Of a stretch of 43,732 bases of DNA, positions 1 to 43,732 are shown in pieces. Each line of letters opens with the position of its first letter. Positions within the stretch are counted from its first letter, which is position 1. This stretch comes from Burkholderiaceae bacterium (GTDB taxonomy: Bacteria; Pseudomonadota; Gammaproteobacteria; Burkholderiales; Burkholderiaceae_E), in contig JAHBZV010000026.1 of assembly GCA_019635275.1 (NCBI GenBank), positions 1 to 43,732 on the forward strand, in the 5' to 3' direction. The notes beneath the pieces were generated by a model, which was given only the letters and a program-made list of their open reading frames with translations, was not told the DNA's origin and searched no databases. Both the position numbers and the translations under genes were made by a program.

Positions 1-114
1 GTCGGGCACCTGCCGCTGCACCAGCAGGCGCTGGCGTGGGGGATGAGGAAGAACGTGTCGGTGGTGCAGTTGCCGGACAACTTCAACCTGTTCAAGTGGG
101 TGGTGTTGAAGTAG
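1..114 (+). CDS. C-terminal end of a family 5 (peptide/nickel-type) ABC substrate-binding protein, partial
   Basis: Only the last 37 codons are in the window, and the 5' part lies upstream. The frame ends ...VVQLPDNFNLFKWVVLK then TAG at 112-114. The ending QLPDNFNLFKW resembles the C-terminus of periplasmic binding proteins of the DppA/OppA family (SBP_bac_5), which capture peptides or other small solutes and hand them to a DppBC-type permease. The DppC-, DppD- and DppF-like genes that follow support this. A DppB-like permease, usually placed directly after the binding protein, is not found here. A long inverted repeat fills the space instead. Substrate unknown. Confidence 0.75.
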   Translation, partial: VGHLPLHQQALAWGMRKNVSVVQLPDNFNLFKWVVLK

Positions 115-137
115 GCGGGCGACGGTCGCGTGCGGGC

Positions 138-516
138 GGCCTCTGGCGCATGCGGGGCGGGGTTGCGGCTGTGAGCGGCGGGCGGCGCACGGGTGGGGGC
201 GCGCGCAGGGGCACGGCCCCCGGCGCCGTCGCGACGCGCGCCGGGCGTGCGCCGAAGGCGCTGTCCATACGGAAACGCTTGGTCGCGCGGACGCCGAGCC
301 CGGACCGTCGGCCCCAACTCGGTCGCTTCGCTCCCTCAGACAGGGGCCGACTCGCGCTTCGCGCGTCCGGTCTCGGCTGCGCTCCCGCGCCAGCGCCTAC
401 GGCGCACGCCCGGCGCGCGTCGCGACGGCGCCGGGGGCCGTGCCCCTGCGCGCGCCCCCACCCGTGCGCCGCCCGCCGCTCACAGCCGCAACCCCGCCCC
501 GCATGCGCCAGAGGCC
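138..516. repeat. Long near-perfect inverted repeat: 126-bp arms, 127-bp spacer
   Basis: Positions 138-263 are the reverse complement of 391-516, with 125 of 126 positions matching by eye; the only mismatch is A255 against A399. The spacer 264-390 has further, less regular dyads, for example GTCGGCCCC at 307-315 with GGGGCCGAC at 343-351, and GCCGAG at 293-298 with CTCGGC at 372-377. The element starts 24 bp after the stop of the binding-protein gene and ends 31 bp before the start of the permease gene. No transposase or long conserved ORF lies within it. It could be a composite REP-like palindrome, a non-autonomous mobile element, a very strong RNA hairpin between operon genes, or an assembly fold-back. 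Confidence 0.93.
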
Positions 517-547
517 TGACGCCGTGCGACCCTCGCAGGTGGAGCGT

Positions 548-1528
548 ATGAGCGGCGAGATCGGCGACCCCACCGAAGCCACCAGTCGTCTCGCAGCCGC
601 GATCGCGAATCCGCCCGGTGCGCTGCGGCGGTTCTTCGCGAGCGACCTCTGGTACAGCTTTCGCACGAGCCCGGTGGCGATCGGGGCGGCGGTGGTGGCG
701 CTGGTGATGATCGTGGGCGCGGTGCTGGCGCCGTGGGTGGCGCCGCACCAGCCGTTCGATCTGGCCACGCTGTCGCTGAACGATTCGCTGCTGCCGCCGG
801 TCTGGCAGGACGAGGGTAACTGGTCGTTCGTGTTCGGCACCGACGACCAGGGGCGCGACGTGCTGTCGACGATCCTCTACGGGTCGCGGATCTCGCTGCT
901 GGTCGGCGTGGCTTCCGTGCTGCTGGCGATGCTGCTCGGCGTCGGGCTCGGGCTGCTGTCGGGCTACGTCGGGGGACGGCTCGATGCGTTCATCATGCGC
1001 GTGGCCGATGTGCAGCTGTCGTTCCCGGCGATCCTGATCGCGCTGCTGATCGACGGGTCGGCGCGCGCGCTCCTGCCGCGTGACGTGCACAACGACTGGC
1101 TGGCCATCGCGGTGCTGGTCGGCTCGATCGGGCTCGCGAACTGGGTGCAGTACGCGCGCACGGTGCGCGGCTCGACGCTGGTCGAGAAGAACCGCGAGTA
1201 CGTGCAGGCGGCACGCGTGATCGGCGTGGGGCCCTGGCGGATCATGTCCGGGCACGTGCTGCCGAACGTGCTCGGTCCGGTGCTGGTGATTGCGACGATC
1301 AACGTCGCGCAGGCGATCATCACCGAGGCGACGCTGTCGTTCCTCGGCGTCGGGGTGCCGCCGACCTCGCCGTCGCTGGGCACGATGATCAACAACGGCA
1401 ACAACTTCCTCTACTCGGGCGAGTGGTGGCTGGTGGTCTTCCCCGGGCTCGCGCTGGTGCTGCTGTGCATGTCGGTGAACCTGCTCGGCGACTGGCTGCG
1501 CGACGCGCTCAACCCGAAGCTTCGATGA
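548..1528 (+). CDS. dppC: DppC/OppC-type ABC transporter permease
   Basis: Predicted 326-residue inner-membrane permease. The N-terminal cytoplasmic segment (about 1-40) leads into a first membrane helix (about 43-62). The FGTDDQGRDVLSTILYGSR motif (97-114) is typical of the DppC/OppC branch. The EAA loop contacting the ATPases is near residues 213-240 (EYVQAARVIGVGPWRI). The C-terminus has the usual GVGVPPTSPSLGTM and GDWLRDALNP motifs. ATG 548 was chosen because AGGTGGAG lies just upstream (537-544) and the frame above it runs into the inverted repeat. The stop overlaps the next start by 4 bases (ATGA), so it is translationally coupled to the DppD-like gene. The expected partner permease DppB is not visible. 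Substrate not predictable. Confidence 0.9.
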   Translation: MSGEIGDPTEATSRLAAAIANPPGALRRFFASDLWYSFRTSPVAIGAAVVALVMIVGAVLAPWVAPHQPFDLATLSLNDSLLPPVWQDEGNWSFVFGTDDQGRDVLSTILYGSRISLLVGVASVLLAMLLGVGLGLLSGYVGGRLDAFIMRVADVQLSFPAILIALLIDGSARALLPRDVHNDWLAIAVLVGSIGLANWVQYARTVRGSTLVEKNREYVQAARVIGVGPWRIMSGHVLPNVLGPVLVIATINVAQAIITEATLSFLGVGVPPTSPSLGTMINNGNNFLYSGEWWLVVFPGLALVLLCMSVNLLGDWLRDALNPKLR

Positions 1529-2520
1529 CCGCCGCACCGCTGCTCGAGGTCCGGAACCTGCGCGTCGAATTCCCGACCCGGCGCGGCACGCTGGTCGCGA
1601 TCGACGACGTGTCGTTCTCCATCGCGCCGGGCGAGGTGCTGGGCGTGGTCGGCGAATCGGGCGCGGGCAAGTCGCTGACCGGCGCAGCGATCATCGGCCT
1701 GCTCGAGCCGCCGGGGCGCATCGCCGGCGGCGAGATCCTGCTGTCGGGCCGGCGCATCGACGACCTGCCCGCCGAGGCGATGCGAAAGGTGCGCGGCCGC
1801 GAGATCGGCGCGATCTTCCAGGACCCGCTCACGTCGCTCAATCCGCTCTACACGATCGGCCGCCAGCTGGTCGAGACGATCACGCTGCACCTGGGCCTCG
1901 GTCACGCACAGGCGCGGGCGCGCGCGATCGAGCTGCTGCAGGCAACCGGCATCCCGGCGGCCGAAGCGCGCATCGACCACTATCCTCACCAGTTCTCCGG
2001 CGGCATGCGCCAGCGGGTGGTGATCGCGTTGGCGCTGGCCGCGAACCCGAAGCTCGTCGTCGCCGACGAGCCGACCACCGCGCTGGACGTGTCGATCCAG
2101 GCGCAGATCATCGCGCTGCTCGACCGGCTGTGCCGCGAGCACGGCACCGCGGTGATGCTGGTGACGCACGACATGGGCGTGATCGCCGAGGTCGCCGACC
2201 GGGTGGCGGTGATGTACGCAGGCCGCCTCGCCGAGATCGGGCCGGTCGCCGACGTGATCCACCGACCGCAGCATCCGTACACGGCCGGGCTGATGGGCTC
2301 GATTCCGTCGATCTCGGACGAGCGCGATCGGCTCGCGCAGATCGATGGCGCGATGCCGCGCCTGGATGCGATCCCGCGCGGTTGCGCGTTCCACCCGCGC
2401 TGCCCGCAGGCGATGCCGGTGTGCCGCGAGCGTCGCCCCGAGTTGCGCGAGGCGGGCGCGTCGCTCGCGGCGTGCTGGCTGCACGATCCCGCAGCGGCGC
2501 CGGCGGCCGAGGCCTGCTGA
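1525..2520 (+). CDS. dppD: DppD-type ABC transporter ATP-binding protein
   Basis: Predicted 331-residue cytoplasmic ATPase of a peptide/nickel-type importer. Walker A is GESGAGKS (about 43-50), the Q-loop is [11 protein letters not shown], the signature is FSGGMRQRV, Walker B is [12 protein letters not shown], and the switch histidine is in VTHDMG. The C-terminal oligopeptide-transporter domain carries GCAFHPRCP and further cysteines, as in DppD/OppD proteins that may hold an Fe-S cluster. The start ATG at 1525 overlaps the permease stop. The next gene starts one base after the stop. It would pair with the DppF-like ATPase as a heterodimer. Confidence 0.92.
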
Positions 2521-2521
2521 C

Positions 2522-3571
2522 GTGACCCCGACCGGCGCCGCGCCCCTGGTCGAAGTCGACGGCATCGCCCGGACGTTCGACGTCTCGGCACCGTGGCTCG
2601 AGCGCATGCTCGAGCGCAAGCCGCGGCTGCTGCTGCGCGCGGTCGACGACGTGAGCTTCACGATCGCGCGCGGCGAGACGCTGGGGCTGGTCGGCGAATC
2701 GGGGTGCGGCAAGTCGACCGTGGCGCGGATGCTGGTGGGGCTCTACGCGCCCACGCGCGGCAAGGTGCGCTTCGACGGACACGACTTGTCGCAGCTGCGC
2801 GGCCCGCGCAACGCCGCGCAGCGGCGGCGGATGCAGATGATCTTCCAGGATCCCTACGCCAGCCTGAACCCACGCTGGAAGGTCTCGGAGATCGTCGCCG
2901 AACCGATCCGCGTGCACCGGCTCGTCGAAGGCAGAGACGCGATCCGCGCGCGGGTCGGCGAACTGCTGCGCCACGTCGGGCTGGCCGAGGCCGACGCGGC
3001 GAAGTTCCCGCACCAGTTCTCGGGCGGGCAGCGCCAGCGCATCTCGATCGCGCGCGCGCTCGCGTCGAAGCCCGAGTTCCTGGTCTGCGACGAGCCGACC
3101 TCGGCGCTCGACGTGTCGGTGCAGGCGCAGGTGCTGAACCTGATGCGCGAATTGCAGCGCCAGGACGGGCTCACCTACCTGTTCATCTCGCACAACCTCG
3201 CGGTCGTGCATCACGTGAGCGACCGCGTCGGCGTGATGTACCTCGGGCGCATCGTCGAACTGGCGCCGAAGCGCACGCTGTTCGCGGCACCGCGGCATCC
3301 GTATACGCGCATGCTGCTCGACGCGATCCCCGACATCGCGATGACCGGGCGCGCACGCACGCCGGTGGCCGGCGAAGTGCCCAATCCGCTCGCCCCGCCC
3401 GGCGGCTGCGCGTTTCACCCGCGCTGCCCCTGGGTGCACGAGCGCTGCCGGCGCGAGCAGCCCGGGCTGAAGGCGAACGACGGCGGCGGCCTGGCCGCCT
3501 GCCACGCGGTCGAGGAGAATCGCATCGATACGCGCCCCGCATCGGCCAGACCCTCGTCGGCCACACCCTGA
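2522..3571 (+). CDS. dppF: DppF-type ABC transporter ATP-binding protein
   Basis: Predicted 349-residue partner ATPase. Walker A is GESGCGKST (about 58-66), the Q-loop [14 protein letters not shown], the signature FSGGQRQRI, Walker [12 protein letters not shown], and the switch histidine sits in FISHNL. The C-terminal [10 protein letters not shown] segment is typical of DppF/OppF. The GTG at 2522 is preferred because it lies one base after the DppD stop and gives the usual family N-terminus; upstream codons in this frame overlap the DppD gene. A short extra tail ([13 protein letters not shown]) follows the conserved domain. Confidence 0.9.
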
Positions 3572-3612
3572 CCGGCCTCGACCCCAGCCACCCCTCAGAA
3601 GGAGCCACCGCG

Positions 3613-4611
3613 ATGTCAGAACCGATCACCCGCCGCCGCTTCACCCTCGGCGCCGCCGCTGCTACCGGCGCGGCAATGCTGCCGGCTGCCTCGGGCGCGC
3701 TCGCCCAACAGGGCTGGCCGAACAAGCCGATCCGCTTCGTCGTGCCGTTTCCGCCCGGCGGCACGACCGACATCATCGGCCGGATCGCCGCGGACGAGGT
3801 CGCCAAGGCGCTGAACGCGACGACCGTCGTCGAGAACCGCGGCGGCGCCGGCGGCAACATCGGCGCCGAGGCGGTCGCGCGCTCGGCGCCCGACGGCTAC
3901 ACGATGCTGGTCTGCACCGTCGGCACGCACGGCATCAACAAGTCGCTGTACAGCAAGCTGAGCTACGACCCGGTCAAGGACTTCACGCCGGTGACGCTGC
4001 TCGCGCTGGTGCCCAACGTCATCGTGGTGCACCCGTCGGTGAAGGCGAACTCGGTGAAGGAGCTGATCGCGCTGCTCAAGGCCAATCCGGGCAGGCTGAA
4101 CTACGCGTCCTCGGGCAACGGCACGTCGATCCACCTGTCGGCCGAGCTGTTCAAGACGATGACGGGCACGTTCATGACGCACATCCCGTACCGCGGCAGC
4201 GCGCCGGCGATCGCCGACCTGCTTGCGAACCAGACGCAGGTGATGTTCGACAACCTGCCGTCGGCGATGCCGCAGATCAAGGCCGGCAAGCTGCGCGCGC
4301 TGGCGGTGACCAGCGCCAAGCGCGCGGCGGCGCTGCCCGACGTACCCACCGTCGCCGAGGCCGGCGTGCCGGGCTACGAGGCGAGTTCGTGGTTCGGCTT
4401 GGTGGCGCCGGCCGGCACGCCGAAGGAGATCGTCGACAGGACGCGCGACGCGATCGCCAAGGCCTGGGCCCGCCCCGACGTGCGCGAAAAGCTGCTCGGA
4501 CAGGGCGCCGACCCGGTGGCCGACACGCCCGAGGAGTTCGCGAAGTACATCGACTCCGAGATCGCCAAGTGGGCGAAAGTCGTGAAAGCCTCGGGCGCGA
4601 AGATCGACTAG
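3613..4611 (+). CDS. Bug-family tripartite tricarboxylate transporter substrate-binding protein
   Basis: Predicted 332-residue periplasmic binding protein. It starts with a Tat-like signal (TRRRFTLG, about 6-13) and a hydrophobic stretch ending near GALAQQ. The mature start [19 protein letters not shown] and the later [14 protein letters not shown] and [12 protein letters not shown] segments mark the Bug (TctC-like) family, which binds carboxylates, amides or aromatic acids. AAGGAG at about 3599-3604 supports ATG 3613. TctA and TctB membrane subunits are absent nearby; orphan Bug proteins are common in Burkholderiales. It may be cotranscribed with the peptide-type importer (41-base gap), but a functional link is not shown. 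Confidence 0.92.
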
Positions 4612-5039
4612 CGAGCCAACCGGACGTCGAAGAGTCACCGGCGAAGCCGGACGCGGATCCGCCGGCGCGAGGGCCGTGGCCCGACGCTCCACTTGCGGCA
4701 GGCTTCGACCGGCCCGCACGGAGATGCCGTGCCCGGGCGCGGCGCCTCGAGCGCACACGCAGGTCGGGATCATCGGGCAGGAAGAGAGCGCGCCGATGCT
4801 CGAACGAATGGTCACGGAGGATGCGTTGATCGCCCGAAGAGCCGCGAGCGAGACCTCGGCCGCCAGGCCAGCGACGCCTGGTACCGCAAACGACGGCAGC
4901 TCTGCTGCCGCGGCGTCGAGGCGCATCGTCGAATCCGAGCCGAATGAGGCACCGACGATCGCCGCATGGGGCATGCCGCGCACCGGCGCGCGGGGAAACG
5001 CGGTTGCGCCGCGCCGAGGCGTGCTTCGTGGAGCAGGCA
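4612..5039. other. 428-base stretch without a supported gene
   Basis: The stretch separates the Bug gene from the phosphoketolase gene. It holds a small hairpin CCGGC-GAA-GCCGG (about 4638-4650) and the palindrome GCGGATCCGC just after it. Neither has a following T-run. Several short overlapping open frames exist on both strands, but none has a convincing start, ribosome site or recognisable protein. The phosphoketolase promoter is presumably here; I could not pick a clear -35/-10 pair. Confidence 0.5.
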
Positions 5040-7436
5040 ATGGCCCGTGATTCCGCCCGGAGTCCGGGGCGTCGCTCCCGCAGCACGCTGGCCGACGCGT
5101 CGATCGACCTGATCCACGCCTACTGGCGCGCATCGAACTATCTGTCGGTCGGCCAGATCTACCTGCTCGACAACCCGCTGCTGAGGCGTCCACTGACCGC
5201 CGAGCACGTCAAGGCGCGGCTGCTCGGTCACTGGGGCACCACTCCGGGGCTCAACTTCATCTACGTGCACCTGAACCGGATCATCACGGCGCGCGACCTG
5301 TCGATGATCTTCATTGCCGGGCCCGGGCACGGCGGACCCGCGCTGGTGGCGCAGACCTGGCTGGAAGGCTCGTACAGCGAGCTGTACCCGGACGTGTCGC
5401 TCGACGAGGAAGGGATGCGCCGACTGTTCCGTCAGTTCTCGTTCCCCGGCGGGATCCCGAGCCATGCGGCACCCGAGACGCCTGGTTCGATCCACGAGGG
5501 CGGCGAACTCGGCTACTCGCTGGCGCACGCGTATGGCGCGGTGTTCGACAACCCGGAGCTGATCGCAGCCTGCGTGATCGGCGACGGCGAGGCGGAAACG
5601 GGCCCACTGGCGGCCAGCTGGCATTCGAACAAGTTCCTCGACCCGGCGCGCGACGGTGCGGTGCTTCCGATCCTGCACCTGAACGGCTACAAGATCGCCG
5701 GGCCGACGGTGCTGGCGCGCATCCCGCGGCGGGAACTGGCGCGGCTGCTGCGCGGCTACGGGCACGAACCGATCTTCGTCGAGGGCGACGATCCCATGCC
5801 GATGCACCGGGCGATGGCCAAGGCGCTCGAAGCGGCCGTGGCCCGCATCCACGCCATCCAGCAGCGGGCCCGCGGCAAGGGCCTCAGCGAGCGGCCGGCG
5901 TGGCCGGCCATCGTGCTGGTCACGCCGAAGGGATGGACCGGCCCGCGGACGTTCGACGGCAAGAAGGTCGAAGGTTCCTTCCGCTCGCATCAGGTGCCCT
6001 TCGGAGACATCGCGAGGCATCCCGAGCGCCTGCAGTTGCTCGAGAGCTGGCTTCGAAGCTACCGACCGGAAGAATTGTTCGATGAGGCGGGGCGACCGCG
6101 GCCCGAATTGCTCGACCTGGCGCCGCGCGCGGACAGGCGAATGGGAGCGAACCCTCATGCCAACGGCGGCTCGCTGCTGCGCGAACTGCGGCTTCCCGAC
6201 TACCGCTCCTACGCGCTGCGCGTGGACGCTCCAGGCGCAGTGACCGGCGAAGCGACGCGGGTCCAGGGCAACTATGTCCGCGACGTCATGACGCTGAACG
6301 CCGCGGCGGCCAACTTCCGCGTCTTTTCTCCCGACGAGACCGCCTCCAATCGCTGGAACGCGCTGTTCGACGTCACCAGCAGGTGCTCGGTCGCCGAGAT
6401 ACGCCCGGACGACGAGAGCGTCGCACCCGACGGGCGCGTCATGGAGGTCCTGTCCGAGCACCTCTGCCAGGGATGGCTGGAAGGCTACCTGCTGACAGGT
6501 CGACACGGCCTGCTTTCATGCTACGAGGCCTTCATCCACATCGTCGACTCGATGTTCAACCAGCATGCGAAGTGGCTGAAGGTCACGCGCGGGATCCCCT
6601 GGCGGCGGCCGATCGCCTCGCTGAACATCCTGCTCACCTCGCACGTCTGGCGCCAGGACCACAACGGCTTCTCGCACCAGGATCCGGGTTTCATCGATCA
6701 CGTCGTCAACAAGAAGGCCGAGGTGATCCGCGTGTACCTGCCGCCCGACGCGAACACCCTGCTGCACGTCACGCATCAGTGCCTGGCCAGCCGCAATCTC
6801 GTCAACGTGATCGTCGCGGGAAAGCAGCCGTCACCGCAATGGCTGTCGATGGACGCGGCGATCAAGCACGCGTCGGCCGGCATCGGAATCTGGGAATGGG
6901 CCTCCAACGACCAGGGCGGCGATCCGGACGTGATCATGGCCTGCTGCGGCGACGTGCCCACGATGGAGACGTTGGCCGCCGTGTCGATCCTGCGCGCCCA
7001 CGCTCCGGAAGTCCGGGTGCGAGTCGTCAACGTCGTCGACCTGATGAAGCTGGAGCCGCCGAGCGAGCATCCACATGGACTCCCCGATTCCGACTTCGAT
7101 GCCCTGTTCACCCGCGACAGGCCTATCGTCTTTGCCTTCCACGGATACCCGTGGCTGATCCATCGGCTCACCTACCGGCGTACCAACCACGACAACCTGC
7201 ACGTGCGTGGCTACAAGGAGGAAGGCACGACCACGACTCCCTTCGACATGTGCGTGCTGAACGACATCGACCGATTCCACCTGGTCGAGGACGTCGTCGA
7301 CCGGGTGCCAAAGATCGGCGCGCGGGTGGCCTACCTCAAGCAGGCCATGCGCGACGCCCGGGTCGAGCACAAGCAATACATCGCCACGCACGGGGAGGAC
7401 ATGCCGGCCGTGCGCGACTGGCGCTGGCACCGGTGA
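5040..7436 (+). CDS. xfp: Phosphoketolase (xylulose-5-phosphate/fructose-6-phosphate)
   Basis: Predicted 798 residues, the normal family length of about 790-800. It is a cytoplasmic thiamine-diphosphate enzyme that splits xylulose 5-phosphate (or fructose 6-phosphate) with phosphate into acetyl phosphate and glyceraldehyde 3-phosphate (or erythrose 4-phosphate). Motifs include HWGTTPG (64-70), GPGHGG (94-99), EGGELGYS (153-160), the cofactor-binding [19 protein letters not shown] (181-199), LTGRHGL, and [14 protein letters not shown] 5040 follows GGAG at about 5030-5033; the longer frame upstream lacks family sequence. No acetate kinase or phosphotransacetylase gene is next to it, so the fate of acetyl phosphate is not shown by context. 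Confidence 0.96.
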
Positions 7437-7524
7437 GCTCACCCGGCGGCACGCGCCGAGGGGCCTGTGAGCGGCGTCGCGGGCGGCGCTCGACGAGCCG
7501 GGACTGCGGGCACGGCGACCAGGG

Positions 7525-8487
7525 TTATGACACCGCGGGCTCGGTCGAGGCCTGGGCCGACTCGGCCGGCGCGAGGCACCAGCCCACGTCGGCCGACTCG
7601 AGCCGGTAACGCTCGCCGACGGCCAGCACCGCCTTGCGCGGCACGTGCCCGAACGGCAGGCCGGTCACGATCGGCACCGGCAGCCGCGAACGGAAGTAGT
7701 CGACGACCGCGTCGAGGTCGTAGCCGTTGTCGTGCGGGGCGGGCTTCCAGTCGGTGAACGCGCCGAGCACGATCGCGCGCTGGCGCGACATCACGCCTGC
7801 ATAGAGCAACTGGTGGAGCATCCGCTCGACGCGGTACGGATGCTCGGAGACGTCCTCGAGGAAGAGCAGTCCGTCTTCGACCGCGGGCAGGAAGGGCGTG
7901 CCCACCAGGCCCGCGACCAGCGACAGGTTGCCGCCCCACAGCGTGCCGTCGATCGCCTCGGCGACGGCCGGAGCGCTCGCCGGATGCGCCTCGGTCCACT
8001 GGACGGGCAGCAAGCGGCCTTCGACCAGCGCGTCGAAGTGCGTGAGCATGAACGCGTCGGGCGTGGCCACGCCAAAATCGCCGCTCACGCCCGGGCCGGC
8101 GAAGCTGCGGGCACCGGTGCGCGCCAGCAGCGCGAGCTGGAACGCGGTGAAGTCGCTGTAGCCGACCCAGCGCACGCCGCGCGTGGCCGAAGCGGCGACC
8201 AGCGCCCAGTCGATGCGGTCGAGCAGGCGCGACAGCCCGTAGCCGCCGCGCGCGATCATCACCACGTCGACGTCCTTCGCTCGGGCGGCACGGTGCACCT
8301 GCTCGAGACGGGCGTCGTCGGTGTCGGAGAAGCGCTGCCAGCCCTCGCGCGGCACGTCGCAACGCACCGAGTGGCCGCGCGCGCGCAGCGCGGAGACGGC
8401 CGCGTCGAAGGCATCGACCGACAGGTGCGCGCCCGACGGCGCGATGACCTCGATGCGCGCGGCAGGCCGCGCAGCGACCGCCGTCAT
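7525..8487 (-). CDS. ldcA: LD-carboxypeptidase (peptidase S66, muramoyltetrapeptide carboxypeptidase)
   Basis: Predicted 320 residues. The family removes the terminal D-alanine from murein tetrapeptides during cytoplasmic peptidoglycan recycling. The catalytic triad is visible: Ser111 in VGYSDFTAF, Glu211 in FLEDVSEHPYR, and His281 in LPFGHVP, matching the Ser115/Glu217/His285 pattern known for this family. RGGYGLSRLL (80-89) and GGNLSL (185-190) are also typical. No signal peptide is seen. ATG 8487 is the first usable start after the likely promoter; it overlaps the stop of a 19-codon ORF as ATGA and has no good ribosome site of its own, so coupling is plausible. It converges with the phosphoketolase gene. 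Confidence 0.93.
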   Translation of the reverse strand: MTAVAARPAARIEVIAPSGAHLSVDAFDAAVSALRARGHSVRCDVPREGWQRFSDTDDARLEQVHRAARAKDVDVVMIARGGYGLSRLLDRIDWALVAASATRGVRWVGYSDFTAFQLALLARTGARSFAGPGVSGDFGVATPDAFMLTHFDALVEGRLLPVQWTEAHPASAPAVAEAIDGTLWGGNLSLVAGLVGTPFLPAVEDGLLFLEDVSEHPYRVERMLHQLLYAGVMSRQRAIVLGAFTDWKPAPHDNGYDLDAVVDYFRSRLPVPIVTGLPFGHVPRKAVLAVGERYRLESADVGWCLAPAESAQASTEPAVS

Positions 8488-8543
8488 GCGCGCGACCGCG
8501 TTTCGGGCAGATCGGGCACCCCGTTCTCCTTGATCTCGTCCAT
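8484..8543 (-). CDS. Possible 19-residue leader ORF ahead of ldcA
   Basis: ATG at 8543 opens a frame reading MDEIKENGVPDLPETRSRA, with TGA at 8486-8484 overlapping the ldcA ATG (ATGA). A -10-like TACACT lies upstream (8565-8560 on the minus strand), which would leave only about 10 bases of leader; the -35 is weak. The peptide matches nothing I recognise. Its support is position only: it fills the space between promoter and ldcA and could couple translation. It may equally be chance. Confidence 0.25.
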   Translation of the reverse strand: MDEIKENGVPDLPETRSRA

Positions 8544-8650
8544 CACGATGTCGCCGAGCAGTGTAGTCTTTCCGGCTCTCGCGGGACACTCCGCGCATCG
8601 GCCGCGGCGATGGAAGGCACCTTCGCCGATGCCGGGCCGGCCTCGCTCCG

Positions 8651-9685
8651 CTATCCGACGCCGTCGGCCCGCGTACCACGACCGAGCACTTCGACGCGCC
8701 CGTCGGGCTGCACGAACCAGGCGCGCACCGACGGATAGGCTGCGAGCAGCGCAGCAGCGCGCCCGGCAGGCATGACCGACAACGCGGTCGAAAGACCGTC
8801 GGCCACGGCGGCGCGCTGCGCCGCGACCGAGACCGACAGATAGCGGTTCGCGCTGCGGCCCGTGCCGGGGTCGAACAGGTGATGGATGCGCGGATCGGCT
8901 CCGAACGGGGTGCCGTATCCGGCCGACGTCGCCAGCGCCGGCCACGCGCCGGCGTCGTCGCCCATCGGCAATTCGAGCAATGCGCGCCGGGGCTGGCGCG
9001 GATCGGCGATCGCGGCGCGCCACGCATCCCCTCGGGCGCTGCGGCCATGCGCGCGCGCCTCGCCGAGGTCGATCATCAGGTTCACGAGGCCCGCACCGCG
9101 CAGCAGGTCGGCGACGCGGTCGGTCACGAATCCCTGCGCGATGCCGTTCAGCGTGATCGCCATGCCGGGGCGGCGCAACCGCACGAGATCGGCACGAAGC
9201 TCGACGCCCGCGAACCCCACCTTCTCCAGCGTGCCGGCGATCGCCGCCGGCGACGGCCCTGCGGCAGGCGCGCCCGGGCGCGCGAAGTGCGCGGCGTAGA
9301 GCCGATAGAGCGGCTGCACCGTCGGGTCGAAGGCACCGCCGCTCGAACGCGCGAGGGCGAGGCTCTGCGACAGCAACTCGATCAGCTCGAGCGGCGGGTC
9401 GCGCAATTCGCCGACGGCATTCAGCCGCGACAGCGAGGACTCGGGCCGGTACAGGCTGAACACCGACTCGAGTCGGTCGATCTCGTCGACGCAGCGCTGC
9501 ACGAGCGCCTGCGCCTTCTTGCGGTCGGGGTGAACCAGCGTCATCGACGCCAGCGCGCCCATCGCCGTTCCCCGCCAGGCAACGGCCTCGGGCCCGGCCT
9601 CGGCGGCGGCGGCGCGTGCACCCACGCACGGCGCGGCCGCCGCGCAGGCGGCCACGATCGACAGGAAGCGTCGGCGATCGGCCAT
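8651..9685 (-). CDS. nosX: FAD:protein FMN transferase of the nos cluster (ApbE/NosX)
   Basis: Predicted 344-residue periplasmic ApbE-family protein. It starts with a Tat-like signal (DRRRFLS, 3-9, then an alanine-rich stretch). The GTAMGALASMTL segment (about 39-50), ITLNGIAQGFVTDRVAD, DLGEARAHG and ADGLSTALSVM match the family regions that bind FAD and metal. ApbE proteins transfer FMN from FAD to a threonine of a target protein. In nos clusters the target is the NosR flavin domain, and NosR here keeps the SGAT site. GGAGAG upstream supports ATG 9685. It follows nosL by 11 bases and is the last gene of the cluster. Confidence 0.92.
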   Translation of the reverse strand: MADRRRFLSIVAACAAAAPCVGARAAAAEAGPEAVAWRGTAMGALASMTLVHPDRKKAQALVQRCVDEIDRLESVFSLYRPESSLSRLNAVGELRDPPLELIELLSQSLALARSSGGAFDPTVQPLYRLYAAHFARPGAPAAGPSPAAIAGTLEKVGFAGVELRADLVRLRRPGMAITLNGIAQGFVTDRVADLLRGAGLVNLMIDLGEARAHGRSARGDAWRAAIADPRQPRRALLELPMGDDAGAWPALATSAGYGTPFGADPRIHHLFDPGTGRSANRYLSVSVAAQRAAVADGLSTALSVMPAGRAAALLAAYPSVRAWFVQPDGRVEVLGRGTRADGVG

Positions 9686-9696
9686 GGCTGCTCTCC

Positions 9697-10245
9697 TCAA
9701 TGCGTTGCTGCGGCCGGCTCGCCGGCCTGCTGCCCGGGCAAACCGAACAGATAGTCGTCCGGGATCTCGTCGAGGCGGACCACGCGACCACCCTGCGCCG
9801 CGCGGAACCCCTCGGCCGCGGCCCGTTCGGAGAACGGCACCGCTTCGGGCGCGCCCATGCCGCCGCGCGCCTGGCTCTCGATCACGAACCAGGCCCGCCT
9901 GGCGTCGACCCAGGCGCCGCGATCGGGCTGCTGCCAGTGCGCGGACCGGCCCATGTCGTTGACGTAGACCGCGACGATGTCGCGCGGCTCGTCCGGCGCA
10001 CGCAGGAACGCGATCGTGTCGCGCACCGACGAGAACCAGATCGGCTCGCTGCGACCGGCCAGGTACAGCTGGCCCTTCGGACCCTCGTGCTCGGCGAGGC
10101 GCATGCCGCAGTAGTAGCCGGTGGCCTCGGCCAGCACCTCGGAGGGCGACGGCCGGGATGGCTCCGCGGAACGTCGGTCGCAGCCGGCCGCGGCGGCGAA
10201 CGCCACGGCGACGACTGCGACCCGCATCGCGCGCCACGCGTTCAC
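9697..10245 (-). CDS. nosL: Copper-binding lipoprotein NosL
   Basis: Predicted 182 residues. The signal ends in a lipobox AAGC with Cys22, so an outer or periplasm-facing lipoprotein is expected. YYCGMRLAEHEGPKGQLYL is the hallmark NosL segment with copper-ligand candidates Cys and Met. The family delivers Cu(I) to NosZ for CuZ/CuA assembly together with NosDFY. GTG 10245 overlaps the nosY stop (GTGA), like the other junctions in this cluster; an in-frame ATG at 10227 would also leave a short signal (MRVAVVAVAFAAAAGC), so the start is uncertain. Confidence 0.92.
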   Translation of the reverse strand: MNAWRAMRVAVVAVAFAAAAGCDRRSAEPSRPSPSEVLAEATGYYCGMRLAEHEGPKGQLYLAGRSEPIWFSSVRDTIAFLRAPDEPRDIVAVYVNDMGRSAHWQQPDRGAWVDARRAWFVIESQARGGMGAPEAVPFSERAAAEGFRAAQGGRVVRLDEIPDDYLFGLPGQQAGEPAAATH

Positions 10246-11066
10246 AGCGGCCGCCTGCCGAACGCGACGATCGCGAGCGCCATCGGCACCACGATCCAGG
10301 CGGCGAGCACCGCCAGGAACACCGGTGCCGGAAACGCCGCCGGATCGCCGGGGCCGGCCATCCCGCTGTAGACCGACACCGCGTCGCTGGCGGTCATGTT
10401 GAACAGCCGGTAGACGTCGGCTGGGTTGAACAGCAACAGCGCGTCGAGCACCGTCGCGTTGACGATGCGGCCCTGGTCGGCGACGAGCACGCCGAGCAGC
10501 GCGGTGTCGTAGATCAGCACGAAGAACAGCCAGAGGCCGACCGCGATCCCGGCGGCGGTCGCCCGCTCGTGCACCAGCGTGCTGGCCAGGCAGCCCAGCG
10601 ACACGAACGAGGCGCCGAGCATGATCGACGTGAGCACCATCGCCGCGTAGGCCGACCAGGCGTGCGGCCCGACCCCGGCCTTCAGGCCGAGGGCGGCCGC
10701 GGCAGCGCCATAGCCGATCACCGTCGCCGCGGCGAGGATCGCAGCCTGCCCGAGGCACTTGCCGACCACCACCTGCCAGCGCGCCACCGGATACGACAAC
10801 AGCAGCATCAGCGTGCCGCGCTCCTGCTCTCCGACGATCGCGTCGAACGACAGCAGCAGAGCGATCAGCGGCACCAGGAAAATGGTGAGGCTCGCGAGGC
10901 TCACGACGGTGACGGCGAGCGGATCGGTCTTCACGGTGCCGGTGGGCGCGCTGCCGAGCAGCACCAGCGACAGCGCGAGCGCGGCCATCAGCACGGTGGT
11001 CGCGAGCACCCAGCGGTTGCGCATGCCGACGCGGATCTCCTGCGCGGCGATCACGAGCGCGTTCAC
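10242..11066 (-). CDS. nosY: ABC transporter permease NosY
   Basis: Predicted 274-residue inner-membrane protein with about six hydrophobic helices, the ABC-2 type layout. FDAIVGEQERGTLMLLLSYPV is the conserved cytoplasmic coupling segment of NosY. It forms the membrane part of the NosDFY complex, which acts in CuZ maturation of NosZ. The GTG start overlaps the nosF stop (GTGA), and its own stop overlaps the nosL start in the same way, so the genes are tightly coupled. Confidence 0.93.
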   Translation of the reverse strand: MNALVIAAQEIRVGMRNRWVLATTVLMAALALSLVLLGSAPTGTVKTDPLAVTVVSLASLTIFLVPLIALLLSFDAIVGEQERGTLMLLLSYPVARWQVVVGKCLGQAAILAAATVIGYGAAAAALGLKAGVGPHAWSAYAAMVLTSIMLGASFVSLGCLASTLVHERATAAGIAVGLWLFFVLIYDTALLGVLVADQGRIVNATVLDALLLFNPADVYRLFNMTASDAVSVYSGMAGPGDPAAFPAPVFLAVLAAWIVVPMALAIVAFGRRPL

Positions 11067-11986
11067 GCCGGCTCTCCCGCGGCGCCGACGAGGCGGTCAT
11101 AGAGCTCCTGCAGGCCGGGGGCGGCGGTCTCGACGTCTTCCACCAGTTCGCCGGCCTGCGCCAGCGCGCGCAGCGCCGGCATCTTCGCGGCGGCCGCGAC
11201 CTCCAGCGTCAGCGACGCGTCGCCGCGTTCCGCGCAGCGCACGCCGTCGGGAAGTCCGGCGAGCACCTGGCCGGTCGCGGACGGCCGCAACCGCACGCGG
11301 ATGCGCGCCTCGGCCGCCGCGCCGCGGCGCAATTCGGCGAGCGTGCCGGCGGCCAGCAGGCGTCCGCGGTGCATGATCGCGGCGCGGTCGACGCGGTCCT
11401 GCACCTCGGCCAGCGCGTGCGTGGACACCAGCACGGTGGCGCCGCCGGCCCGAAGCGCGTCGATCGTCCGGTAGACGTCGCTGCGCGAAGCCGGGTCGAG
11501 CCCGCTGGTCGGTTCGTCGAACAGCAACAGGCGCGGCGCGCCGATCAGCGCCTGGGCGATGCCGAGGCGTTGCCGCATGCCCTTCGAGTATGTCGCCACG
11601 CGCCGGTTCGCCGCGTGCGCGATGCCGACCCGCTCGAGCAGCGCAGCGTTGTCGCGGCACGACTCGCCCTTGAGCCGCGCGTGAAAGGCCATCAGCTCGC
11701 GACCGGTCATGGCGCCATGGAACGCGACGCTCTCGGGAAGGAATCCGATCGTGCGTCGGGCCTCGGCCCCGCGGCTGCCCGCGGGGTCGACGCCGGAAAT
11801 CTGCACGCTGCCCGTGGTCGGCCGGATCAGCCCGAGCAGCAGCTTGACCAGCGTGGTCTTGCCCGCGCCGTTGTGACCGACCAGCGCGGTCACCTGCCCC
11901 GCCTCGAGCCCGAGCGACACATCCTCGACCGCGGTCACGCCGCGATAACGCTTCGTGACCGAGTTCCACTGCGCGACGATCGTCAT
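11063..11986 (-). CDS. nosF: ABC transporter ATP-binding protein NosF
   Basis: Predicted 307-residue cytoplasmic ATPase. Walker A is GHNGAGKTT (37-45), the signature is YSKGMRQRLGIAQAL, Walker B is LLLFDEPTSGLDP, and the switch histidine is in VSTHAL. It powers NosDFY, the nitrous oxide reductase maturation complex, with NosY as the permease. ATG 11986 overlaps the nosD stop by 4 bases (ATGA). The C-terminal part (about 225-307) is the less conserved accessory domain usual for this subgroup. Confidence 0.94.
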   Translation of the reverse strand: MTIVAQWNSVTKRYRGVTAVEDVSLGLEAGQVTALVGHNGAGKTTLVKLLLGLIRPTTGSVQISGVDPAGSRGAEARRTIGFLPESVAFHGAMTGRELMAFHARLKGESCRDNAALLERVGIAHAANRRVATYSKGMRQRLGIAQALIGAPRLLLFDEPTSGLDPASRSDVYRTIDALRAGGATVLVSTHALAEVQDRVDRAAIMHRGRLLAAGTLAELRRGAAAEARIRVRLRPSATGQVLAGLPDGVRCAERGDASLTLEVAAAAKMPALRALAQAGELVEDVETAAPGLQELYDRLVGAAGEPA

Positions 11987-13326
11987 GGCGAGGCGGGCGG
12001 CGGCACCGCCACCGGGCGCATCAGCGGCGCACTGTCGACGACGCCGCCCGGATAGAGCGCCGGAAAGCGCGCCTGCGCCCAGCGCACCATCTGGACGGCC
12101 GGGCTGTTGACCAGCGCCTTGGCCGCCGGAAGCGTCCAGAGGATCGCGTCCATCACGTCGTTCGGTCGGTACGGGCGGTCGGCGATGCCGTCGCCGTCGA
12201 GGTCGAAGGCCGGGTTGTCGCTCCAGTAGTTGCCGCGCCCCTCGTGCGCCCAGTCGAGGAAGCGCGTGCCGACGTACTTCACCTGGTTGCGGTTGCCGAC
12301 GAAGGCGTTGCCGGTCATCGTGTTGTGCTCGGAGCCCGCGGTGAAGTGGATGCCGATCGGGCAGCCTTCGAACCAGTTGTCCTTCAGCAGGTTGCCGTTC
12401 GCGGCGTAGACGAACACGCATTTCTCGCGGCCGCGGCGCACGACGTTGCCGATCACTTGCGAGCGGTTGGTGGAATTGAGCATCAGGCCGTGGTCGCGGT
12501 CGTCTTCGGAGACGTTGCCGCGAATCTCGAGCCGGTCGGAATACATGATCGCCCAGCCGACGTGATTGCGCCGCGAACGGTTTCCGACGATGCGGCTGTC
12601 GTTCGTGTACATGTAGTGGATCGCGAAGCGCAGGTCCTCGAAGGTGTTGTTCGCGAACAGGTTGTGCGAGCTCGTCTTCACGAAGATGCCGTCTCGCCCG
12701 CGGCTGATCGCGTTGCCGATCACCTGCGCACCGGGCGCGTTCCAGATCGACACGCCGTTGCCGGCCTCCGACAGACGCAGGTCGCGCCGCCCCACGATCA
12801 GGTTGTCCTCGATCACCGAACCGGCCGCGCCGTGGACGTAGACGCCGAACAGGTTGTCGACCAGGCGATTCGCGCGGATGCGCGCGCGCCCGGCGGTCTG
12901 CTCGAGCAGGATCGCCGAGTCCATCGCCGGTACGTCGAGCCCCGAGCCGGTGATCTCCAGGCCCTCGATGCGCACGTCGGGCGCGGTGACGACCACGACG
13001 CTGCCGGCGCCCGGGCCGGCGAGCACCGCGCCGGGCTCGCCCAGCAGCGTCAGCGGCCGGTCGATGCGCAGCGGGCCGGCGTGCCGGCCCGGCGCCAGCC
13101 GCACGGTGGCGCCGGGAGGCAGCGCATCGAGCAGCGGCTGGATCGGCTCGCCGGGCGCGACCACGCGCTCGCCGGGCGCCACGGTGCGCTCACCGGGCGT
13201 CACGGCCCGCTCACCGGACGCCACGACCGGCCCGCGGGCCGCCGGCGCCGCCGCCACAGCCGGCGCTGAAGGAACCGCGCAAGCGGCCGCGAGCACGGCT
13301 GCAGCCGTGACGCCTCTCAGCGCCAT
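11983..13326 (-). CDS. nosD: NosD, periplasmic beta-helix copper/sulfur assembly protein
   Basis: Predicted 447 residues. A signal peptide (about 1-26) is followed by an unusual tandem heptad GERAVTP/GERTVAP/GERVVAP (38-58). Then comes a right-handed beta-helix of the NosD/CASH type, rich in N-x-(F/L) turns such as NLFGVYVHG, NTFEDLRFAIHYMYTND, and HGLMLNSTN, ending in YWSDNPAFDLDGDGIADRPY. NosD works with NosFY in CuZ assembly on NosZ. It starts 3 bases after the nosZ stop and overlaps nosF. The heptad is encoded by about 21-base DNA repeats (13141-13230) and may vary in number between strains. Confidence 0.95.
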   Translation of the reverse strand: MALRGVTAAAVLAAACAVPSAPAVAAAPAARGPVVASGERAVTPGERTVAPGERVVAPGEPIQPLLDALPPGATVRLAPGRHAGPLRIDRPLTLLGEPGAVLAGPGAGSVVVVTAPDVRIEGLEITGSGLDVPAMDSAILLEQTAGRARIRANRLVDNLFGVYVHGAAGSVIEDNLIVGRRDLRLSEAGNGVSIWNAPGAQVIGNAISRGRDGIFVKTSSHNLFANNTFEDLRFAIHYMYTNDSRIVGNRSRRNHVGWAIMYSDRLEIRGNVSEDDRDHGLMLNSTNRSQVIGNVVRRGREKCVFVYAANGNLLKDNWFEGCPIGIHFTAGSEHNTMTGNAFVGNRNQVKYVGTRFLDWAHEGRGNYWSDNPAFDLDGDGIADRPYRPNDVMDAILWTLPAAKALVNSPAVQMVRWAQARFPALYPGGVVDSAPLMRPVAVPPPASP

Positions 13327-13329
13327 GCG

Positions 13330-15330
13330 TCAGCGCCGGCGCGGTTCGACCAGCATGCGCCCCTTCATTTCCATGTGCAGCGCGTGGCAGAACCACTGGC
13401 AGTAGTACCAGAACACGCCGGGCCGGTCGGCCTTGAAGGTGACCGACGAGGTGGCCTGCGGGCCGATCTCCATCGCGATCCCGTAGTTGACGATCGTGAA
13501 TCCGTGGGTGAGGTCCTGGACCTGGTCGCGATTGGTGACGTAGACGGTGACCTCGTCGCCCTCCTTCACGGTGAAGTCGGTCATGCTGAAGGTGGGCGCG
13601 ATCGAGAACATGTAGACGCGCACCTTGTGGCCGTCGCGGATGACCTTCGAGTCGGTGTCGAGGTCGATGCCATCGGCCTTGGCCTGGCGCCGCGCATCCT
13701 CCCACATCGGGTCGTCGCGCTTCCAGATGTTGATCGGATTGACCTTCGAGCGGTGCACGATGGTGGCGTCGTGCGGCTCGGCGAAGCTCGGCGAGTCGTG
13801 GACGAGCACCATCCTGTCGCCCGAGATGTCGATCAGCTGGTCGCATTCGGGCTTCAGCGGGCCGACGTTCAGGAACCGGTCCTTGGAGAACTTGTTCAGC
13901 GAGATCAGCCACTTGCCGTCGGCCTCTTTCGTCTGCCCCATCGACGTGTGGTTGTGGCCGGGCTGGTAGTGGACGTCGAGCTTCTGGATGATCGGGTCGA
14001 CGTCCTTGCCGTTGAACTTCTCGATCGCCTTGGCGATCGACCACTTGCAGATCTGGCTGTCGATGAACAACGTCGTGTAGGCATTGCCGCGCCCGTCGAA
14101 TGCGGTGTGCAGCGGACCCAGGCCGAGTTCGGGTTCGGCGACGACGGTGTCGCGCGGCTTGATCTTGTCGTCGAACAGGTCGTCGAAGCGCCGAACGTCG
14201 AACACGGTGCAGGTCGGCGACAACTTGCCGTTGGCGACCACGTGGATGCCGTCGGGCGCGGTGTTGATCCCGTGCGGGCTGTTCGGCACCGGAATGTACC
14301 GCGTGAACGGCGAACCCTTCCTGCCGTCGAGCACCGGCACGCCGCCGATCCGCTTGAACTCGCCCTTGGCGACCGCCTCCTCGATGCGCTTGAGGTTGAA
14401 CACCGTGACCCAGTCCTGCTCGGCCGCCGTGCTCTCGGCCAGCGTCACGCCCTCCTCGGAGTTGTAGCTGGTGGCGAACGCATACTTGCCCTGGTAGTCG
14501 CAGTCGACGTTGTCGAGGTTGCCGTTCACGATGACCTGCCAGGCCACCTTCATCGTCTCGCCGTCGACCGCAGTGAACATGTAGCGGTATTCCTTCGGGT
14601 CGGCAACGTGGCGGCCGTCGTTGGGAATGGGCACCCCGTCCTCGCCATTGCAGAACACGTAGCCGGTCTTCGGATACTTCTGCACGCGCAGCCCGTGCAC
14701 CGTGTGCTGATTGGGCAGCTCGATGATCTTGTCGCACTTCATCACGTCGCAGCGAACCCGGGCCACGCGCGTGTTCGCCTTGTCGTTCATGAACAGGTAG
14801 CGACCGTCGTAGGTGCCGTCGGTGAACGACATGTGCGGGTGGTGCAGGTCGCCGTTCAGGAAGGTGCCGCCGCGCGACGCGAGGTACTTGCGCGTCTCGG
14901 GCGTCAGGCCCTCGGTGAGGATCTTCAGGCTCTCGTTGGTCTGGCCCCAGCCGGTGGCGCTGCATCGGTTGAACACCGGCACGCGCATCAGCTCGCGCAT
15001 CGACGGAAGCCCGACGATGCGCAGCTCGCCGCACTGGCCGCTGGAGAAGAAGACGTAGTACTCGTCGAGTTCGCCCGGCCCGACGTGCGTCTTCGCGATC
15101 GCCGCGGCCGTGGAGGATGCAGGCGTCGGTGCCGGCGCCGGTGCCGCCGTGCCCGCAGCGGGAGCGGCCGGCGGCGCGGCCGCCGTTTCCGGCTTCGGCG
15201 CGGGCGCCTTCTCGCCGCAGCTGCTCAGCAGTCCGGCGCCCGCCGCGAGCGCGACGGCCTTCGCGCTGCCGCCGAGCATCGCGCGGCGATCCGGGTCGGG
15301 CAATCCGTTGCGGTTCTTCTCTTCAGCCAT
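13330..15330 (-). CDS. nosZ: Nitrous-oxide reductase, clade I (Tat-exported)
   Basis: Predicted 666 residues. The enzyme reduces N2O to N2 in the periplasm. The N-terminus has a Tat motif (DRRAMLG, 14-20), a hydrophobic stretch, then LSSC (35-38), which fits a lipobox, and an Ala/Pro-rich linker (about 42-78). The N-terminal propeller keeps the clade I segment [16 protein letters not shown] and further histidines of the CuZ site. The C-terminal cupredoxin domain has the CuA motif [20 protein letters not shown] at 15337-15344 (minus strand) supports ATG 15330. It lies 70 bases downstream of nosR. The Tat signal places it in clade I rather than the Sec-dependent clade II. Confidence 0.98.
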
Positions 15331-15400
15331 TTCTCGACCTCCCCTGTCGATTGGAGCGCGCGCAGCGCGCCCGGGACTCGGACATCGCGAAGATGCCCGT
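15331..15400 (-). other. nosR-nosZ spacer with a small GC hairpin
   Basis: The 70-base gap contains a short dyad GCGCGC-GCA-GCGCGC region at 15356-15370, followed on the minus strand by the nosZ ribosome site GGGGAGGT. There is no T-run, so termination is unlikely; the hairpin could affect nosZ mRNA ends. I see no convincing second FNR-type box here. Confidence 0.4.
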
Positions 15401-17701
15401 TCAAACGGTCGGGCCAGCGGTTGCCGACCCGCTGCCGGCCCGGGCGAGCGCCGTCGCCGCCATGGCCGCCCGCTTCTCGCGCTTGAGCCGGCGCTGCACG
15501 CGCACCGGACACTTGTAGTCGTGCCGGTAGAGCACCTGGCAATGCAGGCACGAGATGCATTCGTTCGGGTTGATGTGACCCTCCGGGTGGATCGCCTCGA
15601 CCGGGCACTCGTTGAAGCAGCGCATGCACGGATTGCCGCACTCGCGATAGCGCTTGAGCCAGTCGAACATGCGCATGCGTCCGGGAATGGCCAGCGCGGC
15701 GCCCAGCGGACACAGGTAGCGGCAGAAGAAGCGCTCGACGAACAGGCCCGCGGCCAGCAGCGCGAACGCGAACGCGACGAACCACCACTGGCGCACGAAG
15801 TGCAGCACGATCGCAGTCTTGAACGGCTCGACCTCGGCGAGCCACTCGGCCCAGGCCAGCGAACCCAGCGAGACGCCGAACAGGCCCAGGAAGACGATGT
15901 ACTTGACCGGCCACAGGCGTTCGTGGACCGCCCAGGGGATCTTCAGCTGCGGCACCTTCAGCAGCCTGGCCGCGCGGTTGGACAATTCCTGCAGGGCGCC
16001 GAACGGGCACAGCCAGCCGCAGAACGGGCCGCGGCCCCAGAACAGCAGCGCCGCGGCCACCGAGCACCACAGCACGAAGATCAGCGGGTCGACCAGGAAC
16101 TGCGACCATTCGAAGCCCGAGCGCAACGCGTTGGCAAACGTGAGCACGTTGACCACCGACAGCTGCGCCTGCGCGACCCAGCCGAGCCAGAACAGCGTCG
16201 CCACCAGGTAGGCGAGGCGCACACGGTCGAACAGTCGCTCGCGCGCGACCAGCACGTCCTGGAAGAAGAAGATCAGCGTGAGCACGGCCAGCATGACGCC
16301 CAACGTCGCCAGCGCTGCGACCTTGCTGCGCCAGATGCGCACCCACAGCGGCTCCGCAGGTTCGGCGGGGAACTCCGCCGCGGCTTGCGGCGACGCGGCC
16401 GCAGTCGCGCCCTGTGCCGTCGCACCGGCGACCGCAGGTGCCGCGGTGGGGCCTGTCGAAGGCGCCGTGGCGGGGGCTGTCGCAGGCGCCGGCGCGACCG
16501 GTGCCGGCGCCGTCTTCGTGTAACGCTCGGGCAGGCGGTAATCGAGCCCGAACGACACGAAGGCCTTGTCGAGCGCGCCCACCGGGCGCTGAACGAGCAG
16601 TTGAAGGCGCCACGGCGCCGCCGGATCGAATTCGGCCCCCGGCGGGATGACGAAGACACCGATCTCCTTCAGAGTCGGCGCGCCGGCTGCGACGAGGTCG
16701 CCGACGCGCCGATGCAGGTAATCGTGAAAGCGGATCGTCTCGGCGCCCTGCAACAGTTCGATGCGATCGAAGATGCCGCCGCGCACGTAGCCCGAGCCCT
16801 TGAACGAATACACACCGTCGCCGGCGATCAGGATCGCCTGCTGGCCTGGCGCGAGCATGCGCGCGACGCTCGCGTATTCGTCGCCGCCGAGCAGGCTGCG
16901 TCCGATGGCCGGCTGCGAGACGAGCGCCGTGTACAGGTCGATGAACGGCTCGCCGGCGGCGCCGGGTTCGGGTCGTGCAGCTGCGGCCTTGTTGCCCGAA
17001 TCGACGAAGGCCTTGTTCACCTCGCCGATCGTGAGGCGCAGGTGGCGAACCGCGCCCTCGCGCAACAGCGCGGGCCAGTCGGCGATCGTGCCCGCCGCCG
17101 GGTCGATCACGCGCGCCGCCGCCTGCGCGCCGGCCGCGGCGCCGCCGAGATGCAGCGCGCGCGCCACCCGGACCGCCGAGCGCACGACGCTGTCGCCCAT
17201 CACCAGCACGGTGACGGTGGCGCCGCTGACGATGTCGGCCTGCGGCGGCCCACGTCCCTCGGCGGCCGCGCGAAGCGGGTTGTAGCCGACGAAATGCGCG
17301 AGGTACGCGACGACCCGCTTCTCCGGAATGCCGATCAGCACGATCGGCTCGCTGTGTGCGACCAGTTTCGCCCCGACGATCGTGCCGTCGAGGCCGAGGC
17401 CCACGACGATGTGGATCGGCTTGCCCGAGTAGCCGATCGCATCGACCTGCTGCGAGTTCAGGTACGCATAGCCGACCAGCGTGCCGCCGCGATAGGCCGG
17501 TGCCACGGCGGGATCGGGCTGTACCGGACCGAACCGGTCGGCGCCAGGCACGACGTCGGACGCCGCGAGCCCGGCGAGGAATTGCCCCAGGTTCGCCGCG
17601 GCGGGCGGTGCCGCCGCGGCGGTCGATCCGAACATCGCGGCGACCACGAGGATCCGCGCGACAATGGCCAGGCACACCGCGCGGGGGCCGGAGACGGACA
17701 A
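15401..17701 (-). CDS. nosR: NosR, membrane flavo-iron-sulfur protein required for N2O respiration
   Basis: Predicted 766 residues. After a signal (about 9-32) comes a periplasmic FMN-binding domain with the covalent-flavin site SGAT (159-162, Thr162), the substrate of NosX. A long Ala/Pro/Thr-rich linker (about 385-440) precedes the membrane domain with [12 protein letters not shown] and [10 protein letters not shown]. The C-terminal cytoplasmic ferredoxin part has [13 protein letters not shown] and [18 protein letters not shown] for two 4Fe-4S clusters. NosR passes electrons toward NosZ and is needed for its activity. The TTG at 17701 fits the predicted promoter and GGGAA just upstream; GTG 17677 is an alternative. 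Confidence 0.95.
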
Positions 17702-17733
17702 TTCGGGTTCCCGTGAATTCTCTCAATCATGCG

Positions 17734-17739
17734 ATTATT
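17734..17739 (-). promoter_or_regulatory. Predicted -10 element of the nosR promoter
   Basis: On the minus strand the hexamer reads AATAAT (5 of 6 to TATAAT). Its centre is 31 bases from the centre of the FNR-type box at 17761-17774, close to the 32 expected for a class II activated promoter with the box at -41.5. The start of transcription would be near 17727, leaving about 26 bases before the TTG start of nosR. Confidence 0.55.
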
Positions 17740-17760
17740 GCATCAGCCCGCACGGGCGGC

Positions 17761-17774
17761 TTGTTCACGGTCAA
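17761..17774. promoter_or_regulatory. FNR/NNR(DNR)-type anaerobic regulator box
   Basis: TTGTTCACGGTCAA matches the TTGAY-N4-RTCAA dyad of FNR/CRP-superfamily regulators in both TTG and CAA halves, with the correct 4-base centre. It lies in the 100-base space between the divergent nosR and ferritin-like genes. Its spacing to the predicted nosR -10 fits activation. For the plus-strand gene it lies only 27 bases before the ATG, over the likely core promoter, so repression or no effect is more likely there. FNR, NNR/DNR or a related NO sensor could bind; sequence alone cannot separate them. Confidence 0.65.
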
Positions 17775-17801
17775 GATGCCCCACGTCACGGAGGCCCGAC
17801 C

Positions 17802-18725
17802 ATGCGCGCTTCGCTGTTGATGCGCGACCCCGAGATCCAGTCGGTGAGCATGGCGCTGCTGGTCGGCATTGCCAGCGCGATCGAGCGCGAATCGCTCAAG
17901 CGCTATGCAACGCTCGCCGACACGATGGAGCGTCGCGGTGAGGCCGCCACCGCGGCCGCATTCCGGGTCATGCTCGAGGAGGAACGCCACCACGTCGATG
18001 AAGTCGCGCGATGGGCGGCAGGCCTGGGTGAACAGGTTCCCGAGCCGGGCAGGTTCGACTGGAAATTGCCGGCCGAGTTGTCGAGCTCCTGGGACGAGAT
18101 CGCCGGCAGCGCGCTGCTCACCCCGTACCGTGCGTTCGCGATCGCAGTCGACAACGAGAAGCGCGCGTTCGCGCTCTACAGCTACCTGGCCGCCCGCGCG
18201 ACCGATCCGCGCGTCAGGGCACAGGCCGAGCGACTGGGCATCGAGGAGCTGCGCCACGCGGCGGTCATGCGTCGCTGGCGCCGCGAAGCCTGGCATCGCG
18301 AGCGGCGCGCCGCGCGCGAGGAACCGCAGCCCGCCGCGGCCGCAGTCGCCTCGGCCGACGCGCTGCACGCGCTGCTGGCGACGCGCGAAGCGGCGATCGC
18401 GCAGGCTCACCGCACGATCGCCGCCCGTCTTCGCGAGATCGGCGACGACGAAAGCGCCGTCCTTCTCGAAACGCTGCTCGAAAGGCCTTCACGTCCGGCT
18501 GCGAGCGCCGCCGGCCCGCCGGCGCCGGTTCCCGACACCGACGACCCGGTGCATCTGCTCGTCGCTGCGCAAAAGCCGCTGGAGACCCTGAGCGAGGAAC
18601 TCGAGGCGGTGATGGGTGCAGCGACGGGCCCGTTGTTCGAGCAGTCGGAGGCAGCGCTCGTCAACGTGGTCACGCGCCTGGCGCGGATCGCGCTGCGGAC
18701 GGCGCACGCCTTGCAGGCAAGCTAG
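17802..18725 (+). CDS. Ferritin-like/rubrerythrin-type diiron protein divergent to nosR
   Basis: Predicted 307 residues. The first 170 form a four-helix ferritin-like domain with two half-sites: E28/E30 and Y35 with EEERHH (59-64), then E119 in VDNEKRAFALY and EELRH (148-152). This is the usual E...ExxH, E...ExxH diiron ligand layout of rubrerythrins. There is no rubredoxin CxxC domain and no signal peptide. Residues 171-307 form a Pro/Ala-rich and helical extension of unknown role. ACGGAGG at 17788-17794 supports ATG 17802. Peroxide, O2 or NO protection of the anaerobic machinery is an inference from the fold and the neighbourhood. Confidence 0.82.
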   Translation: MRASLLMRDPEIQSVSMALLVGIASAIERESLKRYATLADTMERRGEAATAAAFRVMLEEERHHVDEVARWAAGLGEQVPEPGRFDWKLPAELSSSWDEIAGSALLTPYRAFAIAVDNEKRAFALYSYLAARATDPRVRAQAERLGIEELRHAAVMRRWRREAWHRERRAAREEPQPAAAAVASADALHALLATREAAIAQAHRTIAARLREIGDDESAVLLETLLERPSRPAASAAGPPAPVPDTDDPVHLLVAAQKPLETLSEELEAVMGAATGPLFEQSEAALVNVVTRLARIALRTAHALQAS

Positions 18726-18754
18726 CGCTCGTCCGCGCGCGAGTCGCGGGCAGG

Positions 18755-19786
18755 CTACTGCCGCTGCATTCGCCTGCGCGTGATCATCAGCGCCGGCCCG
18801 AGCGCCAGCGCGATCAGCGCGAGCGACCCCGGCTCGGGCACCCGCGACACCATCGCCTGCGCGAGCATCGCGTGACCCCCCGACGTCGGGTGGATGCCGT
18901 CCCAGAACAGCCAGCTCGACGGATCGCAGGTCGCGAGACTCGCCGCGCAGGCGTCGGAGACATTGGCGAAGCCGAAATCGAGCGGCGCCGCGATGGCCTG
19001 GGCAATCAGCCCGGCGAGGTCGAAGATGCGCACGTCGGCGATCGGGTCGAGCGCCGCGACGAGCGCACCGTTCATCGCGTTCGCGAGCGTCGTCGCGAGC
19101 CCGACTGCCAGGGGGCCCATCGCCTGCACCGCCGGCGTGACCCCGACGTTCGGCGCGGTCCAGACGACGATGTCGTCGGCACCGGCCGCCAGCAACTGCG
19201 AGACCATCGTCACCGTGTCGGTGACGAAGCCGGTCACCGTCGACAGGATCGTGGCGAACGGATCGGCACCCAGCGCGATCGCGGTCAGCGCGTCGCGCGC
19301 ATTGTTTCCGCCGCCCGCGATCACGTAGAGCGCGTCGGACGGCGCGACGCCGCCCGCGCCCAGCAGGAACGCGTTCACCTGGTCGCTCAGGCTCGCCGGA
19401 AACGCCGGACCCCCTGCAGGGCCGGTCCGCGCGCCGCCGAACGCGAAGTCGGTGCCGCCCAGCAGCGACGGCGCGGCCGAGAGCCCGAAGTGACTGGCGA
19501 AGGTCTCGGCCCACACCGGCCCGTCGGTGTAGCGCCCCGACGCGTACGGCGCGGACGGGATGAAGGTGTTGTCGGCGATGGGCACCGCGGTCGGCGGCAC
19601 GCCGAGCCCGGACAGCACGACGGCGTTGTTGCCCGAATCGCTCAGGCTGTCGCCGAACACGTACAGGCTCGAGAACGACGCGGCGTGTGCCAGCGTGGAA
19701 CCGCCGGCGAGAATCAACGCGGCGGCGGCCATGCGCAGGCGGCGCGCCAGGCGCGGCAGGCGGCTCGGGGACGAGAAGCTGATCAA
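18755..19786 (-). CDS. SGNH/GDSL-family esterase with PEP-CTERM sorting signal
   Basis: Predicted 343 residues. A signal peptide ends near LAHAA (about 32-36). The GDSL block is VFGDSLSDSGNN (43-54), with the block V-like DGIHPTSGGH near the C-terminus giving the catalytic Asp and His. The last 28 residues are VPEP (316-319), a hydrophobic helix and a basic end (RRRMQRQ): a PEP-CTERM signal, processed by exosortase and linked to cell-surface or polysaccharide export in known systems. TTG 19786 was chosen because AGGAG lies 8 bases upstream; no ATG fits as well. It is transcribed alone; the exosortase itself is not in this window. Confidence 0.9.
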   Translation of the reverse strand: MISFSSPSRLPRLARRLRMAAAALILAGGSTLAHAASFSSLYVFGDSLSDSGNNAVVLSGLGVPPTAVPIADNTFIPSAPYASGRYTDGPVWAETFASHFGLSAAPSLLGGTDFAFGGARTGPAGGPAFPASLSDQVNAFLLGAGGVAPSDALYVIAGGGNNARDALTAIALGADPFATILSTVTGFVTDTVTMVSQLLAAGADDIVVWTAPNVGVTPAVQAMGPLAVGLATTLANAMNGALVAALDPIADVRIFDLAGLIAQAIAAPLDFGFANVSDACAASLATCDPSSWLFWDGIHPTSGGHAMLAQAMVSRVPEPGSLALIALALGPALMITRRRMQRQ

Positions 19787-19830
19787 GGCGGGTCTCCTGA
19801 AGGTCGGATCGAAGCCGGGGTTCTCTCTGA

Positions 19831-19846
19831 TGCAAGAAACATTCCG
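19831..19846 (-). promoter_or_regulatory. Candidate sigma-54 promoter for the PEP-CTERM gene
   Basis: On the minus strand the sequence CGGAATGTTTCTTGCA has GG and GC separated by 10 bases, the core rule of -24/-12 promoters, with TTGCA matching the -12 part well and the -24 part weakly. Transcription would begin near 19820, about 34 bases before the TTG start. A further dyad-like segment TGTAAGCTTTTCCGACA (19911-19927) lies where an activator site would be expected. Confidence 0.4.
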
Positions 19847-19938
19847 CCTCGTGCAAGCTGCTGATTATGCTGCGATTGCCGCGCGGTGCCGACACGCCGC
19901 ATGCAAGCCATGTAAGCTTTTCCGACAGCCGCGCCCGG

Positions 19939-22020
19939 TCATCCGGCCCGCGCGGCGGCGAAGGTCACGAACCAGTCGATCGACGCCGGATTCGCCATCG
20001 AATCGCGGTTCACCGACTTGTCGACCGGCTGCCCGAGCAGGATCTTCCGCACCGGCACCTCGAGCTTCTTGCCCGACATCGTGCGCGGCACCTCGGGAAT
20101 CGCGTAGACCTCGTTGGGCACGTGGCGCGCCGACAAGCGCGTGCGCAGCGCATCGAGGATGCGCTGGCGCAGCGCGGGATCGACGCCGGTCTGCCCGCGC
20201 GCAGCCGACGCGCCGTCCTGCGCCGGGCCCTTCGCGCCGATGCCGGCGATCGTCGCGCCCGGCTCGCGCAGCACGACGAACAGCGCGAGGAACGACTCGC
20301 GCCCCAGGTACTCGAGGTCGACCACCAGCGAATCGGCCACCTCGTCGAACTCCTCGACGACGCGGTACAGCTCGCTGGTGCCCATGCGGATGCCGTATCG
20401 GTTGATCGTCGAGTCCGACCGCCCGTAGATGGTCGCAGTGACCGACTCCGGGCGCTGCGCGAGTTGCAGCCAGTCGCCGTGCCGCCAAACGTTCGGCGGC
20501 CCGGGGAAGACGTCGAAGTAGCTGTCGAAGTAGCGGCGACCGTCGGTGTCGCCCCAGAAGTACAGCGGCATCGACGGCATCGGCTCGGCGCAGACCAGCT
20601 CGCCCACCTGGCCGAGCATGGGCTTGCCGTCGTCACCGTACGCGTGGACCGCGCCGCCCAGCGTGCGGCACTGCATCTCACCCGCGTACACCGGCAGGAT
20701 CGGGCACGAGGTGAGGAACGCCGCGCCCGGATCGGTGCCGCCCGAGATCGACGCGAGCATCACGTCGGGGTGCACCGCCGCGTAGATCCACCGGTACGCC
20801 TCCTCCGTCAGCGGCGAGCCGGTCGAGCCGATCGAGCGAAGCGCCGACAGGTCGAACTGCTCGCGCGGCTTCATCCCCGCCTTCATGCACAGCGAGACGA
20901 ACGCCGGGCTGATGCCCATGAAGGTCAGGCGCTCGCGCTCGGCCAGGCGCCAGAGCGTGCCCAGGTCGGGATGGCCGGGATTGCCGTCGAACTGCAGCAG
21001 CGTCGCGCCGGTCATCAGCGTGGACACCCACAGGTTCCACATGATCCAGCCGGTCGACGAGAACCAGAAGAAGCGGTCGTCCTCGCCGACGTCCAGGTGC
21101 AGCAGGTCGCTCTTGAGGTTCTCGAGCACGGTGCCGCCGTGACCGTGCACGATCGGCTTGGGCATGCCGGTGGTGCCCGACGAGTAGACGATCCACAGCG
21201 GATGGTCGAACGGCACCGGCGTGAACGCGCAATCGGCCGGCTGCGCGAGCGCATCCGCCCAGGCGACGACCTCGACCGTCGAAGCGCCGTCGAGCCCGCC
21301 CGGCGATGCCTGCGCGTCGAGGTAAGGAACGAACACCACTGCGCGCAGCGACGGCAGCTGGCGCACCAGTTCGCGGACCACGTCGCGCCGGTCGAAGTCC
21401 TTGCCGCCGTAGCGATAACCGTCGACCGCGAACAGCACCGTGGGCTCGATCTGGCGGAACCGATCGAGCACGCTCACCGGCCCCATGTCCGGCGACGCAC
21501 TCGACCACACGGCGCCCAGGCTGGTCGTGGCCAGCAGCGCGACCACCGCTTGCGGGATGTTCGGCATGAACGACACGCAGCGGTCTCCCCGGGCCACGCC
21601 GAGTCGCTTCAGCGTCGCGGTCAGCGCCCCGGTCTCGGCGCGCAACTGGTCCCAGCCGATCTCGGTGCGGGGCCGAAGCTCCGACTCGAACACCAGCGCC
21701 GGACGGTTCGTGTGCGCGTGCACCCGCGCCGGCGCGAGCAGGTTCTCGGCGTAGTTCAGCGTCTCGCCCTCGAACCAGCGCGCGCCGGGCATCACGCGGG
21801 CCGACAGCACCCTGGAATGCGGGGCGTGCACGATCACGCCGGCCCACTGCTGGAACGACTCCCAGAAATCCTCGAGGTGCTCGACCGACCACGTCCACAG
21901 CGACTCGTAGTCGGCGAAAGCCAGGCCGCGAGACTGTTGCAGCCAGTGGCGGTAGCGGGTGATGCCGGCGCGGGCGATCCGCTCGCGACTCGGGCGCCAC
22001 AGGACTTCGGGGGTCGACAT
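19939..22020 (-). CDS. aacS: Acetoacetyl-CoA synthetase
   Basis: Predicted 693 residues. The enzyme activates acetoacetate with ATP and CoA to acetoacetyl-CoA. The N-terminus FWESFQQW and ARWFEGETLNYAENLL (about 80-95) are typical. The AMP-binding motif is YSSGTTGMPKPI (279-290), followed by FFWFSSTGWIMWNLW. The hinge and C-terminal motifs GRSDSTINRYGIRMGT and MSGKKLEVPVRKIL include the catalytic lysine. ATG 22020 has GGAGG upstream. It is divergent from the GntR regulator, and the thiolase just beyond could cleave its product into two acetyl-CoA. A -10-like TATAGT lies at 22056-22061 on the minus strand; the -35 is weak. Confidence 0.94.
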   Translation of the reverse strand: MSTPEVLWRPSRERIARAGITRYRHWLQQSRGLAFADYESLWTWSVEHLEDFWESFQQWAGVIVHAPHSRVLSARVMPGARWFEGETLNYAENLLAPARVHAHTNRPALVFESELRPRTEIGWDQLRAETGALTATLKRLGVARGDRCVSFMPNIPQAVVALLATTSLGAVWSSASPDMGPVSVLDRFRQIEPTVLFAVDGYRYGGKDFDRRDVVRELVRQLPSLRAVVFVPYLDAQASPGGLDGASTVEVVAWADALAQPADCAFTPVPFDHPLWIVYSSGTTGMPKPIVHGHGGTVLENLKSDLLHLDVGEDDRFFWFSSTGWIMWNLWVSTLMTGATLLQFDGNPGHPDLGTLWRLAERERLTFMGISPAFVSLCMKAGMKPREQFDLSALRSIGSTGSPLTEEAYRWIYAAVHPDVMLASISGGTDPGAAFLTSCPILPVYAGEMQCRTLGGAVHAYGDDGKPMLGQVGELVCAEPMPSMPLYFWGDTDGRRYFDSYFDVFPGPPNVWRHGDWLQLAQRPESVTATIYGRSDSTINRYGIRMGTSELYRVVEEFDEVADSLVVDLEYLGRESFLALFVVLREPGATIAGIGAKGPAQDGASAARGQTGVDPALRQRILDALRTRLSARHVPNEVYAIPEVPRTMSGKKLEVPVRKILLGQPVDKSVNRDSMANPASIDWFVTFAAARAG

Positions 22021-22055
22021 GGGCCTCGGGCCTCCTCCGCATCGGTGTGGTCGAG

Positions 22056-22061
22056 ACTATA
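22056..22061 (-). promoter_or_regulatory. Possible -10 element of aacS
   Basis: TATAGT on the minus strand, about 36 bases before the aacS start. The hexamer 17 bases upstream (GTCGCA) is a poor -35, so an activator may be needed or the call may be wrong. Confidence 0.35.
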
Positions 22062-22097
22062 GCGACCGGGGCGAGCCGTGCGACCGCATCGCGGCGC

Positions 22098-22126
22098 TTT
22101 ACAGCCCGCGATTTCGGGTCTACAGT
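22098..22126 (+). promoter_or_regulatory. Predicted promoter of the gntR-led operon
   Basis: TTTACA at 22098-22103 and TACAGT at 22121-22126 are separated by 17 bases, a normal sigma-70 layout with reasonable matches. Transcription would begin near 22133, inside the palindrome at 22128-22135, leaving about 54 bases before the TTG start of the regulator gene. Confidence 0.5.
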
Positions 22127-22127
22127 G

Positions 22128-22135
22128 TGTATACA
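22128..22135. promoter_or_regulatory. Likely GntR/FCD operator (TGTATACA palindrome)
   Basis: TGTATACA is a perfect 8-base palindrome, resembling the T-N-GTATAC-N-A type sites bound by FCD-type GntR regulators. It overlaps the predicted transcription start of the operon, which fits autorepression. A copy of TACAGT lies on each side (22121-22126 and 22132-22137). Confidence 0.45.
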
Positions 22136-22186
22136 GTATCCAGCACACAACCGAACCCCAGCCGCCCCGAGCGGTGGAGGTGCGCC

Positions 22187-22867
22187 TTGGTTCCTTCGCT
22201 CGAACCGGTCGATCGCCCTGTCGCCCTTGGCGAGCAGGTCTACGACACCTTGCGCGCCCACCTGCGCGACGGCGCGATCAAGGCCGGACAGCCACTGCAG
22301 GAAGTCCAGCTGGCAACGCAACTGGGGGTCTCGCGGACGCCGGTGCGCGAGGCGCTGGCGCGCCTGGCCAGCGAAGGCCTGCTGGTCTCGGGCGGGCGCA
22401 GCTACATGGTGCCCGAGCTCACGCTGGCCGACGTCGACGACATCTACGAGGTGCGCTTCCTGATCGAGCCGGCGGCGACCCGCCGCGTGGCCCAGCGCAC
22501 CGCCGACCCCGCGGTGCGCGCGCCGATCGAGGCGGCGCTCGCCGAAGCCCGCGCGGCGCACCGCGCCGGCGACGCCGAGGCCTTCCGCGAAAGCCACGTG
22601 CACTTCCGCAGCGCCTGGCTGTCGCTGGTGCCGAACCGGCGGCTGGTCAAGGTGATCGAGCAGTACGCCGACCACATGCAACGCATCCGCGCGCTGACGC
22701 TGGACGACCCGGCCATCCGCGCCATCGTGCTCGAGGGCTTCGAGCACGTGACCGAGGCGCTTCGCGCCGGCGACGGCGACGCGGCCGCCGCGGCGATGCA
22801 CGCCCATCTCGTCGAGGCCAAGCGCGCGTTCGTCACCGCGGTCGGCCTCGACAAGGCCGCGGACTGA
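22187..22867 (+). CDS. GntR-family transcriptional regulator, FCD (FadR) subfamily
   Basis: Predicted 226 residues. The N-terminal winged helix-turn-helix has LGVSRTPVREALARLASEGL (46-65), the GntR recognition helix pattern. The C-terminal FCD ligand domain starts near 81 (ADVDDIYEVRFLIEPAA) and carries histidines in ESHVHFRSAW and FEHVTEAL that usually bind a metal and a carboxylate ligand. TTG 22187 is preferred because GGAGG at 22176-22180 is well placed; no ATG or GTG with a ribosome site is nearby. It is the first gene of the long catabolic operon and is likely its repressor, sensing an acid or acyl intermediate. Confidence 0.88.
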   Translation: MVPSLEPVDRPVALGEQVYDTLRAHLRDGAIKAGQPLQEVQLATQLGVSRTPVREALARLASEGLLVSGGRSYMVPELTLADVDDIYEVRFLIEPAATRRVAQRTADPAVRAPIEAALAEARAAHRAGDAEAFRESHVHFRSAWLSLVPNRRLVKVIEQYADHMQRIRALTLDDPAIRAIVLEGFEHVTEALRAGDGDAAAAAMHAHLVEAKRAFVTAVGLDKAAD

Positions 22868-22887
22868 CCCCCGAAACAGGAGCCACC

Positions 22888-24093
22888 ATGCGCTACAAGG
22901 CCCGGATCCCCTACGGCGCGTACTGGAGCACGCCGTTCACGCGCTGGCAGGGCAGCTTCGCCAACCTGAACAGCATCGAGTTCGCCGCGCACGTCGCGCG
23001 CGCCGAACTCGCGAAGCGCCGCATCGATCCGAAGACGCTCGACTACGGCGTGCTCGGGATCTCGGTGCCGCAGAAGCACTCGTTCTACGGGCTGCCCTGG
23101 CTCACCGGGATGATCGGCGCCGGCCACGTCGGCGGCCCGACGATGATGCAGGCCTGCGCCACCGGCGTGCGCACGCTGCTGGCCGCCGCGCAGGAGATCG
23201 AGGTCGGCATGGCCAGCGTGGCGCTGGCGATCAACTGCGACCGCACCTCCAACGGCCCGCACCTGTACTACCCGAACCCGCGCGGCCCCGGCGGCACCGG
23301 CGCCGCCGAAGACTGGGTGATGGACAACTTCAACTGCGACCCGCTCGGCCCGCACGCGATGCTGGTCACCGCCGAGAACGTCGCGAAGAAGCACGGCATC
23401 GCCACTGCCGCGCAGCACGAAGTGGTGCTGCGCCGAGAGGAGCAGTACCGCGACGCGCTGGCCGACGGTGCCGCGTTCCTGAAGCGCTTCATGACGCTGC
23501 CGTTCGACGTGCCGGCGCCGAACTACCGCAAGAGCGCCGGCACGCTCGAAGCCGACGAAGGCGTGTCGCGCTCGACGCCCGAGGGACTGGCCCGGCTCGA
23601 GCCGGTCGCCAAGGGCGGCACGATCACCTATGGCGGCCAGACCCATCCGGCCGACGGCAACGCGGCGATCATCGTCACCACCGCCGAGCGCGCGCGCGAA
23701 CTCTCCACCGACCCGAAGATCGCGGTGCGCCTGCATGGCTTCGGGCTGGCGCGCGCCGCACTGGCGCACATGCCCGAAGCGACGGTGCCGGCCGCGCAGC
23801 GCGCGCTCGAGCAGGCCGGGCGCTCGATCGCGCAGATGTCGGCGATCAAGACGCACAACCCGTTCGCGGTGAACGACCTGTATTTCGCGAAGGAAACCGG
23901 CGCCGACCTGCGGACGATGAACAACTACGGCTGCTCGCTGGTCTGGGGGCACCCGCAGGCGCCGATGGGCACGCGCGCGATCATCGAGCTGATCGAGGAG
24001 CTGGCGATCCGCGGCGGCGGCTACGGGCTGTTCACCGGCTGCGCCGCCGGCGACACCTCGATGGCCGTGGTCATCGAAGTCGGCGACGAGTAG
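22888..24093 (+). CDS. Thiolase-family acyltransferase
   Basis: Predicted 401 residues. Catalytic residues of the degradative thiolase type are kept: Cys90 in MQACATG, the Asn in HNPFAVND (about 324, in place of the usual NEAFA), His355 in VWGHPQAPMG, and Cys385 in FTGCAAGD. Spacing fits Cys89/His348/Cys378 of known thiolases. The surrounding sequence is divergent, so chain length and specificity are not predictable. AGGAG precedes ATG 22888. It would release acetyl-CoA (or propionyl-CoA) from a 3-oxoacyl-CoA at the end of the pathway. Confidence 0.87.
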   Translation: MRYKARIPYGAYWSTPFTRWQGSFANLNSIEFAAHVARAELAKRRIDPKTLDYGVLGISVPQKHSFYGLPWLTGMIGAGHVGGPTMMQACATGVRTLLAAAQEIEVGMASVALAINCDRTSNGPHLYYPNPRGPGGTGAAEDWVMDNFNCDPLGPHAMLVTAENVAKKHGIATAAQHEVVLRREEQYRDALADGAAFLKRFMTLPFDVPAPNYRKSAGTLEADEGVSRSTPEGLARLEPVAKGGTITYGGQTHPADGNAAIIVTTAERARELSTDPKIAVRLHGFGLARAALAHMPEATVPAAQRALEQAGRSIAQMSAIKTHNPFAVNDLYFAKETGADLRTMNNYGCSLVWGHPQAPMGTRAIIELIEELAIRGGGYGLFTGCAAGDTSMAVVIEVGDE

Positions 24094-24118
24094 CCACGGC
24101 GGCCGGCGGAGCGCGACG

Positions 24119-25672
24119 ATGCGGCTGCACGAATGGATCCACCATCACGCCGGGCGGTCGCCCGCGCGGGTGGCCATCCGCTTTCCCGGTCGCGACCTCG
24201 ACTATGCGGCGTTGGCGCAGCTGGTCGACCGCTACGCGGCGGCGCTGGCAGCCGCCGGGGTCGGGCGCGGCGGCTGCGTCGCCTTCCTCGGGCTGAACAG
24301 CCCCGACGAGATCGCGCTGCTGTTCGCCTGCGCGAGGCGCCAGGCGATGCTCGTGCCGCTGAACTGGCGCCTCGCGGCGCCCGAGCACCGGCAGATCCTC
24401 GCCGACTGCCCGCCATCGGTGCTGTTCGTCGAGCCGCCGTTCATCGGGCACGCCGGGACGTTGCGCGCGTCGCTAGGCAACACCACCGAGGTGGTCGCGC
24501 TCGGCGAGGCCCCGCGTGGCTGGCTCAGTGGCGACGAGTTCCTCTCGCGTGCCCGCGGCGCGGACGCGGGCGGCTCGCGGCGCGCCTCCGAAGCCGCCGT
24601 CGACGTCGACCCCCGGGCGCCGCTGCTCGTCTGCTACACGTCGGGGTCGACCGGCAAGCCCAAGGGCGTCGTGCTCACGCAGGACGCGCTCGCGTGGAAC
24701 GCGCTGAACAGCGCGGCGATGCACGACCTGACCGGGGACGACCGCGTCCTCACCACGCTGCCGCTGTTCCACGTGGGCGGGCTGAACAACCAGACGACGC
24801 CGGCGCTGAGCGTGGGCTGCACGGTCGTGCTGCATCCGAAGTTCGACGTCGAGGCGACCTTCGACGCGATCGAGCGCGAGCGCATCACCCTCACCGTGCT
24901 GGTGCCGGCGCAGCTCGACGCGATGCTCGCCCACCCGCGCTGGCCCTCGGCCGACTTCTCCAGCCTGCGGATGATCACCACCGGCTCGATGATCGTTCCC
25001 GAACGGCTGATCCGCGCGGTGCACGCCCGCGGCGTGCCGCTGGTGCAGGTCTACGGCGCCACCGAGACCTGTCCGATCGCGGCCTGCCAGCGGGCGCAGG
25101 ACGCCTTCCGCAAGCCCGGCTCGGCCGGCCGGGCGGCCGCGCACTGCGAGCTGCGCATCGTCGACGAGGCCGGCCGCGACGTCGCGCAGGGCGCCACCGG
25201 CGAGATCCTCGTGCGCGGGCCGAACCTGATGACCGGCTACTGGAACGCGCCGAAGGCCACCGACGCGGTGCTGATCAACGGCTGGTTCCACACCGGCGAC
25301 ATGGGCCACCAGGATGCCGACGGGTTCCTCTACGTCGACGGCCGCCGCAAGGAGATGATCATCTCCGGCGGCGAGAACATCTATCCGGCCGAGATCGAGA
25401 ACGTCCTGATGGAGTCGCCCGACATCGCCGAGGCCTCGGTGGTCGGCTGGCCCGACGCGCGCTGGGGCGAGATCGTGGTCGCGGTCGTCGCGCCCGAGCC
25501 GGGCCGACACCTCACGGAGGCCGACGTGATGCGCCTGCTCGAGGGCCGCATCGCGCGCTTCAAGCATCCGAAAAAGGTCGTCTTCATCGACGCACTCCCG
25601 AAGACGGCGCTCGGCAAGGTTCGCCGCGACGAAGTGCGGCGCCTGGTGGCCGGCAACCCCGTCACCGGCTGA
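24119..25672 (+). CDS. Acyl-CoA ligase (class I AMP-forming synthetase)
   Basis: Predicted 517 residues. The AMP-binding P-loop YTSGSTGKPKGVVLTQ is at 173-188, the adenine-binding VYGATETCP follows, then the TGD and hinge motifs HTGDMGHQDADGF and DGRRKEMIISGGENIYP, and the C-terminal catalytic Lys in KTALGKVRR. It makes a CoA thioester from a carboxylic acid with ATP and CoA. The sequence does not reveal the acid. It follows the thiolase by 25 bases and precedes hyuA by 16, so all are cotranscribed. Confidence 0.92.
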   Translation: MRLHEWIHHHAGRSPARVAIRFPGRDLDYAALAQLVDRYAAALAAAGVGRGGCVAFLGLNSPDEIALLFACARRQAMLVPLNWRLAAPEHRQILADCPPSVLFVEPPFIGHAGTLRASLGNTTEVVALGEAPRGWLSGDEFLSRARGADAGGSRRASEAAVDVDPRAPLLVCYTSGSTGKPKGVVLTQDALAWNALNSAAMHDLTGDDRVLTTLPLFHVGGLNNQTTPALSVGCTVVLHPKFDVEATFDAIERERITLTVLVPAQLDAMLAHPRWPSADFSSLRMITTGSMIVPERLIRAVHARGVPLVQVYGATETCPIAACQRAQDAFRKPGSAGRAAAHCELRIVDEAGRDVAQGATGEILVRGPNLMTGYWNAPKATDAVLINGWFHTGDMGHQDADGFLYVDGRRKEMIISGGENIYPAEIENVLMESPDIAEASVVGWPDARWGEIVVAVVAPEPGRHLTEADVMRLLEGRIARFKHPKKVVFIDALPKTALGKVRRDEVRRLVAGNPVTG

Positions 25673-25688
25673 CAACGGAGTCCCCGCC

Positions 25689-27830
25689 ATGACCCTCAAG
25701 ATCGGCATCGACGTAGGCGGCACCTTCACCGACTTCGTCGTCACCCGCGACGGCGCCGAGCCGGCGATCTTCAAGTCGCTGTCGACCCCCGCCGACCCGT
25801 CGATCGCGGTGGTCAACGGGCTGACCGACATCGCGGCGAGCATGGACCCGCCGATGGCGGTCGAGGCGTTCGCGCGGACGATCGACACCATCGTCCACGG
25901 CACCACGGTGACCACCAACGCGACGCTGACGCACACCGGCGCGAAGTGCGGGCTGCTCACCACCCGCGGCGTGCGCGACGCGCTCGAAATGCGCCGCGGC
26001 ATCCGCGAGGAGCAGTACAACAACCGCTACACGAACGTGAAGCCGCTGGTGCCGCGCTACCTGCGCGCCGGCATCGACGGCCGGCTCGACCGCACCGGCA
26101 CCGAGACGGTGCCGCTCGACGTCGAGGGCGTGCGCGAGGCCATCGGGCTGTTCCGGCGCGAGGGCGTGCAGGCCGTGTCGATCTGTTTCATGAACTCGTT
26201 CGCGAATCCGGCGCACGAGCAGGCGGCCGCCGAGATCGTCCGCCGTGAACTTCCGGGCGCGTACCTGTCGGTCTCCACCGACCTGCTGCCGTCGATCCGC
26301 TTCTACGAGCGCGTGAGCACCACCGCGCTGAACTCGTACGTCGGCCCGAAGCTGAACCACTACCTCGACCAGCTGGTCGCGCGCCTGAAGGGGATCGGCT
26401 TCGGCGGGCTGCTGCTGATCATGCAGTCCAACGGCGGCGTGATCTCGCCGCAGCTCGCACGCGAGAAGGCGGCGCTCACGCTGCTGTCGGGTCCGGCCGG
26501 CGGCCCTGGCGCCGGGTTGTTCTACGTGCGCGCGCACGGCACCGACAAGTGCATCACCACCGACATGGGCGGCACCAGCTTCGAGGCCTCGGTGTCGGTC
26601 GGCGCGCCGATGATCAAGAACGACGGCGAGATCGCGCGCCACAAGCTCGCGCTGCCGATGCTCGACATCCACACGATCGGCGCGGGCGGAGGCTCGATCG
26701 GCTGGCTCGACGAAGGCGGCCTGCTGCGGATGGGCCCGCAGAGCGCAGGCGCCGACCCGGGCCCGGCCTGCTACGGCAAGGGCGGCACGCTGCCCACGAC
26801 GACCGACGCCAACGTGGTGCTCGGCTACCTCGACCCCGAGTTCTTCGCCGGCGGGAAGATGAAGCTCGACGTCGGCGCGGCGCGCGCCGCGATCGAGACG
26901 CACATCGCGCGGCCGATGGGCCTGACCGTCGAGGAAGCGGCCGCGGGCATGTACCGGGTCGCGTGCAACAACATGGCGCAGGGCGTGCGCGAGGTCACGA
27001 TCAAGCGCGGCTTCGATCCGCGCGAGTTCCCGATCATCCCGGCCGGCGGCGCCGGCCCGATCCACTCGTGCCTGATCTGCCACGAACTCGAGATCCCGCT
27101 GCAGATCGTGCCGCGAGAGTCCTCCGTGCTGTGCGCGTTCGGCATGCTGATGAGCGAGCTCAAGCACGACTTCGTCCGCACCTTCGTCGCGCGGCTCGAG
27201 TCGCTCGACTGGGCGAAGCTGGGCGAGATCGTCGATGCGATGGTCGCCGACGGCGCCGCGCAGCTGGCCGACGAGCGAATCCCGGAGGCGCGCCGCCGCT
27301 ACGAGGTCAAGTTCGACTGCCGCTACATCCGCCAGTACCACGAGGTGTCCTTCGTCGTGCCGCGCGCGCTGCTCGACGCGCGCGACGCGGCCGGCATCGC
27401 GCGCGCGTTCCACGCCGAGCACAACCGGCTCTACGGCTACTCGCTCGAGCAGGAGAACACGCCGATCGAGATCATCAACGTCCGGGTGCAGGCGGTGGGC
27501 GCGACCGACAAGCCGGCCTACCGCAAGGAAGACTGGACGGGCGCCGACGCGTCGCACGCGCTCAAGGGCCGCCGCAGCGTCTACATCCCCGAGACCCGCG
27601 CCTTCGCCGAAGTGCCGGTCTACGACGGCCACCGGATGCGCTTCGGCAACCGCATCGACGGCCCGGCAATGATCGAACAGGCGACGACCGCGATCTTCGT
27701 CAGCGCCTCGTACGACTGCGTGGTCGACGCGCTGGGCTCGTTCGCCGTCTACCTGAAGGGTCGCGAAGACCTGTGCCGGTCGGCGTTCGGGCCGGCGGCG
27801 AAGGCCGAGCCGGCGACGGTGGCCGCCTGA
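25689..27830 (+). CDS. hyuA: Hydantoinase/oxoprolinase-family subunit A (HyuA/AcxA type)
   Basis: Predicted 713 residues. It has the ASKHA-type ATP-binding elements IDVGGTFTDFVV (about 5-16), ITTDMGGTSFEASV, and IGAGGGSIGW, plus the N-terminal hydantoinase segment with HGTTVTTNATL. Family members form the ATP-hydrolysing subunit of N-methylhydantoinase, 5-oxoprolinase, and acetone or acetophenone carboxylases. Length fits HyuA and also the AcxA subunit (about 717). The partner HyuB follows after 23 bases. Whether it hydrolyses a ring amide or carboxylates a ketone cannot be told from sequence. Confidence 0.92.
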   Translation: MTLKIGIDVGGTFTDFVVTRDGAEPAIFKSLSTPADPSIAVVNGLTDIAASMDPPMAVEAFARTIDTIVHGTTVTTNATLTHTGAKCGLLTTRGVRDALEMRRGIREEQYNNRYTNVKPLVPRYLRAGIDGRLDRTGTETVPLDVEGVREAIGLFRREGVQAVSICFMNSFANPAHEQAAAEIVRRELPGAYLSVSTDLLPSIRFYERVSTTALNSYVGPKLNHYLDQLVARLKGIGFGGLLLIMQSNGGVISPQLAREKAALTLLSGPAGGPGAGLFYVRAHGTDKCITTDMGGTSFEASVSVGAPMIKNDGEIARHKLALPMLDIHTIGAGGGSIGWLDEGGLLRMGPQSAGADPGPACYGKGGTLPTTTDANVVLGYLDPEFFAGGKMKLDVGAARAAIETHIARPMGLTVEEAAAGMYRVACNNMAQGVREVTIKRGFDPREFPIIPAGGAGPIHSCLICHELEIPLQIVPRESSVLCAFGMLMSELKHDFVRTFVARLESLDWAKLGEIVDAMVADGAAQLADERIPEARRRYEVKFDCRYIRQYHEVSFVVPRALLDARDAAGIARAFHAEHNRLYGYSLEQENTPIEIINVRVQAVGATDKPAYRKEDWTGADASHALKGRRSVYIPETRAFAEVPVYDGHRMRFGNRIDGPAMIEQATTAIFVSASYDCVVDALGSFAVYLKGREDLCRSAFGPAAKAEPATVAA

Positions 27831-27853
27831 CCTCCTCCCGCGGAGACAACGAG

Positions 27854-29548
27854 ATGAGCACTGCCGAAGCCGTGAAAATCGACCCGATCCTGCTGTCGGT
27901 CTACGCGCGCACGTTCCGCTCGATCACCGACGAGATGAGCATCTCGATGGAGCAGACGACGCGCTCGCCGATCCTCTGCGAGGCCAAGGACTACGTCACC
28001 GGCCTGTACGACGGCGACGGCAACATGCTCGAGCAGACCGAGAACCTGCCGATCCTGGCGTTCTCGCTGGCGCCGGTGTGCAAGTACATCAAGCAGTACT
28101 TCGGCGACGACCTGCATCCCGGCGACGTCATCTTCCACAACGACGTGTTCAGCCTGGGCAACCAGAACAACGACGTGGCGGTATTCAAGCCGGTGTTCCT
28201 CGGCGACAAGCTGGTCGCCTGGACCGCGGTCAAGGGCCACCAGGCCGACATCGGCGGCAACGTCGCCGGCGGCTACAACCCGAACGCGGTCGAGGTCTGG
28301 CAGGAGGCGCTGCGGATCCCGCCGGTCAAGGTGGTCGAGCGCGGCAAGCTGCGCCGCGACGTCTGGAACCTGATCTTCGCCAACGTGCGGCTCGACATCG
28401 TCCAGCACGACATGAAGGCCGAGATGGGCGCGTGCACGATCGGCGAGCGGCGGATGCTCGAGCTGCTGGCCAAGTACGGCGTCGACAGCTACGAGGCGCA
28501 CAAGCAGGCGCTGTTCTTTGCCACGCGCCGGATGATGGAAGCCGAGATCGCGAAGATCCCGAACGGCCGCTACTCGGGCGAAGGCTACGTCTACTACGAC
28601 GGCCGCCACGAGGGCTCGAAGTTCACGATCCGCGTCGATATCGACGTCGAGGACCGCAGGATCCGCTTCGACTACTCGCGCACCGACCCGCAAACCAACG
28701 GCTTCGTCAACGGCACCTTCACGTCGAGCGCGTCGGCGACGATCCTCACGCTGCTGCAGATGGTCAACCCGGACATCCCGCACAACGAGGGGATGGTGCA
28801 GCCGATCGAGATCGTGATCCCCGAAGGCACGATCCTGAATGCGGCGTACCCCAAGGCGACCACGTTCGGCAACCACCTGTGCCCGCCCAACGCCGACGCG
28901 ATCCAGCGCGCGCTCGCGCCGGTGCTGCCCGACCGCGTCACCGCCGGCTGGAACAACCTGCTCGCGTCGCTCACCACCGGGATCGACCCGCGCACCGGCG
29001 AGAAGTACGTCGACATCGGCTTCATGGGCCTGAAGGGCGGCTCGGGCGGGATGCTCGGCACCGACGGCTACGACCACATCGGCATGATCGACGCGTCGGG
29101 CGGCGTCCTCGACCAGGACTACGAGATGTTCGAGCAGCAGACGCCGCACACGCTCGTGCGCCACGAGTTACTGACCGACTCGGCCGGCGCCGGGCAGTGG
29201 CGCGGCGGCCTGGGCGTCGAGACGATCTTCGAGATCGGCTCGGACGACACACAGCTGGTCACCTTCGGCGACGGCGACTTCGAGCCGGCGTTCGGGCTGT
29301 TCGGTGGCCGCGACGCGGGCCTGAACTTCATCCGGCTGCACTACCCGGACGGCCGCACCGTCGTACCGCGGAACAAGGACCTGATCACCGGCGTGCCGAA
29401 GGGCACCGTCTACCACCAGGTGGCCAGCGGCGGAGGCGGCTACGGCGACCCGAGGAAACGCGACCGCAGGGTGCTCGCCGAGGAGGTGCGCAACGGCGTG
29501 ATCTCGCCCGAAGCGGCGCGCGAGCTGTACGGCATGGACGACGCCTGA
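27854..29548 (+). CDS. hyuB: Hydantoinase B/oxoprolinase-family subunit (HyuB)
   Basis: Predicted 564 residues. Typical segments are PILLSVYARTFRSITDEMS at the start, EQTENLPI, PGDVIFHNDVF, GHQADIGG, FTSSASATIL, and the C-terminal VASGGGGYGDP. HyuB pairs with HyuA as the catalytic subunit. The length fits HyuB; the acetone carboxylase AcxB subunit is about 200 residues longer, and no gamma-type third subunit is present here, which argues for a two-subunit enzyme of the N-methylhydantoinase group. Its substrate is unknown. Confidence 0.9.
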   Translation: MSTAEAVKIDPILLSVYARTFRSITDEMSISMEQTTRSPILCEAKDYVTGLYDGDGNMLEQTENLPILAFSLAPVCKYIKQYFGDDLHPGDVIFHNDVFSLGNQNNDVAVFKPVFLGDKLVAWTAVKGHQADIGGNVAGGYNPNAVEVWQEALRIPPVKVVERGKLRRDVWNLIFANVRLDIVQHDMKAEMGACTIGERRMLELLAKYGVDSYEAHKQALFFATRRMMEAEIAKIPNGRYSGEGYVYYDGRHEGSKFTIRVDIDVEDRRIRFDYSRTDPQTNGFVNGTFTSSASATILTLLQMVNPDIPHNEGMVQPIEIVIPEGTILNAAYPKATTFGNHLCPPNADAIQRALAPVLPDRVTAGWNNLLASLTTGIDPRTGEKYVDIGFMGLKGGSGGMLGTDGYDHIGMIDASGGVLDQDYEMFEQQTPHTLVRHELLTDSAGAGQWRGGLGVETIFEIGSDDTQLVTFGDGDFEPAFGLFGGRDAGLNFIRLHYPDGRTVVPRNKDLITGVPKGTVYHQVASGGGGYGDPRKRDRRVLAEEVRNGVISPEAARELYGMDDA

Positions 29549-29568
29549 CCGACAACGGACCGGATACG

Positions 29569-30702
29569 ATGGACTTCGAACTGAGCGTCGAGCAGAAGGC
29601 GGTCCGCGACACCTTCGCGCGCTTCGCGGACCAACGGATCGTGCCGCAGGCCGCCGCGCTGGACGAGGCGCGCGCGTTTCCGCGCGAGCTGTTCGGCGAA
29701 CTGGCGTCGCTCGGCCTGTTCGGCATGCGCTATCCCGAGGAAGTCGGCGGTAGCGGCATGGCGCTCGCCGAGTTCTGCCTGGCGCTCGAAGAGATCGCCC
29801 GCGGCTCGATGTCGCTGGCCGGCGCCGCGGCGATGCAGTCGCTGATGGGCACGAAGTTCCTGCACATGCTGGGCAATGCCGACATCGTCGAGCGGCTGTT
29901 CAAGCCGGCGCTCGAGGGCCAGAAGATCGGCGCGATCTGCATGACCGAGCCGAACGCCGGCTCCGACCTCGGCTCGATCGCCACCGTCGCGAAGAAGGTC
30001 GACGGCGGCTACGTGCTCGACGGGCAGAAGACCTGGATCACGTCGGCGCCGGTGGCCGACTTCTTCACCGTGTTCGCGCGCGCGGGCATCGAGAAGAAGC
30101 TCACGATCTTCCTCGTCGAGAAGCACTTCCCCGGCATCACCGTCGGCCGCGAGATCCACAAGATGGGGGTCTGGGCGCTGCCGACCTCCGAGGTCGCGTT
30201 CGCCGGCTGCTTCGTCCCCGACAGCCACCGGCTGTCGAAGGAGGAAGGCGACGGCGAGGGCCACCTGCGCAAGACGCTGGCCGAGATCCGCATCATCACC
30301 GGTGCGATGGCGCTGGGCGTGGCGCGCGCCGCGCTCGACGAGGCCGTGCGCTACGCCGGCGAGCGCCAGCAGTTCGGCAAGCCGATCGACCGCTACCAGG
30401 CGATCCAGACGAAGCTCGCCGACATGGCCACCGGGCTGGAGGCGGCGACGCACCTCGTGCGCTACGCGGCGTGGCTGCGCGACTCGGGGCGCCCGCACCA
30501 CAAGGAGTCGGCGATGTGCAAGCTCTTCGCCACCGAGACCGCGGCCGGCATCTGCGACCAGGCGGCCCGCGTGCTGGCCTCGTACGGCTACGCGATGGAA
30601 TACCCGGTGCAACGCTACCTGCGCGACGTGCGTTTCACGCTGATCGGCGGCGGCACCAGCGAAATCCTGAAACTGATCATCGCCAAGGAGGTGACGTCAT
30701 GA
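29569..30702 (+). CDS. Acyl-CoA dehydrogenase
   Basis: Predicted 377 residues, normal for the family. FAD and substrate motifs include ICMTEPNAGSDLGSI and KTWITSAPVADFF, then RQQFGKPIDRYQAIQ. The C-terminal position where many members have the catalytic glutamate in YEGT reads IGGGTSEI, so the base must come from elsewhere, as in the isovaleryl-CoA and long-chain groups. Glutamates at AEIRI and LDEAVRY are candidates. The stop overlaps the next start (ATGA). It would introduce a 2,3-double bond into an acyl-CoA of the pathway. Confidence 0.93.
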   Translation: MDFELSVEQKAVRDTFARFADQRIVPQAAALDEARAFPRELFGELASLGLFGMRYPEEVGGSGMALAEFCLALEEIARGSMSLAGAAAMQSLMGTKFLHMLGNADIVERLFKPALEGQKIGAICMTEPNAGSDLGSIATVAKKVDGGYVLDGQKTWITSAPVADFFTVFARAGIEKKLTIFLVEKHFPGITVGREIHKMGVWALPTSEVAFAGCFVPDSHRLSKEEGDGEGHLRKTLAEIRIITGAMALGVARAALDEAVRYAGERQQFGKPIDRYQAIQTKLADMATGLEAATHLVRYAAWLRDSGRPHHKESAMCKLFATETAAGICDQAARVLASYGYAMEYPVQRYLRDVRFTLIGGGTSEILKLIIAKEVTS

Positions 30703-31127
30703 GTGCCGTTCCGGGGCTCGCGCCGCGACACCCGCAGCAACGCCGGATCAAGGTGCTGCTCGCCAAGCCCGGCCTCGACGGCCACGACCAGGGCGCCAAG
30801 GTCGTCGCGCGCGCGATGATGGACGCGGGATTCGAGGTCATCTACACCGGGCTGCGGCAGACGCCGGAGTCGGTCGCGCGGATGTCGCTCGAGGAGGACG
30901 TCGACGTGATCGCGCTCTCCAGCCTGGCCGGCTCGCACCTGCCGTTCTGTCGCAAGCTGAAGACGCTGCTGGAGGCCAACGGGCTGACCGACAAGCTGTG
31001 GCTGATCGGTGGCAACCTGCCCGCGCAGGACCACGACGAACTGCGCGCGCTGGGCTTTCGCGGCGTGTTTCCCACCGGCTCGAAACTCGACGCCATTTGC
31101 GACTACATCCGGGAGCAGGTGAAATGA
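30699..31127 (+). CDS. B12-binding small subunit of an acyl-CoA mutase
   Basis: Predicted 142 residues, one cobalamin-binding domain. The lower-axial-ligand motif is DGHDQG (27-32, DxHxxG with His29); SSLAGSH and LIGGNLPAQD are further contacts in the Rossmann-like fold. Such separate subunits occur in isobutyryl-CoA, ethylmalonyl-type, 2-hydroxyisobutyryl-CoA and archaeal methylmalonyl-CoA mutases. It overlaps both neighbours by 4 bases (ATGA), so stoichiometric translation with the large subunit is likely. Confidence 0.95.
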   Translation: MSAVPGLAPRHPQQRRIKVLLAKPGLDGHDQGAKVVARAMMDAGFEVIYTGLRQTPESVARMSLEEDVDVIALSSLAGSHLPFCRKLKTLLEANGLTDKLWLIGGNLPAQDHDELRALGFRGVFPTGSKLDAICDYIREQVK

Positions 31128-32737
31128 ACGATCGCCTGCCCCCCGAACTGCGGCCGGTGCTCAACGAGTCCGGCCTCGAAGTGCAACCGCTGTACACCGC
31201 CGCCGACGTCGAGGAGAGCGGCGGCCTGGCGATGCTGGGCGAACCCGGCGAGTACCCGTTCACCCGCGGCATCCACCGGCTGATGTACCGCAAGCAGCCG
31301 TGGACGATGCGCCAGTACGCCGGCTTCGGCAACCCGCGCGAGACCAACCAGCGCTTCAAGTACCTGATCGCCAACGGGCAGACCGGGCTGAACGTCGCGT
31401 TCGACCTGCCGACGCAGATCGGCCTCGATTCCGACGACCCGCTGGCCGAGGGCGAGATCGGCCGCGTCGGCATGTCGATCGACACGCTGCGCGACTTCGA
31501 GGTCGCGTTCGACGGCATCGACCTGGCGAAGATCACGGTGTCGCTGACGATCAACGGCGCGGCGGCGATCCTGATCGCGATGTACCTGGCGATGGCCGAG
31601 AAGCGCGGCTACGACGTGAAGCAGCTGCGCGGCACCGCGCAGAACGACATCCTGAAGGAGTTCATCGGCCGCGGCACCTGGATCTTCCCGGTCGAGCCGT
31701 CGATCCGGCTGGTCGGCGACACGATCGAGTACTGCGCCGAGCACGCGCCGAAATACAGCCCGGTGTCGGTGTGCGGCTACCACATCCGCGAGTCGGGCGC
31801 GACGCCGGCGCAGGAGATGGCCTACGCGTTCTGCATCGCGCGGGCCTACGCCGACGAGGTGATCCGGCGCGGGCTGCACGTCGACGAGTTCGCCGGGCGC
31901 CTCTCGTACAACTTCAACATCTTCGGCAACCTGTTCGAGCAGGTCTGCAAGTTCCGCGCCGGGCGCAGCCTGTGGGCGAAGATCATGAAGGAGCAGTACA
32001 AGGCCGAGAAACCCGGCTCGATGTGGCTGCGGATGATCGCCGGCGGCGGCGGCGGCGGCCTCACTTTCGAGCAGCCCGAGCTCAACATCGTGCGCGGCGC
32101 CTACTATGCGCTGATCAGCGCGCTGTCGGGCGCGCAGACAATGGCGCTGTGCTCGTACGACGAGGCCTACACGATCCCCACCGAGTACTCGGCACGCATC
32201 TCGCTGCGCACGATGCAGATCCTGATCGAGGAGATGGGGCTGACCGAGACGGTCGACCCGCTGGGCGGCTCGTTCTACGTCGAGACGATGACCAACCGGA
32301 TGCGCCAGAAGATGGAGGAGATCATCGCCGAGACCGACGCGCAAGGCGGGATCGTGCGGCTCGTCTCCGAGGGCATCATCCAGGCGAAGGTCTCGGCGCA
32401 GGCCTATCAGATGCAGCGCGACATCGAGTCGGGCAAGTTCCCGAAGGTCGGCGTCAACCGCTACCGCAACGACCAGGAAGAGGACCACCCGGTCGAGTTC
32501 CACCCGTACGACGAGGCCGACGCGCGGGTGCAGATCGACGGCCTGAACCAGGTGCGCGCCGAGCGCGACGCCGCCGCGGTGGCGCGCGCGCTCGACCGCG
32601 TCGCGCGCGACGCGCAAGCCGGCGTCAACCTGATGCCGGCGATCGTCGAGGCCGTGAAGGCCTACGCGAGCGTGGGCGAGATCACGAAGCAGATGGTGAA
32701 GGTGTTCGGACGCTACCGAGAGCCGATCCGGTTCTGA
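31124..32737 (+). CDS. Large subunit of a coenzyme-B12-dependent acyl-CoA mutase (methylmalonyl-CoA mutase family)
   Basis: Predicted 537 residues, a substrate-binding TIM barrel. TMRQYAGF (61-68) keeps Tyr65, equal to Tyr89 of Propionibacterium methylmalonyl-CoA mutase; Arg183 matches Arg207, Gln173 matches Gln197, and His220 matches His244. Isobutyryl-CoA and 2-hydroxyisobutyryl-CoA mutases change the Tyr and Arg, so a carboxylated acyl-CoA is favoured here. Unusual: the THSQTSGW stretch is replaced by a glycine run (307-312, AGGGGGGLT) and LHTNS by ALCSY (342-346). No MeaB/ArgK-type GTPase chaperone is nearby. The substrate could be methylmalonyl-CoA or a larger branched dicarboxylyl-CoA. 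Confidence 0.93.
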   Translation: MNDRLPPELRPVLNESGLEVQPLYTAADVEESGGLAMLGEPGEYPFTRGIHRLMYRKQPWTMRQYAGFGNPRETNQRFKYLIANGQTGLNVAFDLPTQIGLDSDDPLAEGEIGRVGMSIDTLRDFEVAFDGIDLAKITVSLTINGAAAILIAMYLAMAEKRGYDVKQLRGTAQNDILKEFIGRGTWIFPVEPSIRLVGDTIEYCAEHAPKYSPVSVCGYHIRESGATPAQEMAYAFCIARAYADEVIRRGLHVDEFAGRLSYNFNIFGNLFEQVCKFRAGRSLWAKIMKEQYKAEKPGSMWLRMIAGGGGGGLTFEQPELNIVRGAYYALISALSGAQTMALCSYDEAYTIPTEYSARISLRTMQILIEEMGLTETVDPLGGSFYVETMTNRMRQKMEEIIAETDAQGGIVRLVSEGIIQAKVSAQAYQMQRDIESGKFPKVGVNRYRNDQEEDHPVEFHPYDEADARVQIDGLNQVRAERDAAAVARALDRVARDAQAGVNLMPAIVEAVKAYASVGEITKQMVKVFGRYREPIRF

Positions 32738-32747
32738 GGGCACAGAG

Positions 32748-33612
32748 ATGACGGTCATCGAATCCACGGTCGGGCGCTACCTCGCGCCGGCCACGCTGCG
32801 CGAAGCGCTCGAGGCGCTGCGCGACTCCGAAGAAGCGACGATTCTCGCCGGCGGCACCGACCTGATGGTGCAGGCGCAGATCGGGCGCAGGCGAATCGGC
32901 GCCACGCTGCTGAACATCCGTCGCATCGACGAGTTGAAGGGCATCGCCCGCGACGGCGACGCGATCCGCATCGGCACGCTCGCGACGATCACGCAGATCA
33001 TGAACGACCCGCTGGTGCGCAAGCACCTGCCGGTGCTCGTCGAGGCCTGCGACCACTTCGCGAGCGACCAGATCCGCAACGCCGCAACGATCGGCGGCAA
33101 CGTGTCGAACGCGTCGCCGGCCGGCGACACGCTGGTGCCGCTGCTGGTACTCGACGCGCAAGTCGAGCTCGCGAGCGCCGACGGCGCTGGCGTCGCGCGC
33201 CGCAGCGTGCCGATCGCCGAGTACTTCACCGGGCCGGGCCGCACGCGCCGCGCGGCGAACGAGCTGCTCACCGGCGTGCGCATCCCGGTGCCGCCGGACG
33301 GCCACTACGCCCGCTTCTTCAAGTTCGGCACCCGGCCGGCGCTCGACATCTCGGCGATCTCGATCGGGATCGCCGGCGTCCGGTCGGGCGGCGCGCTGTC
33401 GAACGTGCGCGTGGCGTTCGGCGCGGTGGCGCCGACCCCCGTGCGCGCCCGCCGGACCGAAGCGGCGCTCGAAGGCCGGCGCCTCGACGAGTCGACCATC
33501 GCGCGCGCCGCCGAAGCCGCGCGCGACGAGGTCGACCCGATCGACGACGTGCGCGCCAGCGCCTGGTACCGCAAGGAACTGATCCACAACATGACGCGAA
33601 GGATGCTCGACC

Positions 33613-33629
<17 letters not shown>
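32748..33629 (+). CDS. Molybdenum hydroxylase FAD-binding medium subunit (CoxM/HcrB-like)
   Basis: Predicted 293 residues. FAD motifs AGGTDLMVQ (about 35-43) and TIGGNVSNASPAGDT mark the xanthine-dehydrogenase-family medium subunit, which passes electrons from the 2Fe-2S subunit to an acceptor. The extra 4Fe-4S insertion of 4-hydroxybenzoyl-CoA reductase HcrB is not visible, so an oxidative hydroxylase is more likely than a reductase. The start is 10 bases after the mutase stop; the end overlaps the next gene by 17 bases. Confidence 0.92.
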
Positions 33630-34112
<483 letters not shown>

Positions 34113-34116
<4 letters not shown>

Positions 34117-36527
34117 ACGTCGTCGAGAAGAAGGCGCTCGTCGAGCGCGACTCGCTGATCGGCAAGCGCATCGCGAAGATGGATGCGCCGGAGAAGGCCA
34201 GCGGCAAGACCCGCTACATCCACGACATCGACCTGCCGGGGCAGCTCTACGGCAAGATCCTGCGCTCGTCGCGCGTGCACGCGCTGATCAAGCGAATCGA
34301 CACGAGCAAGGCGCGCGCGCTGCCCGGCGTTCACGTGGTGATCACCGCCGCCGACGTGCCCGACCAGCGCCCGATCGGGGTCGCGAAGGACCACCTGCCG
34401 CTGAAGACCGACCGGGTCCGCAGCCAGCGCGACGAGATCGCCGCGGTCGCCGCGGTGTCCGAAGAGGTCGCCGAACGCGCGCTGCGCCTGATCGAGGTCG
34501 AGTACGAGGACCTGCCGGTCGTCAGCGACGCGCAGGCCGCGCTCGAGCCCGGCGCGACGCTGATCCACCCCGAGCCGCACGGCGTCGAGCACCACCACCT
34601 GAACCTGAAGAAACCGGGCGCGCCGGTCGCCTTCGCCGGCAAGAAGGACAACGTCGCGATGCGCTTCGACTACGCGCACGGCGACGTGGTGCAGGGCGAA
34701 GCCGAGTCCGACGTGGTCGTCGAGGACACGTTCAAGCTGCACTACGTGACGCACTGCTGCATGGGCGTGTCGGGGATCCTCGCCGAGTTCGACGCCTCGG
34801 GCAACCTGCTGATGTACTCGAACACGCAGGTGCCGTTCCTGCACAAGCGCGAGTTCGCCGAGTACCTGAACATGGACCCGGCGCGCATCCGCATCATCCA
34901 GCCGCCGATCGGCGGAGGCTTCGGCTCCAAGCTCGACATCTACCCGTTCGAGGTCATCTGCGTGTTCCTGGCGCGTGCCGCCAGGCGCCCGGTGAAGATG
35001 GTGTTCAGCCGCGAGGAGGAGTTCATCGCGTCGCCGACCCGCCAGCCGGTGCTGCTCACGCTGCGCTCGGGCTGCCGGAAGGACGGCACCCTCACCTTCC
35101 GGCAGGTGCATACGCTGCACGACAACGGCGCGTACACCTCGTGGGGCGCGACGACGCCGTTCGTGATGATGCAGACCTTCTCGTCGCTGTACCGGGTGCC
35201 GCACTGCGACTACCACACGGTCGCGGTCTACACGAACAACCCGTATGCCGGGTCGTTCCGCGGCTACGGCAACCTGCAGGCCACGTTCGCGGTCGAAGCG
35301 CACATGGACAAGCTGGCCGAGGCGATCGGAATGGACCCGCTCGAGTTCCGGCTGAAGAACGCGCAGGAGCCGGGCGAAGTCACCGGCCAGGGAATGACCT
35401 TCAAGAGCTGCGGCTTTCGCGAGTGCCTGACCACCGCGGCCACGCGCAGCGACTACCAGCGCAAGCACCGCGAGAACCAGGCGAGGCAGAAAGACCCCGA
35501 CCCGATCAAGCGCGGGATCGGCATCGCCTCGATGCTGCACGTCGGCGGCGGCGCGAAGATCTACCCGTCGGACGGCTGCGGGACGATCCTCAAGCTCGAC
35601 GACTTCGCGCACGTGACGCTGATCACCGGCGCCTCCGAGATCGGCCAGGGTTCGGAGACGGTGCTCGCACAGCTCGTCTGCGAGGAGCTCGGGCTGCCGA
35701 TCTCGGCGGTCACGGTGGTCAACAACGACACCGACATCACGCCGTGGGACGTCGGCGTGCACGCGTCGCGCACCACCTTCATCGCCGGCAACTCGGCGAT
35801 CGGCGCCGCACGGAAAGCCAAGGCGAAGATCCTGGCGGCGGCGGCGAAGAAGCACGGCTGCGACGAGAACGAGCTCGACCTGCACGGCGGCCACGTGATC
35901 CGCGTCGACACCGGCGAGCCGCTGGTGGACCTGGCGCGGCTGATGCGCAGCCTGCACTTCTCCGATCGCGCCGAACTGGTGATGACGACCTACTACTACG
36001 AGCCGCCCAGCCAGCACCAGGACAAGGGCTTCAAGGGAGACGTCTCGGCAGCCTACGCGTGGGCGACACAGGTGGTGGAAGTCGAGGTCGACACGCAGAC
36101 CGGCGTCGTGAAGATGACCCGCGTCACCGGCGCGCACGACGTCGGCCGCGTGCTCAACCGCCTCGGCATCGAGGGCCAGATCGAGGGCGGCGTCGTCATG
36201 GGCCAGGGGTATGCGCTCACCGAGAACCTGATGGTCGAGAACGGAGTCGTGCGCAACCCGAACTTCCGCGACTACAAGCTGGTGACCGCGCCCGAGATCC
36301 CCGAGATGGACGTCTCGTTCGTCGAGTCGATGGACGGCGAAGGCCCACAGGGTGCCAAGGGCGTCGGGGAAGCGCCGGCGATCTGCATCGCCGCGGCCAC
36401 CGCCAACGCGATCTACAACGCCACCGGCGTGCGTATCTACGACCTGCCGTTCACGCCCGAGCGCGTCTACCGGGCCCTGAAGGGCAAGGCCGAGAAGCCC
36501 ACGCTGAAGCGCTGGCTGCCGGCATGA
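34113..36527 (+). CDS. Molybdenum hydroxylase catalytic large subunit (xanthine dehydrogenase/HcrA-like)
   Basis: Predicted 804 residues. Molybdopterin-binding and active-site segments include [35 protein letters not shown] and [10 protein letters not shown] with the catalytic Glu at about 753. The [10 protein letters not shown] and [13 protein letters not shown] segments resemble the 4-hydroxybenzoyl-CoA reductase/CO dehydrogenase branch. The CO dehydrogenase active-loop Cys motif (AYRCSFR) is absent. The enzyme would add a water-derived hydroxyl to a ring or acyl-CoA. No signal sequence, so cytoplasmic. Overlaps the CoA-transferase start (ATGA). Confidence 0.93.
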
Positions 36528-37714
36528 AGCGACGTACGGTGCTGTCGATGGAGCAGGCGCTGTCGCTGCCGTCGGCGACGATGCGCTTCGCGCAGCTGGG
36601 CTGGCGCGTGATCCGCATCGAGTCGACGCCGACCGGCGCCGGCCTGCCGGGCGACCCGAACCGCTACATCGGCTCGCGCGTGGCCGACGACGACCGGCGC
36701 AGCTACTTCGTCGCCCCCAACGTCGGCAAGGAGGCGATCGCGCTGAACCTGAAGGACGAGCGCGGCCGCGAGGTACTGCAGCGGCTCGTCCGCGAGCTCG
36801 ACGTCGACGTGTTCTGCTGCAACACGGTGCCCTCGCGCTACCGGGCGCTGGGCATCGACTACGAGACGCTGTCGGCCGTCAAGCCCGACCTGATCTGGGC
36901 CGGCATCTCGGCGATGGGCCCGGCGTACCCGGACGCGCCCGGCTACGACCCGGTCATGCAGGCGATGGCCGGCTACATGGAGGTCACCGGCGACCCGAAC
37001 GGTCCGCCGATGCTCGCCGGGATCCCCGTGATCGACCTGAAGGCCGGCGACGAGGTCTACGCCAACGTGATGGCAGCGCTGCTCGAGCGCCACGAGACCG
37101 GTCGCGGCACGCGGATCGACGTGTCGATGCTGCAGGCGGCCGCGTCGTGGCTGATCACCGTGCTGCCGCTGATCGACTTCGGCTGCCAGCCCGGCGAGAT
37201 CACCCGCGCCGGCAACGAGCACCGCAAGTTCATCCCGACCAACGTCTATCCGACCAGCGACGGGTACGTGTTCCTCGCGATCGGCAGCGACGTGCAATGG
37301 CGGCGGCTCACCGCAATTCCGAAATTCGCCCCGGTGGCCAACGAGGTGCGCGCGACCAACGAGGGGCGCCATCGCGAGCGCGAGTCGATCCACCGCGACA
37401 TGGCCGCGGTGACCTCGCGCTACCCGGCCGACGAGATCCTCGCCGACCTGCGCGCGGCCACGATTCCGGCAACGCGCATCCTGGACATCCGGCAGGTGCG
37501 GGAGCTGCCACAATTGCGCGACAAACTCACGCGGACGACGATGCCCGACGGCCGCGCGATCCATATGCAGCCGATGGCGGTCGACGTGGCCGGCGCCCGC
37601 ACCGAGTTGCCGTTCCCGCCGGGGTACGGCGCGGACACGCAGCGGGTGCTCGGCGAGGCGGGCTACTCGGCCGACGAGGTGCAGGCATTGCGGGGCGCGG
37701 GCGTCGTGGCCTGA
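36524..37714 (+). CDS. Family III CoA-transferase (CaiB/BaiF type)
   Basis: Predicted 396 residues. [20 protein letters not shown] (141-160) and [24 protein letters not shown], with the catalytic Asp171, are the family core; [11 protein letters not shown] follows. The N-terminus ([21 protein letters not shown]) is a variant of the usual GPYATMLLADLGADVIKVE. It would move CoA between an acyl-CoA product and the free acid substrate, an ATP-saving route beside the ligase in the same operon. Confidence 0.92.
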
Positions 37715-37755
37715 GGCGGCGGCGCGGCGCTGCGGCGTACGGAAGACGAAGCGAC

Positions 37756-37775
37756 GGGCCGGCACCGACCGGCCC
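37756..37775 (+). other. Intercistronic hairpin
   Basis: GGGCCGG-CACCGA-CCGGCCC is a perfect 7-bp stem with a 6-base loop in the 79-base gap after the CoA-transferase gene. No U-run follows, so it more likely stabilises or processes the operon mRNA than ends it. Confidence 0.45.
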
Positions 37776-37793
37776 CGCGCGAGAGGAGACTGG

Positions 37794-38873
37794 ATGCGTA
37801 TCGCGGTTCTGGGTGGCGGGCACGGCTGCTACGCTGCGGCGGCCGACCTGTCCGGGCAGGGACACGAGGTCAGGCTCTGGCGGCGCGACGCCGCGGCGCT
37901 CGCGCCGGTCGTCGAATCGCGACACATCGTGCTGCGCGACTTCCGCGGCCGCCGCGAGGTGCCGCTGGCGCTCGCCACCGCCGACATAGGCGCCGCGGTG
38001 CGCGGCGCCGAACTGATCCTGGTGCCCACGCCCGCGTTCTCGCAGCAGGACATCGCGCGCGCGCTCGCACCGCACCTGGCCGACGGGCAGGTCGTGTTCC
38101 TGCCTCCGGGCACCTTCGGCAGCTACGTGATGGCGAGCGCGGTGCGCGCCGCCGGCAACCGCGCCGACGTCGCGTGGGCCGAGACCGGCACCCTGCCCTA
38201 CCTGGCGCGCAAGCACGGGCCCGCCGAGGTCGCCATCACCACCCGCGCGACGCGGCTGCCCACCGGCGTGTTTCCCGCCGCGGCGAGCGAGCGCGCGCGC
38301 GCGGTCATCGCGCGCGCCTACCCGTCGATCGAGCCGGCCGACGACGCGTTGTCGGGCGCGCTGATGAACGCCGGGCCGATCATCCATCCGCCGCTCATCG
38401 TGATGAACGCTGCCCCGCTCGAGCACTTCGAGCGCTGGGACATCCACAACGAAGGCACGCAGCCGTCGGTGCGCAGGGTCACCGACGCGCTGGACGCCGA
38501 GCGGGTCGCGGTGCGCGAGGCGCTGGGCTACGGGGCGCCGCACTTCCCGCTCTCGGATCACTACCACACCGACCGCTGGATGTACGGCAACGCGCACGAC
38601 AAGCTCGTCGACAGCGGCGACTGGCGCGAGCACATCGACCTCGCCTCGCACCGGTACATGCGCGAGGACGTCGCCTACGGCCTCGCGTTCCTCGTGTCCG
38701 TCGCCGACTGGGCCGGCGTGCCCTGCCCGGTGGCCCGCGGGCTGCTCGCGATCGGCGGCGCGATCGTCGGGGACGACCTCTCGCGCGGGCCGCGAACGCT
38801 CGGCGCGCTCGGCCTGGCCGGGCTCGACCGGGCGGCGATGCGCCGGCTGCTCGAACGCGGTTTCGACGCATGA
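37794..38873 (+). CDS. NAD(P)-dependent octopine/nopaline-dehydrogenase-family protein
   Basis: Predicted 359 residues. The N-terminal Rossmann motif is GGGHGCYAAAADL (7-19); the C-terminal octopine-dehydrogenase domain has NAGPIIHPPLIVMNA (192-206) with the catalytic-type His198. Members reduce imines made from keto acids and amino compounds, but many bacterial homologues have unknown roles. AGGAG supports ATG 37794. The stop overlaps the next start (ATGA). In this operon it may oxidise a hydroxyl or amine-bearing intermediate; this is inference. Confidence 0.85.
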   Translation: MRIAVLGGGHGCYAAAADLSGQGHEVRLWRRDAAALAPVVESRHIVLRDFRGRREVPLALATADIGAAVRGAELILVPTPAFSQQDIARALAPHLADGQVVFLPPGTFGSYVMASAVRAAGNRADVAWAETGTLPYLARKHGPAEVAITTRATRLPTGVFPAAASERARAVIARAYPSIEPADDALSGALMNAGPIIHPPLIVMNAAPLEHFERWDIHNEGTQPSVRRVTDALDAERVAVREALGYGAPHFPLSDHYHTDRWMYGNAHDKLVDSGDWREHIDLASHRYMREDVAYGLAFLVSVADWAGVPCPVARGLLAIGGAIVGDDLSRGPRTLGALGLAGLDRAAMRRLLERGFDA

Positions 38874-39868
38874 GCACCGCGGCCGCCGCACGCGAGACCG
38901 TCGCCGCGCTCGGCGCAGGCCGCATGGGCCGCGGCATCGCGACCGCGTTCGCCTACGCGGGCCACGAAGTCTGGCTGGTCGATGCCAAGGCCCGACCGGC
39001 CGGGCAGGCCGATGCGCTCGCGCGCGACGCGCTCTGCGAGATCGACGCGTCGCTCGCCGCGATGGCGCGTTGGGGCGCGTTCGACGACGCGCTGCGCCCG
39101 ACGATCCTGGGCCGCGTGCGCTTCGCGGACCGCGAGGCCGCGCCGGCGGCCCTGTCACACGCCGACGTCGTCTTCGAAGGCGTGCCCGAGGTGCTCGACG
39201 CCAAGCGCGAAGCCTTCGCCTTCGCCGCCCCGCACCTGCGGCCCGACGCCGTGCTCGCGTCGACGACCTCGTCGTTCCTGGTCACCGAGCTGGCCGGCTT
39301 CGCGCCGCGTCCGCAGCGCTTCCTCAACGCGCACTGGCTCAATCCGGCGCACGTGATTCCGCTGGTCGAGCTGAGCGCGCATCCGGGCACGGCACCCGAG
39401 GCGAGCCGGGCGCTGTCGTCGCTGCTCGAGCGCATCGGCAAGGTGCCGGTGACCTGCGCGGCCGCCCCCGGCTACATCGTCCCGCGCCTGCAGTCGCTGA
39501 TCATGAACGAGGCGGCGCGGATGATCGAGCAGGGCGTCGCCAGCGCCGAGGACATCGACCGCGCGACGCGCTTCGGTTTGGGCTTCCGGTTCGCGAACAT
39601 GGGCGTCGTCGAGTTCATCGACTTCGGCGGCAACGACATCCTGTACTACGCGAGCCGCTACCTGTCGCAGGCGCTCGGCGACGAGCGCTACGCGTCGCCG
39701 GCGATCGTCGACCGGCACATGCGCGAAGGCCGCAACGGCCTGCGAGACGGCAAAGGGTTCTACGACTTCGGCGGCGTCGACGTGGCGGCCTACCGCACGC
39801 AGGCGCTGGGGCGGATGCTCGGCATGCTGGCGCACCTGGGCATGCTGCGGCCGCCCGATCCCGGTTAG
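38870..39868 (+). CDS. 3-hydroxyacyl-CoA dehydrogenase family protein
   Basis: Predicted 332 residues. NAD motif GAGRMGRGIA (15-24), STTSSF (131-136), and the catalytic-type HWLNPAHVIPLVE (155-167) are visible; the C-terminal domain begins at PGYIVPRLQSLIMNEA. The conserved Asn of the GFIVNR motif is Pro205 here, and the C-terminal sequence FANMGVVEFIDFGGNDI differs from beta-oxidation enzymes. It may therefore act on a modified hydroxyacyl-CoA or a free hydroxy acid. Coupled by overlap to the opine-dehydrogenase-type gene. Confidence 0.88.
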   Translation: MSTAAAARETVAALGAGRMGRGIATAFAYAGHEVWLVDAKARPAGQADALARDALCEIDASLAAMARWGAFDDALRPTILGRVRFADREAAPAALSHADVVFEGVPEVLDAKREAFAFAAPHLRPDAVLASTTSSFLVTELAGFAPRPQRFLNAHWLNPAHVIPLVELSAHPGTAPEASRALSSLLERIGKVPVTCAAAPGYIVPRLQSLIMNEAARMIEQGVASAEDIDRATRFGLGFRFANMGVVEFIDFGGNDILYYASRYLSQALGDERYASPAIVDRHMREGRNGLRDGKGFYDFGGVDVAAYRTQALGRMLGMLAHLGMLRPPDPG

Positions 39869-39931
39869 CCGATCGCCGGCGCATCGCAGTTCCCCCGATC
39901 GACCCAGCAAGCGACCCACCAAGGAGCAGTC

Positions 39932-41071
39932 ATGAAACGACCCCTGTTCGCCGCCCTCGCCATCGCGGGGGTGCTCGCGGCCACGACCGCGCGCGCCGAG
40001 ATCACCGTCGGCGTGTCCCTGGGCACCACCGGCCCGGGCTCTTCGCTCGGCATCCCGTACAAGAACGCCTTCCAGCTGCTGCCGAAAACGCTCGGCGGCG
40101 AGCCGGTGAAGTACATCATCCTCGACGACGAGTCCAAGCCCGACAACGCGGCCAAGAACGCCCGCAAGTTCGTCACCGAGGACAAGGTCGACGCGATCAT
40201 GGGCTCCAACGGCGTGCCGTCGGCGGTCGCCATGACCGCGGTCGCCGCCGAGTCGAAGACGCCGATGATCGCGCTCACCCCGGTACCGCCGCTGGCGCCC
40301 GACCGCCTGCACTGGACCTTCGTCGTGCCGCAGACCACCGAGCTGATGATGAGCGCGGTCGTCGAGCACATGAAGGCGCACGGCGTGAAGACCGTCGGCT
40401 ACATCGGCTTCTCCGACACCTGGGGAGACCTCGTCTACAACGCGATCACCGCGCTCGCGCCCGCGGGCGGCTACAAGGTCGTGACCAACGAGCGCTACGG
40501 GCGCGCCGACACCAGCGTGACCGGCCAGGTGCTCAAGGTCATGGCGGCCAACCCCGACGCGGTCATCGTCGGCGGCTCCGGCTCGCCCGGCGCAACGCCG
40601 CACATCGCGCTCGCAGAGCGCGGCTACAAGGGCCAGATCTACCACAACCACGGCACCGTGAACCTGCCGTTCATCCAGACCGGCAAGAAGGCGGTCGAAG
40701 GCGCGATCGCGCCGACCGGCGCGCTGATCGTTGCCGAGGAGCTGCCCGACAACTTCCCGACCAAGAAGGTCTCGCTCGACTTCGTCAAGCGCTACGAGGC
40801 CGCCTTCGGGCCGGGCAGCCGCAACGCGTTCGCCGGCTACAGCTTCGACGGCGTGCAGCTGCTCGACGCCGCGGTGCCGGTGGCGCTGAAGAAGGCGAAG
40901 CCGGGCACGCCGGAGTTCCGCGAGGCGCTGCGCGACGCGCTCGAGAACGTCCGCAACGTGGTCGGCACGCACGGCGTCTACAACATGAGCGCCGCGAACC
41001 ACAACGGGCTGGACGAGCGGGCGCGCGTGCTGGTGCGCGTCGAGAACGGCGCGTGGCGGCTGCTCAAGTAA
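39932..41071 (+). CDS. Branched-chain-type ABC transporter substrate-binding protein (Peripla_BP_6)
   Basis: Predicted 379 residues. A Sec signal ([22 protein letters not shown]) is cut near residue 22, before [57 protein letters not shown] are typical of the LivK/aromatic-acid binding group. AAGGAG precedes ATG 39932. Adjacent to LivH and LivM-LivG genes, so it feeds that importer. The ligand is presumably the organic acid degraded by the operon. Confidence 0.94.
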
Positions 41072-41090
41072 CGCCGTCGCGCTGGCCACG

Positions 41091-42134
41091 ATGACCGCGG
41101 ACATCGTCCTCTGGCTCGTGCAGGATGGCGTCACCAACGGCGCCATCTACGCGCTTCTGGCGCTCGCACTGCTGCTGGTGTTCGCGGTCACCCGCGTGAT
41201 CTTCGTGCCGCAGGGCGAGTTCATCGCCTATGCGGCACTGTCTCTCGGCCTGCTGCAGACCGGGCAGGTGCCCGGAACGGTCTACGTGCTGGTCGGCGGC
41301 GGGCTGCTCGCCGCCGCGTTCGACATCGCCGTGGCGTTGCGCGAGAAGGCCACGGGACGCCTGCCGCGGATCCTGCTGGTCTACGTCGCGGTGCCGGTCG
41401 CGATGGCCGCGCTCGCGTGGTGGGCGGCGCCGCGCAAGCTCGACATGTGGGCGCAGGTGCTGATCGTGATCGGGCTGGTCGTTCCGCTCGGGCCGATCCT
41501 CTACCGCGTCGCCTACCAGCCGCTGGCCAATGCGTCGGTGCTCGTGCTGTTCATCATCTCGATGGCGGCGCACTACGCGCTGACCGGCCTCGGGCTGGTG
41601 TTCTTCGGCGGCGAAGGCCTGCGCTCGGCCGCGTTCTCGGACGCGAAGTTCCGGCTCGGCGTGCTCGACATCACCGCGCAGAGCGTCTGGGTGGTGTCGG
41701 CCAGCGTCGTCGGCATGATCGCGCTGTGGCTCTTCTTCGAGCGCACGCTCTACGGCAAGGCGCTGCGCGCCACCGCGATCAACCGCGTCGGCGCGCGGCT
41801 GGTCGGCATCCCGACCGAGTTGTCGGGGAGCCTCAGCTTCCTCGTCGCGGCCTTCATCGGCGCGGTGTCGGGCGTGCTGATCGCGCCGATCACGACGATC
41901 TACTACGACACCGGGCTGATGATCGGCCTGAAGGGCTTCGTCGGGGCGATCCTCGGCGGCATGGCGAGCTATCCGCTCGCCGCGGCCGGCGCCGTCGCGG
42001 TCGGGCTGCTCGAGTCCTTCTCGTCGTTCTGGGCCAGCGCGCTGAAGGAATCGATCGTCTTCACGCTGATCATCCCGGTGCTGGTCTGGCGCTCGCTCAC
42101 GTCGCGTCATCACGTCGAGGACGAGGAAGAGTGA
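41091..42134 (+). CDS. livH: Branched-chain-type ABC permease LivH
   Basis: Predicted 347-residue inner-membrane protein, about 50 residues longer than typical LivH because of an added hydrophobic and basic segment (about 75-125, with [19 protein letters not shown]). [19 protein letters not shown] at the start and the cytoplasmic [22 protein letters not shown] segment are hallmarks. The final acidic tail HHVEDEEE is unusual. The stop overlaps the next GTG start (GTGA). Confidence 0.93.
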
Positions 42135-43732
42135 TCCGCACGCACCGCGCGCTCGCGCTGTTCCTCGTCGTCGTCGCGCTCGCGCCGCTCGCGCTGCCGG
42201 CGTTCTACGTCACTTTGCTCAACTACATCGGGCTCGCGACGCTGGTCACGCTCGGGCTCGTGCTGCTCACCGGCGTGGCCGGCGTCGTCTCGTTCGGGCA
42301 GCAGGCCTTCGTCGGGATCGCCGCCTACACGACCGCCGCCGTCACCGTGCTGATGGGCCTGTCGCCGTGGGCCGGCCTCGTCGCCGGGCTGGCGCTGACG
42401 GCCGCGTTCGCGCTGCTGCTCGGCGCGATCACGCTGCGCCTGTCGGGGCACTACCTGTCGATCGTCACGATCGCCTGGGGCATCGCGCTCTACTACCTGT
42501 TCGGCAACCTGCCGGGGCTCGGCCAGTACAGCGGCGTCGACAACGTCCCGGCGGTCTCGCTGGCGGGCTGGACGCTCGACACCGGGCGCGAGTCGTACTA
42601 CCTGATCTGGCTCGCCACCGTCGCCGCGCTGCTCGCGGCGCGCAACCTGCTCGACTCGCGCAGCGGGCGCGCGATCCGCGCGCTGCGCTTCCGCGGCGTG
42701 ATGGCCGAGAGCTTCGGCGTCGACACCGCGGCGCTCAAGCTGCAGGTGTTCCTGTATGCGGCCGTGCTCGCCGCGCTGTCGGGGTGGCTGTACGCGCACT
42801 TCCTGCGCTTCGTGAGCCCGCACGCGTTCGGCGTGAACGCCGGGATCGACTACCTGTTCATGGCGGTGATCGGCGGCGCGAGCCAGGTCTGGGGCGCGCT
42901 GCTCGGCGCGTCGGTGCTGACCGTGCTCAAGGAGTGGCTGAAGGACCTGCTGCCCGCGCTGTTCCAGAAGAGCGGCAACTACGAGATCGTCGTCTTCGGC
43001 GTGCTGATGATGCTGCTGCTGCACCGCACGCGCGACGGCCTGGTGCCGGCGATCGCGCGGCTGCTTCCGGCCGGCGCGCCTCGCCGACGGCCGCCCGACG
43101 CGCCGGCGCTGCCCAGGCGCGCGCAGCCGGTGCGCGGGCAGCCGCTGCTCGAATTGCGCGGCGTGCAGAAGCGCTTCGGCGGCCTGCTCGCGGTCAACGA
43201 GATGTCGTTCGCGATGACGAGCGGCCAGATCCTGGGCCTGATCGGGCCCAACGGCGCCGGCAAGAGCACCCTGTTCAACCTCGTCACCGGCGTCCTCGCA
43301 GCCGACGGCGGCGAGGTCCGCTTCCTCGGCGAGCGCATCGAGCGCGCGACGCAGCGCGACATCGCGCGTCGCGGCGTCGCCCGCACGTTCCAGCACGTGA
43401 ACCTGGTGAGCACGATGTCGGTGATCGAGAACGTGGCGATCGGCGCCCACCTGCGGGGCACCAAGGGCAGCGTCGCCGCGATGCTGCACGCCGACCGGGA
43501 CGAGGAGCGGCGCCTGATGGCCGAGGCCGCGCGCCAACTCGATCGCGTCGGGCTCGGCGACCACCTGTTCGAGCCTGCGGGAAGCCTGCCGCTGGGGCAG
43601 CAGCGCATCGTCGAGATCGCCCGCGCGCTGTGCGCCGACCCGGTGCTGCTGCTGATGGACGAACCGGCCGCCGGCCTGCGCTATGGCGAGAAGCAGGCGC
43701 TGGCCGCGTTGCTGCGCAAGCTGCGCGACGAG
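42131..43732 (+). CDS. Fused LivM permease-LivG ATPase, 3' end outside the window
   Basis: An open frame of 534 codons from GTG 42131 reaches the window edge without a stop. Residues 1-310 are a LivM-type permease ([19 protein letters not shown] near 42-60; [19 protein letters not shown]). A basic/proline-rich linker (about 311-335) joins it to a LivG ATPase: [15 protein letters not shown] from about 337, Walker [10 protein letters not shown] (372-380), Q-loop RTFQHVNLV, signature [15 protein letters not shown], Walker [12 protein letters not shown]. Such fusions are known in Burkholderiales. The LivF partner is expected just downstream. Confidence 0.92.

What the first reader, a model, noticed from the sequence alone, without database searches (positions are those of the whole stretch)
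22187..43732. Possible undescribed organic-acid degradation operon combining B12 mutase, Mo hydroxylase, HyuAB and opine-type dehydrogenase
Seventeen plus-strand genes, many joined by 4-base overlaps, run from a GntR repressor to an importer. Seen directly: ligase, CoA-transferase, acyl-CoA dehydrogenase, mutase, Mo hydroxylase, HyuAB, two NAD(P) dehydrogenases, thiolase and importer. Family knowledge: these activate, oxidise, hydroxylate, rearrange and cleave CoA thioesters. I cannot match the set to a named pathway. Inference: a branched or cyclic acid, perhaps with a ring amide or ketone, is imported, hydroxylated, carboxylated or ring-opened by HyuAB, rearranged by the mutase, and cut to acetyl-CoA.
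Basis: partly seen in the sequence, partly recalled or inferred. Interest (0 to 1): 0.75.

Follow-up and report, generated by a model that had tools for sequence, protein, structure and literature searches.

The report
Auxin-degrading iaa operon, already described
This gene run is a copy of a known bacterial operon that breaks down the plant hormone indoleacetate without needing oxygen; it is not a new pathway, although one enzyme block in it appears to have been swapped in from another lineage.

Summary
The 17-gene run is real, but the pathway is not undescribed. The first 12 genes (22187-37714) match, gene for gene and in order, the iaa operon for anaerobic indoleacetate (auxin) degradation. 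The reference is an Aromatoleum-group chromosome (G103) carrying both published primer sites of the characterised iaaF gene; identities are 67-91%. Features that mark the operon hold: the acyl-CoA dehydrogenase has the IaaF-specific GGG motif, HyuAB has the IaaCE sizes, and the mutase keeps the Tyr/Arg pair of dicarboxylyl-CoA mutases. The same assembly encodes a benzoyl-CoA reductase subunit and the window carries nos genes, fitting a denitrifier.

Two extras. (1) The three-gene Mo-hydroxylase block (32748-36527) exists in two types. The window carries type A inside an operon whose other genes group with type-B relatives, so this cassette was probably exchanged (AU test against one type-B clade, p 7e-8, on 30 of 40 rows). 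(2) The opine-type dehydrogenase, 3-hydroxyacyl-CoA dehydrogenase and importer (37794-43732) look like a separate module, found also in relatives where no close iaa mutase was found; its substrate is unknown.

The parts
22187..22867 (+). GntR/FCD transcriptional regulator (iaa regulator; Q or R letter not determined)
   Evidence: PF00392, PF07729; 69% to the gene at the same place in G103
22888..24093 (+). Thiolase, IaaA by gene order (letter inferred)
   Evidence: PF00108/PF02803; 79% to G103
24119..25672 (+). AMP-forming CoA ligase, IaaB (indoleacetate-CoA ligase)
   Evidence: PF00501; 67% to G103
25689..27830 (+). HyuA-type subunit, IaaC of the predicted 2-oxoindoleacetyl-CoA lactamase
   Evidence: PF01968; 86% to the 707-aa G103 gene
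27854..29548 (+). HyuB-type subunit, IaaE
   Evidence: PF02538; 91% to the 564-aa G103 gene
29569..30702 (+). IaaF, decarboxylating (aminobenzyl)malonyl-CoA dehydrogenase
   Evidence: 86% to the G103 gene bearing both published iaaF primer sites; GGG motif
30699..31127 (+). B12-binding subunit of the mutase (IaaGH)
   Evidence: PF02310, TIGR00640 over cut-off; 88% to G103
31124..32737 (+). Large subunit of the (aminophenyl)succinyl-CoA/(aminobenzyl)malonyl-CoA mutase (IaaGH)
   Evidence: PF01642; 90% to G103; Tyr65 and Arg183 kept in 89 of 89 rows, window included
32748..33629 (+). Mo hydroxylase FAD subunit, type A cassette (I-K lettering inferred from order)
   Evidence: PF00941/PF03450; 73% to G103, about 50% to six type-B relatives of the genus
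33613..34116 (+). Mo hydroxylase 2Fe-2S subunit, type A cassette
   Evidence: PF01799/PF00111; 81% to G103
34113..36527 (+). Mo hydroxylase large subunit, type A cassette
   Evidence: PF02738/PF20256; 85% to G103, 53-55% to six type-B relatives of the genus
36524..37714 (+). CaiB-type CoA-transferase, IaaL (phenylsuccinyl-CoA transferase)
   Evidence: PF02515; 73% to G103
37794..38873 (+). Opine-type NAD(P) dehydrogenase, separate module
   Evidence: PF02317; nearest solved chain 1bg6; orthologues in relatives with no close iaa mutase found
38870..39868 (+). 3-hydroxyacyl-CoA dehydrogenase-type enzyme, paired with the opine-type gene
   Evidence: PF02737/PF00725, NF006125 over cut-off; next to the opine-type gene in 8 of 10 fetched loci
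39932..41071 (+). Periplasmic binding protein of the importer
   Evidence: PF13458; only 42% to the binding protein that follows CaiB in G103
41091..42134 (+). LivH-type permease
   Evidence: PF02653
42131..43732 (+). Fused LivM-LivG permease/ATPase, cut by the contig end
   Evidence: PF02653 plus PF00005

Best explanation
Window 22187-37714 is an iaa operon. Inferred route, following the published Aromatoleum pathway: IaaB makes indoleacetyl-CoA; the Mo hydroxylase oxidises the indole ring to a 2-oxoindole (lactam); IaaCE (HyuAB) opens the lactam with ATP to give (2-aminophenyl)succinyl-CoA; IaaL moves CoA between the two carboxyls; the B12 mutase gives (2-aminobenzyl)malonyl-CoA; IaaF oxidises and decarboxylates it to 2-aminocinnamoyl-CoA; beta-oxidation and the thiolase yield 2-aminobenzoyl-CoA and acetyl-CoA. 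Benzoyl-CoA reductase elsewhere in the genome could handle the rest. Genes 13-17 are an adjoining uptake/oxidation module that may or may not serve the same substrate. Shown here: orthology, synteny and motifs. Shown in the paper I read (PMC8360864), with the Aromatoleum enzyme: the IaaF reaction on benzylmalonyl-CoA. Inferred: every reaction in this organism.
For: Gene-for-gene synteny and 67-91% identity with the G103 locus, which carries both published iaaF primer sites on a 4,296,230-base contig. HyuA 707 and HyuB 564 aa there equal the IaaCE sizes tabulated in PMC8453981 (passage). GGG instead of YEG in the ACAD in 71 of 71 aligned rows, window included; PMC8360864 gives GGG as the mark of IaaF. 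Mutase Tyr65/Arg183 in 89 of 89 rows, whereas the aligned 4r3u chain (2-hydroxyisobutyryl-CoA mutase) has Ile and Gln; that these are the carboxylate-binding positions of methylmalonyl-CoA mutase is recalled. Same order in Aromatoleum toluclasticum L047. BcrB over the family cut-off in the window's genome, over it in 0 of 14 control genomes. MeaB-type hit over cut-off (weak, since 12 of 14 controls ring too). nos-type genes in the window.
Against: No enzyme of this organism was assayed. Two primary papers on the pathway (Ebenau-Jehle 2012; Schuhle 2016) are not held, so gene letters for the thiolase and Mo subunits rest on order. The window's binding protein is only 42% identical to the one in G103. 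No enoyl-CoA hydratase was seen among the window proteins scanned, and the hydratase fusion of relatives has only partial, 27-39% matches in the own assembly (22 matches), so a hydratase from elsewhere would be needed.
Confidence: 0.93

Rival explanations
1. An undescribed pathway for a branched or cyclic acid (pyrrolidone, furoate, branched dicarboxylate).
For: HyuAB is nearest to caprolactamase among NCBIfam models, and Mo hydroxylase plus ligase recalls furoate or nicotinate routes (recalled).
Against: Gene-for-gene match with an assigned pathway and the IaaF-specific GGG motif.
Confidence: 0.03
2. HyuAB is a ketone carboxylase and the ligase/thiolase pair degrades the resulting 3-oxo acid, as in acetophenone degradation.
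For: Same superfamily; ligase and thiolase in the run.
Against: Only two subunits; scores far under the acetophenone carboxylase cut-offs (335 of 1500 for ApcC, 237 of 1250 for ApcA, 102 of 1500 for ApcD); closer to lactamase/hydantoinase chains. PMC5214803 places predicted indoleacetate lactamases in the hydantoinase branch (passage).
Confidence: 0.01
3. Not exclusive with the main reading: the operon also handles indoleacetyl-CoA made from other sources, for example tryptophan via indolepyruvate, with free indoleacetate only one entry point.
For: A fused oxidoreductase of the indolepyruvate:ferredoxin family lies near iaa clusters in 9 distinct loci, one of them the source of the query (family tested for two of them).
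Against: The window's own genome has copies of this family on three other contigs and G069 has a second one, so adjacency is weak evidence; none lies in the window; the 12-gene core is the same as in Aromatoleum.
Confidence: 0.15

Closest known systems
iaa operon of Aromatoleum aromaticum/evansii (anaerobic indoleacetate degradation)
   Same: Twelve genes in the same order, 67-91% identity to G103; IaaF GGG motif; IaaCE subunit sizes.
   Different: An opine-type dehydrogenase, an extra HCDH and a different importer follow here. The divergent HCDH/hydratase fusion gene of G103 is not in the window. G103 has a 199-base gap between HyuA and HyuB, perhaps the place of the truncated iaaD; the window has 23 bases.
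Caprolactamase CapAB / ATP-dependent hydantoinases
   Same: Two-subunit ATP-dependent lactam hydrolase family.
   Different: Below the caprolactamase cut-offs (673 and 389 of 1000 bits).
Aerobic iac and iad auxin loci
   Same: Same substrate.
   Different: PMC9613470 describes the anaerobic iaa genes as highly divergent from these (passage); not compared here by sequence.

Membership tests
iaa operon (anaerobic indoleacetate degradation) | Ligase, HyuAB, ACAD, mutase subunits, Mo hydroxylase, CaiB-type transferase in the iaa order | tested here: met
iaa operon (anaerobic indoleacetate degradation) | ACAD with GGG in place of YEG (IaaF subclass, PMC8360864) | tested here: met
   71 of 71 aligned rows, window included
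iaa operon (anaerobic indoleacetate degradation) | Two-subunit HyuAB of about 707 and 564 aa, closest to IaaCE | tested here: met
   713 and 564 aa in the window; 86% and 91% to the 707/564-aa G103 genes
iaa operon (anaerobic indoleacetate degradation) | Binding protein IaaM and beta-oxidation genes alongside | tested here: inconclusive
   Binding protein only 42% to that of G103; a HCDH but no hydratase seen in the window
iaa operon (anaerobic indoleacetate degradation) | Growth on, or induction by, indoleacetate | not testable with these tools
   Uncultured MAG
Methylmalonyl-CoA mutase proper | Score over the curated MCM cut-off | tested here: not met
   519 of 876 bits for NF006944, though the Tyr/Arg pair is kept
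2-hydroxyisobutyryl-CoA mutase | Ile and Gln at the substrate-binding positions | tested here: not met
   Tyr65 and Arg183 instead
Caprolactamase | Score over the NCBIfam equivalog cut-offs | tested here: not met
   673 and 389 of 1000 bits
Acetophenone/acetone carboxylase | Additional carboxylase subunits and scores over cut-off | tested here: not met
   Two subunits only in the run; 335 of 1500, 237 of 1250 and 102 of 1500 bits
Opine dehydrogenase family (gene 13) | Octopine_DH helical domain | tested here: met
   PF02317, 97.7 against 30 bits; substrate not testable

The most novel reading that the evidence does not exclude
The iaa operon is modular. Its ring-oxidising Mo-hydroxylase block exists as two deeply different, interchangeable cassettes (type A; type B, which in three relatives read is followed by an 83-aa, MoaD-like ORF) that have been swapped whole between the mutase and CoA-transferase genes, in the window's genus and in the Aromatoleum group. 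The two types may differ in substrate or cofactor handling, and the attached opine/HCDH/importer module may widen the range of acids fed into the pathway.
Probability: 0.35. Interest if true: 0.45.

Novelty: new member of a known kind. Interest (0 to 1): 0.22.

Why it matters
It settles the finding: a seemingly unassignable gene set is the anaerobic auxin-degradation operon, here in an uncultured, probably betaproteobacterial genus with a benzoyl-CoA reductase gene and nos-type genes. The cassette exchange gives natural pairs for asking why the ring-oxidising step of this pathway exists in two forms.

Tried and rejected
Rejected on evidence: ketone carboxylation by HyuAB (scores), 2-hydroxyisobutyryl-CoA mutase (residues), and the opine-type dehydrogenase as an iaa enzyme: it occurs in 21 of 101 searched genomes (own included, E 1e-70), among them G002, G011, G020, G024, G030 and G031, which show no mutase match at 1e-150. 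Caution: a missing mutase can mean a gap in the assembly; G010 has no close mutase yet carries a type-B Mo subunit and the opine-type gene on one contig.

Led nowhere: plasmid searches gave no close mutase (314 records, all under 60% identity) and no Mo large subunit at 1e-150. Literature searches returned nothing. Passages of PMC4207700 and PMC6221969 gave nothing on the operon. A first gene-calling attempt by GC position chose wrong frames in places; one search used codon scores trained on the window's own genes. The protein sets made were truncated by an offset error in my script and were rebuilt; the gene counts do not depend on them. A regular-expression test for GGG missed 5 of 63 loci (L067, L076, L089, L091, L122); the alignment, of matches covering at least 85% of the window protein, has GGG in every row.

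One search counts any tblastn hit at 1e-8 inside the locus, so paralogues can count: seven-gene core in 34 of 80 loci, 25 of 35 loci over 20 kb, 15 of 16 loci over 20 kb with mutase identity of 75% or more. The 71 and 89 alignment rows contain near-duplicates (L043=G006, L044=G004, L045=G009, L061=G069). Of 54 genomes with both a mutase and a Mo large subunit, 14 with under 59% identity to either reference were left out of the trees. In the 40-row core tree (quick search), L069 and L073 carry a HyuB about 30% identical to the window's, probably a paralogue, and form a long branch. For the AU test I dropped 10 of the 40 rows (type A L069, L073, L076, L082, L089; type B L066, L067, L075, L077, L081) as long-branched, paralogue-bearing or distant, and I had seen the first tree before.
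Full report
Observation. The 17 genes are there as described, on the plus strand, six of 16 junctions being 4-base overlaps (coordinates; families). The window is a complete contig of an 86.8% complete MAG, and the run stops because the contig ends inside the LivM-LivG gene. The closest named matches to its mutase (98, 95 and 93%) lie in MAGs titled Burkholderiaceae or Burkholderiales.

What the genes are. Pfam and NCBIfam give a GntR/FCD regulator, thiolase, AMP-forming ligase, HyuA, HyuB, acyl-CoA dehydrogenase, B12 small and large mutase subunits, the three subunits of a xanthine-dehydrogenase-family Mo hydroxylase, a CaiB-type CoA-transferase, an opine-type dehydrogenase, a 3-hydroxyacyl-CoA dehydrogenase and a branched-chain-type importer. 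The mutase is nearest among solved structures to 2-hydroxyisobutyryl-CoA mutase (4r3u), but at two positions it has Tyr and Arg where that chain has Ile and Gln (that these are the substrate-binding Tyr89 and Arg207 of methylmalonyl-CoA mutase is recalled). This points to a carboxylate-bearing acyl-CoA.

The identification. A genome scan with the mutase returned the same set in Aromatoleum toluclasticum, 'Candidatus Desulfobacillus denitrificans', Sulfuritalea, Ramlibacter and others. PMC8360864 (text parts 1-5 of 6 read) describes the Aromatoleum aromaticum iaa operon: indoleacetate-CoA ligase IaaB, phenylsuccinyl-CoA transferase IaaL, B12 mutase IaaGH, the binding protein IaaM and the decarboxylating benzylmalonyl-CoA dehydrogenase IaaF. 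[quoted passage not shown] I used the published forward iaaF primer as a pattern in 17 held genomes of the genus of A. toluclasticum: 2 matched, G103 and G105. Against it the window's first 12 genes are syntenic with 69, 79, 67, 86, 91, 86, 88, 90, 73, 81, 85 and 73% identity. PMC8360864 reports GGG in place of YEG as the mark of IaaF; all 71 aligned rows, the window among them, have GGG. The finding is therefore an iaa operon.

Fit with the organism. The window carries NosD and nitrous-oxide-reductase propeller families, and a protein with Fer4_5 and FMN-binding domains that I read as NosR, which fits a denitrifier. The assembly encodes a class I benzoyl-CoA reductase B subunit over its curated cut-off, as do 15 of 18 genomes of the genus, own included, and 0 of 14 controls. 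A MeaB-type hit over cut-off occurs too, but 12 of 14 controls ring for that family, so it says little.

Extra 1: a swapped cassette. Against the same-genus relative G014 the window is 88-96% identical in DNA in the 400-base bins from 27801 to 32600, 68-76% from 32601 to 36600, and 94% in the bin from 36601; against G103 it stays at 78-88% between 33001 and 36600. The break falls on the Mo-hydroxylase genes. Two types exist: in the Mo-subunit tree of 40 rows each type is one side of a branch, whereas the tree of four other operon proteins needs 6 changes of type, 4 forced by well-supported branches (14 more distant rows were left out beforehand). The window and G006 (type A) sit among type-B relatives there, while their Mo subunit groups with Aromatoleum, Sulfuritalea and others. 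Forcing type B into one clade on 30 of the 40 rows is rejected (p-AU 7e-8; dropped rows and the caution about order are in Tried and rejected). In the Aromatoleum group, G103 has type A and G105 type B. None of the 18 genomes of the window's genus shows both types at E 1e-120; 7 of the 18 show no match at all. In G005, G012 and G014 the type-B block is followed by an 83-aa ORF; the one from G014, the only one tested, is MoaD/ThiS-like. In the 8 Mo subunits aligned both types keep a Glu in the C-terminal GxxE motif (its catalytic role is recalled), so type B does not look inactive. Of my paper searches (open-licence papers, capped listings) only one search was aimed at the Mo subunits; no listing spoke of such an exchange. 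The two primary pathway papers were not readable, so I do not claim it is unreported.

Extra 2: the downstream module. Orthologues of the opine-type dehydrogenase occur in 21 of 101 searched genomes, including genomes without a mutase match. Of 24 matches I fetched the surroundings of 10; the HCDH gene is adjacent in 8 (not in L179 and L182). Neighbours are a Liv-type importer (L174, L181) or, in others, TRAP transporter and ring-hydroxylating oxygenase genes (families tested for six proteins from L176 and L178 only; the rest read by eye). It is best seen as an independent organic-acid module that follows the iaa CoA-transferase gene in the window, G006, G012, G014 and G017 and G004. Its nearest solved relative is N-(1-D-carboxyethyl)-L-norvaline dehydrogenase (1bg6); its substrate is unknown.

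Other links. A fused 2-oxoacid oxidoreductase of the indolepyruvate family lies near iaa clusters in 9 distinct loci: 7 of 80 named ones, plus G005 (the source of the query) and G009; L061 is G069 (family tested for G005 and G069). An HCDH/enoyl-CoA hydratase fusion lies near the cluster in G103 and several others. The first suggests, weakly, an entry from tryptophan via indolepyruvate.

Verdict. Known pathway, new member.

Noticed in passing
11983-17635, minus strand: NosD-, NosZ- and NosR-type genes (nitrous oxide reduction). The NosZ- and NosR-type genes also lie next to the iaa operon in G005, G006, G009, G014 and G015.
   Followed up: partly
19939-22020, minus strand: Large AMP-forming ligase with an acetyl-CoA synthetase N-terminus, divergent from the operon and conserved there in five same-genus relatives.
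   Followed up: no
4944-7436: Phosphoketolase (XFP) gene in a likely denitrifier.
   Followed up: no
42131-43732: LivM permease and LivG ATPase fused in one reading frame; G014 shows a fused gene of 587 aa at this place.
   Followed up: partly
L029:1889-5763: A second HyuA/HyuB pair (51% and 59% to the window's) lies upstream of the iaa genes in G029, whose cluster shows no ligase or CaiB match.
   Followed up: no
L026:10001-13588; L032:2972-6433: Fused indolepyruvate-ferredoxin-oxidoreductase-family genes near iaa clusters.
   Followed up: partly
L025 (G005), around 9000-16000: Ligase and acyl-CoA dehydrogenase frames look broken in G005, perhaps sequencing errors.
   Followed up: no
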